Shown piece by piece: positions 1 through 64,000 of a stretch of DNA of 64,000 bases. The stretch's first letter is position 1. The number at the start of each line of letters is the position of its first letter. A program made the translations under genes and the position numbers. Source of the stretch: Bacillota bacterium (GTDB lineage Bacteria; Bacillota; SHA-98; UBA4971); assembly GCA_024653485.1 (NCBI GenBank), contig JANLFY010000006.1, positions 62,001-126,000 on the forward strand, written 5' to 3'. The notes below the pieces were generated by a model. That model saw only the letters and a program-made list of their open reading frames with translations, made no database searches and was not told the DNA's origin.

Positions 1-514
1 CACGCAGTTTGCGCCTAGCGTTCGGAGGAGTGTCGCCATCATAGGTCCCCGCCACGATCGGCATGTCCGGGTCTATCTCTCGATAACGGAGAAGGCCGCG
101 CAGCTGATCTTGAGCCAGCGCCTTCGTGGGAAACAGGTACAGCGCCTTCGCGCGCCCGTCGACGGCGAGCCTCTCGAGGACCGGCGCATTGTAGCAGAGG
201 GTCTTGCCGCTCGCAGTGGACGTCACGACCGCCACGTCGCGCCCTTCCCGAATCGCCCGTATGGCCTGGGCTTGATGGGTGTACAGTCGCTCGATGCCGA
301 CCTTCGCCAGGATAGCCGCAACGCGCTCGTGGAGCGGCGGGACGACCTCTTCGTACCGCGCCTGCCGCTCAGGAAGGCTCTCAACGTGGACGATCTGGCC
401 ACGGTACTCCGGTGCAAGTTTGAGCCGTTCTATGAACCTTGCTGCATCCATGTCATTCGTGGCGCGCCTTCGGAGCGCTTTCCCGTCTCGTCGTCGCGCC
501 GTCGCTTCCCCCAT
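1..514 (-). CDS. DEAD/DEAH-box helicase, YprA/MrfA-like, N-terminal part (runs off the left edge)
   Basis: Reading down the minus strand from 514 gives a continuous frame that does not stop before the window edge. It carries a Q-motif-like THQAQAI segment, then Walker A TSTASGKT and the run LYLFPTKALAQDQL, the typical motif I/Ia layout of the YprA/MrfA (COG1205) helicases. These normally exceed 700 residues and carry a C-terminal zinc-binding DUF1998 region, so only the first fifth is visible here. B. subtilis MrfA acts in repair of mitomycin adducts. I chose the ATG at 514 because AAGAGGA lies 8 bases upstream; an in-frame ATG at 451 (MDAARF) is the alternative. Family assignment is by motif only. 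Confidence 0.75.
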   Translation of the reverse strand, partial: MGEATARRRDGKALRRRATNDMDAARFIERLKLAPEYRGQIVHVESLPERQARYEEVVPPLHERVAAILAKVGIERLYTHQAQAIRAIREGRDVAVVTSTASGKTLCYNAPVLERLAVDGRAKALYLFPTKALAQDQLRGLLRYREIDPDMPIVAGTYDGDTPPNARRKLR

Positions 515-667
515 TCCCGCGGTCCTCTTGTGGCGCTGCCTGATTACGTCTTGATCGTGAACCACGTCCCGCCCGTGAGGGCCGTCGCGTTGCCCATGAG
601 GAGCGCCATGCCAGTGACTCGCGCTTTCTCCGCAGCCGTCCGGTTCGCGCAGCCCTACGGTCCGGAG

Positions 668-1276
668 CTACTCGATCATAACGAGAGAATACCAGTTCTG
701 CTGCTGACTCTCGTTGGCCAGCGTCTCTATGGGAAGCCCCTGCTTTCGCGCGGTGGCGTACACATCTATCCCCATTCCCTGCATCGCCGGCCTCGCCTTG
801 CCGGGAAAGCGGCAGGGCTTGTCCTCAGGCAGGCTGCACTCGGCGCACAGCCCGCAATCGCTCATGCTGAACGCGAAGTAGTACCCGTCGACGTACGCCT
901 GGCTCTCTACCGCGAAAGAAATCCTCTGTGAGGAGTCCTTGTCATGCGTATGGATGAGAACGGCACGCCTGTAGCGCGAGAGTGTCATCTCAGCCTCCCA
1001 CGGCTTCAGCGCTCCCGGAGCTGACGGGCACACCCAGCACTTGCCCCAAGTGGAGCATCCATACATGCACTTCAGATATGTCCTCGGATCAAACACCACG
1101 TCTCGTGCATCGATCACGACAGCATCCACGGCTCCGAGACTCCTCGCCAGTTCAGCGTATTTCTCGTACCTCTGCTCCAATTGTTTCCCCTTCTTCCACA
1201 CCATATGATCTACGCAATCGTGCTGCGGCTTCGCGGCCCCGCGGCTCCGCGGCTGCACCATTTCCACCGTCGCCAC
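668..1276 (-). CDS. DUF2284 predicted metal-binding protein
   Basis: Small cytosolic protein of about 200 residues with two cysteine clusters: CMYGC-x5-CWVCP near the middle and CGLCAEC-x7-C further on. This cysteine pattern, with the preceding ELARSLGAVDA stretch, matches the DUF2284 family of predicted metal (probably iron-sulfur) binding proteins, whose function is unknown. The start is uncertain: GTG at 1276 gives the longest form, while ATG at 1261 or 1204 would still keep the whole domain. It sits alone between the helicase and the first SPOCS gene, with 153 bases of featureless DNA before the helicase. Confidence 0.7.
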   Translation of the reverse strand: MATVEMVQPRSRGAAKPQHDCVDHMVWKKGKQLEQRYEKYAELARSLGAVDAVVIDARDVVFDPRTYLKCMYGCSTWGKCWVCPSAPGALKPWEAEMTLSRYRRAVLIHTHDKDSSQRISFAVESQAYVDGYYFAFSMSDCGLCAECSLPEDKPCRFPGKARPAMQGMGIDVYATARKQGLPIETLANESQQQNWYSLVMIE

Positions 1277-1410
1277 GCTCCGTTGCCGAGCCCGGTGCGG
1301 TCACTTGGTACTTCGACAACTCCGCGCGGCTGTCCTGCCTCAAGCAAGAGCTCGCATCGGAAAGCGCGTACGCGGGCGCCCGCGACGCGAACGCCCTTGA
1401 GCACCTTCGC

Positions 1411-1442
1411 GAAAAAGGGGGCGCCCCTTCCAGAGCGCCCCC
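1411..1442 (-). terminator. Rho-independent terminator of the SPOCS/LysM gene
   Basis: On the minus strand an 8-bp GC-only stem (GGGGGCGC/GCGCCCCC, 10-base loop) is followed directly by CTTTTTC. It lies just past the stop codon at 1453, in the right orientation to end that transcript. Confidence 0.8.
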
Positions 1443-1452
1443 ACCGCGCGGG

Positions 1453-3060
1453 TTACGGAATGACCAGGGTATCTCCAATCTCGATGCGGTCGGGATCGGA
1501 GATCCCGTTTGCCTGGGCGATCGCCGCGACCGTCGTGCCATAGCGCTGGGCGATCTGGAAGAGCGTTTCGCCGACCTGCACCACGTGTACGCGCCCCGTT
1601 GTCGCCTGTTGGCCGCCTCCGCCCACAGGCGGCCCAGGCAAGCCCCCGGATGGTGATGTTGCGTCGTTCACGCCTACGACGGCTGACACAGTGTCCACGC
1701 GGGTCACCATGCACCAACCTCGAAGCACGATCCTCACATTGGCTGCCCTCGGTGCGGCTTGCACCGCGACTACCCTCACGACATCCACGTCGCTTACTGC
1801 GAAGAACGCCGGAATAGCCCCCGGGACGGCAAGGGTCACGGAGAACGGCACCGTCTCTACGGAAGCGAACACCCTCTGCGAAGGAAGAGCCACAAAGAGC
1901 ACGGTCACCCTGAGGGTGCCCTCCACTATCACCACGCCGTCGAGCACGACTGTGCGTGTTACCCTCGCCCGCGCGAAAGCTTGGACCACCCTGCCGATCT
2001 CTGGCAGGCTCGCAGGGATGACGAGCCGCACCGAGACGGTAGAGTTGTCCTCAACCTGGCCTACCATCTCCTCAACGAGGAAGTCCTTCGTGACAGGGAC
2101 CAGAGGGTCCGGAAGGTGATCGATGGCTGTGACGAGCGTGAGATCCTTGTCGATCGTGACCACCACCGAAACGCGGAGAACGGCTCTCACTCGAAGCGTG
2201 CGCGCGTTCACGATCTCCGCGTCTGCCGCTTCGACTTGCACTGACGCGAATGCCGACATCCCCGGCTGCACTCCGGGCAGACTCACTATCGTGCTGAAGC
2301 TGAGAGCGCCGTCCACGGAGAACACGGGCTGGCCAGGGCTCACGGCCACGTAGAGCACGCGCAGGGACACCGCTCCGTTCACGACCACCTTGTTCAGGAG
2401 CACCCGAGCCGTGGACACGGACGCCGCGGCGTCGGTCCGCACGATCCGAGCGGCGCCGGGCTTGTCGGGCGGTATGGATATCGTCCCGACGGCGATGGTC
2501 TCAGCCTCACCCTGCAAGACAGCGCGTTCCACGGTGACTACTCGGCGCTTGGCGACCGGCACCACAGGCACTTTCACCGTAGGTATGACGATGGTAGGCG
2601 GCACTTCCACGACGACCTCGGTTATCTCCTCCTTGAGCACCCGGACTCGTATGGTCACGAGCACGTTGACTTCGACGGTCCTTGGGTCGATGAGCCGCGA
2701 TGTCGCGAAGACGCTCGTCACGATCACCTCGGGCGTCATGCCTGCAAAGACTCCAGGCACGCTCACGCTCCCGAACAGGGAGAGCGTGCCCTCGAAGGCG
2801 TGCACCGGTTGCGAGGGCGCCGTGGACACGTACAGGATGTTCACGTTCACGTTCCCTTGGATGACCACGGCTCCTGGCACGGCCGTAACCTGGGTGATAG
2901 TGACCCGTGCCTGTGTGTCGAGGATCGACGCGATGTCTGGCTTCGGGGGCGGCACGACCAGACGCCCACTGGCCACAATGCTACTGGTGACATCAGCTAC
3001 GACTACCTCCACCCGGACCTTCTTTCGAGGGAAACCCGCGACGGTCACATCTGAAGACAC
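1453..3060 (-). CDS. Triple-SPOCS protein with C-terminal LysM (SipL-like)
   Basis: 535 residues with no signal peptide. Three SPOCS (DUF3794) domains lie at about 12-150, 170-310 and 325-460, each showing the family pattern of a beta-rich core with ILYV-x-QPV and PGxxxGM segments, followed by a LysM at about 485-535 (VQVGETLFQIAQRYGTT). SPOCS plus LysM is the layout of SipL, the C. difficile coat protein that binds SpoIVA at the forespore surface, but SipL has one SPOCS region. The third domain has lost the GM of its PGxxxGM motif. The GTG start at 3060 is preferred because GGAGG lies upstream; the open frame extends to 3234 with non-coding-like sequence. A sigma-K-like -10 lies 36 bases upstream. 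Inferred role: spore coat or crust protein. Confidence 0.85.
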   Translation of the reverse strand: MSSDVTVAGFPRKKVRVEVVVADVTSSIVASGRLVVPPPKPDIASILDTQARVTITQVTAVPGAVVIQGNVNVNILYVSTAPSQPVHAFEGTLSLFGSVSVPGVFAGMTPEVIVTSVFATSRLIDPRTVEVNVLVTIRVRVLKEEITEVVVEVPPTIVIPTVKVPVVPVAKRRVVTVERAVLQGEAETIAVGTISIPPDKPGAARIVRTDAAASVSTARVLLNKVVVNGAVSLRVLYVAVSPGQPVFSVDGALSFSTIVSLPGVQPGMSAFASVQVEAADAEIVNARTLRVRAVLRVSVVVTIDKDLTLVTAIDHLPDPLVPVTKDFLVEEMVGQVEDNSTVSVRLVIPASLPEIGRVVQAFARARVTRTVVLDGVVIVEGTLRVTVLFVALPSQRVFASVETVPFSVTLAVPGAIPAFFAVSDVDVVRVVAVQAAPRAANVRIVLRGWCMVTRVDTVSAVVGVNDATSPSGGLPGPPVGGGGQQATTGRVHVVQVGETLFQIAQRYGTTVAAIAQANGISDPDRIEIGDTLVIP

Positions 3061-3095
3061 CTCGCTCCCTCCTTTCTTCAAGCTTCTTACCAGGA

Positions 3096-3104
3096 TATGA
3101 TATG
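3096..3104 (-). promoter_or_regulatory. Sigma-K/E-like -10 element (CATATCATA)
   Basis: Minus-strand CATATCATA fits the CATANNNTA -10 consensus of late mother-cell promoters and lies 36 bases before the GTG of the SPOCS/LysM gene, a sensible leader length. No AC dinucleotide is found 16-17 bases upstream, so only half of the promoter signature is present. Confidence 0.5.
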
Positions 3105-3263
3105 TTTGGATGATGCGGAGCGCCACCGCCGCGTGTACCCCTCCACAGGCAGGCGGAACGGTGGAACAAAGCGGGCCGCCGTCACATAGATGAGGAGGCC
3201 TCACCCCCACGGGAGGCCGTCTCGTTACACGCATCCCATGGGATGAGACATCCCGTGGATATG

Positions 3264-3300
3264 AGAAGGGACCCCAGTACGAACACTGGAGGTCCCTTTC
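3264..3300 (-). terminator. Hairpin after the second SPOCS gene
   Basis: An imperfect 11-bp stem (GGGACC-CCAGT with ACTGG-A-GGTCCC) lies downstream of the stop at 3367 on the minus strand. It has only a short T stretch, so it is a weak intrinsic terminator or a processing stem. The rest of the 306-base gap (3061-3366) holds a second small inverted repeat (ATCCCATGGGAT, 3235-3246) and the promoter element at 3096. Confidence 0.5.
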
Positions 3301-3366
3301 TCCGGATGCCCGCGGCTGAACCCATCCGAAGACCTTCCCGTGACGGCACTTCGCCTTGCGGGCGGC

Positions 3367-4785
3367 CTAGTTCATGTCTCGGAACTCATCAGGCACCAAC
3401 ACGTCGATGACCACGTGCTTCTGAACAGTCTTTGTGACTTTCACGAACAGCTCGATGATCGCCTGGATGAGCACGTTCCTCGTGCCGATCTCCGGCGGCG
3501 GCGTGACTCCTACAGGCAGTAGCTGGGCCGTGGCGAACTCCACTCTCGGCCTGACGAGGATGTTCATCCCGCGGAACGCGCCCGGCAGGTCAACGAACGT
3601 AGTGAAAGGCACCTCGAGGTGCATGTGGTGAACCGGCTGATCCGGGAGCGCGGCAACGTATATGACCTGCAAGACAAGCCTTCCCTCGAGGATCACCTTG
3701 CCGTCGAGGATTTCAGACCGGGTTATCTCAACGGCGGAGCTGAACACGCTTATGATCTTCGCGGCGGGCGGCTTCTCCTCCGGAATCGTGACTTCCTGGC
3801 GGATGTTGACCTGGTGGGTCACCTCATTGACGACATCCTCGATGGCCACCAGCTGCCGTACCGCGTTGATGGGGATCCTGTCGGACCTTACGTCGGTCAC
3901 CACTCTCATCTGCTGGATGTCGGTGACCTTGGCGAATATGCTTATCACGAGGTCCTGCATGATCGTCATCGGGTCGACTATGGTAACCTGCGCGAACTCA
4001 ACACTCGGGAACAGCTCGACCATGAGGCCGGGCATCGCCCCCGGGACCCGGATGTTGGCAAGGAAGTTGACCGTCTGGTGCATATGGTGGACGGGCTGGT
4101 CGGGAAGGTTCGCCACATATAGTATCTGAGTCCTTATCTGCCCCTGCACTATGACTAGGTCGGGGATGACCCTCACCTCGGTGGGCATCACCTCAGTGCT
4201 GATGATATCCAGGATCTTGAGCACCGGCGGTTTGCCTGCCGGCACCATCAAGGTATCGCTCAGTATCACCTGGCCAGTGTTCTCGCCCACCACCCGTTCG
4301 ACTCGCACGAGGTTCTTCTCGACCTTCACCGGAATGCTCTTGAACATCACGTCGGTGACCACGTCGAGCTGCACGAGCTGCGTCACCTTCACGAACAGCT
4401 CGATGATGAGTTCTATCTCTACTTCCCTCGGGTTCCTGATCACTATGTCGGAGAACGTGACCCTCGGTCTCACCAGGACCGTCATCCCAGGCTGCGCTCC
4501 AGGGACGTCCACGAACTGAAGGAAGCTGATGGTGTGCTCCATGTGGTGCACGGGCTGCTCGGGCAAAGCAGCGACGTAGATCGTCTGCACAGTCGCCGTG
4601 CCTTCCACGACCACCTTGTTCGGCAGCGGCGTCCCGGTCGCCGAGACCGTTACGTTGACGATGCTCAAAATCTTTTGGACGTCAGGCTTTCCGGTGGGCA
4701 CAGACTGCACGCTTCTCAGGGTGACCGTAGCCACCTTCTCACTGACAACCTCGAAGAGCTTCAGCCGCTCCCTCCTCAGAACCAT
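3367..4785 (-). CDS. Triple-SPOCS protein without LysM
   Basis: 472 residues made of three SPOCS domains (about 5-150, 160-300, 310-465) and nothing else. All three keep the same signature: a V-x-EG or VQG strand, IYVA-x-LP-x-QPVHHM, and PGAxxGM/L, making this the most regular copy in the island. It has no signal peptide and no LysM. The ATG at 4785 is chosen because GGGAGGGAGAAGG lies just upstream; the frame stays open to 5010 but that stretch lacks protein-like character. By family it is a soluble coat-assembly protein; partner and position in the coat are unknown. Confidence 0.85.
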   Translation of the reverse strand: MVLRRERLKLFEVVSEKVATVTLRSVQSVPTGKPDVQKILSIVNVTVSATGTPLPNKVVVEGTATVQTIYVAALPEQPVHHMEHTISFLQFVDVPGAQPGMTVLVRPRVTFSDIVIRNPREVEIELIIELFVKVTQLVQLDVVTDVMFKSIPVKVEKNLVRVERVVGENTGQVILSDTLMVPAGKPPVLKILDIISTEVMPTEVRVIPDLVIVQGQIRTQILYVANLPDQPVHHMHQTVNFLANIRVPGAMPGLMVELFPSVEFAQVTIVDPMTIMQDLVISIFAKVTDIQQMRVVTDVRSDRIPINAVRQLVAIEDVVNEVTHQVNIRQEVTIPEEKPPAAKIISVFSSAVEITRSEILDGKVILEGRLVLQVIYVAALPDQPVHHMHLEVPFTTFVDLPGAFRGMNILVRPRVEFATAQLLPVGVTPPPEIGTRNVLIQAIIELFVKVTKTVQKHVVIDVLVPDEFRDMN

Positions 4786-4921
4786 TACCCTTCTCCCTCC
4801 CTTTCCCACAATCGTGCTTTCCCCAACTCCGCGAAGAAGCGACGGTCGGTCGGCACCACTCCGCACCCTACCGACTCGCGCACGCGCCCTGCCGAGCCAG
4901 CGCGACGCCCGCCGTTCGGCC

Positions 4922-4951
4922 GAAGGCCACGGGCACGGTCCCGTGGCCTTC
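4922..4951 (-). terminator. Strong hairpin between two SPOCS genes
   Basis: A perfect 12-bp inverted repeat (GAAGGCCACGGG, 6-base loop, CCCGTGGCCTTC) lies between the stop at 5053 and the start at 4785. There is no T-run on either strand, so termination is likely only if assisted; it may instead protect an mRNA end. Confidence 0.5.
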
Positions 4952-5052
4952 GCCCAAGCGCCCGACGCCCGGATCGTCAACGCATGAAAGGGTGGCGCTC
5001 CTGGCACCAAGAAGTTGACCGCGATCGGTCGTCGAGCCGCCCATCACCCGGC

Positions 5053-6645
5053 CTAGCCTTTCGGCGCCGGGCAGGCAGGGATCTGGATGACCTGACCCAC
5101 CTGAAGATTCTCCGGCTGAATGCCCGGGTTGGCCTGGATTATCGCCGCCACGGTCGTGTTGTACTTGCGCGCGAGGGCCCATAGAGTATCGCCCGGATGA
5201 ATGGTGACCATGACAATGGTCGGTTGGGGGCACGGTACCTCCGGAGGCGTCACGACCACCACATTGACCACCACGTTGAGCTGGACGGGTTCAGTGACCT
5301 TCGCGAACACGCTGACGAGGACCTTCGCCGTGAACTTCCTATCGTCCACCAAATCGAAGTCCACGTGCTCGATTGCCACGCGTATCTCGGCCAGGAAACC
5401 TTCCTGAGTGCCGGGAACCTCCACCACCTGCGTGAACTTCAGGCGATGAGACATGTGGTGCACCGGCTGATCGCGCTCGGGCGTCTGGGCGACATAGAGC
5501 GTCTGGAGCTCGACAACGCCCTCGACAATGACCTTGCCGTCGATGATCCTGTAAGACGCCTCCTTGACCGACGTATCGATCCTCAGGACGCGCTCGATGT
5601 TCGGTTTCTCCCTCGGAACCTCGAGGGTTTCCTTGAGTATCGTCTGGACCGTGTCCTCGCCGATGACGTCCTCCACTCGGAGTAACCTTTTCTCCACATC
5701 GAGCACGGTGGTCTTGGAGGTCACTTCGGTGACGACCTCGAGCTGCCTGACCACCGTTACCTTCGCCGTCAGCTTGATCACCACGTCAACGCTGACCGTG
5801 CGGAAATCGAGATCGCTAAAGCTCACCGCCTCCAGCACGAGCCTCACTTGCGCCCGCATGCCCACGGCCGCCCCAGGCACCTCGATCACCTGGGAGAACC
5901 TGAGCTGGGTCGAGAAGAAATGCACCGGCAATCTGGGCAAATAAGGATCGTGAGGCACCGCCGCGTACAGGACGTCCACATCTATGAGGCCTTCCGCCAC
6001 CACCTGTCCGTCCAGCACCTGAATGTCGGTGAGGCGGGGCTTCGCCTCTACGCTTATGACCGACTCTATGTCCGGTTTCTCAGGCGGCACCGTAAGCCTG
6101 CCGGTGACGAGAGCCTGAGCCATCGCCTCCCCGACCACGTCTTCAACCTTGAGGAGCTCCCTAGCCACCTGGAGATCCGCAGGGCCGGTGACCTCGGTCA
6201 CCACCTCAATCTGTTCGGTCCTCGTCACCTTGACCATCGCCGACAGAACGATCCGCACATCCAGGGTCCGAACATCAACCAGGTCGAACGAAGTGTCGTG
6301 GATGTCTACATTGATGAACGCGTTCATCGAGGGGTCAGTCCCGGGGATCTCGGCGATGATCTCGAAGGACACGTCCTGCTCAAAGAGTTGCACCGGCTGG
6401 GTACCGGCAGCCACCCGCCCAACGTAGAGCGCCCTCACCCTGATGGTCCCCTCCACCAGGACCTTGCCCTTTATGAGCTGGAATGAACTGGTCAGGATGT
6501 CTGCGTCGACACTGATTATCTTCTCCGCGGTAGGCATCTTCTCAGGGATCGTGAGCATCTCGCGCAGCACCTTGCGCGCGGTGGTTTCGCCGACGACCTG
6601 TTCGACCTTGAGGAGCTCCTCTTTGAGCTCGATACCCACAGCCAT
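5053..6645 (-). CDS. Triple-SPOCS protein with C-terminal LysM (SipL-like)
   Basis: 530 residues. Three SPOCS domains (about 10-150, 165-305, 325-460) each open with an ELLKVEQVVGE-type strand and carry QPV/LPV and PGT/PGA motifs; a LysM follows at about 478-525 (IHPGDTLWALARKYNTT). The architecture is the same as the 1453-3060 gene, and the two are likely ancient duplicates. ATG at 6645 is preceded by GGGGGAGGAG. A CATATAGTA element lies 57 bases upstream. Likely mother-cell expressed and located at the spore surface, with the LysM binding cortex or coat glycan; this is inferred from SipL and other sporulation LysM proteins. Confidence 0.85.
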   Translation of the reverse strand: MAVGIELKEELLKVEQVVGETTARKVLREMLTIPEKMPTAEKIISVDADILTSSFQLIKGKVLVEGTIRVRALYVGRVAAGTQPVQLFEQDVSFEIIAEIPGTDPSMNAFINVDIHDTSFDLVDVRTLDVRIVLSAMVKVTRTEQIEVVTEVTGPADLQVARELLKVEDVVGEAMAQALVTGRLTVPPEKPDIESVISVEAKPRLTDIQVLDGQVVAEGLIDVDVLYAAVPHDPYLPRLPVHFFSTQLRFSQVIEVPGAAVGMRAQVRLVLEAVSFSDLDFRTVSVDVVIKLTAKVTVVRQLEVVTEVTSKTTVLDVEKRLLRVEDVIGEDTVQTILKETLEVPREKPNIERVLRIDTSVKEASYRIIDGKVIVEGVVELQTLYVAQTPERDQPVHHMSHRLKFTQVVEVPGTQEGFLAEIRVAIEHVDFDLVDDRKFTAKVLVSVFAKVTEPVQLNVVVNVVVVTPPEVPCPQPTIVMVTIHPGDTLWALARKYNTTVAAIIQANPGIQPENLQVGQVIQIPACPAPKG

Positions 6646-6701
6646 CTCCTCTCCCCCTTTCTCGTGACAGGCATGAAACCAGTACACTCGCTTTTCATTT
6701 C

Positions 6702-6730
6702 TACTATATGCGGGCGACTAACCAAAATGT
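6702..6730 (-). promoter_or_regulatory. Sigma-K-like promoter (AC-N18-CATATAGTA)
   Basis: On the minus strand AC, an 18-base spacer, then CATATAGTA. The -10 matches CATANNNTA fully; the spacer is one base longer than the usual 16-17. It stands in front of the triple-SPOCS/LysM gene starting at 6645. Confidence 0.5.
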
Positions 6731-6747
6731 GCGCATATTTCTCTCTG

Positions 6748-6769
6748 CGACGCCCCTTTGGGGACGTCG
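6748..6769 (-). terminator. Hairpin after the sugar-nucleotide operon
   Basis: CGACG-CCCC-TTT-GGGG-A-CGTCG forms a 9-bp stem with one bulge, downstream of the stop at 6840. There is no T-run, so it is a possible terminator only. Confidence 0.35.
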
Positions 6770-6839
6770 CGCGCCCTCAGCTCAGCGTGCGGGCCCGGAC
6801 GCCTCGCCGCCATGGGGACAGCACGCCTCTATCGTCGGT

Positions 6840-7925
6840 CTACCCCGCAAAAGACGCAGAGAGCCCGGGATCTACACACGTCCACGCTCCGACCACGCTC
6901 GAAGACGCCACGACCACCGAGTCCAAGCGGCACGCGTCTCCAATCCGCGCGCCGGCCGCAAGCACGCACCTGCGGATCCTCGCCCCCTTCCCGACCTGGA
7001 CATTCTCGTGAAGCACCGACTCCAGCACGTGCGCCCCTTCCCCCACGCTGCACCCGTTCCCGAGCACGACCCGCGGGCCCACTTCCGCTCCCGCCTGAAT
7101 CGACACCCGGTGCCCCATGAGCACGGGCCCCACTAGGCGGGCCGTCCTATGGACCGCAACGCTCCGCCCGCTCCACACGCCTCGACCCGCCTTGCGCCCC
7201 GGAAGCACCACGTCCATCCTCCTGTCGAGGATGTCCATGTGGGCTTTCAGGTAGTTGCGCATGGTGCCGATGTCGAGCCAGTAGCCTTGGTGCGAATACA
7301 CGCCCACGGGGGCGCCTTCTGCAAGGAGCGCGGGGATTACCTCCCGTTCGAAAGAGACTTCGCGGCCTCGAGGCACGCCGGCGATGACTGAGGGCTCGAT
7401 CACGTATATCCCCGCATTTATCGTGTTGACAGCGGTCTCGTCGGAAGCGGGCTTCTCGACGAAGCCTGTGACGCGCCCGCTCGAGTCGAAGAGGACCAAC
7501 CCGTAAGCAGCAGGATCATCAACAGTAGCAGTGGTAATGGTGACCTCGTTTCCTTGCTTCTCATGTTCAGCAAGGAGCTTCCCGAGGTCTATGTCGGTGA
7601 GCACGTCGCCGTTGATCACGAGTGCTCGCTCCTCGCCCAGGCACGATTCGCAGTTCTTCATGGCGCCGCCGGTCCCGAGCGGGATGTCCTCCACGGCGTA
7701 TTCAACGGACACGCCCCACCTTGCCCCGTCCTGCAGGTGTCGGGAGAACTCGGCCGCCATGTAGTTCAGACTCAGCACGATCAAGTGTATCCCGTGGGCC
7801 CGGAGCAGCTCGATCTGGTGCTCGATGAAAGGTCTCGTTACCATCGGAACGAGCCCCTTGGGGACGCTCTGCGTGAGGGGAAGAAGGCGAGTGCCTTTAC
7901 CGCCTGCCAAGATCACGGCTTTCAC
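6840..7925 (-). CDS. Sugar-1-phosphate nucleotidyltransferase with left-handed beta-helix tail
   Basis: 361 residues. The N-terminus KAVILAGGKGTRLLPLT is the nucleotide-binding signature of sugar-phosphate nucleotidyltransferases, followed by the PLGTGGAMKN and VINGDVLTD motifs. From about residue 255 hexapeptide repeats (VGPVLMGHRVSIQAGAEVG and similar) form a beta-helix tail, as in mannose-1-phosphate guanylyltransferase-like proteins. It would make an NDP-sugar, probably GDP-mannose given its neighbour. The GTG at 7925 overlaps the stop of the upstream dehydratase by four bases (GTGA), so the two are translationally coupled. The NTP and sugar specificity cannot be read from sequence. Confidence 0.8.
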   Translation of the reverse strand: MKAVILAGGKGTRLLPLTQSVPKGLVPMVTRPFIEHQIELLRAHGIHLIVLSLNYMAAEFSRHLQDGARWGVSVEYAVEDIPLGTGGAMKNCESCLGEERALVINGDVLTDIDLGKLLAEHEKQGNEVTITTATVDDPAAYGLVLFDSSGRVTGFVEKPASDETAVNTINAGIYVIEPSVIAGVPRGREVSFEREVIPALLAEGAPVGVYSHQGYWLDIGTMRNYLKAHMDILDRRMDVVLPGRKAGRGVWSGRSVAVHRTARLVGPVLMGHRVSIQAGAEVGPRVVLGNGCSVGEGAHVLESVLHENVQVGKGARIRRCVLAAGARIGDACRLDSVVVASSSVVGAWTCVDPGLSASFAG

Positions 7926-8965
7926 GCGTCCTTCCCCCCACCACGGAGGTCGGTCGTGGCTGCGAAGGTGCCGCGATCCAGGCCGCTCCCCTTGCGCGAG
8001 ACCTCCCACGCCACCCTGGCCCTCCAGTACTCCAGCAAGTCGGAAAGGGTCTTCTCGAACGGGATGAGAGGCTCCCACCCGGTTCTCCGCCGGAACTTCG
8101 TGGCGTCCCCAAGCAACACCGGAACGTCTGAGGGCCTCATTCGCGCGGGGTCCTGTTCAATTCGGATCGAGACGGTGGACATCGAGAGGAGCATCTTGGC
8201 GACGTCCGCGATCTTGTGGTCGCGACCGCTTGCGATGACGTACACCTCACCCGGCTCTCCCATCTCCAGCGCGAGCCAGTATGCGCGCACGACATCCCTC
8301 ACGTCAGTGAAGTCCCGCCTAGCCTCGAGATTCCCCACCTTGAGCACTGGTTCAGCCAGCCCGTGTTCTATTTCCGCGATCTGCCTCGCAAAGCTGGAAG
8401 TGACGAACACCTCGCCACGCCTCGGCCCCGTATGGTTGAATGTGCGTGTGCGGATCACGCGCAGACCGTAGCTACGGAAGTACTGGTACCCAAGGAAATC
8501 CTGGGCTATCTTGCTCACCGCATAAGGGCTCTGCGGGCGGAGAGGGTTTTCCTCGTTGATGGGCACCTCGTCCTCTCGTACCAGGCCGTATTCTTCCGAT
8601 GAGCAAGCTATCTGAATGAGGGGGTCGATCCCGGCGCGCCGGACAGCCTCAAACAGGTTGAGTTGCCCAAGTACGTTGTTCATCAGTGTCTCGGCCGGAG
8701 CCACCCACGACGTCGGCACGAAGCTCTGCGCCGCGAGATGGAAGATGAGATCCGGCCTAACCTTCTGAATCGCCTGATCCACGGCGGTCGCGTCCAGGAG
8801 ATCGCATTCCACCAGCCTAATCCGGTCTCTGATGCCCTCGATGTTTTCGGTTCTGCTCCTCCACCTCACCGTTCCATAGACTTCCACGTCCTTGCGATCC
8901 AACAGGTAGTCCGCCAAATGGCTTCCTGCGAAGCCGGTGATCCCTGTAATAAGGGCTCTCATCAT
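7922..8965 (-). CDS. GDP-mannose 4,6-dehydratase / NDP-sugar epimerase family (extended SDR)
   Basis: 347 residues with a Rossmann NAD(P) motif TGITGFAGSHL (residues 7-17), SSEEYG at 122-127 and the catalytic pair YAVSK (Tyr148, Lys152). The overall pattern (NIEGIRDR, HLAAQSFVPTSW, RTFNHTGPRRG) is that of GDP-mannose 4,6-dehydratases and the related GDP-6-deoxy-mannose reductases. It would convert a GDP-hexose into a 6-deoxy sugar precursor such as that of rhamnose, talose or fucose. It is coupled to the downstream nucleotidyltransferase and preceded by GGAGAGGGG. The C-terminal 25 residues are polar and extra. Which of the two reactions it does is unresolved. Confidence 0.8.
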   Translation of the reverse strand: MMRALITGITGFAGSHLADYLLDRKDVEVYGTVRWRSRTENIEGIRDRIRLVECDLLDATAVDQAIQKVRPDLIFHLAAQSFVPTSWVAPAETLMNNVLGQLNLFEAVRRAGIDPLIQIACSSEEYGLVREDEVPINEENPLRPQSPYAVSKIAQDFLGYQYFRSYGLRVIRTRTFNHTGPRRGEVFVTSSFARQIAEIEHGLAEPVLKVGNLEARRDFTDVRDVVRAYWLALEMGEPGEVYVIASGRDHKIADVAKMLLSMSTVSIRIEQDPARMRPSDVPVLLGDATKFRRRTGWEPLIPFEKTLSDLLEYWRARVAWEVSRKGSGLDRGTFAATTDLRGGGKDA

Positions 8966-9004
8966 CTTGCCCCTCTCCTCCCCGTCGCCCGTCGGCGGTC
9001 ACCG

Positions 9005-10441
9005 TCAGGCGGGTAAAACGGAGTCGCGGAGGGCTTTGAACCTGGTCTTGAACGCGTCCCATACGAGCGGGTCCTCGTCGCCGAGGTCTGCGACGGCAAG
9101 CCCGGCCAGATTGAGTTTGAGCACGAGCTCGATGTAGGTTGCGACGCTCGCGGCATCCATGAAGAAGACGGTGTGGTTCACGCGGAAGGACCGGTACCTG
9201 AACGTGCAGGCACCCCCGGGCTCAATGCGGCTGACCGAGGGCTTATACACGGAAAGGATGTCCGCGATCTCGGAGTATGCGCGGCGCGTGGGCGGCACCC
9301 CTGGAGCGGCCGAGAAGTCCACGCCGAAGAGCGGGATCTCGAGAACCGTCTTCCACGGCGGGAGCTGACGTACCATGTTCTTGAGGACGGTGCGGGCAAG
9401 CGTTGGGGACGCTGGAGCCGCGGGCGCTGATGAGCCTTCCGGTGCCTCGTGCAGCCGAACGATGACGTGTTTCGCGACCTTCGCCAGTTCCTGAAGATCC
9501 GGTGGCTTTCCCTCGGCGCGACCGACGTCAGTGGCGGCCGGAGCGGGGATCTCAAGGCTCAAGTCCCGTCCATCACGCTCGAGCACACGAGCGAGCTCCC
9601 GCACGAACGAGGTGAACGCATACACGTCCGTGGGTCCAGGAGCGCCCACGGATAGCACGATGCCGTGAGAACGGCTTCGCGCCGCAGCGGCTGATATGCT
9701 CTTAATCGCCGTGCGTCGAGCGGCTGTGTCCATCAAGACAGCGTCGAGCGTGCCGTCGTTCTTGTCGTCGCTCCCGCACGCGCGCTCGCGCTCAAGCTCG
9801 CCTGGCGGGGCGTCTTCCTCACCGTCGCCGTCCCCGTCTCCTGAGGTGTCGGCAAAGACCACGGGTACAACCCTGATGTCGGCCAAAGACGCGAGGGCCG
9901 CGATCCTCATGACTGGCTCGCCAGTGAGCGTGCCGTCAGCGCTCAAGGTAAACCATCGCGGGGCCACACTGGAGATGAACGCGAGGTGACGCTCGTAGGA
10001 ATCCCAAGATCCCCCGGAGGCGTCGCGCCCTGCGCAGAACGCGAAGAGCCGGGAAACGGGGATGTTCAGACACTGGCCTTCGCTCACCTCAGGGTCGGGC
10101 AACCGGTTGGCCCTGAGGAGAAGCTCGATGGGAACGTTATACCGCCGCGCGACATACGCGCAGGTCTCGCCGCGTGCAACGAAGTGTCGGAGCATCGGTT
10201 TTGCGAGTCCGGAGTGTACCAAGGCGAATACTTCTTTGCCCGCGATGCCGTCCACCCGCAGTCGATGGGCTTTCTGTAGGTCCCGCACGGCGTCCTTCGT
10301 CAGGATTCCGTATATGCCGTCTATCTCCCCTGTGTAGTAGCCCAAGCGCAACAGCTTTTCCTGAAGCGAGGCCACATCGTGACCCCTCGTTCCTAAGCGG
10401 AGCGTCCGCTTCCACATTGTTCCATATTGGGACTCGGTCAT
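9005..10441 (-). CDS. Peptidoglycan-binding + LysM + GH18-like protein, catalytic motif lost
   Basis: About 478 residues: a PG_binding_1 domain (12-70, LRLGTRGHDVASLQEKLLRLG), a LysM (about 90-135), then a GH18-type barrel similar to the spore peptidoglycan hydrolases YaaH/SleL, ending in NLAGLAVADLGDEDPLVWDAF. In active members the strand-4 motif is DGVNIDFE. Here the aligned segment reads HGIVLSVGAP, so the catalytic Glu and its Asp partners are absent. An acidic low-complexity insert (GDGDGDGEED) lies in the barrel. No signal peptide is evident. ATG at 10441 follows GGAGGG; a TTG six bases earlier is possible. Probably a structural or glycan-binding spore protein. Confidence 0.75.
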   Translation of the reverse strand: MTESQYGTMWKRTLRLGTRGHDVASLQEKLLRLGYYTGEIDGIYGILTKDAVRDLQKAHRLRVDGIAGKEVFALVHSGLAKPMLRHFVARGETCAYVARRYNVPIELLLRANRLPDPEVSEGQCLNIPVSRLFAFCAGRDASGGSWDSYERHLAFISSVAPRWFTLSADGTLTGEPVMRIAALASLADIRVVPVVFADTSGDGDGDGEEDAPPGELERERACGSDDKNDGTLDAVLMDTAARRTAIKSISAAAARSRSHGIVLSVGAPGPTDVYAFTSFVRELARVLERDGRDLSLEIPAPAATDVGRAEGKPPDLQELAKVAKHVIVRLHEAPEGSSAPAAPASPTLARTVLKNMVRQLPPWKTVLEIPLFGVDFSAAPGVPPTRRAYSEIADILSVYKPSVSRIEPGGACTFRYRSFRVNHTVFFMDAASVATYIELVLKLNLAGLAVADLGDEDPLVWDAFKTRFKALRDSVLPA

Positions 10442-10494
10442 CTCCAAAATGCCCTCCGCGCAGCGAAGCCCATCCCCGCTGCAAGCTCATGCTG

Positions 10495-10522
10495 CATTGT
10501 ATGTCAAGATCTAGCGCAACGT
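10495..10522 (-). promoter_or_regulatory. Sigma-K/E-like promoter (AC-N17-CATACAATG)
   Basis: Minus-strand AC, 17 bases, then CATACAATG, 54 bases before the ATG at 10441. CATACAAT also fits the sigma-E -10. The neighbouring dehydratase and nucleotidyltransferase genes could be transcribed from the same site. Confidence 0.5.
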
Positions 10523-10532
10523 TACGGAGCAC

Positions 10533-11096
10533 TCAGCGTGCGGACCGGGTTCCGGATGTCCCGAACCTCGCGTGGGAGCATATCCTCTGCAGCAATCGAC
10601 GGAGCCCGCCTCGGCTCGGGCGGCGCGCCGCCTGGTCGACGAGCGGATTGATACCAGTGACGACCTGAAGCACCACGGTCTCGAGAACGAGCCCGTCGAT
10701 GCGAGCGGTCGCGAGGACGCGCACCTTGTCCTCGTCGATCCAGGCCTGCTGGAGGCCCATGGAAAAGCGCGCTTCGATGCTCATGCCTGAGCGAAGCGTC
10801 GCCTCCTCGACGACCACCCGGAGCTCCTCGGTCCATGACACGGCCCGCACGAGCCCCCCGGAGGCAACGCAGTATGCCCATATCGAGACGGTTGCGGACG
10901 CCACGGCCAGCGCGTCGAATACGTCCCACACGGGGTCGAGCACATCCAGGGTGGCACCGGCGACTTCCCGCGCGCCCTCGGGCGCGTCCCGGCACCAGCT
11001 GAGCATGAGCTCGCGCGCGATCCGTCCCACCACTCGTTCGACGCGCACAGTCTCCGTCTTGACGACGATTCCTTCAGACGCGCCCGCCTCGTGCAC
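10533..11096 (-). CDS. Single, divergent SPOCS-domain (DUF3794) protein
   Basis: About 187 residues. The stretch VRVERVVGRIARELMLSW followed by a beta-rich run, VVEEATLRSGMS and VLATARIDGLVLETVVLQVVTGI resembles one SPOCS domain, the shortest and most diverged of the six in this island; the ILYV-QPVHHM segment is not conserved. The GTG at 11096 is chosen because GGGAGG sits 9 bases upstream; a GTG at 11243 overlaps the stop of the preceding glycosyltransferase by four bases and is the alternative, but the added 49 residues look non-coding. The tail is Arg-rich. Family assignment moderate; role presumably in the spore envelope. Confidence 0.6.
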   Translation of the reverse strand: MHEAGASEGIVVKTETVRVERVVGRIARELMLSWCRDAPEGAREVAGATLDVLDPVWDVFDALAVASATVSIWAYCVASGGLVRAVSWTEELRVVVEEATLRSGMSIEARFSMGLQQAWIDEDKVRVLATARIDGLVLETVVLQVVTGINPLVDQAARRPSRGGLRRLLQRICSHARFGTSGTRSAR

Positions 11097-11239
11097 CGCG
11101 CGGTGCCTCCCAGCGCCCCAACCTCTTCCCAGCGTCTTGCCTCGTGGAGGAAACCCGCCCTGCGCTGCGCCTCGCCCCGGCGTCGTATTGAATGGGTATT
11201 CAGGACGGCGTGGCCGTATTCTGACGTCTGTCGCGCCTC

Positions 11240-12259
11240 TCACTTCCTATGGTCCGCGCCCAGCACCTCTTTGTAGGCTTTCACGGTCGCTTGGGCGGCG
11301 CGCTCCCACGTGAAGTTCTGTTTCACGAGCGCCGCGAGTTCCGGACGGCGGGGCGCCCCATAGGCCGCAAGGATCGCCGTCCTTATGGAATCGAGGTCCG
11401 AAGGGTCGCAGTACCAGGCGAGATCTCCGAAGTATTCCCTGGCCGTGCCTCTATCAGTCGACACCACGTTGCAGCCGGCCATCGCTGCCTCGAGGCTGGC
11501 GAGGCCCGGCGTCTCGAACCAGCTCGGCAGCACGTGAACCCGCGCTGCGACGTAGGCGGCGGCGATCTCCCGTTGGGGCATGGAGCCTAGGAAGTGGACG
11601 TGCGCGTCTGCCTCGTTCCGGCAGGCTTCGTAATAGAACGGGTCGTTCACGGGTCCTATGAACACCACGGGAAGCCCCAGACCCCGCGTTGCCCTGATGA
11701 GCGCAAGCTGGTTCTTCCTGGGCGAGATCCTCGCGCAGCACAGCACGAAGTCGGTCATGCCGAACTTCCTGACGAATTCCTGCGGGTCCGCGTCCGAAAA
11801 ACTAGGGTCCGCGCCGTTGGGCACCACTCGGAAGGGCGCATCCACCCCCAGGTCCCTGTGGACCAGCCACGCCTCGGACTCCGCATTGGGAAGGAGCATT
11901 GCCGCGGACTCAACAACTCTCCGGCGCAGAGGGTTGTCTTGGCGCCAGAACTTGAGCAACGCGCTCCGCTGCCGAGGATTCTCGTGCATGATGTACTCCT
12001 CGGGATTCCAGTAGATAGGCGACACCACCACAGGCTTTCCCGCCCTCACGGCGTTCTCGCATTGGGCGGCGGTTTCGGCCACTCTGGTCAAGTTGAACAG
12101 GTGGACTAGGTCGTAACCATCGAGAGCAGGTGACAGTGCGCCACTGTGATCCGCGTCCACACCCAATCCGCCGAGGGCCTTTTTCGTCTCCAGTATCTGC
12201 ACGGTATCGCCAGCCGGAAGGGCAAGGAGATCGCCTCTGCTCTGGAGAAGGACGCGCAT
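11240..12259 (-). CDS. Glycosyltransferase family 4 (GT-B fold)
   Basis: 339 residues. The C-terminal half has the GT4 pattern CCARISPRKNQLALI and VLPSWFETPGLASLEAAMAG, in which the ExxxxxxxE-like acidic pair binds the donor sugar nucleotide. The N-terminal half is short and has DLVHLFNL and PVVVSPIYW typical of sugar transferases acting on lipid- or protein-linked glycans. Start at 12259 is supported by AGGGAGG eight bases upstream. It lies between two SPOCS genes, downstream of a hairpin that separates it from the larger one. Acceptor unknown; glycosylation of a spore surface component is inferred from context. Confidence 0.8.
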   Translation of the reverse strand: MRVLLQSRGDLLALPAGDTVQILETKKALGGLGVDADHSGALSPALDGYDLVHLFNLTRVAETAAQCENAVRAGKPVVVSPIYWNPEEYIMHENPRQRSALLKFWRQDNPLRRRVVESAAMLLPNAESEAWLVHRDLGVDAPFRVVPNGADPSFSDADPQEFVRKFGMTDFVLCCARISPRKNQLALIRATRGLGLPVVFIGPVNDPFYYEACRNEADAHVHFLGSMPQREIAAAYVAARVHVLPSWFETPGLASLEAAMAGCNVVSTDRGTAREYFGDLAWYCDPSDLDSIRTAILAAYGAPRRPELAALVKQNFTWERAAQATVKAYKEVLGADHRK

Positions 12260-12282
12260 GTCTTCGCCTCCCTCTGGTCCTT

Positions 12283-12327
12283 ACGTTTGAAAGGCAGGTA
12301 TCATTCCTGATACCTGCCCTGTCAAAC
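12283..12327 (-). terminator. Long two-part hairpin after the repeat-type SPOCS gene
   Basis: An inner perfect 11-bp stem GGCAGGTATCA/TGATACCTGCC (12292-12317, TTCC loop) is extended by an outer 7-bp stem CGTTTGA/TCAAACG. The minus-strand 3' side ends with TTTCAAACG. It lies 40 bases past the stop at 12366 and 24 bases before the next start, so it may end or attenuate the transcript. Confidence 0.65.
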
Positions 12328-12365
12328 GCACCGCCGTCCAGCAACGGTCGCGCAGCATCGAGGGG

Positions 12366-13682
12366 CTACGGGTCTATCACCACTCCGATCTGAGCGAATT
12401 GGGTCACCTTCACGTCTATCCTGACCACTACCTTCTCCGTAAAGCTGCCGGTCGTGGGGTCGAACTCCCAGATGATGTTCTCTATGAATGAGTGGTCCTG
12501 CTCATCCATGCCCTCGCGGACCGGCACTTCCGGATTGATGGGAGTGACCTCCACCATCTCGCTGAAGGGCAGATCCTCCGCCAGATGGTGCACTAGATCA
12601 TCAGTGCCCACGTAGAAGATCTGCTTGTGCACGACTCCCTGAACGATCACCTTTCCATTCTTCACAATGGAACTGATATCACTGATCCTGGCCTCCACAT
12701 CCACGATCTTCGTGGCTGCCAGCGTCTTGGTCTCCTCAATCAGCTTCTGCTTCGTGCCGTGTCCGATCACGAGATCGGTCGCGATGACAGTCCCGTACGG
12801 GTCCACGGCTACGGGTATCTGCTCCGTCTCCGTGACCTTCACTCCGAGGAGCAGGATGACCTTCTGTGTCAGAGTCCCGGTGGCGGGATCGAACTCGAAC
12901 ACTAGGTTGTCGACGACGGAATGGTCCTGCGAGTCCATCCCCTCCTGCACCGGGAAGTCGGGGTTGAGCGGTGGCACCTCCACGAGCTCGCTGAACTCGA
13001 TGTCTTCCGCGAGGTGATGGACGAGATCGTCTGTTCCCACGAAGAAGATCTGCTTGTGTAGGGTGCCCTGGACGATGACCTTACCGTTCTTCACGACGTG
13101 CCTTATCCTGGATATGCGCGGGATGATCTCGATGACCTTCGTAGCGGCCAAGGTCTTCGTTTCCTCGATGAACTTCTGCTTGGTCGCCTCGCCGACGACC
13201 ACCGCGGCCTTGATGAAAGTGCCGTACGGCGACAGAGCCACCGCGAGCTGCTCGGTTTCCGTGACCTTCACCTGGAGCCTCAGTATGATCTTCTGGGTGA
13301 GGCTGCCGGTCGCGGGATCGAACTCGAACACGCTGTTCTCGATGACCGACAGGTCACGCTGGTTCATGCCCTCGGTGACCGGACGGGTGGGATCGAGCGG
13401 CACCACGTCCACGAGCTCGCTGAAGTCCATGTCCTCCGCAAGGTGATGCTCGAGGTTGTCGGTACCGATGAAGAAGATTTGCTTGTGGACCGTGCCCTGG
13501 ACAATGACCTTTCCGTTCTTCACGATGGATCGCACGTTGGTCAGGACCGGTACGATCTCCACTATCTTGATGGCCGGCACCGTCTTGGTCTCTTCCAACA
13601 GGACCTGTTTCGTGCCGTGACCGATGACCCTCTCCACCTTGATCGTTGCTTTCTGGTCCACGATCTGTGTTATGTCAACCAT
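12366..13682 (-). repeat. Three tandem copies of a roughly 420-440-base SPOCS unit
   Basis: The SPOCS portion of this gene consists of three consecutive units with matching peptide landmarks at about 145-residue spacing: ATK-x-VEEI/IVDV, KNGKVIVQG, HKQIFF, HHLAED, EGM-x-QDHS and FDPATG. The similarity is far higher than between domains of the other SPOCS genes, suggesting recent internal duplication or gene conversion. Confidence 0.8.
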
Positions 13683-14684
13683 CTGTGAGCCTCCTTTCAA
13701 ACCCCTGAGGGAGCTTTCTCTCGAGCTCATGAGGAAGGCGGGCGCAGCCTTCCTCGCGTCCCCCCTTTCCTTACGTTGTCCCCTACGTTGATCGGATGGG
13801 CCGAAACGCCCCTGTGTCTGCTCATCAAGGCGAGCGCCTCGCGAAGAACCGATGTCTTGATCCCGGCATGCCGCATCCTTCGCTTCCCGCCTTGACTGGG
13901 CTTGCTCTTCGGGCCGATCCTCAGGCAAGGACGGGGAGCTTTGCCCTGAACCGGCACCTTCCAAGTCCGTTTGACTATCTTGCTGGTCTGCGGACGCGCC
14001 TCCCTCCTCGGTCGGAGGCGAGGTCTGCGGCAACTCGTCCGCAGGCTCTCTTGAGCCCTCGAGAGCAGGAGCAAACCCTGGCGAAGCCCTGGATGCTTCC
14101 GGTGCCCGCTCACGTGCCGTTTCTTCGGCTCTTGATGCACTCTTGCCCTCGCTAGGGCTTGGAAGCACGCTGGCGCGTGGAAGCGCGAGAGTCTCCTGAG
14201 GCGCGTCAGCCTGAGACTCGTCGCGTCTCTCCGGCCATGAGCTGGTACGGAGAAGAAGGTTCCTTGCTCTTGAGGCGGGCAGAGGGCTTCTCGGTTCTCT
14301 CTCGGTCGCTGCGGCGCTACCGACGACTCTTGATCTGGCTGCGCTGTGCGTCGCGGGAGATTCATCATGCGGGAGACAGGTGGGGCACGTTCCGCAAGGG
14401 GATGGAGCGGCGCCTGCATTCCGCTCACCGGGGCGCGGCGAAGCTTGCGTAGAGCGGAAGGCTCGCTCGTCGAGCCCAGCTCGTGGGGTCTCGTCATCCA
14501 GGTTGTCGTCCCCTTTGCCGACAGCCATGGCCGCGGAAATCGTCGAACGCGACGCGTCCGAGCAGGCAAGCGATGAGAAGCAACGAGCCAGTCGCCTGCG
14601 GCGCGCTACTCCGATCAAGACCCCCAAGAGGGTGAGGGCCACGGACAAAATCGTGACGAGTTGCCAGCTTGTGCCGTGTGCCAC
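12366..14684 (-). CDS. SPOCS protein with three near-copy domains and a membrane/disordered N-terminal region
   Basis: One open frame. From GTG 14684 (AAAGGGGA upstream) it encodes AHGTSWQ, a hydrophobic helix (LVTILSVALTLLGVLIGVA) with RRRR behind it, and about 300 polar, Pro/Ser/Glu-rich residues. It then runs without a stop into three SPOCS domains that repeat each other almost word for word (VKNGKVIVQG, HKQIFFVGTDDLVHHLAED, EFDPATG, KVTETEQ). Full length is 772 residues. An excellent internal start, ATG 13682 behind AAAGGAGG, would give just the 438-residue SPOCS part. Either two products arise, or the upstream part is a separate, degenerate reading. Other SPOCS proteins here lack a membrane segment. 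Confidence 0.75.
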   Translation of the reverse strand: MAHGTSWQLVTILSVALTLLGVLIGVARRRRLARCFSSLACSDASRSTISAAMAVGKGDDNLDDETPRAGLDERAFRSTQASPRPGERNAGAAPSPCGTCPTCLPHDESPATHSAARSRVVGSAAATEREPRSPLPASRARNLLLRTSSWPERRDESQADAPQETLALPRASVLPSPSEGKSASRAEETARERAPEASRASPGFAPALEGSREPADELPQTSPPTEEGGASADQQDSQTDLEGAGSGQSSPSLPEDRPEEQAQSRREAKDAACRDQDIGSSRGARLDEQTQGRFGPSDQRRGQRKERGDARKAAPAFLMSSRESSLRGLKGGSQMVDITQIVDQKATIKVERVIGHGTKQVLLEETKTVPAIKIVEIVPVLTNVRSIVKNGKVIVQGTVHKQIFFIGTDNLEHHLAEDMDFSELVDVVPLDPTRPVTEGMNQRDLSVIENSVFEFDPATGSLTQKIILRLQVKVTETEQLAVALSPYGTFIKAAVVVGEATKQKFIEETKTLAATKVIEIIPRISRIRHVVKNGKVIVQGTLHKQIFFVGTDDLVHHLAEDIEFSELVEVPPLNPDFPVQEGMDSQDHSVVDNLVFEFDPATGTLTQKVILLLGVKVTETEQIPVAVDPYGTVIATDLVIGHGTKQKLIEETKTLAATKIVDVEARISDISSIVKNGKVIVQGVVHKQIFYVGTDDLVHHLAEDLPFSEMVEVTPINPEVPVREGMDEQDHSFIENIIWEFDPTTGSFTEKVVVRIDVKVTQFAQIGVVIDP
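13680..13698 (-). promoter_or_regulatory. Internal ribosome binding site before the SPOCS domains
   Basis: GAAAGGAGG lies 7 bases before ATG 13682, inside the longer open frame. It is a better match to the anti-Shine-Dalgarno sequence than the site at 14684 and would start translation exactly where SPOCS homology begins (MVDITQIVDQK). Confidence 0.7.
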
Positions 14685-14715
14685 AGCCGGTCCCCTTTCC
14701 GTGCTTTTCTCCCTA

Positions 14716-14741
14716 TATCGTATTGGCATCCCCGCCAAAGT
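14716..14741 (-). promoter_or_regulatory. Sigma-K-like promoter (AC-N15-AATACGATA)
   Basis: On the minus strand AC, 15 bases, AATACGATA; one mismatch to CATANNNTA and a spacer one base short. It is positioned 32 bases before the GTG at 14684, so it would drive the long form of the repeat-type SPOCS protein. Confidence 0.4.
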
Positions 14742-14749
14742 GTGATGAG

Positions 14750-16696
14750 TCACGGGTTGAAGGTCGCCCCGGTAACCACCGAAACCGGCTCGGGACCGAC
14801 CGTTCCGTCCACAATCCTCACAAGAGGAAGCGTTTCCCTGGTTACCGTCGCCACCCTCGGACCTGACAGATCTGTCACGATGTCGAGCGGACGCCGAGTA
14901 ACCGTGCTGTCCTCAACGACGTCGACCAGGAATCGCTCACGCGTCACGACGACGCCGGGCCCGATCACGTTCGTCACAACCTGATGGATCTGTTGAACGG
15001 ACGAGCTGACGGTGACGAGGAGGACGACAAGCTGATGGAAGGCGGTTCCATCCTGAACGATCTTTATGATCACGTTCTCGACCCGCACCGAGGCCGTGAC
15101 GGTCGCGTCAGGAGCCAGCCCAGGGAACTCCACGAGTGCGCTGAAGGGCAGCGTATCCTCGACATGGTGCACGATGTTGTCTTCCCCGACGAAGAACACC
15201 TGCTTCCTCACTACGCCTTCCACAAGCACCTTCCCGCCGATGACACGGAAGGTCACGCCCTCGACGACGGCGTCTACGGCCCGGATCTTGATCGCGTTCA
15301 CCGGAATTGGGATAGTCTGCTCGAGCAGCACCTGTTTCCGGACCTCCACCGCTTCCGTGATCAAGATCCTGGCGAACTCGATGGTTATCGGCAGCACCCG
15401 CGTGATTATCTTCTCGACCAGGATTTGCGCTGTGCCGGCTCCAATGACCTGCTGCACTTTTACGAGCGGACCGTACGGTTCGAGCGCGACTGGGATCTGC
15501 GCCGTCTCCGTGACAGTGACGAAGACGTCGACGACCACCTTCTCCGTGATGCTCAGGCCTGTTTGGGCAGGGTCAAACACCACCGCACGGATCTCAGGCC
15601 TCACGAACACGTTCAGGCCGGGCATCGAACCGGGCGTTTCGGCAAAGTCACTGAACGGTATGGTGAACGTTTCGGCGGCTTGCGTGCCCCCAACGGTCAC
15701 GTAGGTTACGTCCTTGACTATGGCTCCCTGAAGAATCACCTTGTTCTCGATGGGCCGAGCTCGCACCTCCGCGACGCGGGCGGTTATCGAGACGATGCTC
15801 TGAGCGGGTTGCGACAGAGTAACCGTGGATTCCTCCAGCACCTCCGTGGAGCCCTGTCCGATTACGCGCTCGGTCTTGATAATGGGCCCCTCACCCGTCG
15901 CGAGGACTATCTCGACGGTCTCTGTGACCTTGATGAACACGTCGAGGAGCACTTCTTCGGAGACGAGGGTGCCGGACGGATCGAGAGAGAAAGCCACGTC
16001 CTTCACAGTCGGGTGGATCTGCACGTTCATCCCCGGTTGAGCGCCAGGGATGGACGCAGTCACCGAAAAGGGCGCCGCGACTCCCTGGTGACGGTTTGAC
16101 CCGTCTGTCCCTACGAAAAAGACCTGTTTCAAGATACTGCCGTTCACCACTACCTCGTCAGGGTTTACGGTGACGCTGACTATCTCGGGTGTGGCGCGGA
16201 TCTCCGTCACCTTCGTGGCTGGCACACTCAGCGCCACGGTGCCCACCTCGAGCACCTGTTCCGTGGTCTCACCGACCACCGCCTCGGTGATGACCGCCGT
16301 GCCAGTCGGGTCTTCGGCCACATGGATCTGGACGAAGTCCGTAACCACCACGTCCACGTCAACGATGACCTTCTGGAGGATCTGGTTGCCGTCAGGGCTC
16401 AGAATCGCGATCACGTTGAATATGCTCGGGTGAACCTGGACGAGCATTCCGGGGCGAGCGCCCGGCACGTCGACCAATCCGGAGAACCTCATCTCTTCGG
16501 GGAAGTGATGAACGATGTTGTCTTCACCCACGAAGAAGACTTGTTTCGAGATGACGCCCTGGATAATGACCTTGTCCTGGATCACCTCGACGTCCACTCT
16601 CGTGACGTCAGCGCGTATCTCTTTGATTTTCAGCGCCCTCATCGGCAGGGTGAATTGAACCTCCGGGCTGCTTGATGCCCTCGCAACGGTGGTCAT
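14750..16696 (-). CDS. Four-domain SPOCS protein
   Basis: 648 residues, the largest pure SPOCS protein here. Four domains at about 20-135, 150-290, 300-430 and 460-590 can be followed by their KQVFFVG (or KDVTYVT) strand and PGA/PGS/PGL-x-PGM/DA turn; the first and fourth share KQVFFVGEDNIVHH with the neighbouring triple-repeat protein, so these two genes are close relatives. A Val/Thr-rich tail of about 60 residues follows. ATG 16696 is chosen for GGGAGG 8 bases upstream; the open frame continues to 16816 with unlikely sequence. No LysM, no signal peptide. Inferred spore coat or crust structural protein. Confidence 0.85.
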   Translation of the reverse strand: MTTVARASSSPEVQFTLPMRALKIKEIRADVTRVDVEVIQDKVIIQGVISKQVFFVGEDNIVHHFPEEMRFSGLVDVPGARPGMLVQVHPSIFNVIAILSPDGNQILQKVIVDVDVVVTDFVQIHVAEDPTGTAVITEAVVGETTEQVLEVGTVALSVPATKVTEIRATPEIVSVTVNPDEVVVNGSILKQVFFVGTDGSNRHQGVAAPFSVTASIPGAQPGMNVQIHPTVKDVAFSLDPSGTLVSEEVLLDVFIKVTETVEIVLATGEGPIIKTERVIGQGSTEVLEESTVTLSQPAQSIVSITARVAEVRARPIENKVILQGAIVKDVTYVTVGGTQAAETFTIPFSDFAETPGSMPGLNVFVRPEIRAVVFDPAQTGLSITEKVVVDVFVTVTETAQIPVALEPYGPLVKVQQVIGAGTAQILVEKIITRVLPITIEFARILITEAVEVRKQVLLEQTIPIPVNAIKIRAVDAVVEGVTFRVIGGKVLVEGVVRKQVFFVGEDNIVHHVEDTLPFSALVEFPGLAPDATVTASVRVENVIIKIVQDGTAFHQLVVLLVTVSSSVQQIHQVVTNVIGPGVVVTRERFLVDVVEDSTVTRRPLDIVTDLSGPRVATVTRETLPLVRIVDGTVGPEPVSVVTGATFNP

Positions 16697-17010
16697 GTGA
16701 TCGCCCTCCCTGAGCATCGACCTCGTGCGCCTCCACGGCACATGCGCGCACTGACTGACGGCACACCGACATGTAGGTACACGAGGGTAAGGGGCGCAGG
16801 CGGGCGGTACGCCCACTAGGACGGGTCACCCCCACAACTCATGCCACTACCGCAGCCGCCGTGCGCGCACCCGTTCGCATGAGCACCCTCACGCCGGTGA
16901 TTCGTGGATCTTTGGGTGCCTTGCGGTCTCACACCCTATTCTATGAACCCGTGCTCGCCATTGCCATTCGATTACCAGCAGGTCCACGTCGGAAGAATCA
17001 TGGATGCAGC
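16697..17010. other. Intergenic region with a possible sporulation promoter
   Basis: The 314 bases between the glycosyltransferase operon and the four-domain SPOCS gene show no coding potential that I trust. A minus-strand CATAGAATA at 16937-16945 fits CATANNNTA but lacks the upstream AC and lies 241 bases from the start codon. An imperfect inverted repeat of GGGCG/CGCCC type occurs near 16797-16815. Confidence 0.35.
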
Positions 17011-18270
17011 TCAAACACCCAGCCGGCGAGCGGCTCCCCTGGCAGAGTGATCCCATGTGAGGCCCGTTACGACTCTTGCGCGACCGGCGCTCCCCTTCCT
17101 CGCGGCTTCGTCTCTGTGGATGAACACGTGCCGTAGGAGCTCCACGAGCGCGTCCTCGTTTGGCTCTGCCCAAGTTGGTGGACCGCATGTAGTGAAGTCG
17201 CCGACACGCATCTCGGGGAAGACCGTCTCTTTCGCCGGAATCAGGTACCCCTCGCCGTGACCGCAGAAATCGAGGGCCGCCCCATGGCCGGTCACAATGA
17301 CCGGCTTACCGCACGCCATGGCCTCGAGCGCAGGGAGGCCGAAGCCCTCAGCTCTGTATGGGAGCACGAGACAGTCGCAAGCGGTGTAGTAGCCCGGCAT
17401 CGCCCATGGGTCGGCGTCATCGTAAAGGTAGATCACCTCCGGCGCACACGGGTCCGCGAGCGCCGCGGCGATCTGGTCCCTCACCGGCCCGTAGAAGTAG
17501 TCCTTCACCACTAGGCACACGTCGTCGGAGCGGCGGAACGCCCGGACGTACGCCCTCAGCAGTACATCAAAGCCTTTCCGGCTCGTCGCGGCTCCGCCCA
17601 CGAATAGGAAACGGTACCCGTGTGTCGCGGGAATAGCTGCCCTCGGGGCTTGGGGGTGAAAGAGCGACGGATCAACCCCGGGGGGCACGACCGCCACCTT
17701 GCCCGTCGGCACCCCGCTCCGCACGTAGCAGTCTCGAACGTGACGCGAGTATGCCCAGACCTCATCCACGTTCCCGACCACGGGACCGACCCACGCGGAT
17801 GGGAGGTATCCGTACTCCCAGGGCAGAATCAGGATGAACTTGTCGCAACCCCGCGGTCTTGTAAAGTCCGGCGGCCACACGTGTCTCACACGGACGGCCG
17901 CCCGGTTCCTTGCGCCGGGTAGCCATGAGGCCGGCCCGCCATCTCCTTCCTGAGGAACCCTCATAGCATCCCGAAGGAGTTGGTACCTGCTCCACGACAA
18001 CGCGCGAGACTCGGTGCCGCCTCCAGCCGACGCCACTGGCACGGGGGCGGGAGCGGGCGCAGCACGCACTCGGACGCCGTTCCGAAGGAGCGCTAGGACC
18101 ATCTCCCTGTTCACGTGGGCGAAACTGTGGAAGCTCGCAAAGTCACCCTCCCAAGTTACCTGAGCAGGGAGGGTCCCGGCACTCACCCGCCGGCCGACCC
18201 ACAGAGCGGGCGGGACGCCGCGCGACGATCCCAGCGCGCCCGCTCTGCGCCAGCCGGACTTCCCAGTCAC
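17011..18270 (-). CDS. Glycosyltransferase family 4
   Basis: 419 residues. GT4 hallmarks are VAVVPPGVDPSLFHP, FLFVGGAATSRKGFDVLLRAY and VLPYRAEGFGLPALEAMACGKPVI, the last holding the donor-binding acidic residues. The N-terminal acceptor domain has FHSFAHVNREMVLALL, a layout shared with the fusion protein encoded at 20696-23293. The GTG start overlaps the stop of the upstream GT2 gene by four bases (GTGA). It is the last gene of a four-gene glycosyltransferase operon. Confidence 0.85.
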   Translation of the reverse strand: MTGKSGWRRAGALGSSRGVPPALWVGRRVSAGTLPAQVTWEGDFASFHSFAHVNREMVLALLRNGVRVRAAPAPAPVPVASAGGGTESRALSWSRYQLLRDAMRVPQEGDGGPASWLPGARNRAAVRVRHVWPPDFTRPRGCDKFILILPWEYGYLPSAWVGPVVGNVDEVWAYSRHVRDCYVRSGVPTGKVAVVPPGVDPSLFHPQAPRAAIPATHGYRFLFVGGAATSRKGFDVLLRAYVRAFRRSDDVCLVVKDYFYGPVRDQIAAALADPCAPEVIYLYDDADPWAMPGYYTACDCLVLPYRAEGFGLPALEAMACGKPVIVTGHGAALDFCGHGEGYLIPAKETVFPEMRVGDFTTCGPPTWAEPNEDALVELLRHVFIHRDEAARKGSAGRARVVTGLTWDHSARGAARRLGV

Positions 18271-19112
18271 GGCGAGCCACCCCTACGCCGGATGTAGTCA
18301 GCGATCACCTCGGGATGGCCCCGCGTGAACGGCCTAACCGGACGATCGTCGAGGATGGTGTCGGGGCACACTCCCTCGTAGGCGTGCTCCCCTTTCCCCT
18401 CGAGGGCGGCGTACTTGACCCATCTCCTAAACACTTCCCTCTGCGGCTTGACGTACCCGTAGTGAGCGAAGTGCAGGCCCGAGTCGGCCACGTTCGGACC
18501 CGTGCCCTCGAGGCGTTCATGGACCGCCCCCACCCATCGGAGCCCGGGCCTGCGCCTCACGAGGAAGAATTCCCTACGATAGAGGGGATCGTGGTCGCTG
18601 GTGTTTTGCATGAGACCCGGCTCGCGCATTAGATGGTAGAACCAGCAGTAGTACACGTCCACGTTTGGATCCCTGATGAGACGCGGCACCACCTCATTTA
18701 TGTCGCTGTAGAACACCATGTCCGCATCCATGGGCAGAAGCCAGTCTCCGGTAGCTGCCTCCAGGGCGAGGTTCCTGTTCACCGAGTAATCAGGGCTGTC
18801 GCAATAAAGCACCGCGCGAGTCTTGTCAAAGCTTCTCGCGATCTCTACGGTGCGGTCCGTGGAGTATCCGTCTACCACGATGATCTCATCCACAACACCG
18901 TAGATTGATTTCATGGAAAATGGGAGGAACTCTTCCTCGTTCTTGACGATGTACATGGCGCTAACAGTGGGCCTCGGGTCAGAGGCGGTGTGTCCAGCCC
19001 AGCTTGACTGAGACCCGCTCGTCCAGGGGATGCTGCGGGTCGCCGCTTGCTCCACGCCGCGGGTCACCGTCCACCCGGCGCGCCGTCCGTCCACTGTCCG
19101 TCCGCTCTTCAC
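18267..19112 (-). CDS. Glycosyltransferase family 2
   Basis: 281 residues. After about 50 poorly conserved residues comes the GT2 core: SAMYIVKNEEEFLPF, VDEIIVVDGYSTDRTVEIA and the DMD motif in LLPMDADMVFY, which coordinates the metal and UDP/GDP-sugar. The later WVGAVHERLEG is typical of the SunS-like/TPR-less branch of these enzymes. GTG 19112 is supported by AGGAGAGG six bases upstream; a start nearer the core is possible. It lies seven bases after the preceding gene's frame ends and overlaps the next gene, so it belongs to the same operon. Confidence 0.8.
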   Translation of the reverse strand: MKSGRTVDGRRAGWTVTRGVEQAATRSIPWTSGSQSSWAGHTASDPRPTVSAMYIVKNEEEFLPFSMKSIYGVVDEIIVVDGYSTDRTVEIARSFDKTRAVLYCDSPDYSVNRNLALEAATGDWLLPMDADMVFYSDINEVVPRLIRDPNVDVYYCWFYHLMREPGLMQNTSDHDPLYRREFFLVRRRPGLRWVGAVHERLEGTGPNVADSGLHFAHYGYVKPQREVFRRWVKYAALEGKGEHAYEGVCPDTILDDRPVRPFTRGHPEVIADYIRRRGGSP

Positions 19113-19116
19113 ACGA

Positions 19117-20691
19117 TCACCCTCTCCTGCCGAACCGTCTCACGACCCGTTCCCATACGTCGTCCGGCACGGCCGCAACCCGTGGCACCCCATCCCCCAT
19201 CCGTGTCCCGTTGGGATGCGACCGCCACTCGGCTTCCGGCATGCCCTCACCGGCAGCGCAAGCATGGTCATCAGGACCTGGACCGGGAACGGGGTAGAGG
19301 GCGGGCCCAGGACCGAAGGCACCGCTAGCGACACTAGTGGCAGCGAGGTTGGTGTATAACTTGGCATGCCGCTTGGCGATCTGTTCCCATTTGTGGGTCT
19401 CCACGTACCTGCGTATGCGGTACACCATCTCCTCACGTTTTGCGGAATCCGTCATGAGGTACATCACAGCCTCCGCTATCCGCGCCGGGTCTGCCGAAGG
19501 AATCTTGTAGACCTCTCCGTCAAGATCCTCAAAGTACGGAATGTCCGTGGTGATTATGGGTTTCTGCGCCGCCATGAGGACGCGCACCGCGGACGACGTT
19601 CCCACGTACGCTACCTCCTTGTACGGAAGGATGTTTATGTCCATGGCGTGCAGGCAATTCACGACTTCATTCACGGGAAGGTATTCCGCTCGCAGAATGA
19701 ACCCCTCGGCAAGCCCCGCCCCCGAGAGAAAGGCGGCTAGCTCGCCTACGTACCCGCTGCCGAAGAAAGCAGGCGCGGCAAAGGCGTACACTTTGAGATG
19801 GGGGAAGACTGTCTCCCTCAGAGCCTTCGCAGCCACGGCGAGCTCGATTATGCCCTTTTGCGGCAGAGCAAAGCCGAAGTACCCGAGTGCGGGGCCCTGC
19901 CCCACGCCCAAGCTCGCGCGCACCGCGTTCTCGTCGCCAAGAGCCACCTCTGGACATCCCATCGGGATGACGTGGACTCGCTCCGGGCTGATACCCAGCT
20001 TCGAGAGCTCGTCGCGCAGCCGGGCGCTGTGCACTACTATGACGTTGAACTCGTCCCTTATGAGGCTGTTGGCCGCCACCTGTCCCGGGAGGAAGTCGTG
20101 AACCGTGGCGACTACACGTATGCCGCGCGCCTTGAGCTGTCGGACGAGACGCTGAAGCTGTGAGGGCCCGAACAACTGGTACTCGAACTGCACGTGGGCG
20201 ACGCGAAATCCCCCGCGGCGCAGTATGGAGAGAACCTCGCTTTCGTAACCCCTCGCGACCTCCGCCGTAAACCCCTCCGCGCGGAGCCCATCAATGAGGA
20301 ATCTCGTGTATTCGGCGACGCCGCACCTCTGACCCCACGAAGGGACGATCACCAGCACCCCTGGGAGGGCACCCTGAGCCAGACCTGGATTCGAGCTCGG
20401 ACGGCGGCCTGTCGGCATGGCAGCGTACGTGCGCTTTTCCATGTTGGCGGCCGCGCTCAAGGCAGCCGCCGGGCCCCAGCGCGGACTCGGCCCACGCCCG
20501 GTCCCAGGCTGCAGCGGGCGGTGCAAAGCCCGTCGTGCGGCTCCGGAATCACCGCGCCATACGAACGTTCGGCCGCCTGGCACGCCGCTGGATAGCAGGT
20601 ACTTGCTCTGCGACCCCTTGAAAACCTGCGAGCCCAGGGACTCTTGCCGAGCATCCGAAACCCACGTGAACCAGCGGGTCTTAGGATACAT
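19117..20691 (-). CDS. Glycosyltransferase family 4
   Basis: 524 residues. After an 80-residue low-complexity leader the protein reads VLVIVPSWGQRCGVAEYTRFL, VHVIPMGCPE, GYFGFALPQKGIIELA and ILPYKEVAYVGTSSAVRVLMAA, a GT4 pattern in which the usual E-x7-E is modified. The sequence is clearly paralogous to the second half of the upstream fusion gene (VPSWGKPCGISEYARAL, FFGFCLPHKGIIELA). ATG 20691 is preferred because GGAGGTG, overlapping the upstream gene's stop, lies seven bases before it. The C-terminal 60 residues are Gly/Pro-rich and extra. Confidence 0.8.
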   Translation of the reverse strand: MYPKTRWFTWVSDARQESLGSQVFKGSQSKYLLSSGVPGGRTFVWRGDSGAARRALHRPLQPGTGRGPSPRWGPAAALSAAANMEKRTYAAMPTGRRPSSNPGLAQGALPGVLVIVPSWGQRCGVAEYTRFLIDGLRAEGFTAEVARGYESEVLSILRRGGFRVAHVQFEYQLFGPSQLQRLVRQLKARGIRVVATVHDFLPGQVAANSLIRDEFNVIVVHSARLRDELSKLGISPERVHVIPMGCPEVALGDENAVRASLGVGQGPALGYFGFALPQKGIIELAVAAKALRETVFPHLKVYAFAAPAFFGSGYVGELAAFLSGAGLAEGFILRAEYLPVNEVVNCLHAMDINILPYKEVAYVGTSSAVRVLMAAQKPIITTDIPYFEDLDGEVYKIPSADPARIAEAVMYLMTDSAKREEMVYRIRRYVETHKWEQIAKRHAKLYTNLAATSVASGAFGPGPALYPVPGPGPDDHACAAGEGMPEAEWRSHPNGTRMGDGVPRVAAVPDDVWERVVRRFGRRG

Positions 20692-20695
20692 GCAA

Positions 20696-23293
20696 CTACA
20701 CCTCCGACACACCATGACCCGCAGCGTCTTCTTCGGCGAGCCGCTCGTAAAGCTCCGCGTGCTTGAGAGCTATGCCGGACCAGTGGTTCCGCTTCAGGAA
20801 GTCGCCCATCCGCTCCACAAGTTCGGCACGCAGCTCGGGATCTTCGAGAAGCCTCCTGAGCCCCTTCGCTATCTCGCAGGGGTGTGCGGAAGGGATCTTG
20901 TACACCTCTCCCCCCAGATCCGAGAAGAACGGGACATCCGTGACGATCATCGGCCTCTCGGCGGACATCACGGTACGCGCCGCCGCCGACGTCCCGATGA
21001 GCCCGTGATCGCGGTACGGCAGCACGTTCACATCCATGGCATGGAGGATCCTGACCGCCTCGGGCTCCGGGAGATAGTCACGTATGATAGTCACGGAGTC
21101 AGAGACTCCTAGACGAGCCATAGTCTCGTCTAGCTGCGCGGCAAAGGTGCGAGAGCTGTGGTACGGCGCGATGGACGACAGCATGAAGCATTTCAGGCCG
21201 GGATGCGTTCGGCGGACCTCCTGCACCGCGATGGCAAGCTCTATGATCCCCTTGTGAGGCAGGCAGAACCCGAAGAAACCAACGGCGGGCCTGGTCTCGA
21301 CGATCGCGGTCTCGCCGTCGAACGAGTACTTTCTGCAGCCCATGGGGATCACCGTCGTCCGCTCCGGATCCGCGCCCACTCTGCAGTACTCGGCGCGCGT
21401 CTCGTGGGAGTGCACGATGAGATGATGGAACGCCCTGGCAACGAACTCATTTGAGCGCGCAAGACCCGGCGCGAAATCGTGGGCAGTGGCAATGACTGGC
21501 ACTCCCAAGGCGCGCAGAGCCGACACGGTCGACGAGAGCTCAGATATGTTGTAAAGCACGAATTCGTACTGGAAGTGGACGACGGTGACTCCGCTCGCGC
21601 CGGCGTTCCCATCGCGAACTCTGGAGCCCGAACCTCTGAGGAACGGCAAGATGCCCTCCGTCGACGCCGAAGTCACTACCACTGCTTCTACGCCCGAGTG
21701 GCCCAGGTGCTCTGTCAACGCTCTCGCGTACTCGGATATGCCACAAGGTTTCCCCCATGACGGCACAACCATCAAGACGCGCGCGACTCGACGCTTCGCC
21801 GGTCCTCTCGATCCTCCACCGCTTCGCGCGTCCGAGTCAGGAAGCGTGTCCCCGCAGTCTCCTCTCCACCCCGCGTCCCTCCATGCGCTGTGCTTCTGCG
21901 CGACCCTCGCCCCAACGACGGCGGGTGCTGAGCCCTGGATAATGGAAGCCGCCTTCCAGCCCACGCTTCTCAGTGTCTCAGGGGGTAGTCGGGTATCTGG
22001 CGGCGCCTGCAGAGAGGAGCCGTGAGCCCCGTGCGGCGGTCGGCTGCCTGAGATGTCGAGTTTCGAAACTGGCCCGCGTTTCGGATTCCATCGGCGATCG
22101 CTATACAACGGCTCCTGGAGCGGTGGGACAGGCGGGGGAGCGACGGGGGAAGCCATCCGGCGTCGTTGCTCCATGTCGTTTTCTATCTCGAGCAGCCTCG
22201 CGTACATGCATCTTGCCGCCTTGTCCCAGGTGAACCTCTCCAGCACATCCCTGCATCCTCGTATGCCCACATCCTTGGCTCGTTGGCGGTTCTCGTACAC
22301 CCACCTCATGAGCGACCTGAGATGCGCCTCGCTCGGGCGCGCCCAGCGGGAGCCTGCGTACACCCTGTCATTGGGTATCCCGAAGGCGGGCACGGGCTCC
22401 AGCCCCTCGACGTCTATGAGAAGGCTGTTGTCATGGCTCATGAATTCAAGGTGCGACGACCAACCCGTGCATATGGCCGGCACGCCGCACGCCATCGCCT
22501 CAATCGCGGTCATGTTCCATCCCTCGCCGCGAGTCGGCAGCACGAAACAATCGGCGGCCGCGTAAAGGCGCGCCATGTCTGCCGAGCTCATGAGGGCCGG
22601 GAGGATGATGACCGGCGGGCCCTTCGGCTTTCCTGCGGCCTCCCGAATCGACGCTATCTCGTTCCTTATGCGAAGGCCGCTGGGATCATATGAGGAGTTG
22701 TCATGGACTTTGAGCACGAGGCATACGTCCTCATCGGGCCGGAACTCCGAGAAATACGCGCGGAGCAGTATGTCGTAGCCCTTGCGGGGAATCCACTCGA
22801 ATACCGAGAGGAACGTGAAGCCCTTCCTGCCCTGAATGGGTAGGGGAGGAATCCCTGGATGAAACCGGCTCCCGTCGACACCCAGCGGCATGACGCGAAC
22901 CTTCGTCTCCGCAACGCCGCTTGCGACGAAGGTGTCCCTATTGAACCTCGACGGTACCCACACCTCATCCATGAGATTGCACCTATCCACCCAGTCGTGA
23001 GGTATCCGGTCGGTCTCCAGCATTGTAAGGCCGATGGAATGACAGCCGGGTTCGCGTTCGAAGAATCCCCCCAGGAAGACGAAGAGCGCCGCACCCACTT
23101 TGACGTGCGCGTTGTGCACCATTCTTCCAAGGAGGGCTTGGGTATCGGGATCAAGGTCCACACGGGTGCATCCCAGAGGCCGGGGTTTCAAGCGGATGTT
23201 GACCCCCAGCCTGTGCAGATGGAGCACGATGTTCCGATTGACCTCTGCGTACCCCGCGGCCTCGAATACGGGACCGATATCTATGAGATCCAC
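20696..23293 (-). CDS. Two-domain glycosyltransferase fusion (GT4-GT4)
   Basis: About 865 residues made of two complete GT4 enzymes. The first (residues 1-380) has VRVMPLGVDGSRFHPG, FLSVFEWIPRKGYDILLRAY and VLPTRGEGWNMTAIEAMACG. A 110-residue disordered linker follows. The second (about 500-865) has VLMVVPSWGKPCGISEYARAL, TTVIPMGCRKYSF and VLPYRDHGLIGTSAAARTVMSAE. The first half resembles the 17011-18270 enzyme, the second the 19117-20691 enzyme, as if the operon grew by duplication. It is the first gene of the operon, behind a sigma-K-like promoter. The start is uncertain (GTG 23293; open to 23320). Confidence 0.8.
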   Translation of the reverse strand: MDLIDIGPVFEAAGYAEVNRNIVLHLHRLGVNIRLKPRPLGCTRVDLDPDTQALLGRMVHNAHVKVGAALFVFLGGFFEREPGCHSIGLTMLETDRIPHDWVDRCNLMDEVWVPSRFNRDTFVASGVAETKVRVMPLGVDGSRFHPGIPPLPIQGRKGFTFLSVFEWIPRKGYDILLRAYFSEFRPDEDVCLVLKVHDNSSYDPSGLRIRNEIASIREAAGKPKGPPVIILPALMSSADMARLYAAADCFVLPTRGEGWNMTAIEAMACGVPAICTGWSSHLEFMSHDNSLLIDVEGLEPVPAFGIPNDRVYAGSRWARPSEAHLRSLMRWVYENRQRAKDVGIRGCRDVLERFTWDKAARCMYARLLEIENDMEQRRRMASPVAPPPVPPLQEPLYSDRRWNPKRGPVSKLDISGSRPPHGAHGSSLQAPPDTRLPPETLRSVGWKAASIIQGSAPAVVGARVAQKHSAWRDAGWRGDCGDTLPDSDARSGGGSRGPAKRRVARVLMVVPSWGKPCGISEYARALTEHLGHSGVEAVVVTSASTEGILPFLRGSGSRVRDGNAGASGVTVVHFQYEFVLYNISELSSTVSALRALGVPVIATAHDFAPGLARSNEFVARAFHHLIVHSHETRAEYCRVGADPERTTVIPMGCRKYSFDGETAIVETRPAVGFFGFCLPHKGIIELAIAVQEVRRTHPGLKCFMLSSIAPYHSSRTFAAQLDETMARLGVSDSVTIIRDYLPEPEAVRILHAMDVNVLPYRDHGLIGTSAAARTVMSAERPMIVTDVPFFSDLGGEVYKIPSAHPCEIAKGLRRLLEDPELRAELVERMGDFLKRNHWSGIALKHAELYERLAEEDAAGHGVSEV

Positions 23294-23373
23294 GAAGCAC
23301 CACCGTCCCGGGCAGACCAAGACCGGCCAGGCCGGGGCCTGGCATGCTCGCGGGCATGGTCAAGACTCTGCGA

Positions 23374-23400
23374 TATACTATGCCGGCGTCTGTCATGGGT
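23374..23400 (-). promoter_or_regulatory. Sigma-K-like promoter (AC-N16-CATAGTATA)
   Basis: The best match to the sigma-K consensus in the window: AC, exactly 16 bases, then CATAGTATA, on the minus strand 81 bases before the first glycosyltransferase gene of the operon. It points to late mother-cell expression of all four glycosyltransferases. Confidence 0.65.
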
Positions 23401-23440
23401 TCCGCGAGCATATTAGTTGATCCGGAAGGGGGGCACCGCT

Positions 23441-24229
23441 TTGACTAGAGCCGGGAAGGTCTTGGTGGTGGTGATCGTTAAGCGGGCCATTGGAAGCGTC
23501 TTTGCGGGTGCCCTCATCCTTGCCTTTCTGGCGGCGATGACAGGAACTGCGCTGCCCGCGATCGCGCTCCCCGGCTCCGCGGTCGTCGGCAAGGTGATCG
23601 TCGTTGACCCAGGGCATGGTGGAGTCGATCCCGGCTCCCATGACGGAGAGGGAGTGACGGAGAAGGAGATAGTCCTCGAGATAGCAAGGGACGTCTGCCA
23701 TCTGCTCGCGAGAGCAAGGGCGGTGCCCGTCCTCACGCGCCACGGGGATTGGGAGATGAGCCCGATAATCGAGAGCGAGACCACGCGCCACAGGCGCGAT
23801 CTCGCCGCCCGGATCCACATCGCCCACCGCACGAACGCCGACGCGTTCGTCAGCATTCACGTGAACAAGGTGCGCTCGACGTCCACGAAAGGGGCCATCG
23901 TCTTCTACAGTCGCAACAACCCGGCGAGCAAACGCCTCGCTGCCTGCGTCCACAGCAAGATCAAGGACATCGCCCCCCATCAGGGCATGTCGGTTCTGGA
24001 AGGAGACTACTACGTGCTGAACGCTGCCAACGTCCCCGCGGTCATAGTCGAAGTCGGATTCTTGTCCAACCCCGAAGAGAAGGAGTTACTCCTTGCTCCG
24101 TCCCACCGCGGGCTGCTGGCCGAGGCCATCTTCGGAGGGCTCGTGCTCTTTTTCGAGGGAGCGGGGGTTACGCCGGAGCAGAAGGCCCCCTCCTCCATCG
24201 AGAAGAGGGAGCCCGCACCTGTGTTGTAG
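23441..24229 (+). CDS. N-acetylmuramoyl-L-alanine amidase (Amidase_3), CwlD-like
   Basis: About 262 residues. An N-terminal hydrophobic helix (residues 12-35) acts as signal or anchor. The zinc amidase core follows: VIVVDPGHGGVDPG (first zinc His), the conserved Glu in EKEIVLEIA, FVSIHVN (second His) and VPAVIVEVGFLSN (catalytic Glu). Length and lack of cell-wall binding repeats match CwlD, which trims stem peptides to make muramic-lactam in spore cortex. TTG 23441 is chosen because GGGGGG lies 8 bases upstream; another TTG at 23417 is possible. It diverges from the glycosyltransferase operon. Confidence 0.85.
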   Translation: MTRAGKVLVVVIVKRAIGSVFAGALILAFLAAMTGTALPAIALPGSAVVGKVIVVDPGHGGVDPGSHDGEGVTEKEIVLEIARDVCHLLARARAVPVLTRHGDWEMSPIIESETTRHRRDLAARIHIAHRTNADAFVSIHVNKVRSTSTKGAIVFYSRNNPASKRLAACVHSKIKDIAPHQGMSVLEGDYYVLNAANVPAVIVEVGFLSNPEEKELLLAPSHRGLLAEAIFGGLVLFFEGAGVTPEQKAPSSIEKREPAPVL

Positions 24230-24252
24230 TCCAGGCTGATCCACGTTCTCGG

Positions 24253-25029
24253 TTACCAGGTTCCTATGAAGAGCTGCGTGAACATCTTCCCATACGGGCC
24301 TCCGTTGGCCACACCAACACCAATCCTGTTGTAGTTGGGGTTTAGGATGTTCTGCCTGTGTCCGGCGCTGTTCATGAGAGCCGAGTGTGCCTGGTCGACC
24401 GTGGGAGCGCCTGCGATGTTCTCACCGGCCGTGCGGTAGCTGATGCCGGCGTTCTTCATCATCGCGAATGGATCACCATATGTCGGCGATGTGTGGCTGA
24501 AGTAGTTGTTGGCGACCATGTCCTGGCTCTTCTTGCGTGCGAGGTCCACGAGCCGCGGGTCGACTGTGAGAGGCGCGAGGCCCGCCTTTGCCCTCTCTTG
24601 GTTGACGAGGTCTATCATCCGCTGCTCGTCGGCGCTAAGACCGGGAGTCGGATTGGGCTGGGGCTGAGGTTGAGGCTGCGGCTGGGGTTGAGGTTGGGGT
24701 TGGGGTTGGGGTTGAGGCTGCGGCTGCGGAGCCGGCTTGGACGGCGCATAGGATCCGCCGCTGTAATAGTACCAGGTGTTCCCGGACTTGTAGTACGTGC
24801 CTCCCGAGCCTGAATACGATCCCCCGCTGTAGTACGTGCCACCGTAGTTTCCGTACGTGCCCGAGCTGCCGCCGCTCTGGTAGTAACCGGAATTCCCCGA
24901 CCCGCTGAAATAGTAGGTCTTGTTGCCACTGGAAGAGTAGTAGGTTGCCGCGAAGGTCTGGGCTGACGCCATCAGGATGGCGAGGCTGACAACTAGGAGC
25001 ACCGTGACTAGGAATGTCTTTCTGTTCAC
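24253..25029 (-). CDS. Secreted CAP/SCP-domain protein with Tyr/Gly/Ser-rich and Pro-Gln linker (YkwD-like)
   Basis: 258 residues: a signal peptide (KTFLVTVLLVVSLAILMASAQTFAA), a Tyr/Ser/Gly-rich segment (about 28-98), a PQPQ run, then a CAP domain (about 135-258) with HTSPTYGDP, AGENIAG and GHRQNILNPNY. Similar CAP proteins (YkwD, and the clostridial family) are found in spores and cell envelopes; their activity is unknown. GTG 25029 is selected because AGAGGAGGTG precedes it by five bases. It converges with the amidase gene, with 23 bases between the two stops. Confidence 0.85.
   Translation of the reverse strand: MNRKTFLVTVLLVVSLAILMASAQTFAATYYSSSGNKTYYFSGSGNSGYYQSGGSSGTYGNYGGTYYSGGSYSGSGGTYYKSGNTWYYYSGGSYAPSKPAPQPQPQPQPQPQPQPQPQPQPQPQPNPTPGLSADEQRMIDLVNQERAKAGLAPLTVDPRLVDLARKKSQDMVANNYFSHTSPTYGDPFAMMKNAGISYRTAGENIAGAPTVDQAHSALMNSAGHRQNILNPNYNRIGVGVANGGPYGKMFTQLFIGTW
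24654..24729 (-). repeat. Hexanucleotide repeat coding for the Pro-Gln linker
   Basis: About twelve degenerate copies of a six-base CCNCAR unit (read on the minus strand) encode the PQ run of the CAP protein. Copy number is likely variable between strains by slippage. Confidence 0.85.
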
Positions 25030-25225
25030 GTGGACACCTCCTCTTACTTTCATAGTAACCGCAGCATAAAGCCCATTCAACTGGGAACTCACACCAATAG
25101 GCTTCTGAGCTCGTGCGTTGTCGGACCGCGTGCTTGTGTCCCCTGCTGCCGCCCGAAAGCAAAGCTCGAACGTGCGCGCATCGCGCCGTCGGGGGAGTAC
25201 CGCCCTCTGTAACCCTTCGTACAAG

Positions 25226-25261
25226 ACGAAGGCAGGGCGCTCCGCCACGCAGCGCCCTGCC
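25226..25261 (-). terminator. Terminator of veg
   Basis: A perfect 11-bp stem GGCAGGGCGCT/AGCGCCCTGCC with a 9-base loop, followed on the minus strand by TTCGTCTTG, 26 bases past the veg stop codon. Confidence 0.75.
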
Positions 25262-25286
25262 TGCCTCGAATCAGGATCCGCCTATT

Positions 25287-25562
25287 TCAGCCCGCACAGC
25301 CGATTCTTCTCTCGCGATCCATGTACCTTACCGAAAGCTTCACGGTCTCAGTGAGCACATCGGCGTAGGTATATGAGACGCGCTTCACCACTCCTGGCTT
25401 CTCAGACACCTTCACAACGAACACCTTGGGGTACGTATTCTCAAGGACCCCTTCGGTCTCGAGGACTCTCTTGCGTCCCTGGTTCGCTCGTAAAGTGATG
25501 GTCTTGCCGACGAACAGCTCCAGGTCTCTCTTGATGTCCTCAAGGGCGTTTCTGGCTGCCAT
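25287..25562 (-). CDS. veg: Veg protein
   Basis: 91 residues, close to the 86 of B. subtilis Veg. The core DIKRDLELFVGKTITLRANQGRKR and the ending YTYADVLTETVKL are characteristic. Veg is a small cytosolic protein reported to stimulate biofilm matrix expression in B. subtilis; its biochemical role is unclear. ATG 25562 has AAGGAAGGTGG upstream. A near-consensus sigma-A promoter lies 35 bases before it, in keeping with the very strong veg promoter known in Bacillus, and a perfect terminator follows, so it is a single-gene transcript. The yabG-veg order is the one conserved in spore formers. Confidence 0.93.
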   Translation of the reverse strand: MAARNALEDIKRDLELFVGKTITLRANQGRKRVLETEGVLENTYPKVFVVKVSEKPGVVKRVSYTYADVLTETVKLSVRYMDRERRIGCAG

Positions 25563-25596
25563 CTTACCACCTTCCTTGGCGGGCCATACCTGATAC

Positions 25597-25625
25597 ATTT
25601 TATCATAGACTCAGGAAGCCGTCAA
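25597..25625 (-). promoter_or_regulatory. Sigma-A promoter of veg
   Basis: On the minus strand TTGACG, a 17-base spacer, then TAAAAT, 35 bases before the veg start. Both hexamers are one mismatch from consensus. Confidence 0.8.
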
Positions 25626-25803
25626 GAAAGGTTTATAGTATAACCAAACCACTCCTCAAGTGTCAACGGGGCCATATGGCCACGTATTAGTCGTCGTAGC
25701 CCGGAATCGCCGGGAATGACCGTTCTGTCTCCGCATGTCTCAGTCGCAGTCACTCAAATTGCGACTGCACACACTGGCCTACTCAGGCCGTTTCCATCTC
25801 GGC

Positions 25804-26688
25804 TCACGGCCCGGTGTTCGGCAGGCTCAACCTGAGTTTGCCCTTGGTCTCAATGCCTCCGATCCCCTTGATGCCGCTCACAGTGTTCTCGATGGCGTGG
25901 GTCACTTGCACCACGCTGTCAAACGGAGTGAACGCCACCTTCTCGGCCACAAGGATCGGGTCGTAACAGTGGATGAAGACCCGCTCAGGGGAACTCGCGA
26001 AGTTCGCGCCGGCTTCCAGGAGGGCCTCGTAGTGCGACTGGCAGGCGCCTGCCACAATGACCAGCGCGTCCTTGTCCGGCTCCACCTGCCTAGCACGCCT
26101 CACCGCCTCCACGAAGTATCGCGACGTCCTGTAATTCTCCAACTTCGTCCTGTCGCCGCGCCTCGCTATCAGGCCGTCGTGCCCCGTGAGCACGAGGATG
26201 TCCGGCAAGTGCAGGCGAATGAGCTGCGCTACCTTGTCCGGCTGCGTCTCCTCAGGAACGTGCTCTCCGACCACGGGCACCCTTAGTTCCTGGTAGTACC
26301 TGACGCAGTTACCAAGGTAGTCCCCGTCCCCATCAAGGTGAAGGACGCGCCCGGGGATCTTTCCGTAGTTCAGCCCAGGCGGCAGAACATTGGCCTCGCG
26401 TCCGCGTAGCCCGGTCGTGCTGAGCTCCTCCGCCATCCGCCGAAGGAACACTTTGTCCAGGGACTCCTTCGAAAGCCTGCGTACATGCTCTCGAGCGGCC
26501 TCTATGTCTTTCTGATGCGCGCGCACCAGATCCGCGAGAGGAGCATCCGCCACCAGGCGGGCGTTCAACCCCTTGAGAACAGCCACCGCGCGGCGCGCGG
26601 GACCCGATAGCACTTTGAGCACTGAGAATATGACGTCAGACCCGTGCGATTTCCGCGAGACGGCGTCTCCGACCCTGATAAGCTCCAC
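25804..26688 (-). CDS. yabG: Sporulation-specific protease YabG
   Basis: 294 residues, the usual length. Segments VGDAVSRKSHGSDVIFSV, GRVLHLDGDGDYL, LVLTGHDGL and HCYDPILVAEKVAFTPF are diagnostic of YabG, a cysteine-type protease of late spore coat maturation that cleaves coat proteins such as SpoIVA and YeeK in Bacillus and the CspBA and SipL/SpoIVA coat proteins in clostridia. GTG 26688 follows GGAGGGGAG. Its sigma-K-like promoter lies 39 bases upstream. The presence of a coat protease a few kilobases from the SPOCS island is noteworthy, as SipL and SpoIVA are among its substrates elsewhere. Confidence 0.93.
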   Translation of the reverse strand: MELIRVGDAVSRKSHGSDVIFSVLKVLSGPARRAVAVLKGLNARLVADAPLADLVRAHQKDIEAAREHVRRLSKESLDKVFLRRMAEELSTTGLRGREANVLPPGLNYGKIPGRVLHLDGDGDYLGNCVRYYQELRVPVVGEHVPEETQPDKVAQLIRLHLPDILVLTGHDGLIARRGDRTKLENYRTSRYFVEAVRRARQVEPDKDALVIVAGACQSHYEALLEAGANFASSPERVFIHCYDPILVAEKVAFTPFDSVVQVTHAIENTVSGIKGIGGIETKGKLRLSLPNTGP

Positions 26689-26726
26689 GTTCTCCCCTCC
26701 ATCGGCACCGTCTCGGTTACCACCAA

Positions 26727-26753
26727 CATACTATGAGGTGGACGAGAAAAGGT
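26727..26753 (-). promoter_or_regulatory. Sigma-K-like promoter of yabG (AC-N16-CATAGTATG)
   Basis: Minus-strand AC, 16 bases, CATAGTATG (one mismatch to CATANNNTA), 39 bases before the start. yabG belongs to the sigma-K regulon in B. subtilis, so this site supports reading similar elements elsewhere in the window the same way. Confidence 0.65.
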
Positions 26754-26803
26754 GCCGACGAGGGTCCTGCCTGCTGCCACGTTCGGTCTGCCGCACGAAC
26801 GCT

Positions 26804-26828
26804 CAGGCGCCCGTCCTACGGGCGCCTG
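26804..26828. terminator. Hairpin between ykuK-like gene and yabG
   Basis: Perfect 11-bp stem CAGGCGCCCGT/ACGGGCGCCTG with a three-base loop. It lies downstream of the ykuK-like stop. The T-rich side (TTGTCTCTTT) is on the plus strand and offset, so its direction is uncertain. Confidence 0.55.
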
Positions 26829-26895
26829 GGCTTGTCTCTTTGCGCGTCTCACATCTCACAGAAGCATGCCGGCTCTCCCGGGCTGGTCTCACCGG

Positions 26896-27375
26896 CTACT
26901 TCGTGTGCTTGTCCGCCACCTTCGATGCTCCGTAGGACTCAGGCTTGATCCTCGCGGAGAACCCTGTCCCTGTCACCATGCCTACGATCTCGCGGATGAG
27001 GTCCCGGGTCTCACCGTTTTGCCCGATGTCCAGGTGGATCTCCACGTCGAGGTCGCCGTAACCGTTCTTCGCCAGTCTCTCCGCGAGCTTGCTCGCGACT
27101 CCCAGGCTCTTGGCGGTCTCGTAGAAGATCCTCTGTCTCAGGCTGCGCCCCATCCTCTCTCTTTCTTTGCTGTAGTAATACCTGGCCCCCTTGCCGACCC
27201 TGTGAACGACGATGGCCGTAACAAAACACGCATCCTCCCGGAGCTGCGAGTCCGTCCCAATGATGAGCTTGTAGGGGACGCCCGGGACTTCCTGCACGTA
27301 GCTCATGATATCCTTGAACGTCTCGTTGAAGCTGAGCTTGCCCTTTGTCGGGCTGATGAAGACCACTTTCCTCAC
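26896..27375 (-). CDS. Ribonuclease H-like YkuK family protein
   Basis: 159 residues. IIGTDSQLREDACFVTAIVVHRVGKGARYYY and DVEIHLDIGQNGETRDLI are typical of the YkuK (DUF458) family, predicted RNase H-fold nucleases with conserved Asp residues (the D of GTDSQ and of HLDIG). The biological role is not established. The GTG start follows the ksgA stop region by 27 bases, so it is probably cotranscribed with ksgA. A gene at this position is not part of the classic Bacillus yabE-rnmV-ksgA-yabG order. Confidence 0.85.
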   Translation of the reverse strand: MRKVVFISPTKGKLSFNETFKDIMSYVQEVPGVPYKLIIGTDSQLREDACFVTAIVVHRVGKGARYYYSKERERMGRSLRQRIFYETAKSLGVASKLAERLAKNGYGDLDVEIHLDIGQNGETRDLIREIVGMVTGTGFSARIKPESYGASKVADKHTK

Positions 27376-27401
27376 CTTGATGTCCAGAGGATGAATGCTT
27401 C

Positions 27402-28301
27402 CTAGTGCCTTGCGGCCAGGAGCGCGTCAGCCAGCCTGCCGAAATCGTCGATTGTCAGGGTCTCCGCCCGCCGGTCCGGCCTTACGCCGGCCACTTCGAG
27501 GGCCTGCCGGACCGTCTTCTCGTCGATCCCCGTGAGCGCTTCGCGCGTCTCGCCCGCCATCGCAAGCGCCCGCAACAGCGTCTTGCGCCTCATCGCGAAC
27601 CCCGCTCTCACCACGGCGAAGAACATGTCTTCGCTGGCGACATTGACCGGCGGCTCCCGACGCATGAGGAGGCGGACGACAGCCGAGTCAATCTTGGGAC
27701 TTGGATGAAATGCCTCGGGAGGCACGATCGCGATGAGCTCCGGGACCGCGCGATACTGCACAACTACAGAAAACGCTCCGTACCTCTTGGAGCCCGGAGC
27801 GGCGATCATCCTTTCTGCAACCTCTTTTTGCACCAACACCACTATGCGCTCGAGATACCTCAGCTCTTCAAGGAGCTTGAGGATGACGGGCGATGTGATG
27901 TAGTACGGCAGGTTGGCAACCACCTTGCATTTCCTGTAAGCAAGTCTATCAAATTGCATTAAGTCTGTCAAGCAAAGCTCCAGGACGTCGCCGTGAACGA
28001 TGTCCACGTTACGACAGCCCTCGAAGGCCGCGCGGAGGACTCTCACGAGCCTGTCGTCGAGCTCCACCGCTATCACATGGGCCGCCCGCTCGGCGAGGGC
28101 CCGAGTCAAGACACCGGTGCCGGCCCCAATCTCGAGCACAGCGTCAGCGCGGCCAAGATCGGCCGCGCTGACTATGACGTCCAGGTACGAAGAGTCCACT
28201 AGAAAGTTCTGGCCGAGGTCTTTCCTCGGCCTGATCGAGGGGCCTCCCCTCAACCTGCGGGCGCAGGGCTTTACGGCTCTAGAACGTATACCTTCACCCA
28301 T
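27402..28301 (-). CDS. ksgA: 16S rRNA dimethyladenosine transferase KsgA/RsmA
   Basis: 299 residues. It has KDLGQNFLVD, the SAM-binding VLEIGAGTGVLTRAL (motif I), ELDDRLV, and NLPYYITSPVI (catalytic NLPY motif), all in the KsgA order. It dimethylates the two adjacent adenosines of helix 45 in 16S rRNA during 30S maturation. ATG 28301 overlaps the end of yabE by 31 bases, and GGAAAGAG lies upstream. In many Bacillota the 5S maturase gene rnmV stands between yabE and ksgA; here it is absent. Confidence 0.95.
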   Translation of the reverse strand: MGEGIRSRAVKPCARRLRGGPSIRPRKDLGQNFLVDSSYLDVIVSAADLGRADAVLEIGAGTGVLTRALAERAAHVIAVELDDRLVRVLRAAFEGCRNVDIVHGDVLELCLTDLMQFDRLAYRKCKVVANLPYYITSPVILKLLEELRYLERIVVLVQKEVAERMIAAPGSKRYGAFSVVVQYRAVPELIAIVPPEAFHPSPKIDSAVVRLLMRREPPVNVASEDMFFAVVRAGFAMRRKTLLRALAMAGETREALTGIDEKTVRQALEVAGVRPDRRAETLTIDDFGRLADALLAARH

Positions 28302-29299
28302 CTCTTTCCGTATCGCAGGGCCTCCTCCACAGTGGAGAAGAGCAGATCTATGCGGTTGCCCTTGATGGCGCCTCCCACATCGGCGGCGATTGCCGGTCCA
28401 TACCCCTCAACGTAAAGCCTCGTCCGAAGGGGAATGACCCTTGGATCGACCGCCACAACGCCCGGCTCAGCCTTCATTCCGATTGCCGTGTACCCGTCGG
28501 CTGACTTGCCGCAGCTCCGTGGACCCGGCTCATACGCGGTCGCAAGCATCGTGTAGCAGTTGCGGTAACGGAACGTCCCGCGGGACGTGTGCAGAGTCCG
28601 CACAGGATTGCGCGTACCTACGGCAAGGAGCTTCGATACTGGCTCTCTCAGCACCTTGCTGGACAGCACCTTCTCCTTGACTGGCCGGCCGTCTTCGTAC
28701 GTCACGAGCACTTTCTGTTCCCTCAGGCCCTCCACACCCGGCCGCAGAACTTTCGTCTTTCCGCGATCCATGTTGGGATCGGGCCTCTTCTCGATCCGGT
28801 ACGCCACTCGGACTTGCCTCGTCACGACCTCAGACGTCACGCGGACGACTCTTATCCGCATCCCCAGGGTGAGGCCCACATCCATGCCGGGGCTCACTCT
28901 GTCATCCGGCCTGAGTAGCACTCCTACCTGGGCGAGGACGTGTTTCACCATGGGCCCGGTGGATCGGACCTCGAAGGTTCTGCCGTCGACGACCACCTCG
29001 ACTGGAACCGCCCGCCTCACAGTGATAACGGCTGAGCCGTACACCCGCTCCTGGAGCCCTGGGGTCAGCTCGTCTCCTTCGCTCAACTCCACTCCAGCCT
29101 GATTTAGGATATCGCTGACCCTCAACGCGCTTGTCGCCACCGAAATGACTTCATCATCGACGATGACCTTGACTTCCCTTGCAGCTCCCACAAGGCCCGT
29201 CGTAAGAAGAACGGCGACGCAAACCACAAGCGCGATCTCCCGCTTTCGCTCAATCAGTACGGACGCCCGCTCCCGCTTTTCACAGGGGCTAGTCGTCAT
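28271..29299 (-). CDS. yabE: YabE-type cell wall protein: DUF348, G5 and 3D domains
   Basis: 342 residues with an N-terminal membrane anchor (REIALVVCVAVLLTTGLVGAA), two DUF348 repeats (VKVIVDDEVISVATSALRVSDIL and VEVVVDGRTFEVRST), a G5 domain (about 150-230) and a C-terminal 3D domain with MLATAYEPG, GIVAVDP-like VVAVDPRVIPL and AADVGGAIKGNRIDLLF, the Asp triad of Rpf/MltA-type lytic enzymes. It acts on peptidoglycan outside the membrane; B. subtilis YabE is controlled by sigma-M/X and an antisense RNA. ATG 29299 follows GGGAGGATGATGGA. It overlaps ksgA. Confidence 0.9.
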   Translation of the reverse strand: MTTSPCEKRERASVLIERKREIALVVCVAVLLTTGLVGAAREVKVIVDDEVISVATSALRVSDILNQAGVELSEGDELTPGLQERVYGSAVITVRRAVPVEVVVDGRTFEVRSTGPMVKHVLAQVGVLLRPDDRVSPGMDVGLTLGMRIRVVRVTSEVVTRQVRVAYRIEKRPDPNMDRGKTKVLRPGVEGLREQKVLVTYEDGRPVKEKVLSSKVLREPVSKLLAVGTRNPVRTLHTSRGTFRYRNCYTMLATAYEPGPRSCGKSADGYTAIGMKAEPGVVAVDPRVIPLRTRLYVEGYGPAIAADVGGAIKGNRIDLLFSTVEEALRYGKRWVKVYVLEP

Positions 29300-29632
29300 T
29301 CCATCATCCTCCCTGCGGTGCCGCACCCGCCTCCTCCCTTTCGCCTGATACCTGCGAATAACCTTTGCGGACCCGCACCGCATCCTCGAGTGTTCATTTG
29401 GACCGCCAGCTTGCACGGCTGCGTGCTTGTTCCCGGCCAGGCTTGAATGAATCGCCCGGCCGCACAAAAGCTTATTCTTTGGTATTCGCCCAAAATCGTC
29501 AAAATCCTCCTCAGATCGCAAGACGTCGCGGCGCGGCCAGTCCACCTCCGTACGCTGGGTCGTCCGAAACCATTATCGGCAGGTGCAATCCCTATTATGC
29601 ATTATTCACTCCTACGGATGATCGTGTCACAA

Positions 29633-29680
29633 GTCACACGTACCCGTCTCACATGTGTCACACGTGTCCGTCTCATATGT
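29633..29680. repeat. Two tandem 24-base copies upstream of yabE
   Basis: GTCACACGTACCCGTCTCAC... and its neighbour differ at 3 of 24 positions and abut directly. The second copy runs into the last codons of the radical SAM gene. Each unit contains CACGT and ATGTG half-palindromes. This could be an operator for yabE or simply a slippage duplication. Confidence 0.6.
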
Positions 29681-30350
29681 GCGAATCGTAGTGTCGCACG
29701 CGGAACTCCGCCTTGAGCCTGGACGCGATCCTTCTGCATCCCCACATACTCACCCCGGGCACCTGTACCACACTCAGCACCACTCGGGGTATATGTCTCT
29801 TACACTCCTGTGCGAAAGCGATCACGGCTTTGAAGGCTTGTCTACCGTATATGGGATGGCACAATCTGTCGTACACCGCGGCGTTTGACGCATTGAGGCT
29901 TATCGACATGCAATCGATGAGACCGGCGAGCTCGGGCACGACATTGCGACCGTGTATGAGGTTCCCATGACCGTTGGTGTTCATTCTGACGTACATCCCG
30001 CGATCCTTCAACCATTTGGCTACGGCCTTCACTTCCTCCAGGCGCATCAGGGGCTCGCCGAAGCCGCAGAACACTACCTCCTTCAGGTGAGCGGTCGGTG
30101 CCTTTTCGAGCTCAGCGATCACCTGCTCGACTGAGGGCTCTTGGTCGAGCCACAGGCGCTCACCGCCCACTCCGTCGGAGGTCCGGCGGATACAAAACTC
30201 ACAATCGTTGGTGCAACGGTTAGTGAGATTGATATACAATGAGTCCCCGATTCTGTATACAACGGACGACTGCACTCCAAACCGCCTCCCGAACCACTCA
30301 AGCCCCTGTGGGTCCGCATACTGGCTATCACTTCGCCAGACCCCTGTCAA
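29673..30350 (-). CDS. TatD-associated radical SAM protein
   Basis: 225 residues. IGDSLYINLTNRCTNDCEFC holds the CX3CX2C cluster motif, followed by VVFCGFGEPLMRLEEV and MNTNGHGNLIHGRNV. This combination defines the small radical SAM family often linked to tatD next to yabE and ksgA in clostridia (TIGR04038-type). Its substrate is unknown. The TTG start overlaps the upstream solute-binding gene by four bases; AGAGGAA lies just before. No tatD is seen in the window; the position where it would be expected is taken by the solute-binding protein. Confidence 0.85.
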   Translation of the reverse strand: MTGVWRSDSQYADPQGLEWFGRRFGVQSSVVYRIGDSLYINLTNRCTNDCEFCIRRTSDGVGGERLWLDQEPSVEQVIAELEKAPTAHLKEVVFCGFGEPLMRLEEVKAVAKWLKDRGMYVRMNTNGHGNLIHGRNVVPELAGLIDCMSISLNASNAAVYDRLCHPIYGRQAFKAVIAFAQECKRHIPRVVLSVVQVPGVSMWGCRRIASRLKAEFRVRHYDSHI

Positions 30351-31837
30351 TTCCTCTTGTCGCCGCCATCCGGGCCGCCGCGGAGGCTTCTCGCCACGTA
30401 TGCGTCGAAATCCCCCGCGCGAAGCTCGCCCTTCCAGAATTCAGCTATGGCGGGTCCGATGGCCTCCCTACGCACCTCCGTCTCCTTGATGACGAGCTCG
30501 GCAGATCTGTGGCGCTGAGCGACCCCGGACGCGGCTGAGTCGATGAGGAAGCGCTCGCTTGCCCCGTCCGGCCCGATCACACCGATCACCTGCTCCCTGT
30601 CGGCGAGGTGAGCGGGCACGACGCACATCTCCCTCGCGAGCCACAGCGCCTCCTTTCTCGCCAGCAACCGCGCGAACTCCACTGCAAGCCGCGCCGCGTC
30701 CTCGCCGCCGCGTCGCGGGTGTCTGAACACCATTGCTGAGGTCACGGACGTACATGCGTTCACCGTGCCGCCGGGCGGGTGCGGCACCGGGAGCAACACG
30801 GGCTCAACCCCCGTGTATGCAGCCCCCGAGCCTCCCTTGATGATTCTCTCCCGTCGTTCCCGGATGTGGCGTGCGAAGCCAGGGCCGACCGGTCCTATGA
30901 TGGCGGCCCGACCCGTCCAGAAGAGCTCGAGCATGCGCCCGCCCATCTTTGACGCGGGCTCCGGGAACGCATCTTCGTCCCTCGCTTGCTCCAGAAAGGA
31001 CAGGACCGACGCCAGCGGCTCCCCTTGCCAGGCCACGCTGCCGTCGGCATTGAGGACAACTCCTCGACCAGCCGCCCTCATCAAGATATCTACCGCCGCC
31101 GTGGACGCCGCGTCGAAGACAAGGGCGTAGGCTCGGTAGCGGTCGTCGACCCCAGTCTGCCGCTCGGTCAGGGTCCGCACCATCGCAAGGACGTCGTCAT
31201 ACGACCACCCGAAGGTCATCACCCTCTGCACGTCCACTCCTGCCTCACGCAAGAGCTGTGCGTTGCCTGCCCAAGACTGCACGGATATCCACGCCGGCCA
31301 GGCCCATGTGCGGCCATCGACCATCATCGCGTGGAGGGCGCGGGGTTCGAAGGCCTCAGCCGGCGCGTCGCCCGCGGCGGGGCCGCGCAAGAAGGCATCT
31401 AGCGGCACGATCAGCCCGCTCTCCACGAGCGACGGATCGAACGGCGCGACAACAACGTCCGGCGGCGTTGTGTTGGCAACCGCTTCAGCGATGGCACGAC
31501 CGATCTCGTCCAATCTCAGCAGCACGTACTCCACTTCGACGTTGGGATAGACCGCCCGGAACTCGGCCTCGGCCTCATCTATGAGATCGTCGTACCCGTA
31601 CCCATCCTTGAATAGCGGCCAACGGGTGCTCCAAACCCTGAGCGTATACGACCTCGCCGGGTCTACCCTCACCCACGGATGAACGGGATACCCGAGGAGC
31701 CTGTAGTACAGGGAGCGGGGATGAAACGGCCCGGGGGGCATCAACTCGGGCCTATTGAAGACGGCGACCACGGTGCCGGCAAACCCTAGCACGGCTAGAG
31801 CCGACACTACCGCGAGAACGATGCGAACCCACCGCAT
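30347..31837 (-). CDS. Extracellular solute-binding protein, ABC-type family 1
   Basis: 496 residues with a single N-terminal hydrophobic helix (VRIVLAVVSALAVLGFAGTVVAVF) and no lipobox. The body has a family 1 sugar-type binding-protein pattern: LRVWSTRWPLF, AEAEFRAVYPNVEVEYV, PPDVVVAPFDPSLV, AWPAWISVQSWAGNAQLLREAGV and GRAAIIGPVGPG. It would present a carbohydrate or peptide ligand to a permease, but none is encoded nearby, so it may act as a sensor or serve a distant transporter. GGAGGTAGGACC precedes the ATG. Confidence 0.8.
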   Translation of the reverse strand: MRWVRIVLAVVSALAVLGFAGTVVAVFNRPELMPPGPFHPRSLYYRLLGYPVHPWVRVDPARSYTLRVWSTRWPLFKDGYGYDDLIDEAEAEFRAVYPNVEVEYVLLRLDEIGRAIAEAVANTTPPDVVVAPFDPSLVESGLIVPLDAFLRGPAAGDAPAEAFEPRALHAMMVDGRTWAWPAWISVQSWAGNAQLLREAGVDVQRVMTFGWSYDDVLAMVRTLTERQTGVDDRYRAYALVFDAASTAAVDILMRAAGRGVVLNADGSVAWQGEPLASVLSFLEQARDEDAFPEPASKMGGRMLELFWTGRAAIIGPVGPGFARHIRERRERIIKGGSGAAYTGVEPVLLPVPHPPGGTVNACTSVTSAMVFRHPRRGGEDAARLAVEFARLLARKEALWLAREMCVVPAHLADREQVIGVIGPDGASERFLIDSAASGVAQRHRSAELVIKETEVRREAIGPAIAEFWKGELRAGDFDAYVARSLRGGPDGGDKRN

Positions 31838-31882
31838 GGTCCTACCTCCGCCTCCAGACGGCCGGCGCCTCGGCCGCCAGCG

Positions 31883-33016
31883 TCATCTCAAGCCCAGAAG
31901 GTACAGCTCGTTCGTCCCAGCCCTGCCCGTGACGGGAACTCCATAGAACTTCTGCATCTCCTTGACGGCGGCCTCGACGCGTTCACCGAACCTGCCGTCG
32001 AGAGGACCGGCATCGAAGGCCTCGCGTCTTAGATAATACTGCAGCACCTGGACATCCTGGCCTGTTGAGCCCGGCCCGAGCTCACGCGCGATCTCGCCTT
32101 CGGGCTCATACCCGACGATGAAGACCTTCGTCTTGATCGGGACGAGCTCGAAGAGCTCCTCCACGTCCTCGTTGAACATCCTTATGCATCCCGCGCTTGC
32201 CGCGCTGCCTATGGACCACGGGCGGTTCGTGCCGTGGATACCGTACCCGCCCCAGGGGACGTTCAGTCCCATCCACCGCGATCCGAACGCCCCCCCAGGG
32301 GCGTAATCCTTTTCGATTATCGCGAACTCTCCGATTGGCGTGGGCGTGCGCCATTTGCCGATGGCGATGGGGTACTGCTTGACGACCTTGTCGCCGGCGT
32401 ACAAAGTCAATGTCAGCTTGGTCACGTCCACCACTATCCTCCGCTCGCCCTCAGGGATTTCGCTCGTCGCGAGCGCGGGGAGGGTGCGTGCGCGACCCGT
32501 GGCCATTCTGAGCCACGTGTCGGGAGTGACCACGCCATCTGGCTCGAGGTCGACGGCCAGCTGGAACGCTCGAACGGCGGCATCGGTGGACGAGTCGAAC
32601 ACGCCGTCAGCCTTGCCCGAGAAGAAGCCCAGAGTCCGAAGGCGCTCTTGCAGCTCCACCACGTCGTGTCCCTTGAGAGGGGGGGTCGTGAGGTAAAGGC
32701 GGCGATTGGTTTCGCCGCAGGCCGGCACGACGATCCTGTACGACGGGGGATCACTCGCGTATTCCCACTTCGCACCATGTGCCGTGTCATGTGCCGTGTC
32801 ATGTGCCGTCTCATCCCCGGCTGCGGGCGCGCCGTGTACCGTCGCGCCGAAAAGAGCCCCCTCGCGTGCGGGCTCAGGCGACGCTTTTGGCCAAGCGAAA
32901 TGATCAGGCGAGCGCGGGCGCGTGGCGTACCACGCGCTCACGAGGACCGCCGCTGCGAATGCCGTCAGTATACGACACGCCATTCGCTTCCATACGGCTC
33001 TCGAGGCTCCGGTCAT
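31883..33016 (-). CDS. L,D-transpeptidase (YkuD) with two peptidoglycan-binding domains
   Basis: About 377 residues: an N-terminal membrane helix (MACRILTAFAAAVLVSAWYA), a PG_binding_1 domain (about 110-165), a YkuD domain (about 190-310) with GIHGTNRP and the catalytic SAGCIRM (His and Cys), and a second PG-binding domain at the C-terminus. Such enzymes make 3-3 cross-links in peptidoglycan or attach proteins to it, and many are spore-associated. A short TAHD repeat lies in the linker. Start uncertain: ATG 33016 chosen, the frame is open to 33049. A TGGTATAAC element with CATATATC nearby lies upstream and may be its promoter. Confidence 0.85.
   Translation of the reverse strand: MTGASRAVWKRMACRILTAFAAAVLVSAWYATRPRSPDHFAWPKASPEPAREGALFGATVHGAPAAGDETAHDTAHDTAHGAKWEYASDPPSYRIVVPACGETNRRLYLTTPPLKGHDVVELQERLRTLGFFSGKADGVFDSSTDAAVRAFQLAVDLEPDGVVTPDTWLRMATGRARTLPALATSEIPEGERRIVVDVTKLTLTLYAGDKVVKQYPIAIGKWRTPTPIGEFAIIEKDYAPGGAFGSRWMGLNVPWGGYGIHGTNRPWSIGSAASAGCIRMFNEDVEELFELVPIKTKVFIVGYEPEGEIARELGPGSTGQDVQVLQYYLRREAFDAGPLDGRFGERVEAAVKEMQKFYGVPVTGRAGTNELYLLGLR
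32779..32814 (-). repeat. Three 12-base tandem repeats inside the L,D-transpeptidase gene
   Basis: GTGCCGTGTCAT is repeated three times (the third with one change), coding for the repeated AHDT residues in the linker after the membrane helix. In-frame copy number changes would lengthen or shorten the linker. Confidence 0.85.
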
Positions 33017-33242
33017 CCGCGACACACCCCTGATCGCCCCAGTCGTCAAGGCAGGTGATTGTTATACCAAAGATATATGAGGCCTTGCACCTGCCCATGT
33101 TGTGTTCCGCTGGTGGCGACGGGAGCGAGGCCAGCAAAGCCCTCGACCTCGCCGCCGTCCTGTTGGCTGCGGAGCTGAAGGCCTCGGAGAGCCATCGCGC
33201 TCATTCGACATGGCTGCGGGGATGTGGTCGCGGACCGACGCG

Positions 33243-34907
33243 CTACGGATCCACGTACTGGAAGATGTCGCTCCAGTGCGTATCCTGCTCGAACTGCAGG
33301 TAATCGTACCCGTAGACGCCGGCCGCGAAGTACCGGTCCGGCAGGTAGATGGAGAGCCCGTTTCCATAGGCGCTTGCTTCAGGTCTGCCCGCATAGAGCC
33401 ACGGCCCGGAGAGCGCCTGCAGAAGAGCATTGGTCTTGGCACAAATCCCATCCTTTGCGGCGGCGGACACACCGTAGGCAGGATCCGCCACGCGGGAGCT
33501 CAGCTTCCTAGCGAAGTCCACGATGTCGAAGTGCGGGTAGCCCCAGTACCGCAAGGTCTCCAGCCTGGCGGCGGCGAGAGCTTGCTTGATCCTGGAAGCG
33601 TCGGTGCCACCCGAGTTGGCTTGGATGCGGCGCACGAGTTCGTCGCTAAGAGCCTTGACCGCGGCCGCGATGCCATCGGCCTCCTCGAGGCGGAACGCGG
33701 ATAGCGTGACGCCCGAGGCGGTCCCGTACGAGGCAAGGTACGAGTCAACGACAGTCATCGCGAAGTCCCAGGGGGAGGTGCCGTAGGGATCCGCGCAGAG
33801 ACCCGAAAGGGCTTCATTATAGTCCCAGCCTTCCTCGGGTTCGAGCCCTTCCGAACCTACCGCGATGTCCGCGACCCCACGCATCTCGTATGCCACCTCT
33901 ATCATCTGCATCAGGCACGCATCGAAGCCGATGACGGCGAGGCGCGGTAGGCCCTCGAGCGCTGCGCGCACCTGGTCCAAGTCGAGCGCGCGGCCGCTCT
34001 CTTCATCTAGACAGATCGCCCGCGGCGCGACGCGCGGTCTCCGCCATATGGTCCAGCCGTCGCCGTGATCCCAGAGCACGAGCACATAGTGCTGAGCCGG
34101 ATATGACGCCATGCACCACGCGACGAAGTCGCGGAGCGACGCGGGATCCGCCATGTCCACCTCGGTCTCAGCGTTGTTCCCATCCCAGGGTGCCAACGGA
34201 GATACGACGGTGCCGTAGTCGGCCGAGCCCGGCGGGTTCGGGTCACGGGTTACGTAGTAACGCCGCGTCCCCGTCCAATCTCCGTTGCTCTTGTCGAAGC
34301 CCTTAGCCCTATCTATCTGGACCAGGATGTTCACCTCGCCGGTGGAGCCCACCTCCTCCAACTCGTTCAGGTCCGCTATCGCTGCGGACTCGAGGTTGTT
34401 GTCAGCGCACATGTAAACCATGACCGTCCATTTCCCGAGGAGGTTGCCGTACGCTCCGTTCAACGTGGTGACCTGACCGCTGCGGACTAGAACTTTCGTG
34501 TCAAGCCGGAAAGGCTCGTAAACGATGCTGACCGTCTGAGTGCCCGGCGTTATCCCGTCTTTTCTGAAGTAACCCATCGCGTCAGTTACCGCTGTGCCGC
34601 TGGACCCGGTCACGCTCACGACGGCTCCCGCGCACGGCTCGTATCCTTCTGGCGCCGCCGGCACACCGCGCCGAGCAGCCGGGGCGATCTTGAGCTCGAG
34701 CCCGTTGCGTGCGTTCTGAGCCAGACCGGCGGAGCGACTCGCTCCAGCGACCGACCGTGCCTCAGTCGGCTTGAAGACGTACCCCTCCACCGAGCCCGGT
34801 CTCGGGACAGCGCCGCCGAAGCATCCTGTGATGAGGACGCTAACAGCCACGACAGCGATGATACCCGCTATAGTCTGAGGGTTCCAGCTCTTCTCCGTCA
34901 TCCTCAT
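33243..34907 (-). CDS. Clostripain-like C11 protease lipoprotein
   Basis: About 554 residues. Lipobox VLITGCFGG near the N-terminus, a carboxypeptidase-regulatory-like beta domain (about 85-150, GYFRKDGITPGTQTVSI), then the C11 domain: MVYMCADNNLESAAIADLNE, LVLWDHGDGW (catalytic His) and VIGFDACLMQMIEVAYE (catalytic Cys). Clan CD enzymes of this family cut after basic residues and are often self-processed. It would sit on the outer face of the membrane. The start is uncertain (ATG 34907 chosen; open to 34937). It lies next to the caspase-like lipoprotein, transcribed in the same direction. Confidence 0.88.
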   Translation of the reverse strand: MRMTEKSWNPQTIAGIIAVVAVSVLITGCFGGAVPRPGSVEGYVFKPTEARSVAGASRSAGLAQNARNGLELKIAPAARRGVPAAPEGYEPCAGAVVSVTGSSGTAVTDAMGYFRKDGITPGTQTVSIVYEPFRLDTKVLVRSGQVTTLNGAYGNLLGKWTVMVYMCADNNLESAAIADLNELEEVGSTGEVNILVQIDRAKGFDKSNGDWTGTRRYYVTRDPNPPGSADYGTVVSPLAPWDGNNAETEVDMADPASLRDFVAWCMASYPAQHYVLVLWDHGDGWTIWRRPRVAPRAICLDEESGRALDLDQVRAALEGLPRLAVIGFDACLMQMIEVAYEMRGVADIAVGSEGLEPEEGWDYNEALSGLCADPYGTSPWDFAMTVVDSYLASYGTASGVTLSAFRLEEADGIAAAVKALSDELVRRIQANSGGTDASRIKQALAAARLETLRYWGYPHFDIVDFARKLSSRVADPAYGVSAAAKDGICAKTNALLQALSGPWLYAGRPEASAYGNGLSIYLPDRYFAAGVYGYDYLQFEQDTHWSDIFQYVDP

Positions 34908-35273
34908 CGACGACCCCACACTCCTTGCTGCTTCCATTCAAGGCTAGCTCTGTGATATATGCTATCACTTACCAGATTTAGGTCAAGTCACCTAGAGGCT
35001 ACCCAGGAAGGGGATACGCGAGGCTGGAACCAGGGATCGAGCGTCTCCGTCCGCATGTCTTCATTGGACTCCGTTCACTTGAAGAGGTGCCCGCACCAAT
35101 CGGGATGTTCGTGGGCGTACGTCAGTGCCCGCTTAGGCTTCGACGGCGGGGTTCTCGGGTTGTGGTTGCCAAAAAACCGCGTCTCACTTCCTGCGATACA
35201 AACAGCGGCGGCCACCCCGGTTCGGGATGGCCGCCGACAGGCGTGCCTGTCGTTGTGTGTCGATTGCTGAAGG
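34908..35273. other. Intergenic region between the two clan CD protease genes
   Basis: About 365 bases without a credible gene. It holds the terminator of the caspase-like gene (35207-35235) and a C/G-rich stretch. No clear promoter was recognised for the C11 gene. Confidence 0.5.
35207..35235 (-). terminator. Terminator of the caspase-like gene
   Basis: GGCGGCCACCC pairs with GGG-A-TGGCCGCC around a short CGGTTC loop. On the minus strand GCTGTTTGT follows. It is 39 bases downstream of the stop at 35274. Confidence 0.65.
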
Positions 35274-36518
35274 TTATGGCACCCGGTAGATGGGAATGTC
35301 TCCTCTCTCGGTCGGTTCTGCATAAAGCTGTGGCGTCTGCGATCCGTAAGGGTATCCAGTCGTACGGTTCTGCACCAGAGGCTTCGCATAGTTGAAGGCC
35401 TCGCGGGCAGTGATAAGATCGTCGCTAGGACTCGTATCCGCGGCTCGAGTCTTTATGCCGTTACACAAATAGTATGTGAATATGCCGTGCCCACCGTCGA
35501 GAGTCTCATCCTCATAAGACACCTCATCGTCATCCGACGCCATAAGCACGACGTAGCCGTACTTGTTCAGGTCGCGCGCGAGGCCCGACAGGCCCGGCCG
35601 GAAGTCCTTCATCCACGCCGGCCCGAAGGTGGAGCGAGTGACGCCCTTGGTCATGCCTCCGCTATGGCAGCTATCGAAGATGAAGAGGCAGAAATCCGTG
35701 GGAATGTGGCTCTGAATCCAGTCTGCCAACTCGTCATCAGTGATGACCTCATCATCGGCGGCTACTATGTACTCCTGCTCATAGTCGCCCGCCGGGTCCG
35801 GGTCTGGGTCAGGCTGGTGGCCACCGTGTCCAGAGAAGGTCATGACGAAGTAGTCCTGGCCGTACTCGCTCATCTTGGACCCGATTTCCTGAATCGCGGC
35901 GAGGATGCCGGCCTTGGTGGCCTCGCCGTCGGTTAGCAACTCGACCTCTCCGGCGTATCCGTTGATGCTCCAAAGCGTCTCTTCCAGTAGCTCTGCGTCG
36001 GCCACGGCGAACCTCAAGTCATGGTAGTCGTCATCTCCCGGGTCGCCGGGGTAGTCGTTTATCCCTATGATGAGATAGAAGAACGAGCCCAGCTGGGCGT
36101 CCTCGAGGTGCGTCGTCCTTCCCGCCACCACTTGCACATCCGGATACATCAACCCGTTGATGAACCTTTCGTGAGTTATGGACACGTCGTACCACCCGGG
36201 GTCCAACATCGTCAAGCGGAAGTAACCTTGGCTGTTGGAGTAGACAGTCTTTCCTCCCGGGACGGCGACCACCGTTGCACCTTGTAGAGGTATATAGCCC
36301 TTCGGGGCCTTCGAAGACCGTGAGACCATCATCTTGGGCCCAGCGCCATCGCCACCTTCGGTGCCTCTGGCGTCGCTTTGTTGGTACACGTACCCGTCGA
36401 TACTCCCATAGAGCAGAGTGCTTCGCCCGCCCCCGAAACACCCGGTGAGCGCGAGCGTCGCTGCCAGCAGCGCGATAAGCGCCGCGAGGCGGAGGGCCAT
36501 GGTTGACTTTTTCAACAT
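35274..36518 (-). CDS. Caspase-like (C14) protease lipoprotein
   Basis: 414 residues. Signal peptide with lipobox LALTGCFGG, a regulatory-like beta domain (about 65-145, GATVVAVPGGKTVYSNSQGYFRL), then a caspase fold: YLIIGINDYPG, MTFSGHGGH (catalytic His), FIFDSCHSGG (catalytic Cys) and VLMASDDDE. It is thus a bacterial metacaspase-like enzyme placed on the outer membrane face side of the cytoplasmic membrane. AAGGAGG lies 9 bases before ATG. It has the same order of lipobox, beta domain and clan CD protease as its downstream neighbour. Confidence 0.88.
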   Translation of the reverse strand: MLKKSTMALRLAALIALLAATLALTGCFGGGRSTLLYGSIDGYVYQQSDARGTEGGDGAGPKMMVSRSSKAPKGYIPLQGATVVAVPGGKTVYSNSQGYFRLTMLDPGWYDVSITHERFINGLMYPDVQVVAGRTTHLEDAQLGSFFYLIIGINDYPGDPGDDDYHDLRFAVADAELLEETLWSINGYAGEVELLTDGEATKAGILAAIQEIGSKMSEYGQDYFVMTFSGHGGHQPDPDPDPAGDYEQEYIVAADDEVITDDELADWIQSHIPTDFCLFIFDSCHSGGMTKGVTRSTFGPAWMKDFRPGLSGLARDLNKYGYVVLMASDDDEVSYEDETLDGGHGIFTYYLCNGIKTRAADTSPSDDLITAREAFNYAKPLVQNRTTGYPYGSQTPQLYAEPTERGDIPIYRVP

Positions 36519-36573
36519 CGATGCAAACCTCCTTGAATCACGAGTCTCTACAGCAAATCGTGAAAACCTTTGG

Positions 36574-37308
36574 CTAGCAAGCAGGTCGGTCCCCTCCTGT
36601 TTGCTGCTTCGGGCCGAGGACCCTGCCGTCCTTGAACCTCACGCACGGGCGGCCGTCGCATTTTGCCACGACCACCCCCACTACCTCCACTCTCGTGCCC
36701 TGATCTCCCTTGCGCCAGGGGCTAAGCCCCGGGATCGCGCCGCCAGTGACGTATATCCACCCCGTCTCGTCCTTGAGCAGCCAGTCGCTACGCGTGACGG
36801 GCGCCCCCGCTTCAGGCCCGACATCGCCGCTCCAGCCCATGTACTGGGCTCTCACCATGATCTCCTTCGAGAGAAGCCGACCCATGTTCTCGTGGATCTC
36901 TCCAACGGTCTCGACAAGCTCCATCTCGTGTTGGAGGCACTTGAGCCTTTTCGGAACGAGATCTGGCGCGACTCGAAGAAGGAGTCTATAGAGTGAGGCC
37001 AGTGCCTCGTTCAACCTCCTTTCGCGCACGGCATTATTGATCGTGGATACGCAGTCGGAACAGGGGTCCTCCAAGACGCGCGCCACCATCACGCCATTCG
37101 AGGATCCTTCCCAGGCAAGAGGCGGTCCTTCACCGCCGCCATCTGGTCCCCCAAGGGCTGGGCACACGACGGGAACGAAAGCGGCGCCCGCCGCGGCGGG
37201 CTGCGGGAACAGAATGACCGCAGCGACGGCAGCGATGGTGACAAAGACCATGAGCGCCCTATCTGAGGACGCCCCTTGCTCCACTAGGCCACCCTTCTTC
37301 CCTTGCAT
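36574..37308 (-). CDS. Uncharacterised secreted or membrane-anchored protein
   Basis: I do not recognise a family. A hydrophobic helix (ALMVFVTIAAVAAVILFPQPAAAGAA) near the N-terminus looks like a signal peptide. The mature part has a C-x2-C (DPCSDCVSTINNAVRERRLNEALASLYRLLL), a helical region and a C-terminal beta segment with WIYVTGGAIPGL and VEVVGVVVAKCDGRPCVRF, which could be a small OB-like fold. The start is uncertain: ATG 37308 or GTG 37284. It lies 55 bases upstream of the caspase-like gene on the same strand and could be cotranscribed. Confidence 0.55.
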   Translation of the reverse strand: MQGKKGGLVEQGASSDRALMVFVTIAAVAAVILFPQPAAAGAAFVPVVCPALGGPDGGGEGPPLAWEGSSNGVMVARVLEDPCSDCVSTINNAVRERRLNEALASLYRLLLRVAPDLVPKRLKCLQHEMELVETVGEIHENMGRLLSKEIMVRAQYMGWSGDVGPEAGAPVTRSDWLLKDETGWIYVTGGAIPGLSPWRKGDQGTRVEVVGVVVAKCDGRPCVRFKDGRVLGPKQQTGGDRPAC

Positions 37309-37428
37309 GTCCGCACAACAAGATATGCCGCCAGCAAGACGCTTATGAACCGCACGAACCACAGACGGAACAGACAGGTGCTTCACACTGAGGCTTGGGT
37401 CAATCAGCGCGGGCCAGTCTGGACGGGT

Positions 37429-38622
37429 TCAGCGACGCTTTCCACTCTTTTCGAAGAACCGCTCGAGTCTTCCAAGTCCCTCCTCGATGTTCTCCAGGGA
37501 GTTGGCGTAAGAGAAGCGCAGGTAACCCTCGGCGTTCGGGCCGAAGTCTATTCCGGGCGCAGTAGCGACGCCACATTCCTCGAGAATCTTGAACGCCAGG
37601 TCGTAGGAGTCGGCGGAGTACTTCCGGGCGTCTGCAAGCACGTAAAAGGCGCCGGTTGGCTCCACCGCCACCGACAGGCCGATCTCCTTGAGCCTCGGGA
37701 TGATGTACCGACGGCGCTCGTCGTAGGTGCGAACCATCTCGTCCACGTACGGCTTACACTCGTCGGAAAAGGCGGCCACAGCCGCCCGCTGCGTGAAGGA
37801 CCCCGCACATATCAGCAGGTTTTGCTGAAGCTTCTGAACAGGCCTGACGAACTCCTCGGGCAGGATGGCATAGCCCAGGCGCCACCCAGTCATCGCCCAG
37901 GTCTTGGAAAACCCGTTTATGACGAAGGCGTTGTCGGTGAACTCGAGGATCGAGTGAGCGCGCCCCTCGTATACGAGACCGTGGTATATCTCATCTGACA
38001 CGACGGGCACGCCGATGTCAGCGATGGCCTGTAGGTCCTCTGCGCTCAGGAGGTTGCCGGTGGGGTTTGCCGGAGAGTTGACCAGGATGGCCTTCGTTCT
38101 CGGAGTGACGTGGGACCGCACCTCTTCCGGGACGAACCTGAACCCGTTCTCGGCCGGCACCTTCACTCGCACCGGGACACCTTCCGCCGCGCGAATGTAG
38201 TTTGGATAGCACGAATAGCACGGATCCGAGATGATCACCTCGTCGCCAGGGTCGAGAAGGGCCTCGAAGACCAGGAGAAGCGCAGGCGAGCTTCCGGGGG
38301 TCACGATCACCCGCCGGGCGGACACATCTATGCCGTACCTCTCCGAATGGTACCTGGCTATCGCCTCGCGCAGTTCCGGAATGCCGAGGCTCGGCGTATA
38401 CCCGGTCTCGCCCGCGGCGAGCGCCCTCCGACAGGCCTCTCTCACCGGCTCCGGCGTCCGGAAGTCCGGCTCGCCCACTTCGAGATGGATGATGCTTCTT
38501 CCGGACCGCTCGAGCTCTTTCGCCCTGTCGAGCACGTCCATGACTATGAAAGGCGGTATCTCGCGAGCCCTTCGCGATTGCGCGACTCCAATGTCCGCTC
38601 CTGCCCCTGTCTTCCTCGCCAT
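37429..38622 (-). CDS. PLP-dependent aminotransferase, class I/II
   Basis: 397 residues. LEVGEPDF, LVNSPANPTGN, SDEIYHGL and the lysine motif NGFSKTWAMTGWRLGY are diagnostic of the aspartate/aromatic aminotransferase fold I subgroup. The Lys of SKTW binds PLP and the Arg near the C-terminus (YLRFSYANSLENI) the substrate carboxylate. Substrate is not determinable. AAGGGGAAG precedes ATG 38622. It stands alone and diverges from the leuS leader. Confidence 0.9.
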   Translation of the reverse strand: MARKTGAGADIGVAQSRRAREIPPFIVMDVLDRAKELERSGRSIIHLEVGEPDFRTPEPVREACRRALAAGETGYTPSLGIPELREAIARYHSERYGIDVSARRVIVTPGSSPALLLVFEALLDPGDEVIISDPCYSCYPNYIRAAEGVPVRVKVPAENGFRFVPEEVRSHVTPRTKAILVNSPANPTGNLLSAEDLQAIADIGVPVVSDEIYHGLVYEGRAHSILEFTDNAFVINGFSKTWAMTGWRLGYAILPEEFVRPVQKLQQNLLICAGSFTQRAAVAAFSDECKPYVDEMVRTYDERRRYIIPRLKEIGLSVAVEPTGAFYVLADARKYSADSYDLAFKILEECGVATAPGIDFGPNAEGYLRFSYANSLENIEEGLGRLERFFEKSGKRR

Positions 38623-38666
38623 CTTCCCCTTGATCGCGCCCCTTTCACCCGAATGCGGAACTCCGA

Positions 38667-38693
38667 TCCGGGACTCCGATCACGAGTCCCGGA
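38667..38693. other. Perfect hairpin upstream of the aminotransferase
   Basis: TCCGGGACTC, a seven-base loop, GAGTCCCGGA: a 10-bp inverted repeat 45 bases before the aminotransferase start. It may be in its leader or an operator. No T-run is present. From here to 38954 I see no gene. Confidence 0.4.
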
Positions 38694-38954
38694 CCCCGTC
38701 ATCCCACCACTGAGAGGGTCGAGGACGTCACGGCCACCCATCCAGCGCACACACGGACGTAATTCAACATCCCGAGTCATAGTCCTGCTCACGGTCCAGC
38801 CCGGCACCGTAATCCCGGGGACGACCCTTCCGCAGCCACGCGACGCGCAGCCACGCGTCGCCGCGGGCACGCCGTTCGCGCGGTCGGAAACGAGGTTCCT
38901 GCGTCGTGTCCTCGACGCCCATTCCGTGGACGCGGCGGCGAGCAGGAATCCATG

Positions 38955-38983
38955 TTGCGCCGGCAGATATGAGATGATATAAT
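38955..38983 (+). promoter_or_regulatory. Sigma-A promoter of the leuS T-box transcript
   Basis: TTGCGC, 17 bases, TATAAT. The -10 is perfect; transcription would start near 38990, just ahead of the T-box stem I. Confidence 0.8.
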
Positions 38984-38989
38984 ACGAAA

Positions 38990-39650
38990 CAACAATAGGA
39001 GCATAATAGGTCAAAGACGATGAACGGGAGCAGTAGGCGCGCGGGAGGGCCTCAGAGAACCGCCGGATGGTGCGAGGCGGTGGACTCGGCGGAGCCGAAC
39101 TCGCCCGGGAGTTTCTCGTCGAACGGCTGGTTCGCCGGGCATCACTCTTGATCGAGTGTCGCGGCAGCGAGGCGAGCGCGGTGCCGCGATGCGCCAACCA
39201 GTGCCAGTAAACGGAGACGGATCCCACCGTTACGCGGGGAGGGCATGGGCGGGTTCCGCCAAGGACTCCAAGGCGCTGTTTTCGCGGCGCGAGGAGCGCC
39301 GCACGAGAGGCCGCCGTCTCTGGGCGATGTCGAGCGTCTCACGATGAGGCTCTCGGTCAAGCTTTCGGTCAGGCTCTCGAGATGCTAGCGGCGGCAGCGC
39401 CGCGGTTCTACAGCACTCCCGCGAGTGCCCGGGTGAGTGGGCCGAGCGAGCTCGGTACGCCGAAGACGCCCGGGATGCCACGATACCGTCTGGAGCGGCG
39501 GGGCATGGCATCTGGTGGCTGCCGGAGGCTACCAGCGGCTACGGAACGGGCCGCGTTTCGGTCGTCGTTCCGGTCGCTTCGGTCAAGCAGAGTGGTACCG
39601 CGAGGGTAGCGTATGACCCCCGTCTCTCAGTGGAGACGGGGGTTCTTTTC
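38990..39650 (+). ncRNA. T-box leader of leuS
   Basis: Contains the stem I signature (GACGATGAACGGGAGCAGTAG at 39016 on), a GGTGCGAGG-type loop near 39068, and the T-box core AGTGGTACCGCG at 39591-39602, followed by a strong terminator and leuS. T-box RNAs sense uncharged tRNA, here presumably tRNA-Leu; a CTC at 39100-39102 in a GAACTCG context is a candidate specifier codon. The distance from stem I to the T-box core is about 500 bases, much longer than the usual 150-250, leaving a GC-rich insert of unknown structure. Confidence 0.85.
39617..39650 (+). terminator. T-box-controlled terminator
   Basis: CCCCCGTCTC, a six-base loop, GAGACGGGGG, then TTCTTTTC. The preceding T-box bulge would instead pair in the antiterminator when uncharged tRNA is bound. 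The 150 bases from here to leuS hold no other feature. Confidence 0.9.
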
Positions 39651-39803
39651 GGGGTCGTCATATTTGAGGGTTCGTTGAGGGTTCGTCGTTCTCTTCGTTT
39701 CCTTCGCGAGGGTTCACACCGCTAGTATTCATTAGGATTCATAAGGTTTGCGCCGCCTATGTCGGCGCACGCGTACGTATGCGAGGAGGTTGAGGGCTTC
39801 CAG

Positions 39804-42377
<2,574 letters not shown>

Positions 42378-42460
42378 GCGCGCTCCCGGTGCGGTCCGGC
42401 CCATGGCAAGACGCAGTCCACGGACGGAACCCACGGGGGGGCCCACGGGGGAGCCCACGC

Positions 42461-42491
42461 AGGCCTGGCGCTGCCAGGCCTGTTCTTTTCT
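42461..42491 (+). terminator. Terminator of leuS
   Basis: AGGCCTGGC, three bases, GCCAGGCCT, then GTTCTTTTCTT. The stem is perfect and lies 84 bases after the leuS stop. Confidence 0.9.
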
Positions 42492-42821
42492 TGACAACAC
42501 GCAGCTTCCGTCCCCGAAAGCGATGGTTCGACCCTGCCTGGTCTGGTGCACGGGCGATTCATGCAAGCTTCGCCAGCCGATACAGCGCGACGACACGGGC
42601 GCAACTCAACGACACGAGCTCAACGCGAAGGCCCGTGCAAAAAGACCCGACGCCTAGAGGAGAAATGAACGCATTGTAGAAATATATCCTACAATTCTTT
42701 GCTCCACCTTTGCGTCCCCACATTCACAGCTCTTCCAGTCGTAGGCACTTATCCCAGGAGCGTTCATCTGTCCTCAGGGGTAGCCCACGCGAGAGCGCTC
42801 GAGGATCGGGTGGTGTGCCTT
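42492..42821 (+). other. Upstream region of the plus-strand radical SAM operon
   Basis: 330 bases with no trusted gene. It holds an inverted repeat (42673-42695) overlapping a TACAAT that could be a -10 element, and GAGGAGAAATG at 42658-42667 opening a four-codon frame. A frame of 44 codons (42523-42657) with three cysteines was seen but has no ribosome site. Confidence 0.5.
42673..42695. promoter_or_regulatory. Perfect inverted repeat, probable operator
   Basis: ATTGTAG, nine A/T-rich bases, CTACAAT. It is strikingly AT-rich for this genome, stands 127 bases ahead of the first radical SAM gene, and its right arm contains TACAAT, a good -10. Repressor binding here would block transcription; no regulator gene is adjacent. 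Confidence 0.55.
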
Positions 42822-43865
42822 ATGAGCTTCCGGGTATCCGTTGGGTCCTGCTGCTTTAGTTCAGTTTCCCGCGATGGGCTGTTCGTCCTGTGGAACGTCA
42901 CAGACCAGTGTAACCTTGCTTGCCCACACTGCCACGCCAGGGCGACACGGGAATCTCTGCATCCCGAAGACATGGGGCTGCGTAGAGCTGGTCTGAAGGT
43001 CGTGATGGACCGCCTGTCGGACGTGCGACCCCGCCTTGTAGCTATCTCGGGTGGTGAACCGCTTCTGTTCCCCGAGATCCTCTGGCTGCTCCGGGAATTG
43101 AGTGAACACGGCCTTGACACCGATGTATGTACCAACGGCACGGCGGCATCACCGGAGCTCGTCAGAACGATGGCAGCAACCGTTAGACGGGTGTCCGTAA
43201 GCCTGGACTCCTTTTCACGGGAGAAGTCCGCCATTCTCAAGAGATCGCCAGAAGCGTCCGAACGCGCTTTGGAGGCGATAGACGCCTTTGTCGCAGCCGG
43301 TATGCAAGTTAGTGTCTCGGTGGTGCCTACGGGGATAACCTACGAGGAGATCGTTGCGACGGCACAGGGTTTGGCAAGGAGGGGCGTTGCGTCCATCTCG
43401 ATTCTACCTCTCATGGCGACCCGAGACACCAGCTATCGCCTCACTCCGATCGCGTGGAAGCACCTTCACGACAGCCTTCCGAGGCTCATCGACGTTTGTC
43501 GACGGTATGACGTCGAGCTCAAGCTGAAGGGTTTCCCCTTGGACGAAGAGACGATGACGCGCTGCGGGGCCGGCGAACACGTCGTGGCGATAAGCTCCAC
43601 GGGTCACTTGTGGCCGTGCGCCTTCTTCGGAGAGGACTGCGATGAAACGGATCTGATGAAGGTCACGATCCCTGAGGCATTGGCCTCGTCGAGTTTCGAG
43701 CGGTTCAGACGCGACATATCGCGGACCGCCTGCGTTGATTGTGAGCATGCATCGTTCTGCGGAAAGGGTTGTGTTGGGGTATCGTGGGTGGAGCAAGGAG
43801 TCATCGCCCCGGACCCACGATGCGTAAGAAAGACTCTCCGTTCAACGGATATCGGGCCAAAGTAA
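42822..43865 (+). CDS. Radical SAM enzyme with SPASM-like C-terminus
   Basis: About 347 residues. NVTDQCNLACPHCHA contains the CX3CX2C motif for the SAM-binding 4Fe-4S cluster, and AISGGEPLLFPEI and VCTNGT follow as usual. The C-terminus has GHLWPC and CVDCEHASFCGKGC...C, the spacing of SPASM auxiliary-cluster domains, as in PqqE and peptide-modifying maturases. The enzyme probably modifies a peptide or small molecule by radical chemistry. ATG 42822 is the likely start (the frame is open from 42699), though no good Shine-Dalgarno is visible. First gene of the plus-strand operon. Confidence 0.88.
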   Translation: MSFRVSVGSCCFSSVSRDGLFVLWNVTDQCNLACPHCHARATRESLHPEDMGLRRAGLKVVMDRLSDVRPRLVAISGGEPLLFPEILWLLRELSEHGLDTDVCTNGTAASPELVRTMAATVRRVSVSLDSFSREKSAILKRSPEASERALEAIDAFVAAGMQVSVSVVPTGITYEEIVATAQGLARRGVASISILPLMATRDTSYRLTPIAWKHLHDSLPRLIDVCRRYDVELKLKGFPLDEETMTRCGAGEHVVAISSTGHLWPCAFFGEDCDETDLMKVTIPEALASSSFERFRRDISRTACVDCEHASFCGKGCVGVSWVEQGVIAPDPRCVRKTLRSTDIGPK

Positions 43866-43950
43866 GCCCGCCAGTGGCCAAGATGAGTGATCACGCAGTT
43901 TGGTTGGGAGCCCGATCCTGACCCCGAGCTCAACAAAGAGGGCGAGACCA

Positions 43951-45369
43951 ATGACGGAGTCGAGCAAACCCATCAGTCTCTGTCAAATGCTCCAGCAGGG
44001 CGGGAGATTTCTCGTAACGACCCATCTGGGTCAAGCCGAATACGTGACGCCACGAGAATGGCAGGCCCTCACAATGATGGAGGGCTTCCACACGTGTGAG
44101 GAGATAGCCGCGTCCGCCGGCCTGCCGGTGAACAGCCTTCTCGAGCTCTGCGCGCGACTCGAGGCCGGTGGTTACGTGACGGACTTGGATCGCTGGAACA
44201 GGCTGAGCTGGTGTCCCGAGTGCCGAGTGTACGTGCTCTCACAGCAAGGGGTTTGCAGGTGCGGAAGACCGACAGACAAGGTAGAGCTCATGCCGCCGTG
44301 TGATACATGGATCCTCTTCCCAGAAGAACACAGAATGGTTCGGGAGCTGGCGCGTGATCGTCTGGGCCTCGAAATCAGGGAAGATGCGTTCCTTCTCGGC
44401 AACTGGGGGGTCAAAGGCACCATCCCCTTCTGGGAGATCGTCTTCGAAGGTCGAGTCATGCTAAGGATCTGCTTCGAAGGGCTTGACCGCCGCACCTGGC
44501 GGGTCGCGCCCGGAGAAAGCCTTCCGCACGCGAACGCGAGCGGACGTGCGGTAAGCGAGCGCACCGGCGCCGTCCGGTCAGGCACCGGGCATGCAACCGA
44601 AATGAACGAGTACATCGATCTCCTGGTGGAGCACAACAGGCAACACCTTGACTCGCTCGCACGGCGCTCGCACGCGATCATGGAGACCACCTTCGGCTTG
44701 TTCCCGTCGCTTCCCATGATCTACTTCAGTGGTGGCAAGGAAAGCATGGTGATGGCGCACCTCATGAGCCAGCTCGGAATCGAGTGCAACCTGCTCTTCG
44801 TGGCCACCGGCATGGACCAGCCCGACGACGTCGGCTTCTTTCATGACGTGGTCGCGCCGTGGTCGCGTCAATACAACCGTTTCCACCTGCACGTTTTCAC
44901 ACAGGACAGCTCGCGGTTCCTTGCCCTGGCCCGCGAGAACGGGGTTCTGAGCTCCAAGAACCCCTGGTGTCGCACGAAGATCAAGATGCCGCTGAAACAC
45001 AAAGCCACTTCGGAGATTTACGGGAGCCAGTACTTCACGGCCTATGAAGGAAGCCGAAAGTACGAGACGAACTACCGACGACGCTACGCCACTGTGAATT
45101 TCCCCAGGAACTATCCGAATCAGGTTTGGGTCCACCCAATTGCGGATTGGACAGGGCTCGAGGTGTGGCTCTATCTGATCAGCAACAGGCTTCCTGTCAG
45201 CCCCGTTTACTTGAAGGGTTTCCAAAAGACCACGTGCTGGTGCTGTCCGCTCGTTCAACCATATCACTTGGAGAGATCGAGGGCACTGTACCCGGAACTC
45301 TGGGCATCTCTAAACGACGTGGCCCTGGCCGGGTTCGATGACAGAGATAGCGTGGAAATCCCGTACTAG
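43951..45369 (+). CDS. PP-loop ATPase, PAPS-reductase-like, with RRE/PqqD-like N-terminus
   Basis: 472 residues in three parts. Residues 1-75 (ISLCQMLQQGGRF, YVTPREWQALTMMEGFHTCEEIAASAG, LLELCARLEAGGYV) look like the PqqD-type winged helix that serves as peptide recognition element in RiPP systems. A small zinc-ribbon (CPECRVYVLSQQGVCRCG) follows. The rest is a PP-loop domain with YFSGGKESMVM (ATP-binding SGGKxS), CRTKIKMPLKH and a C-terminal TTCWCCPLVQPYH. PP-loop enzymes adenylate a carbonyl for thiolation or amidation, or reduce sulfonucleotides. ATG 43951 has AGAGGGCGAG upstream. Confidence 0.75.
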   Translation: MTESSKPISLCQMLQQGGRFLVTTHLGQAEYVTPREWQALTMMEGFHTCEEIAASAGLPVNSLLELCARLEAGGYVTDLDRWNRLSWCPECRVYVLSQQGVCRCGRPTDKVELMPPCDTWILFPEEHRMVRELARDRLGLEIREDAFLLGNWGVKGTIPFWEIVFEGRVMLRICFEGLDRRTWRVAPGESLPHANASGRAVSERTGAVRSGTGHATEMNEYIDLLVEHNRQHLDSLARRSHAIMETTFGLFPSLPMIYFSGGKESMVMAHLMSQLGIECNLLFVATGMDQPDDVGFFHDVVAPWSRQYNRFHLHVFTQDSSRFLALARENGVLSSKNPWCRTKIKMPLKHKATSEIYGSQYFTAYEGSRKYETNYRRRYATVNFPRNYPNQVWVHPIADWTGLEVWLYLISNRLPVSPVYLKGFQKTTCWCCPLVQPYHLERSRALYPELWASLNDVALAGFDDRDSVEIPY

Positions 45370-45484
45370 CCCCTCGGGTGCGTTAGGATGCCTCGTAGCG
45401 CGCGTCGCACGCAAGGTATCGCAAGGTGTAGTGAGGAGCACGGGATGAAGGTCGCGCCAGTCAGGGGTGGAGGTGGAAACCCCG

Positions 45485-47545
45485 GTGGTACTTACGCCCC
45501 AAGACCTCTCGGAAATGACTCGAGAGGAGCGAATAGCCCTCGTCGGTCGGAAGGCGAGTAACCTAGTCGAGCTAGGGCTTCTCAAAGTGGAAGTGCCTCC
45601 CTGGATCGCTGTCACGACACGCTTCCAGGAAGCTTGCTGGCGTCATCCCGCGAATCGAAGCCACAGGGACAGAGTGGATGCCCATCTAATCAACGCGGTG
45701 GGACTGGTGCAGGCCCTGCCTTCGTTGCGCGAAAGCGTAACGCGATTGGTTTTCCCTCATGAGCTGCGGACGCTCCTCAGACAGAAGCTGGCACTTACGA
45801 ACCTGGGCGAGCGCCTCGCGGTGAGGTCGTCCGGGATTCGCGAAGACTGTCGAGCCCATTCCGGTGCCGGCATGTTCGCCAGCGTCCTCGATGTTTCAGC
45901 CGATGCTGTGGAAGAGGCGATTAAGACGTGTTGGGCGTCTCTGTTCTCCGAAGCGTATCTCCTGCTCTTCGGAAATCAGACTCTCAGCACCGACAAGATT
46001 AGCATGGGCGTCATCATCCAGCGGATGGTCAAGGCGGAAAGGAGCGGAATACTCTTCACCATCAACCCAACTACGGGAGACCGCTCCGAGGTCGTGGTCG
46101 AAGCATGCCGCGGAGGATGCGCGCCGCTAGCGGCAGGCATGGGATCAGCGGAACGCCTGGTCGTACACAAGCTGAACGTGAAAGCGACCGCGTCAGAAGG
46201 TGCCACGCCGCGAGAGACGCAAGGAAGCCCGTCTGGAGGAAGGGGCACGCCGGTTCTCAGCCAAAGCGAGCTGGAGCAGCTAGCAGAGCGGGCGCTGCGC
46301 GCAGAAGAGCACTTCTGCTGGCCGCAAGACATCGAGTGGGCGATAGAAGGCGGCCGCGTGTTCTTCCTTCAAGCACGCCCTGTCACCACTCTGGAACCAC
46401 ATCGCCGCGATAGCCAGTACGAACCAATGGTGTTCGAGCTGCACGAAGCGGAGGAAGTTCCTCCGGAAGCATTGGGCGCTCACAGGCGCAGACTTGGTCG
46501 GTGGAAGGTCAAGAAGATCCCTTTCTACAAGGCGTGCCGCAGGGCCGGCATAAAAGCGTGCCGGTGGATCTTCCTGCGCGTCTCCACCCATACCTTTGAC
46601 GCGGTCGACTGGAATGCTCTTCTCGGCATGCTCGAGGCGCCCAGCGTGTACGTGGGCATTAACGAGACGGTGATGGACCTCCAGGTCCCCACGTCGCAAC
46701 TCAAGCGGAAGCTGCTCGAGGTCGCCAGCGTGTATCAAGAGGACGCCGTGACTGTCTATCTTAGGGAGAGCTTTCCGACTGAGGTCGCCATTCTATCCCA
46801 GGTGACCCCGGATGGCGCCGTCTATCTCGAGGCGGCCCCCGGCTTTCTCTCAGGAATCAACGCAGGCATCGTCACTCCCGAATCTTGTCTCATAAGTCCC
46901 GACAACCTTTGCGCGGGCAGGTCTCCTGATAGACCTGCGAACCAGCAGTGGAAAGGCGCGTCCTGCCGATTCATCGGGCCGCCTGACCTCGAGACGATAG
47001 CCGAAGGCACTCTCGCTCTGCAGCGAGAACTCGGGGACATCGTGGTCGAGTGGTGGAAGTGGAACGACAAGCTGTACGCGAACGACGTCTCTCTTGTATG
47101 GTCCAAGCTTCCTTGCGCTCCCGACGGGGCGAGCGGAGCGCTCGAGACTTCATTCATCCCGATTTCCCCCGGTTCATTCGAGGGCCCGCTTGTCAGGTTG
47201 GAGGACTTCGATGAGTACCTCACGGCATACATGAGTCACGGCCGCGGCATCAGCGTTATGGGCCGCAATCCAGACATAGACAACCTAGACTTCGTCGCAT
47301 CTCTACGCGCTCGATTGAGAGGAGCCGCGTCAGGGCCTATAAAGCCCGTTGTCTGGGCGGAGAAGCCGCTTCTCTTCCTGGCGCCGTTGGTGTCGGAGGT
47401 CTCCGGGTTCGTGTTCCGCAATGCAAGCCTGCTATGTCACCTAAGCATAATCCTACGAGAGCAGCGTGTGCCGGCCGTCAGCACGGGAGGGCGAGACCTC
47501 TCCCTCAAGAACGGCGAGTGGTTCAGGTACAGCGGTGAATCGTAG
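45485..47545 (+). CDS. PEP synthase/PPDK-like phosphotransferase with altered His loop
   Basis: About 686 residues. N-terminal ATP-grasp PPDK_N domain: GRKASNLVEL, LAVRSSGIREDCRAHSGAGMF, VIIQRMVKAERSGILFTINPTTG and WAIEGGRVFFLQARPVT. After a long middle region the C-terminal mobile domain keeps the phosphohistidine (CHLSIILREQRVPAV), but the canonical TxGGxxSH is changed to NASLLCH. It probably transfers phosphate from ATP through a His to an unknown acceptor, as rifampin phosphotransferase does. The GTG start at 45485 is preferred because GGAGGTG precedes it by about nine bases; GTG 45467 and ATG 45512 are alternatives. Confidence 0.75.
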   Translation: MVLTPQDLSEMTREERIALVGRKASNLVELGLLKVEVPPWIAVTTRFQEACWRHPANRSHRDRVDAHLINAVGLVQALPSLRESVTRLVFPHELRTLLRQKLALTNLGERLAVRSSGIREDCRAHSGAGMFASVLDVSADAVEEAIKTCWASLFSEAYLLLFGNQTLSTDKISMGVIIQRMVKAERSGILFTINPTTGDRSEVVVEACRGGCAPLAAGMGSAERLVVHKLNVKATASEGATPRETQGSPSGGRGTPVLSQSELEQLAERALRAEEHFCWPQDIEWAIEGGRVFFLQARPVTTLEPHRRDSQYEPMVFELHEAEEVPPEALGAHRRRLGRWKVKKIPFYKACRRAGIKACRWIFLRVSTHTFDAVDWNALLGMLEAPSVYVGINETVMDLQVPTSQLKRKLLEVASVYQEDAVTVYLRESFPTEVAILSQVTPDGAVYLEAAPGFLSGINAGIVTPESCLISPDNLCAGRSPDRPANQQWKGASCRFIGPPDLETIAEGTLALQRELGDIVVEWWKWNDKLYANDVSLVWSKLPCAPDGASGALETSFIPISPGSFEGPLVRLEDFDEYLTAYMSHGRGISVMGRNPDIDNLDFVASLRARLRGAASGPIKPVVWAEKPLLFLAPLVSEVSGFVFRNASLLCHLSIILREQRVPAVSTGGRDLSLKNGEWFRYSGES

Positions 47546-47574
47546 GCATCAACATGATCGAGGACGGATGCTCG

Positions 47575-49188
47575 ATGGACATTCTGCTCGTGAACGCGAT
47601 CTTCGGAAAGAAGCGTCTATCGGAGCCGATGGGCTTGTGCTACCTAGCAGCTGTGTTGCGCGCGAACGGCTACCGGAACGTCACCATCCTGGAGCCGCGC
47701 ATACTGGACATGTCCGTTGATGACGTGGTCCAAAGAGTCCTCTCGGTCGACCCGGACGTGTTGGGGATCTCCACGTTCTCATTCCAAAAGGGCCATGTCT
47801 TCGACCTCGTGCGCCGGTCCAGGCAAAGAGGGTTCCGGGGAGTGATCGTGCTGGGCGGCCTCGGCGCGACACTCTGCCACGAAGTGTACCTGAGGGAATG
47901 TCCGGAAATAGACTCTATCGTTTGTGGGGAAGGGGAACTCACGTTCCTAGACATGGTCCGGGCTCTCTCATCAGGCAGCCAGGATTGGAAGACGCTCAAA
48001 GGCGTGGCGTGGCGCGACGAAGCGGGGCAGGTTCACTACAACAGAGGCAGAGAGCGTATCAGAAACCTCGACGAGCTTCCATTCATGGCTCGGGACGTTC
48101 TCGAACAGAACATCTCGCTCCTGGGCAGGGAAAGGGTCACGGCGTGTGTAATGGGGGGGCGCGGCTGCTATAACAACTGCTCTTTCTGTTGGATATCAAA
48201 CGCTCTCGACATGCAGGAGGGACTGCGCTACCGCCAGAGGTCTGTGAGGAACATCGTGGACGAGATCCAAATGATTGTGGAGACGTACGGTGTCACCGAT
48301 TTCTCTTTCGAAGACGATAACTTCATACTGCCGGGGGCTGCAGGGATAGAGCGAGCCCGCGAGTTCCGCGACGAGGTCAAGAAGCGCGGCCTAAAGATCA
48401 CCTTCTTCTTCCAAACGCGGCCCGATACCGTCACGCGTGAAGCCATCTCTCTGTTCAAGGAAGCGGGCCTTGCCAAGTTGTTCATCGGCATCGAAGCGAT
48501 TACCGAAGAGGACCTGGCGCTTTACAAGAAGTGTTGCACCCCTCAGCAGCTCGAAGAGTGTCTCGCCATTCTGAGGGACCTTGACTACCTGCCAGACGTG
48601 GAGCGCGAGCACAGAGGGCGTGTGCGCTTCGGGTACATAGCATTTCACCCGCTTACGACCGTCAAGAGCCTCAGGCAGTCCCTGGAGTTCTTCCAGAGAC
48701 ATCGACTGACGCCCAAACGCCTGCTGACAAAGATCAACCTGTACGATGGAGACATGGACATCGCGAGGGCGTTCGCGGAGAAGGGCGCCGCCGTGGAGGG
48801 CGGCACGTACCAGTTCAAGGATCCGATGGTTGGGAAGATCTATGAGTGCTTCTCAGAGTATTGCGGTAAGGTGTTTGAATATCGAGAGGCAATCAGAAGC
48901 ATCGAGAAACACCTCGCACGGTTGGGTGCGAGTAGGTCGGACTACGAAGATCTTTGTGCCGACCGCCGCAGGCTCGATGACATGGCGCTCGGTTTCCTTG
49001 GCGGACTTCTCTCGATAGCGGAAGAGTCCGGCGACATGGAAGAAAGACGTGCCCGGCTCGATCGGCTCCTCGCAGAGGAACTCGAGCGTTTCGACTGCTA
49101 TGCCAGGGAAACCAACCTGAGCGGCAGGATACAGGAATGCGCCGCCAAGCACGGTGCCACTTCGGGAATGCACGACATGTACTGGTGA
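47575..49188 (+). CDS. B12-binding-type radical SAM enzyme
   Basis: About 537 residues. Residues 1-130 are a B12-binding-like Rossmann domain (DILLVNAIFG, PMGLCYLAAVLRANGY, GISTFSFQKGHVF, VLGGLGATLCHE) that lacks the canonical DxHxxG. MGGRGCYNNCSFCW is the CX3CX2C cluster motif, FSFEDDNFILP and LFIGIEA follow. The last 110 residues are helical. Members make C-methylations or rearrangements or modify tRNA and natural products. ATG 47575 is chosen as the domain starts there; ATG 47554 is an alternative. Thirty bases after the previous stop. Confidence 0.85.
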   Translation: MDILLVNAIFGKKRLSEPMGLCYLAAVLRANGYRNVTILEPRILDMSVDDVVQRVLSVDPDVLGISTFSFQKGHVFDLVRRSRQRGFRGVIVLGGLGATLCHEVYLRECPEIDSIVCGEGELTFLDMVRALSSGSQDWKTLKGVAWRDEAGQVHYNRGRERIRNLDELPFMARDVLEQNISLLGRERVTACVMGGRGCYNNCSFCWISNALDMQEGLRYRQRSVRNIVDEIQMIVETYGVTDFSFEDDNFILPGAAGIERAREFRDEVKKRGLKITFFFQTRPDTVTREAISLFKEAGLAKLFIGIEAITEEDLALYKKCCTPQQLEECLAILRDLDYLPDVEREHRGRVRFGYIAFHPLTTVKSLRQSLEFFQRHRLTPKRLLTKINLYDGDMDIARAFAEKGAAVEGGTYQFKDPMVGKIYECFSEYCGKVFEYREAIRSIEKHLARLGASRSDYEDLCADRRRLDDMALGFLGGLLSIAEESGDMEERRARLDRLLAEELERFDCYARETNLSGRIQECAAKHGATSGMHDMYW

Positions 49189-49257
49189 CGACTCCAGGGG
49201 ATCGCTCCGTTGCGCTCTGGTCACAGAGATTCACGTGGCGACTGGGTGGGAGCAAAA

Positions 49258-50127
49258 GTGGGCAACAGCAGGGGAATGATAGCCATCGTGACAGAAGAGG
49301 TGGCCGACTTCGTGCACCGGCCGGCCGATTACGACCTGACCCTGGTGCGCAGGCTGTACAAGCTCGATAACGACGTGGAAGTAGTCGGGTTCGTGGGAAA
49401 CCGACGGGGGAAGGAGTTTGTGTACTTTCCCGCGCTTGGCATGAACGACCGCCTGGACGCTGTCTCGGCGCCCGTCGCTCTCTTTGGCATCTTTGAAACC
49501 GAGCCTCCGGCGGCTCTCGTTCTCGTGGCGAAGGTCGGAGGGATCAACCCGTTGCTCTGCGTCGGCGATATCGTGATCCCGCAGGACTTCGCCGATTTCA
49601 CGAGCCGCCGTCACCGCAGCTACCTGCAACACGTCAACCCGCGAGTCTCCGTCCATTACAGTCTGAGGCGCCCCATATGTCGCAAGCTGGCAGCGAACCT
49701 CTTCGCCGAGATCAGCTCATCCGCAAGGGAGGAATTCCGGTGCAACACGTTTCTCGCCGGGACGTACGTCTGCACGGAAGGCCCCGGGTTTGAGACGAGG
49801 AGCGAGATCGTCGCCTTTTCCCGGATGGGCTTCGACTGCGTGGGACACACCCTCGCCCCCATGGTGTATTACGCTCGGGAGCTCGGCCTGTGCTTTGCCG
49901 CCGTCTGTCTAGTATCCAACGCCGCGGAAGGACTGGCGTCTGGCTCGGAAGCAGGTGGTAGCGCTTGGCATCTGTCGCGGGCTGAGCTGTCCAGCCGCAT
50001 CGTCCGTCTTGTCTTGCTCGCGGCTGACGCGGCTCTCCCCACGGGCTGCGACGACTGCTCCAGCGACGAGCTGTGGTTCAGGCGCCCGACGGAGAGAAGC
50101 CGCCTCTTTGACTGCGGAGCTCGGTAG
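49258..50127 (+). CDS. Nucleoside phosphorylase, MTAP/PNP-like
   Basis: About 289 residues. CTEGPGFETRSEI is the purine-nucleoside and sulfate/ribose-binding signature of 5'-methylthioadenosine phosphorylases, and GDIVIPQDFADFTSRR is another MTAP/PNP landmark. The start of the fold (usually IGxxGGSGLY with the phosphate-binding Ser) is replaced by VTEEVADFVHRPADYD, and NPLLCVGD stands for the canonical NPxxxxGD. Likely substrate is MTA or 5'-deoxyadenosine, the latter a by-product of radical SAM chemistry. GTG 49258 is preferred (GGGAG upstream). Confidence 0.75.
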   Translation: MGNSRGMIAIVTEEVADFVHRPADYDLTLVRRLYKLDNDVEVVGFVGNRRGKEFVYFPALGMNDRLDAVSAPVALFGIFETEPPAALVLVAKVGGINPLLCVGDIVIPQDFADFTSRRHRSYLQHVNPRVSVHYSLRRPICRKLAANLFAEISSSAREEFRCNTFLAGTYVCTEGPGFETRSEIVAFSRMGFDCVGHTLAPMVYYARELGLCFAAVCLVSNAAEGLASGSEAGGSAWHLSRAELSSRIVRLVLLAADAALPTGCDDCSSDELWFRRPTERSRLFDCGAR

Positions 50128-50178
50128 AGCCTTCGGCTATCCCGCCATCCGCGACCGCAAACATGGAGTGGTGACAGG

Positions 50179-51486
50179 GTGAGCAGCCGCCCGTTGTGCC
50201 TGAAAGACGGTTGGATCGTGACACAGGACCCTCGGCGAAGCACGTTCAAGGGCTCCGTCCTGATCGAGTCCGGCAGAATCACAAGAATACTCACGTCCGA
50301 CCAGGGGTTGACATGCAATGAGATCCCAGCTGACTCGGAGACGCTCGACATTGAAGGCGCCGTATTGGTGCCCGCCTTAATCAACGGCCACTACCATCTC
50401 GGCGAGACCATCTTCCGGTCGAAGGCAGACGGCCTGGACCTGGCCGCGTACCTCGATCTCAGCCACAACAGCTACCTGGATAGCAGGTGGTATGAGCACA
50501 GGCAGCGCATTCACTCGCTGTCGGCACATATCGCCCTGCTAGAGGCGGCCCGGCAGGGCGTGGGTACGGTGTGCGTGTCACGCGGGTGGGAAGAGGTCCG
50601 CGCGCTGGGTCTCTGTTCCGTAAGCTGCTATCCTGTGATTCGCGTAAGAAAGCTCGAGGACTTGTACGCGTCTTTCGACGCCGATTTCGCCCGCATCTAC
50701 GAGCGGTATCACTCCCAACAGGTGAGAGTGGGAATCTTCGTCCAGAGCCTCTCCACCGTAGATGACGAAAAGCTCCTGGCGATCAGCGGGTGGCTTAGGG
50801 AGAAGAACGACGTGATGCTGGTGATCCACGTCTCGGAAACCAGAAGTGAGGTCGAGAAGCTCCGGTCAGAGCGCGGGATGAGCCCATTTCAGCTGCTTGA
50901 TCGGTTGGGCCTGCTCGGCCCCAGAACGGTGTGCGTTCACTGCGTGCACGTTGACGAACGGGACCTCGACCTGATTGCAGAGCGAAAACCCGGGTTGGTG
51001 CTGTGCCCGGTGGCCAACCTCAAGCTCGGCGACGGGATCCCTCCGGTCCGCCTCCTGACCGAGACAGGCGCGCCCGTCGCCGCCGGGACAGACGGCCTCG
51101 CTACCAACAACTCCGCAAGCGTTCTCGAGAGCGCCAAACTCTGCGCCCTCCTGGGCAGGCTCAGCGCCCAGCGGGCATTCGACTTGGTCACCACGGGTGC
51201 CGCGGACGTGCTGAAGCTGCCTCGCCAAGGTCGGATCGAGGTGGGCGCAGAAGCAAGTGTCGCGGTCTTCAGACCGTATCGCTCGTCGGCACAGCCCTGG
51301 AGTGCGTCGAACATCCTGAGCCACCTCGTCTTCAATTTCGCCGGGTTCCTCCTCGAAACGCTGATCGTCCAAGGTCGCAAGGTCATATGGCGGGGAGAGA
51401 TGGTCGCCGCCGACGAAGGGCGTCTGGTGGCCCAGTTCCAGGCTATGCAGGCGGAAATGGAGCGGGCGGAAACGGAGGATGTATAG
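50179..51486 (+). CDS. Amidohydrolase, MTA/SAH deaminase-like
   Basis: 435 residues, family-length. NGHYHLGETIF stands for the metal-binding HxH near the N-terminus, LVIHVSETRSEVEKL and CVHCVHVDERDLDL provide further His ligands, VANLKLGDGIPPV and VAAGTDGLATNN (metal Asp) complete the amidohydrolase barrel. This set is that of the MTA/SAH/5'-deoxyadenosine deaminases. It would deaminate the adenine of a 5'-modified adenosine. The GTG start lies 51 bases after the phosphorylase. Confidence 0.82.
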   Translation: MSSRPLCLKDGWIVTQDPRRSTFKGSVLIESGRITRILTSDQGLTCNEIPADSETLDIEGAVLVPALINGHYHLGETIFRSKADGLDLAAYLDLSHNSYLDSRWYEHRQRIHSLSAHIALLEAARQGVGTVCVSRGWEEVRALGLCSVSCYPVIRVRKLEDLYASFDADFARIYERYHSQQVRVGIFVQSLSTVDDEKLLAISGWLREKNDVMLVIHVSETRSEVEKLRSERGMSPFQLLDRLGLLGPRTVCVHCVHVDERDLDLIAERKPGLVLCPVANLKLGDGIPPVRLLTETGAPVAAGTDGLATNNSASVLESAKLCALLGRLSAQRAFDLVTTGAADVLKLPRQGRIEVGAEASVAVFRPYRSSAQPWSASNILSHLVFNFAGFLLETLIVQGRKVIWRGEMVAADEGRLVAQFQAMQAEMERAETEDV

Positions 51487-51487
51487 T

Positions 51488-52327
51488 GTGATGCTTGACA
51501 ACCGTCCGGACATCGGAAACGCGAACCGCGCCTACTATGACGCCGTCAGCTGCTGCTACGATGCCAAACACGGCATCTCCTCCGTTGACATGGGTTGGTT
51601 CATCGAAGATGTCAAGAGGCTGCTTGGAGAGATGCCTGCGGGCGTCAAGGTCCTTGATTGCGGAGCCGGCACCGGACGCTGCGCCATCAAGTTTGCAAAG
51701 GCTGGCAACGAGGTCCTTGCCATCGATGTTAGTGGCAGGATCCTGGATAGGTGTCGAATGAACGCTTCCCTTGAAGGCGTTCGCGTATCTACGCTCGAGG
51801 CCGACTGCTGCAGGATCCCTTTGCCTTCCGGGACCTTCGATATAGTGGCGTTCTGCGCGGCGCTCCACCACATACAAGACGTCAAACAGGCGCTTGCGGA
51901 GGCCGGCCGCCTCCTCAAGCCGGGGGGACGCTTGCTACTGATGGCTGAACCCAAGGCATCCGTGATCCGTCCGGCTTGGATGAGAAGAATCAAGGATAGA
52001 CTATCCGACGCGTACGATCGCTCCGTTTGCGGGCAAGTCGAGCTGGAAGCCAACCCTGACGTGCATATCTTCATGGTGCGGGAACTTCGGAGTCTTCTGA
52101 AAGCCTTGGGGTTTGGAAGCATAAGGGTATGGGAGTTCTTCTGTTTGACATCGATATACCGGGACCTCGTCTACTACAGAATACGCGACAATCGGGTGCG
52201 ATCCAAACTGTACTGGTGGCTATACTGGATTGACAGGCGTGCCCTTGGGTTCCTGCCCAGCGCGTGCAAGGCTCTGTTCCATCTCGCCGCTGTGAAAGAA
52301 GGTGCGAGCGAATGCGGGGGCGTCTAG
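51488..52327 (+). CDS. Class I SAM-dependent methyltransferase
   Basis: 279 residues. VKVLDCGAGTGRCAIKFA is motif I, VLAIDVSGRIL and FDIVAFCAALHHIQD follow, then LLKPGGRLLLMAEP, a Methyltransf_11-type layout. The C-terminus is basic and aromatic (WWLYWIDRRALG) and may bind a hydrophobic substrate. GTG 51488 is chosen because GGAGG is nine bases upstream; ATG 51479 lies too close to it. One base separates it from the stop of the deaminase gene. Confidence 0.85.
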   Translation: MMLDNRPDIGNANRAYYDAVSCCYDAKHGISSVDMGWFIEDVKRLLGEMPAGVKVLDCGAGTGRCAIKFAKAGNEVLAIDVSGRILDRCRMNASLEGVRVSTLEADCCRIPLPSGTFDIVAFCAALHHIQDVKQALAEAGRLLKPGGRLLLMAEPKASVIRPAWMRRIKDRLSDAYDRSVCGQVELEANPDVHIFMVRELRSLLKALGFGSIRVWEFFCLTSIYRDLVYYRIRDNRVRSKLYWWLYWIDRRALGFLPSACKALFHLAAVKEGASECGGV

Positions 52328-52992
52328 TCGCGGTCTGTGGTATGATAGGGACCGGCAAGAGCACCCTCATTTCAGGGCTTTCGAGGTTGGACCCTTCGGT
52401 CGTCACCGTCGCCCAGCCGCCGGAGAGATGGAAGGAAGACCCGAGGGTCCTCGACATGCTGCGAGAGAACCCGTCCGGGAGATTCTGCGGGCCCGGCGAG
52501 ATAGCGTTCGCTGTCCAACTGAGGCTCAAGCAGCAAGAGGAGGAGATCGTCCCTGCCCTCTTGCAGGGCAGGGACGTCATTTGCCACCGGTACTTCTACT
52601 GCCTCGCGGCGTATTACATGTGCTTCGCTCCGGCCTTTCTGCGACTTGCTTACGAAGAGGCATCCGGAATCATCGAACCAGACCTGACCATAGTCCTCGA
52701 TGCCGAACCTTCTCACGTCCTTGCTCGGCATCTCGCCCGGCGCAAGGAGGTCTTCCCGTATCAGCTGGACCTTCAGACGACGGTTCGCACGAGACAAGCC
52801 TATTTGTCCCTGGCAAGGGAGCACGGGTTCATGACAATCGACTCAACGAAGGAACCTCCAGAGGAGGTGCTGCGCAAAGCCCGTCAATCGATAGAGCGGC
52901 TTCCTGAAAAGGAGACGCTCACGGGGCGTTTCAAGCACGTCTCTCTGCCCCAGGGTCTTGCGCAACCTACGCAAGACCTCGGGCTCAAATAG
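52312..52992 (+). CDS. P-loop deoxynucleoside/thymidylate kinase-like protein
   Basis: 226 residues. VAVCGMIGTGKSTLISGL is a Walker A motif; DVICHRYFYCLAAYYMCFAPA fits the DR[YF]-type motif of thymidylate and deoxynucleoside kinases and EPDLTIVLDAEPSHVLARHLARRKE the lid region. It would phosphorylate a nucleoside or similar hydroxyl. ATG 52312 is 16 bases inside the preceding methyltransferase gene, with AAGGTG upstream, so the two are coupled. Last gene of the plus-strand operon; it ends 29 bases from the converging one. Confidence 0.78.
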   Translation: MRGRLVAVCGMIGTGKSTLISGLSRLDPSVVTVAQPPERWKEDPRVLDMLRENPSGRFCGPGEIAFAVQLRLKQQEEEIVPALLQGRDVICHRYFYCLAAYYMCFAPAFLRLAYEEASGIIEPDLTIVLDAEPSHVLARHLARRKEVFPYQLDLQTTVRTRQAYLSLAREHGFMTIDSTKEPPEEVLRKARQSIERLPEKETLTGRFKHVSLPQGLAQPTQDLGLK

Positions 52993-53021
52993 GGACCGAA
53001 TGGCAAATGGAAGCGCGGCCC

Positions 53022-54326
53022 CTATATGAGTCTCTCCAGGGCCGTCAGCGCCTGTTCCTCGTCGGGCTCCGATCCGAACACCGCCACCGACGCGTTGACG
53101 GGAACCAGCAGCTCTTCCATGGTTCTCCTCATGTCCTCGATATCCAGCGAAGAGAGCTCCCTGGCGGTCTCCGCGGGGCTTCTGCCCGTCCCGAAGAGAG
53201 TTTCGAAGCGAGCGACATGGCTCACGGCAAAGTAGATCTCATCCGACTCCATCGCGAACCAGCCGAGATAGCGTCTCCTTGCGCGCTCGAGCGCATCCCG
53301 AGGAAGGCTCTTGACTCTCTTCAGCGCCGTGGCCAATAGTTGCATGGCTCTCGAGGCGTCCCGCGTCGCGACCGTGATGGTGAGAAGGCCCGCCTGCGAG
53401 AGCGGCTCGTAGTCAGCGGCGATTGAGTAAGCAACCCCGGTCTCCTCACGGAGTGCCTGGTAGAGGTGAGACGATATGCCGTCTCCGAGCAACGATGCGA
53501 TGACGGGATACCAGACGCTCGAGCCAGAGACGGGCGCAGGGGTGACGAACGCCAGACGTAGGTAGCCCGGAGTTCTGTCCTCCTCCCGGGCAATATACCG
53601 CGGCCCCTCAAAGCACGACGGCCCGCAAGACTCAGACGCTTGCTCATGCGCAGCAACCGGCCTCGTCGCATGTCCCAAGCTCGTCCCGGCGTCCAGTCCT
53701 CGAGCCACGCCGCAACGCTCGCGCAAGCACTCCTGTACTTCGTCATGTCGAACGTCTCCGCCAACGACCAAGACCATCCTGTCTAGCTGGTAGTGCGTGG
53801 CGTGGTACTCTACAACGTCCGCGTGCGAGACGGCGCGCACCGCCTCCACGCTCCCATAGGGCGGCTGAGCGTATGAAGTGCCCGGCCAGACGCTCTGATA
53901 AACAAGGCCGTCCACGACGGCTTCGGGATCATCCTGGAGTTCCGAGATCTCCTCGATGATCACCTCCTTCTCCTTTTCCACATCCTCGGGTAGCAGGAGG
54001 GGCTCCCTCACGAAGTCCCACAACACGTCGATGGCGCTTGGTAGATGACCCACGGGCACGTTGACCCAGTACGAGACGAACTCGCGCGCGGTCACCGCGT
54101 CCATTTGGCCGCCGAGCCCTTCGATGTCCCGACCAAGCTCCTTACCTGCCGGTCTGCGTCGAGTGCCCCGAAACAGCATGTGCTCGGTGAAGTGTGCCAG
54201 GCCGTTCTTGCCGGGAGCCTCGTAACGACTGCCCGCTCTTGCTCGCAGATTCACGGCAATGGCAGTTCGCCCCGGGCACTCCAGGGTGATCACGCGAAGA
54301 CCGCTCGGCAGGACTGCTTTGTTCAT
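53022..54326 (-). CDS. M16 zinc peptidase
   Basis: 434 residues. HFTEHMLFRGT is the inverted zinc motif HxxEH with the third ligand Glu in EKEVIIEEISELQDDPE. The C-terminal half is the inactive M16_C domain. Members such as PqqF/PqqL and the mitochondrial processing peptidase cut peptides; in RiPP clusters they remove leader peptides. ATG 54326 overlaps the GNAT stop in ATGA. Last gene of the minus-strand operon. Confidence 0.9.
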   Translation of the reverse strand: MNKAVLPSGLRVITLECPGRTAIAVNLRARAGSRYEAPGKNGLAHFTEHMLFRGTRRRPAGKELGRDIEGLGGQMDAVTAREFVSYWVNVPVGHLPSAIDVLWDFVREPLLLPEDVEKEKEVIIEEISELQDDPEAVVDGLVYQSVWPGTSYAQPPYGSVEAVRAVSHADVVEYHATHYQLDRMVLVVGGDVRHDEVQECLRERCGVARGLDAGTSLGHATRPVAAHEQASESCGPSCFEGPRYIAREEDRTPGYLRLAFVTPAPVSGSSVWYPVIASLLGDGISSHLYQALREETGVAYSIAADYEPLSQAGLLTITVATRDASRAMQLLATALKRVKSLPRDALERARRRYLGWFAMESDEIYFAVSHVARFETLFGTGRSPAETARELSSLDIEDMRRTMEELLVPVNASVAVFGSEPDEEQALTALERLI

Positions 54327-54874
54327 ACGCCCGAGTCCTCCAATCGCCTGAAGTCAGAGAACAACATGCTGAAGAGAAAGGCATCCCAGTATCGCCCGTA
54401 CCGGAAGACATACTCCCGGAGGGTGCCGTCAAGTCGAAACCCCATCCTTTCGTTTATCCTGATCATGGTCTTGTTGAACTCAAATACGATGCTCTGAAGA
54501 CGGTTGAGGTTCATTTCCTCAAAGCAGAACCTGATGAGCGTGCGCCTGGCATCGGAACCCAATCCACGTCCTCGGTTCTCTTTATCGCCGATCACCGTGC
54601 CCGCCAGGTTTGCCCTCCGGTTCTTCCAGTCTATCTCGTCCAACTCCAGGAAGCCAACCTTCTTCCCTGTCGAGAGGTCTTCGATCATCAACAGCAGCGT
54701 ATCCTCGCGTGACAGCTTCTCGTCGAAATGCTTGCGCACAGCTTCCTCATTCGTGGGATAAGCCACGGAAGTGAGCGCGGGTTCCACTACGTCCGGCTGG
54801 TTTAGCCACCCGGCAAGCAATGCGTAGTCGGATTCGACGAGCGGGACCAAACGCGACTTATCGCCGACGAGCAT
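54323..54874 (-). CDS. GNAT-family N-acetyltransferase
   Basis: 183 residues. RLVPLVESDYALLAGWL, GFLELDEIDWKNRRANLAGTVIGDKENRGRGLGSDARR (acetyl-CoA loop) and NKTMIRINERMGFRLDG form the RimJ/RimL-type pattern. It would acetylate an amine, possibly of the cluster's product. ATG 54874 is supported by AGGAGGAG eight bases upstream. Confidence 0.88.
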   Translation of the reverse strand: MLVGDKSRLVPLVESDYALLAGWLNQPDVVEPALTSVAYPTNEEAVRKHFDEKLSREDTLLLMIEDLSTGKKVGFLELDEIDWKNRRANLAGTVIGDKENRGRGLGSDARRTLIRFCFEEMNLNRLQSIVFEFNKTMIRINERMGFRLDGTLREYVFRYGRYWDAFLFSMLFSDFRRLEDSGV

Positions 54875-54939
54875 GCCAGGTCTCCTCCTGAAATGCACTA
54901 AAGTTCTCGATGCTACACTATCCCGCTTCACGTACCGGG

Positions 54940-55731
54940 TCACGAGAACTCCACGCCGTGGCGTCGCGCCCGGGAGAGTTGCAGCGAGAAGAGAGCGACC
55001 CCGGCCAACACGTACGCGGCGGCCACGCCCGCCTCTGCCAACAGGTGCGGCAGGACATCTACATAAGAGGCCCCGGCCGCAATTGCCCGAAAGGCAAGTA
55101 GGCCGTTGGTAAGAGGCAGGCACCTGCCGACGGCGGCCAAGGGCTTGGGTAGGGCCTCCAAGGGCACGTTCACGCCTGCCAGAACCATCAGAAGGCTGCT
55201 TGCGGCGTTTGCAAGGACAACCTCCACTCTCGTCGTAAACGATACACACGCGACAGCCAGCGCAAGGCCCGCTACCGACAAGGAGATCAACGGCAGCACG
55301 GGCAAGGCGCGCAACGCGCCGATCAACACAGATACCGGAACGCCAGACAGTGGTCCGATGAGGAAGAGCACAGTGAGGGTCGTCACGATGCCCTCGACGA
55401 ACGATGCGCCCTCCCGTCCCAGGATCGACAGGACCTTGTTCGCGGGCGTGACCATCATGAGCGTCAGGTTGCCGCTCGTACGCTCAATATAGACCATGTT
55501 TGAGATGGGGACCATGATCGCGACGGCGACCGCCTGTACGGCGTTGCCGACAAGTGCGAATTGCCCGAGAGCCGGCCCGCCCGCGTACGTTGCCGCCAAC
55601 ATGAAGAAAGCCACTCTCATAAGCAACTGCGGGATCTCCGTGCTGAGATAGAAGCCTAGAGGCGTGTCCACGAGGAACATCTTGAACGAGATTCTCACGC
55701 TGGCAACGAAAGGCCGCAAAGACCTCACCAT
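54940..55731 (-). CDS. ABC-2 type permease
   Basis: 263 residues with about six transmembrane segments: IPQLLMRVAFFMLAA, AVAVAIMVPISNMVYIERTSGNL (the loop between helices 2 and 3), and later helices. Together with its upstream neighbour it should form the membrane channel of the exporter. It overlaps that gene by seven bases. Confidence 0.85.
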   Translation of the reverse strand: MVRSLRPFVASVRISFKMFLVDTPLGFYLSTEIPQLLMRVAFFMLAATYAGGPALGQFALVGNAVQAVAVAIMVPISNMVYIERTSGNLTLMMVTPANKVLSILGREGASFVEGIVTTLTVLFLIGPLSGVPVSVLIGALRALPVLPLISLSVAGLALAVACVSFTTRVEVVLANAASSLLMVLAGVNVPLEALPKPLAAVGRCLPLTNGLLAFRAIAAGASYVDVLPHLLAEAGVAAAYVLAGVALFSLQLSRARRHGVEFS

Positions 55732-56513
55732 TCGGCTAACCGTCCTTCGGATCGGATTCTATCGAGGACCACTCTGTATGAGTAGTACGCCAGGCATACA
55801 TATGCCCAGGTCAGAACCACAAGGCTTGCGACGATCGTTGCGCGGCTCGTGCCTCCAGCAAGCCCAAAGGCGGCCCTCAAGCCCACGAGCCCCCATGTGG
55901 GAGCCAGGATGTAGCTGATTGCCCTCAGGCCGACGGGAAGACGAGAAACCGGGAACATCACACCCGAGATGATATAGGCCGGCCAGTTCATCAAGCCCAC
56001 CACACGCAACGCCTGTCGAAACCACACGAAGGCGCAACCGGCCACGAGACCCAAGGCTGTGACGGCCACCACCGTCATTACGAGACTGGCAAGGAGGAGC
56101 GTCCAGTCAACAACGGGCATGGCCCGCGGAGCGACACTTGCGGCAAGGAGAAGGGCGGTCAAGACCGAGCAAGCGGAGATCGTGGAATTGGCCAGGCTTC
56201 TCCCGAGAAGGATCCACATCGCGTCGGTAGGGCTAGCCACTAAGAACAGGAGTGTGCCGTCGCGCCGTTCGCGCTCGACGATCATGCCCGAGCTGAAGAG
56301 GTTCGCGTTCCAGATGCCGATTATGCCCGCGCCGATGACGGAGCCGGGGACCAGATCTTCGCGGCCCGCATGCCTGAACAGGAGGACGCTGAGCGCCATG
56401 AAGAACACGGGTTGTCCAACCATGATGTAGAAGTAGTGCGGACGTAGGACGAATTCCTGCACTTGACAACGGTACGCCGTCCTCATCACCCTAACGAGGC
56501 TTCGCACACTCAT
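55725..56513 (-). CDS. ABC-2 type permease
   Basis: 262 residues, six predicted transmembrane helices (for example FMALSVLLFRHAG, VTALGLVAGCAFVWF and YIISGVMFPVSRLPVGLRAISYILAPTW). The MIVERERRDGTLLFLVASP motif is shared with DrrB-like permeases. The ATG overlaps the ATPase stop by four bases. Confidence 0.85.
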   Translation of the reverse strand: MSVRSLVRVMRTAYRCQVQEFVLRPHYFYIMVGQPVFFMALSVLLFRHAGREDLVPGSVIGAGIIGIWNANLFSSGMIVERERRDGTLLFLVASPTDAMWILLGRSLANSTISACSVLTALLLAASVAPRAMPVVDWTLLLASLVMTVVAVTALGLVAGCAFVWFRQALRVVGLMNWPAYIISGVMFPVSRLPVGLRAISYILAPTWGLVGLRAAFGLAGGTSRATIVASLVVLTWAYVCLAYYSYRVVLDRIRSEGRLAEW

Positions 56514-57499
56514 GTCTTCAGCGCATCTCCTCCCACGATTTTCACGTACGCATCTTCGAGACTTGGCTCCTTCACCCTGAAGACCAAGACCTCCGCTCCG
56601 GAGATCGCTCTCAATATGCTGTCGATCCTGTTCCTGATGTTGACCCCGTGAATGACCAGAGTATGTATGTCGCCGTTGGGGTCGCCGCTTTGTTCCACGA
56701 CGATCTCAACGCCCGGCTCTCGCCTCAATCTCTCCAGGTGGTCCTGGGTAACCTGCCTGGCCTGGACTTCCGCCGTACATCCTCCCAGAACGACTTCCTT
56801 CAACTCCTCGGGCGAGGCGACCTTCAGGACCGTGCCCCGATGCAGGATGGCGATGCGCTGGCAGAGCTCTTCCGCCTCGTACATGTAGTGGGTGGTCAGC
56901 AGGATCGTCTTCCCCCTGGAGCGGAGCTCCTTGAGGAGACTCCTCACGGCGCGGGCAGCCACGGGATCAAGACCGATGGTGGGCTCGTCCATGATGATGA
57001 ACTCCGGATCCGCGATCAGGCTGCGGGCGATGTGTAGCCGCTGCTTCATTCCACGAGAGTATGTCTCCACGAGATCGTGGGCCCGTTCTTCGAGTCCGAC
57101 CATTTCCAAGAGCTCCTGTGCACGTCTTCTCGCAACCGACGGGGGCACGTGGTAGAGATCGGAGAAGTAGAGCAGGTTATCCCAGGCGCTGAGCCTCCAG
57201 TACAGCCCCCTCTCGCCGCCGAGAACGAGGCCTATTCGCGGCCTGATCCTCTTATACTCGGTCGCGACGTTATGACCGAGCACAAAGGCCGTGCCCGCGC
57301 TGGGCAATAGGAGCGTGGAGAGCACTTTCGTGAAGGTGGTCTTCCCAGCCCCGTTCGGTCCGAGCAGGCCGAACAACTCCCCCTTCTCTACCGTCAGGTT
57401 GACGTTCTTCAGCGCCTGGACCTCCGCCGGTTGCCCAGATGCGATCCGCCCCGTGCGGCGATAGGTACGGCAGAGATCGCGAGTCACTACGACAGACAC
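56510..57499 (-). CDS. ABC transporter ATPase
   Basis: 329 residues. GLLGPNGAGKTT (Walker A), YSRGMKQRLHIARSL (signature) and FIIMDEPTIGLDP (Walker B) are all intact, as in DrrA/ABC-2 exporter ATPases. A C-terminal domain of 90 residues (about 220-329) follows. It powers the two permeases to export the cluster's product or protect the cell. The GTG start has AGTGGTGG upstream. Confidence 0.92.
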   Translation of the reverse strand: MSVVVTRDLCRTYRRTGRIASGQPAEVQALKNVNLTVEKGELFGLLGPNGAGKTTFTKVLSTLLLPSAGTAFVLGHNVATEYKRIRPRIGLVLGGERGLYWRLSAWDNLLYFSDLYHVPPSVARRRAQELLEMVGLEERAHDLVETYSRGMKQRLHIARSLIADPEFIIMDEPTIGLDPVAARAVRSLLKELRSRGKTILLTTHYMYEAEELCQRIAILHRGTVLKVASPEELKEVVLGGCTAEVQARQVTQDHLERLRREPGVEIVVEQSGDPNGDIHTLVIHGVNIRNRIDSILRAISGAEVLVFRVKEPSLEDAYVKIVGGDALKT

Positions 57500-57543
57500 T
57501 TTCCACCACTTCCCTTTGCCTCATGGAAGCGCTCAGTAATGCC

Positions 57544-59169
57544 CTAAGGGTCCGGGGAAAGCCTGTGGAGCACGGTGCTCTCCTGGTTCCCTACTTCTTC
57601 TTGCTGTTCTTCTTGGTCTTTGCGACTTTGAGGCAGGCTCTTATTGCCATCGGCCTCACCCCCTTCGTAGAGGCCTACGGTGCGGCTTTCCCCGGTACCC
57701 TGAAGGATGTCGCGAACGACCGAAAGAGCGTCGGCTACCTCCTCCATGAACGTGTCTGTCACTATCAAGCTGGGTCCGGCGAGGTAAACGTTCTCCACGG
57801 AAACGAGCATCTCGACACGACCTCTCGAGATACCCACAAACCCCTCTTCGAACATCGGGTGAACGCGAAACCCGTATGCCGGAGCATTCCTGCACAGCCT
57901 CTTGAGCGGCTCAAGCGTGTCGAGGGCGTCAAGATCGCGCCCGTCCTCGCGGGTGCTAGGTGAAGCCATTGTCGCAAGAAAGACCAGAGTGCCCGCGGAC
58001 AACGGTGCGACGTACGAACGCCTTCGTTCCAGATTGAACCAGAATCTCAGCCAAAAGTCTGATGCCGTTTTGTACTGCAGCTCCTTCTTGGCAAAGAACC
58101 ATACGTCCGCAAGGACTTCATCCAGAGCGCGACGGACCCCTCCTCGCGGCGCCAGGTACTGCCAGACCCAAAATGGCCCGACGCCGATCTCGCGCGCGAT
58201 GTGCCTTGGCTTCCTGTATTGGTGTAACAGAACTCTCCTCGCAAGCCATGAAGTCGTTCCACGGGGAAACGCTCGAGGAAGCGAGAGCCCATACAGCCTT
58301 GATACCTTTCGCGCTAAGAAGTCGTAGAGCACGGTCATCCGAAGGAGCCGGACGTGACGCATGATGTAGTCCCAGTCCAGGCCGTCCTCGTAGGTCCTGA
58401 CGATGAGGCAGACATCGTTCACGTCCTTCTGTATCACATATCCGTGCTGGTGGGCATGGGCCAATGTTACCAGCAAGGCGTTCTCGGGCGAGGGAACGTA
58501 GAAGCCGCTATCGATTCGGCGAGCGTGGTCCCAAAACCAGCTTGGTTCGAGGTAACCGTGGCGAATCCCCACGGGCATGGATGGCCAGTGTATGTCCAGG
58601 CACACCCGATGGCGACCCTGGACTTGTTTCTCAAGAGTGATCGAGCCCGCGACCACATGGCCGTCGCCATCGATGGAGCGTCTCAACTGAATCCAGGGAG
58701 CCACGCGCCCCGGAACGTACCCCGCCCTAGAGAGGCGCCGGACCATTTCCCATGCAGTCTTCGTGTTCGGGGCGACCACATCGATGTCGTTTTGCGCCCG
58801 CAAACAGGTGTCGGGAACCAAGTACCAAAGACTAGTTCCCTTCACCAACATCACCCTGAGTCCCGCGAGGAGCGGGGATATGGCCTCGAGCTCCGCCCGA
58901 AGCTCTCTTGCCCGCCGGCCTGCCTCGAGCCCATCTCCGCATTCCCGCTCGAGAGCGCTCGCAAGGTCGCTCATGCGCGGGTCCCCGAGGCCGTTGATAT
59001 TGCCGTAGGCGATGGGAGCAACCTTGTTGGCATCAAGCCAAGACACGGCAAACTTCGACCTACCTAGGATCGACTCAGTGTGCGCGCGAACCCACGCTCG
59101 GGCCTGCGTCGCGGCGGGTGAATCAAGGTCAACTCGGGCGAGGGTTTCGAGGATGTCGACCAGTGACAT
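57544..59169 (-). CDS. Nucleotidyltransferase family (PF14907-like) with C-terminal domain
   Basis: 541 residues. MLVKGTSLWYLVPD, NDIDVVAPNTKTAWEMVRRLSRAGY (the DxD metal site) and DIHWPSM with later ENALLVTLAHAHQHGY match the uncharacterised NTP_transf_5 family, which is often found in lasso-peptide and other RiPP clusters of Bacillota. Its C-terminal 130 residues (MASPSTRE, ENVYLAGPSLIVTDTFMEEVADAL) resemble a small PqqD- or YcaO-unrelated regulatory fold, and the last 30 residues are charged. ATG 59169 has GAGGGGG upstream; GTG 59187 overlaps the previous stop. Confidence 0.72.
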   Translation of the reverse strand: MSLVDILETLARVDLDSPAATQARAWVRAHTESILGRSKFAVSWLDANKVAPIAYGNINGLGDPRMSDLASALERECGDGLEAGRRARELRAELEAISPLLAGLRVMLVKGTSLWYLVPDTCLRAQNDIDVVAPNTKTAWEMVRRLSRAGYVPGRVAPWIQLRRSIDGDGHVVAGSITLEKQVQGRHRVCLDIHWPSMPVGIRHGYLEPSWFWDHARRIDSGFYVPSPENALLVTLAHAHQHGYVIQKDVNDVCLIVRTYEDGLDWDYIMRHVRLLRMTVLYDFLARKVSRLYGLSLPRAFPRGTTSWLARRVLLHQYRKPRHIAREIGVGPFWVWQYLAPRGGVRRALDEVLADVWFFAKKELQYKTASDFWLRFWFNLERRRSYVAPLSAGTLVFLATMASPSTREDGRDLDALDTLEPLKRLCRNAPAYGFRVHPMFEEGFVGISRGRVEMLVSVENVYLAGPSLIVTDTFMEEVADALSVVRDILQGTGESRTVGLYEGGEADGNKSLPQSRKDQEEQQEEVGNQESTVLHRLSPDP

Positions 59170-59183
59170 TGAGATGGGCCCCC

Positions 59184-60227
59184 TCACGTGCCCAGGATGA
59201 TGGTACAGAGATACCCGGCGTGCACAAAGTCGTCGGCCGGAGCGGTGCGGAATCTCAAGCCCGGATCGTCCCCGCGGATCAAGGCGCAGTATGGGTCGGG
59301 CTCGTCAATGCTGTGGTAGAAGCGTCTTGCCGCACACCCGGCCTTGCACAATGTCAAGGCGTCACACTCCCGGCACGCGCGTGGGATACGCGTGATGCCC
59401 GTCCTCACGAACGCCTCTGTCAGGCTGAACTGGGGATCTTCAAGCGCCTTAACGGTAATGCCAACGGAAGGCCAGTACACGCATGGCACAATCTGGCCGT
59501 CCGGTCTTATCCGAAGACTCTTGGTGCCACAGCGCCCGTCTTGATGCGGAGAGGGAATGCCCGTGACCGCGTTGACCACGCCTTCGCTGAGGGCGACCAC
59601 GGTCCCCTCCAGAAAGAGATTCCTTACTCCCAGCCAAAACTCGTCGTATGTCAGAGAGAACCTATCGGTCCGCACGGGTTTGTATACGTTTATCCGTAGA
59701 TTGACACCATAACGGTCAAGCAACGGGAAGAACCCGGGCAGTGCCTGGTAATTGGTGTTCATCATGCACGCGACGATGCTGGTTTTCACCCCAGCAGCCA
59801 GGCACCGCTCTACCGCCCTTATGGCAGCGTCAAACGCGCCTGGCCCTCGGAACTCGTCGTGCCCTCTCCGCGTGGGGAAGTCGATCGATATGTCAATGTC
59901 GTGGAAGTAGCGTAAGCGTCTCTCGTCTAGCGCGTTAACGGAGTACCCGTTTGAGGTAAGGCTCATCTTCATGGAGCTATCGTGAAGATAGTCCAGAATG
60001 CCACCGATGTTGGGATGAAGCCCGTTTTCGCCCGTGCCCAGGTTCAACGCAGCTATTGGCAGAGCCTCGACGATCTTTCGGACATCTTCCAGTGCGAGAC
60101 TGCTGGGTGTCTCGCCCCTTGAGTAACAGTGCTCGCACCCGAGGTTACACCTGCTGGTCAAGCCAATGCCCACAGACCACCCATCTGCCTTTGTGCCTGC
60201 ATGCGCACTGGTGCAATGGCCGCCCAT
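59184..60227 (-). CDS. Radical SAM/SPASM peptide maturase-like enzyme
   Basis: 347 residues. GLTSRCNLGCEHCYSRGETPSSL holds the CX3CX2C motif, NLGTGENGLHPNIGG replaces the usual GGE, and the C-terminal CGTKSLRIRPDGQIVPC, CRECDALTLCKAGCAARRF, ...C is a full SPASM arrangement with two auxiliary clusters. This is the layout of sactisynthase-like peptide maturases. ATG 60227 lies behind GAGGAG; the frame is open to 60302. First gene of the minus-strand operon. Confidence 0.88.
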   Translation of the reverse strand: MGGHCTSAHAGTKADGWSVGIGLTSRCNLGCEHCYSRGETPSSLALEDVRKIVEALPIAALNLGTGENGLHPNIGGILDYLHDSSMKMSLTSNGYSVNALDERRLRYFHDIDISIDFPTRRGHDEFRGPGAFDAAIRAVERCLAAGVKTSIVACMMNTNYQALPGFFPLLDRYGVNLRINVYKPVRTDRFSLTYDEFWLGVRNLFLEGTVVALSEGVVNAVTGIPSPHQDGRCGTKSLRIRPDGQIVPCVYWPSVGITVKALEDPQFSLTEAFVRTGITRIPRACRECDALTLCKAGCAARRFYHSIDEPDPYCALIRGDDPGLRFRTAPADDFVHAGYLCTIILGT

Positions 60228-61241
60228 GGTCCATGCTCCTCTCTTCTTTCTTCTCGGGCCGCAAACCAGCTCTGCCTTGGTAGCTGGTTCCAGTAGTCGC
60301 ACACCGCCCCAGCGGCGCTTGCTTGTGTCGCGGCTTCGCTCCGTCCGCCAGCCGGCGTGACGACTAGCGCTACGAGGCTGTGCGCCCGATTCCGGGGCAG
60401 CCTGCCGAAGAGCACTTGAAGGAGCTGAAGCTCAGCGGGCGTTAGTGACTTCGCCGTCTTGGGGTCGGCCGCACGTGGCTTGATTGGGAAGAAAGTGGCA
60501 ATGGTGGTGCGATAGTGCCCGATCTCATGGGCTTTGGATGAGCAGAAACTTTGTGTGATTGGAAGGCGACAGAGAGCGTCCCGGGTACATCCGGAAGCTA
60601 GCTCTCGGCCCTATTTGGCATTTCCTATTCGCCGGGGAATCCAAGAGTCCTGCAGACTCATAGACAGAATCTACAGAATCTCATTTCACCTCCTTTCGTT
60701 TCTTCGTTTCATTTCCCATGCTCAACGCCAGATTCACGACCCATCGAGAGTTCGCAGGACAGAACACGAATCGGCCTTCCTCGCCTGCGTTGCAAGCGCT
60801 CGAGCTTTTCGGAACGAGCCTCACATGGTCGGAGGCTTCCGGCCCGGATGGGTGTGGAGGGCACGAGCTAATCCGGCCATCCCAGCCCATCTCCGCGACC
60901 GTGTCTCCAGTGGACGGGACTTCGAGCCTCCCATCGACAGGGCATTGACATGGGTGCCTCGCAGTAATACACTTCTGGTAAGGAGCGCTCTTTCTTACAT
61001 ATCGACTTGACAGCCTGAGCATATGGAATTCGGCCAGCCTCGGGAGCCAGACTCCGGGCGAGCCGCGCCGCAAGCGCGCCGCCGCTCTGGAAAGGTAACA
61101 CCGGAAGCCCAGGCGAGGACCTACGCCCTGAAAAGTGGCGCAACGCTATGGCCGTCCACTTGGGTCTCCCACACGACCAAAGGCCGGCAGTGGCCTCGAG
61201 GAGCCGTTCTGAACCGGGTGGCTCAGCGGAAGAGGTGCAGA
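60228..61241. other. 1-kb stretch with no convincing gene, gene-like remnants
   Basis: On the minus strand three stretches look protein-like but are broken by stops or frame changes: one (60681-61023) with seven cysteines ending in NETKKRKEVK; one from 60600 to 60160 with KAHEIGHYRTT and LTPAELQLLQVLFGRLPRNRAHSLVALVV; and one near 61000-61143 with GGALAARLARSLAPEAG. The middle one contains a HEIGH zinc-protease-like motif. I cannot assign it. A decayed mobile element or gene is the simplest reading; a non-coding RNA is possible. Confidence 0.4.
60611..60684 (-). other. Two very small overlapping frames behind a strong ribosome site
   Basis: AAAGGAGG at 60691-60698 stands before ATG 60684, which opens MRFCRFCL and a stop; that stop overlaps ATG 60661 (ATGA), which opens a 16-codon frame MSLQDSWIPRRIGNAK. 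The preceding cysteine-containing frame also ends at the first ATG. A leader peptide or a decayed gene start is possible. Confidence 0.3.
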
Positions 61242-61475
61242 ATGTATAGGGCTAAGGTTACGTCCAAGGGGCAAGTCACGATCCCCATGGCAGTCCGAGA
61301 GAAGCTCGGGCTGAGGCCGGGCGATATGCTCGAGATTCGCGAGACGGCAGATGGGTACGTGATAAGGAAATGTGTGAGAGTGTCGCCTTTCGATCGGTAC
61401 GTAGGGTTCCTGCGCAGCAAGGCGGGCCACACCAGCGATGGGATAGTCGAGGAAATGAGGGGTCCGAGTGATTAG
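61242..61475 (+). CDS. AbrB-type (SpoVT-AbrB fold) antitoxin
   Basis: 77 residues. AKVTSKGQVTIPMAVREKLGLRPGDMLEIRE is the AbrB/MazE-like DNA-binding fold. The C-terminus is the toxin-binding tail. It would repress its own operon and neutralise the PIN toxin. ATG 61242 has GAGGTG upstream. It overlaps the toxin by eight bases. Confidence 0.9.
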   Translation: MYRAKVTSKGQVTIPMAVREKLGLRPGDMLEIRETADGYVIRKCVRVSPFDRYVGFLRSKAGHTSDGIVEEMRGPSD

Positions 61476-61953
61476 CGCTGTGGACACCAACGTCTTGCTG
61501 GATATACTGGTTCCGAACACACCTCACAGCGAGGCGTCAAAGGCCCTCCTCGACCAGGCGTACGCTGAGGGTTCCCTGATAATCTGCGAGGTTGTCTACA
61601 CCGAACTGCTCTGCCAATTCGAAACGTCTCATGACGTGAACGTGTTCCTCTCGGATACCGGCATACGCCTTGTGACTTCCGGCCGAGAGGCCCTCCAAGT
61701 GGCCGCCCTTGCCTGGAAAGACTATGTTTCCAGGCGTACCGGCCAACTTCAGTGTGCAAGGTGTGGGAGGTTTCAGGAAATCACCTGCGTTCAATGCGGT
61801 GCTGCTATCACGTCACGACAGCGCATAATCACTGACTTCCTCATCGGCGGGCATGCTCTCACGTGCGCAGACCGCCTGCTGTCAAGAGACAGAGGATTCT
61901 ACAAGACGTACTTTCCATCTCTTAAGGTCAAGGCCAAACCCGGCCCAGAGTGA
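61468..61953 (+). CDS. PIN-domain toxin with zinc-ribbon insertion (VapC-like)
   Basis: 161 residues. AVDTNVLLDIL (first Asp), the Glu in VYTELL and the later ITDFLIGGHA and LLSRDRGFYK (acidic triad) make a PIN ribonuclease. Between the last two motifs lies CARCGRF...CVQCGAA, a four-cysteine ribbon insertion not usual in VapC. PIN toxins cut tRNA or rRNA. The GTG start overlaps the antitoxin stop. Confidence 0.88.
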   Translation: MISAVDTNVLLDILVPNTPHSEASKALLDQAYAEGSLIICEVVYTELLCQFETSHDVNVFLSDTGIRLVTSGREALQVAALAWKDYVSRRTGQLQCARCGRFQEITCVQCGAAITSRQRIITDFLIGGHALTCADRLLSRDRGFYKTYFPSLKVKAKPGPE

Positions 61954-61986
61954 CTTGCTTCCACGCTCCAGCGCGCAATGGGCCTG

Positions 61987-62481
61987 TCAAGGCTTGATGC
62001 CCGGAAGCACGAATGGCACTTTGGCCGTAACAAGGCGAGGTTTCGTGAGAACCTCGGCGTGAACGTTGTACTCGCCGGGCGCGACCGGAGCGCCGGTCGA
62101 ATCCCTGCCGTCCCAGACAACCGAGTATACGGCTAGCTCCCCCGGGGCTATCTTTCGCTCGGTGAGCATCATGGTGGCCGCCTTGCCCGACGACCAGCGC
62201 CATACCTCGGTGCCGTCCTTCGCCGTCACCACGAAGTCGAACTGCATCCCGCTTGAGAACTGCAGACGGATGGGATCCTCGCCCGTATTGAAGGCAGCGA
62301 TGGTGAACACCTGCAGCTCACGGCCGTCGACTCGGGCGTCACTTGCGCCCACCTGGATCTTGAGGTTCTCGAAGGCCCTTGCAGAGCAGCCGGAAAAGAT
62401 CGCCGACATCAGCACGATCATCACCACGCCCGTGATCCATCGAATGCCTCGCGGTCTCAGCGTTCGCAACACGGAAATCAC
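61987..62481 (-). CDS. Lipoprotein with BsuPI (intracellular proteinase inhibitor) domain
   Basis: 164 residues. Lipobox MSAIFSGC, then a beta-sandwich with VFTIAAFNTGEDPIRLQFSSGMQFDF, VWRWSSGKAATMMLTERKIAPGE and VPFVLP, the BsuPI pattern. B. subtilis BsuPI inhibits the intracellular subtilisin. It overlaps the subtilase stop by four bases (GTGA) and is translated with it, suggesting that it controls or retains the protease outside the membrane. Confidence 0.85.
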   Translation of the reverse strand: MISVLRTLRPRGIRWITGVVMIVLMSAIFSGCSARAFENLKIQVGASDARVDGRELQVFTIAAFNTGEDPIRLQFSSGMQFDFVVTAKDGTEVWRWSSGKAATMMLTERKIAPGELAVYSVVWDGRDSTGAPVAPGEYNVHAEVLTKPRLVTAKVPFVLPGIKP

Positions 62482-64000
62482 CTTCCCTTTGCTCCGGCGG
62501 AGTCAGTGCCGGCGGGGCTCCTGGGTGTAAGGCGCGCCGGGCGCACGCCGCCGTCCGCGCCAGCCTCACCTTCTGCGGCGTCCGCGCCGGCCGCGCCGGC
62601 CCTCGATAGTGGCGCCGAGCCAACGTTGATCCGCACGCGCAGGTCCACGCCGGTGACCGAGTCGCCGTTCGATGTGATCCTGCCCGGGGTGCGTCCGTAG
62701 TAATCGCCTTCATCGATCATCCCGTTGTGGTTGACGTCGATCCAGCCATACAGGTACCAGGATCCCGCCTCGACGTCCCTCACCTCGTACAACCCGCCCG
62801 GGGCAGGGTTCGCCACGGCGCTGTGGTACGTGAGCGTGGTTCCGTCGTCCTCGCCCGCAAAGACCTTCATCGTCGTCACCGACGAGCCGGTTACCGCGGC
62901 GTGGGCGTTGACCAAACCCCAACCGTGCTCACTGTCCTGCCCGGGGAATCCGAGGTCCATGGCTGTCTCACGAAGAGCATTCGCCACCGCGGCTGGTCCC
63001 CTGACCCCCGAGGCGATCATGAGGGCTGCAAGGCCCGCCACGTGCGGCGTGGCCATCGATGTCCCCGAGGCGTTCGCGAAAGAGTTGGTCGGCCAGGCGC
63101 TCAGGATATCCGCCCCTGGGGCGACCACGTCCACTTTGCTACCGTAGTTGCTCCACTCGGCTCGGACGAGGTCCGGGCCCACGGCGCCGACGGCGATGAC
63201 TCTGGGATCGCGGCCGGGGTACGCAACCCACGGCTCCCCGTCGTTGCCGGCCGCCGCCACCATAGTCACGCCCCTATTGTACGCGTACTGGATGGCCTGA
63301 TCCATGAACGGGTCCTCGCCCGAGCTCGCATCGCCGATCTGGAAGCTCATGTTTACCACGCTGGCTCCGTGGTCCGCGGCGTAACGCAAGGCCTCGATGA
63401 TCATGGAGAGATCGAGGTAGCCCGAGCCTGAATCGTCAGTGGCCTTGAGCGGCATGATACGCACGTTCCAATTGATGCCTGCCATGCCGAGACCGTTGTT
63501 GGTCACCGCGCCTATGATCCCGGCTACGTGGGTTCCGTGGCCATTGATATCCCGCACGTATGTGCTGCGATTGTAAAAGTCGTACCCGGTGGTCATGTGG
63601 CTGGCGAGGTCCGGGTGATCCGTCTGGACGCCCGTGTCTATCACAGCCACTATGACGGACGAGCTACCCGTGGTGAAGTCCCACGCGTACGGAAGGCTGA
63701 TCGCTTCGGGCCCCCACTGCCTCGAGTAGTGCGGATCGTTCGGGACTCGACGCATGACCCGGGCGCTGCCGGACGCGGCTGCGGCTCCAACGCCAACGAC
63801 CGCGGAAGCCTGGCCCACGCGCGCCGTATAGTTGGGCTGCGCGTGTTCCACGAGGGGATCCTCCTTGAACCTCTCGGCGGCTTGAGCGGGATCGATGCCA
63901 CGCGGAACGTCGATCACGTATATGCCCGTGCCTTCGATGGCGCGCTTTATCGTGTAGCCGTGCCGCTCAGCCGCGGCGCGGATCTCGTCGGAGGTGGCGC
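62478..64000 (-). CDS. Subtilisin-like S8 serine protease (runs off the right edge)
   Basis: At least 507 residues visible. An inhibitor I9-like prodomain end (EIRAAAERHGYTIKR, LVEHAQPNY), then VIVAVIDTGVQTDHPDL (Asp), GHGTHVAGIIG (His), AAGNDG (oxyanion Asn) and GTSMATPHVAGLA (Ser). A C-terminal Ig-like domain (about 370-470, GWIDVNHNGMIDEGDYYG) and an Ala/Gly-rich tail follow. The N-terminus and signal peptide are beyond the window. It is likely exported. It is coupled to the BsuPI lipoprotein gene. Confidence 0.93.
   Translation of the reverse strand, partial: ATSDEIRAAAERHGYTIKRAIEGTGIYVIDVPRGIDPAQAAERFKEDPLVEHAQPNYTARVGQASAVVGVGAAAASGSARVMRRVPNDPHYSRQWGPEAISLPYAWDFTTGSSSVIVAVIDTGVQTDHPDLASHMTTGYDFYNRSTYVRDINGHGTHVAGIIGAVTNNGLGMAGINWNVRIMPLKATDDSGSGYLDLSMIIEALRYAADHGASVVNMSFQIGDASSGEDPFMDQAIQYAYNRGVTMVAAAGNDGEPWVAYPGRDPRVIAVGAVGPDLVRAEWSNYGSKVDVVAPGADILSAWPTNSFANASGTSMATPHVAGLAALMIASGVRGPAAVANALRETAMDLGFPGQDSEHGWGLVNAHAAVTGSSVTTMKVFAGEDDGTTLTYHSAVANPAPGGLYEVRDVEAGSWYLYGWIDVNHNGMIDEGDYYGRTPGRITSNGDSVTGVDLRVRINVGSAPLSRAGAAGADAAEGEAGADGGVRPARLTPRSPAGTDSAGAKGR

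Follow-up and report, generated by a model that had tools for sequence, protein, structure and literature searches.

The locus examined here raises the question of whether fifteen enzyme, transporter and peptidase genes, packed into an 18-kb block of two convergent operons, form one biosynthetic system, and what such a system would make. The block lies in a 64,000-nucleotide stretch of a Bacillota genome (the window), where operon A (42822-52992, + strand) and operon B (60227-53022, - strand) are separated by a gap of 29 bp. An earlier sequence-only reading had delimited the cluster at 42822-60227, with convergence near 52.99 kb, and these limits proved exact, the two ends being the likely ATG codons of A1 and B1, the first and second SPASM proteins. 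All of the gene families that it named were confirmed by Pfam and NCBIfam, with catalytic motifs present, apart from the labels RRE and MTAP, which are considered below. The best explanation, held tentatively and with a little less than even confidence, is that the block is one accessory island, inserted in a hot spot bounded by leuS and a BsuPI/subtilase gene pair, and that its product is a specialised metabolite, exported and most probably derived from a peptide.

Three radical SAM enzymes, each with an intact CxxxCxxC motif, would modify the scaffold. A1 (42822..43865, +; 347 aa) is a radical SAM/SPASM enzyme (Pfam Radical_SAM, 5.6e-21; SPASM, 0.0013) with the motif CNLACPHC and a SPASM score slightly under the Pfam cut-off (19.4 versus 21.5). 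Its best NCBIfam matches were AhbD, NirJ2 and MftC, each far below cut-off, and it shares 73% identity (dN/dS 0.155) with its counterpart in the congener UBA6811. B1 (59184..60227, -), also a radical SAM/SPASM enzyme (Radical_SAM, 2.7e-15), carries CNLGCEHC and scored above the cut-off of the SPASM model TIGR04085 (2.5e-8). A4 (47554..49188, +) is a B12-binding radical SAM enzyme (B12-binding, 1.4e-17; Radical_SAM, 1.5e-13) with the motif CYNNCSFC, and its best matches were BchE in NCBIfam and OxsB in the PDB. In the sample searched, relatives of A4 elsewhere were at most 37% identical and occurred in other gene contexts, and the neighbourhoods of its homologues contained no other island gene at a convincing level.

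A2 (43951..45369, +; start approximate) specifies a PP-loop protein of the PAPS-reductase family (PAPS_reduct, 1.4e-22), composed of a winged-helix-like N-terminus, a zinc-ribbon-like Cys region and a PP-loop with SGGKES. It would adenylate, and so activate, a carbonyl or amide, and may insert sulfur. The N-terminus had been described as RRE-like, which could not be established: there was no PqqD match in Pfam or NCBIfam, and comparison with about 26 PqqD domains by hhalign gave probabilities of 4-5%. A global hhalign alignment with PqqD was colinear, with a single-comparison p of 0.003 and a probability of 4%, and an AF2 model of A2 (pLDDT 37 overall) gave the N-terminal secondary structure b-b-a-a-a at pLDDT of about 49-63. 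A literature search found no report combining an RRE, a radical SAM enzyme and a PAPS reductase. The only full-length relative of A2 was in UBA6811 (dN/dS 0.128). A3 (45467..47545, +), a dikinase-type ligase/phosphotransferase (PPDK_N, 8e-46), consists of an ATP-grasp domain (residues 24-313) that matches PEP-synthase/Rph in the PDB, a unique middle domain and a C-terminal His-swivel-like domain, whose His658 is conserved in the window and UBA6811. Its PEP-utilizers match was weak (16.9 bits versus a cut-off of 23.1), its AF2 model had a pLDDT of 31, and residues 314-692 had no relative outside the genus in 398 genomes. By analogy with rifampin phosphotransferase and RedH/PigC, A3 would phosphorylate or condense its substrate via a phosphohistidine arm. 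The families of A3 and A4 are also found in non-peptide pathways.

The next two genes of operon A appear to form a functional pair. A5 (49276..50127, +; PNP_UDP_1, 1.1e-22) is a nucleoside phosphorylase resembling methylthioinosine phosphorylase. It had been labelled an MTAP. When A5 was aligned to P. aeruginosa 3ozb ('LVVNPAAGKSAG' versus 'LVSNAAEGLASG'), the base-site Asn was common to both, with LVSNAAEG in A5 and LVVNPAAG in 3ozb at the position where MTAPs carry VTD, and A5 is better read from these residues as a 6-oxopurine (methylthioinosine-type) phosphorylase. A6 (50179..51486, +; Amidohydro_1, 4.5e-33) is an amidohydrolase like those deaminating MTA or 5'-deoxyadenosine, with the HxH motif (HYH) and the deaminase fold; it matched PRK09045 (1e-50) and 5'-deoxyadenosine deaminase (2e-50) in NCBIfam, and its best structures, 4dyk and 4gbd, matched over the full length (7e-38). 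At an unrelated Neorhizobium plasmid locus, an A5-like gene likewise adjoins an A6-like gene, which is what a two-step module able to move between loci would lead one to expect. We read the pair as probably clearing nucleosides released by the radical SAM enzymes, and as no proof of a nucleoside product; the predicted substrate is more likely to be 5'-deoxyadenosine than MTA. Radical SAM enzymes are known to be inhibited by 5'-deoxyadenosine (PMC6079011). The 5'-deoxyadenosine and methylthioadenosine that A1, A4 and B1 release would be deaminated by A6 and then phosphorolysed by A5, and would thereby be kept from inhibiting the enzymes that produce them. Operon A ends with A7 (51479..52327, +), a class I SAM methyltransferase (Methyltransf_11, 1.7e-23) with a predicted methylating role, and A8 (52312..52992, +), a P-loop kinase resembling thymidylate and deoxynucleoside kinases (Thymidylate_kin, 7e-12) with Walker A present.

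This gene content allows another view, that operon A makes a modified nucleoside or nucleotide, with an OxsB-like A4, the kinase A8, and A5/A6 acting on intermediates, and that operon B exports or tailors it. It draws on the PDB match of A4, on a kinase distinct from the housekeeping tmk, and on the presence of phosphorylase, deaminase and methyltransferase genes all inside operon A, but we consider it unlikely: the closest NCBIfam family of A4, BchE, is no nucleoside enzyme, by-product disposal accounts for A5/A6, and the view offers no account of A2, the SPASM domains or the M16 peptidase. For the nucleoside half of the 'peptide-nucleoside' product proposed earlier, disposal of radical SAM by-products is likewise the simpler explanation.

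Whether the two operons belong together was addressed by comparison with related genomes. Blastn of the window against the loci of the four nearest congeners placed the island at 42379..60910 (no strand assigned); in these four, leuS adjoins the flanking genes with no block between them, the interval of absence running from leuS to an AbrB/PIN pair (or the BsuPI gene). A fifth congener, UBA6811, carries a degraded copy with four internal deletions, in which operons A and B are again convergent and identically ordered. The arrangement is leuS, block, toxin-antitoxin genes in the window and toxin-antitoxin genes, block, BsuPI in UBA6811, and these two distinct positions inside one leuS-BsuPI interval indicate that the block travels as a unit. 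The interval from leuS to the BsuPI/subtilase pair is an insertion hot spot, and operons A and B are one island, exchanged and lost jointly, which moves and decays as a unit with its catalytic motifs intact. The hot spot additionally gathers toxin-antitoxin-like genes. Retained genes had dN/dS values of 0.08-0.22 between the window and UBA6811, and are under purifying selection; GC3 was 0.73 in the island and 0.79 across six host genes. Nor is the island housekeeping, as the genome has its own tmk (at G000:C6:170166) and further PNP-family phosphorylases at other places. That two unrelated operons simply happen to adjoin at this hot spot is a decidedly poor prospect: mutual dependence of the operons is unproven, and the hot spot has also collected toxin-antitoxin-like genes, but the convergent gap in the window is only 29 bp, UBA6811 has both operons in the same order, and both are jointly absent from the four congeners.

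Among the genomes sampled, the island was present only in these two related Bacillota genomes, and the co-occurrence of its genes rests on that pair, since the one other holder of the block has it in degraded form; the co-occurrence elsewhere that the earlier reading called for is thus only half borne out. Some 300-400 sampled genomes of the phylum contained no full-length A2, no C-terminal half of A3 and no B2 outside this genus. A peptide-pattern scan of genome contigs matched UBA6811 only, with two patterns built from two close sequences, which distant relatives would escape. Viral contigs held no island homologues, and plasmids, besides the Neorhizobium pair, gave just generic PEP-synthase, CysD/PAPS-reductase and MTAP matches. 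No cluster with such a gene set was found in the literature searches or genome samples of this analysis. An Rfam search of the locus returned no match. A palindrome upstream of A1 (TTGTAG-N9-CTACAA, 42674-42694) was rejected as a conserved element, as only half of it is conserved in UBA6811 and its frequency is within chance expectation.

Operon B carries its maturase (B1), peptidase (B7) and exporter (B3-B5) genes consecutively on a single strand, grouped in one unit as in a RiPP gene cluster. B2 (57544..59169, -; start approximate) is a nucleotidyltransferase-fold protein of PF14907 (NTP_transf_5, 2.2e-25), the family to which PsmN presumably belongs, with a GTS...DID nucleotidyltransferase motif and an extension of about 250 aa with no assigned fold; no relative was found in 299 genomes of the phylum or in plasmids. 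It would attach a nucleotidyl- or sugar-type group. PF14907 had been taken as typical of RiPP systems, but to our knowledge it is not exclusive to them. The exporter, which would export the peptide, comprises a DrrA-type ATPase with Walker A (B3, 56510..57499, -; TIGR01188 drrA, 3e-82, 276 bits versus a cut-off of 312) and two ABC-2 permeases, B4 (55725..56513, -; ABC2_membrane, 8e-15) and B5 (54940..55731, -; ABC2_membrane_3, 2.6e-9), each with a dN/dS of 0.088 against UBA6811. B6 (54323..54877, -; start approximate) is a GNAT acetyltransferase (Acetyltransf_3, 5.5e-16), 90% identical to that of UBA6811 (dN/dS 0.077), which would acetylate. B7 (53022..54326, -) is an M16 zinc peptidase (Peptidase_M16, 8e-32) with the HxxEH motif (HFTEH) that would trim the peptide; its best NCBIfam match was PqqF (7.5e-24, below cut-off).

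In PQQ biosynthesis, M16 peptidases occur together with SPASM enzymes, which favours the preferred reading of the island. The product might instead be a peptide-derived redox cofactor of PQQ or mycofactocin type, which is not secreted, the SPASM enzymes and peptidase carving a peptide encoded elsewhere. MftC-type models were among the best matches of both A1 and B1, and PqqF was that of B7, but none of these matches reaches its curated cut-off, the presence of a dedicated ABC exporter and of a GNAT enzyme better suits a secreted compound, and the distribution is patchy and accessory, which makes such a cofactor very improbable. A defence role against phage, in which the island would yield a toxic nucleotide, such as a chain terminator, in the manner of viperin or PDC-M51, scarcely merits credence, for although PADLOC matched A1 to pVip (1.7e-20), A4 to PDC-M51A and A8 to PDC-M51B, at a hot spot with toxin-antitoxin-like genes, controls outscored A4 and A8 (PDC-M51A gave unrelated B12 radical SAM proteins up to 64.7 bits and A4 47.6; PDC-M51B gave the housekeeping tmk 55.9 and A8 22.9), so that these matches, like the remainder of the PADLOC reading (pVip, BrxP), are generic, A1 reached 62 bits against a cut-off of 180 with NCBIfam viperin, behind the better-fitting AhbD, NirJ2 and MftC models, and an exporter and peptidase do not suit such a role.

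Returning to the preferred reading of a secreted, peptide-derived metabolite, an intergenic small-ORF scan and tblastn against the UBA6811 locus revealed no precursor ORF conserved in both genomes, whether 5' of A1 and B1 or in the gaps between genes. A precursor could be encoded outside the island. Of the modified peptide or peptide-nucleoside product first proposed, what stood was that the operons form one non-housekeeping unit, and the peptide product itself was left unsupported. It is possible, if doubtful, that the island represents a new peptide class, combining an adenylating PP-loop enzyme (possibly sulfur-inserting, with a recognition-domain-like N-terminus), a dikinase-type ligase, three radical SAM enzymes and its own two-step disposal of 5'-deoxyadenosine. 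If the island makes one product, a single pathway would join PP-loop and dikinase-type chemistry with radical SAM enzymes of the SPASM and B12 kinds, and the deaminase/phosphorylase pair inside a radical SAM cluster would offer a testable answer to how 5'-deoxyadenosine is removed locally. The UBA6811 locus provides a natural deletion series for comparison.

Compared with known SPASM RiPP clusters (PQQ with pqqE/pqqF, mycofactocin with mftC, and the sactipeptide/ranthipeptide type), the island shares SPASM enzymes, the M16 peptidase B7 and an ABC exporter, but is without a found precursor gene or proven RRE, combines a pair of SPASM enzymes with a radical SAM enzyme of the B12 type, and adds PP-loop, dikinase-type, deaminase, phosphorylase and kinase genes. 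In the lasso peptide pseudomycoidin, the nucleotidyltransferase-annotated PsmN has a role in a RiPP pathway (PMC9266682), and B2 is likewise such a protein in a peptide-type cluster, except that the island lacks lasso B/C enzymes and B2 has its extra region. A4 has the B12-binding and radical SAM architecture of class-B enzymes such as OxsB and BchE, but is distant from any sampled relative, differs in gene context, and is longer in its C-terminal region (544 aa versus about 440-500 in its nearest relatives). The domain order of A3, with N-terminal ATP-grasp, central substrate domain and a putative C-terminal His swivel, resembles that of rifampin phosphotransferase and PigC/RedH, but A3 is shorter (692 aa versus about 865-885) and no relative could be recognised for the middle part (about 314-640). 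Finally, A6 and A5 are predicted to be the same kind of deaminase and 6-oxopurine phosphorylase pair as in the P. aeruginosa route of MTA deaminase (PA3170) and methylthioinosine phosphorylase, including the base-site Asn, but here they sit in a biosynthetic island together with three radical SAM enzymes.

The DNA block between leuS and the AbrB/PIN pair, in a genome of 3.0 Mb (window GC 61%), was found to comprise two convergent operons, as the sequence-only reading had proposed, with ends that fit likely ATG codons (42822 for A1 and 60227 for B1, each opening one operon) and gene families confirmed by Pfam/NCBIfam. Operon A (42822-52992, plus strand) specifies a radical SAM/SPASM protein (A1), a PP-loop protein (A2), a PPDK_N protein (A3), a B12 radical SAM protein (A4), a nucleoside phosphorylase (A5), an amidohydrolase (A6), a methyltransferase (A7), and a TMK-like kinase (A8). 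Operon B (60227-53022, minus strand) carries a second radical SAM/SPASM protein (B1), a PF14907 protein (B2), a DrrA-type ATPase (B3), two ABC-2 permeases (B4, B5), a GNAT (B6), and an M16 peptidase (B7), and 29 bp separate the A8 and B7 stop codons. The catalytic motifs inspected across the island were all intact, except the DxHxxG B12 motif, which is missing from A4. This motif is likewise missing from some class-B enzymes.

The first-ranked reading, a tentative one, is that the cluster makes a peptide-derived, exported metabolite. Counted in its favor were the two SPASM enzymes, the M16 peptidase, the exporter, and the PF14907 protein; the nucleotidyltransferase-annotated PsmN decorates a lasso peptide (PMC9266682). 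Against it, no precursor ORF was present in any intergenic gap of the island, nor one conserved with the congener 'Firmicutes bacterium UBA6811'. The undescribed modified peptide or peptide-nucleoside suggested earlier is plausible but unproven. A precursor gene at another locus of the genome is possible, as is a non-peptide scaffold; a nucleoside-type product is an unlikely reading.

That operons A and B are unrelated and merely neighbors is improbable. Among the 17 searchable genomes of the class, full-length A2 occurred in only one other, UBA6811 (DKEX01000128.1; 80% identity), where both operons were again present in the same convergent order. Compared with the window, the UBA6811 copy (5244-15431 of its locus) has four internal segments cleanly missing, corresponding to 47606-50608 (A4, A5, and the start of A6), 51864-53248 (the end of A7, A8, and the end of B7), 56809-59691 (the start of B3, B2, and the end of B1), and 60137-60173 (36 bp, with part of the CxxxCxxC cysteine region of B1). 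No N was found at the junctions, and the deletions represent either true decay or a MAG assembly fault. In the other four congeners the block was absent, and the first genes after leuS were the AbrB/PIN pair and/or those for BsuPI and the subtilase. In the window its order is leuS, block, AbrB/PIN; in UBA6811 it is AbrB/PIN, block, BsuPI, with a duplicated BsuPI 3' piece adjoining, so the block holds two positions within one short interval. Its GC3 was 0.73, against 0.79 in six host genes. From the presence of both operons in UBA6811, the empty site in four congeners, the two positions, and GC3, we conclude that the operons are co-inherited as an accessory island.

The leuS-BsuPI interval (window 42378-61216; loci L013, L014, and L102-L105) is an insertion hot spot in the genus, with the AbrB/PIN toxin-antitoxin-like pair and the biosynthetic island as cargo; that of UBA6811 additionally holds an Xre-HTH/ImmA-IrrE-like/PIN-like group (L014, approximately 2114-3801, from translated ORFs judged by eye). 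The BsuPI-type intracellular proteinase inhibitor domain gene, present in six of six genomes of the genus, lies directly 3' of a subtilisin-like peptidase gene (61987-63917). At 33243-36518, clostripain-family (C11) and caspase-like (C14) peptidase genes adjoin, both with CarboxypepD_reg domains. A palindrome about 130 bp upstream of A1, TTGTAGAAATATATCCTACAA (42674-42694), was considered as a possible operator and rejected, as no more than half of it is conserved in UBA6811 and it is within chance expectation.

For genes whole in both genomes, dN/dS values were 0.155 (A1), 0.128 (A2), 0.217 (A3), 0.088 (B4 and B5), and 0.077 (B6), comparable to the 0.13-0.20 of flanking genes, which indicates that selection for function has acted on the island. 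Full-length A2 was found in 2 of 299 genomes of the phylum sample, the remaining matches spanning the PP-loop domain only; A3 residues 314-692 in 2 of 398, the two with full-length A2; and B2 in 1 of 299, these being counts from samples of one phylum and a restrictive pattern scan rather than exhaustive ones. No B2 relatives were found in plasmids. A4 has many relatives, of at most 37% identity, and no convincing match to another island gene was seen next to them. The cluster is a rare, accessory, selected single unit. A cofactor as its product is distinctly improbable, and a defense island, for which PADLOC reported pVip (A1) and both halves of candidate system PDC-M51 (A4, A8), is highly improbable and was dropped, as unrelated B12 radical SAM proteins (up to 64.7 bits against 47.6 for A4) and housekeeping tmk (55.9 against 22.9 for A8) outscored them on the PDC-M51A and PDC-M51B models.

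The best structure matches of A6 were 4dyk/4gbd (E 7e-38, full length), entries for the P. aeruginosa MTA deaminase PA3170, and its second NCBIfam match was 5'-deoxyadenosine deaminase. A5 aligned with 3ozb, the P. aeruginosa methylthioinosine phosphorylase (the PDB title says methylthioadenosine phosphorylase), and shares its base-site Asn, where MTAPs carry Asp. At an unrelated locus of a Neorhizobium galegae plasmid (CP090555.1, 1400912-1403055; L121, 10436-12579), an A6-like gene (30%) is directly followed by an A5-like one (40%). From these matches, the Asn, and the gene pair, A6 and A5 would most simply act in turn, A6 as the deaminase and A5 as the 6-oxopurine phosphorylase. The Neorhizobium pair sits among ABC transporter genes, its MTIP-like phosphorylase annotated as 'hypothetical protein'. 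Since 5'-deoxyadenosine, released by radical SAM enzymes, inhibits them (PMC6079011), the pair has an obvious use beside three such enzymes, and may dispose of their 5'-deoxyadenosine. The housekeeping alternative was checked for A5 and A8; further PNP-family phosphorylases and a true tmk occur elsewhere in the genome, so both are extra.

The PP-loop of A2 suggests carbonyl adenylation, possibly with sulfur transfer afterwards. Its N-terminal 75 residues are winged-helix-like, with predicted strands then helices as in a PqqD-like RiPP recognition domain (RRE), an identity that profile tests did not establish. Genuine PqqD-like domains do occur at the N-terminus of other radical SAM/SPASM proteins in congeners (L055 and L059 in G016, L057 in G014), and the genus therefore has RRE-bearing maturases at other loci. 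The C-terminal His658 and ATP-grasp motifs of A3 are kept in both genomes; it would either transfer a phosphoryl group to its substrate or phosphorylate it to drive a condensation, the substrate probably being held by the middle domain, which is without known relative. Its domain order (ATP-grasp, substrate domain, His swivel) resembles that of rifampin phosphotransferase (PMC4844700) and that of the RedH/PigC ligases, which A3 also matches. The island belongs to a known kind, the radical SAM biosynthetic clusters, and combines an unusual set of parts.
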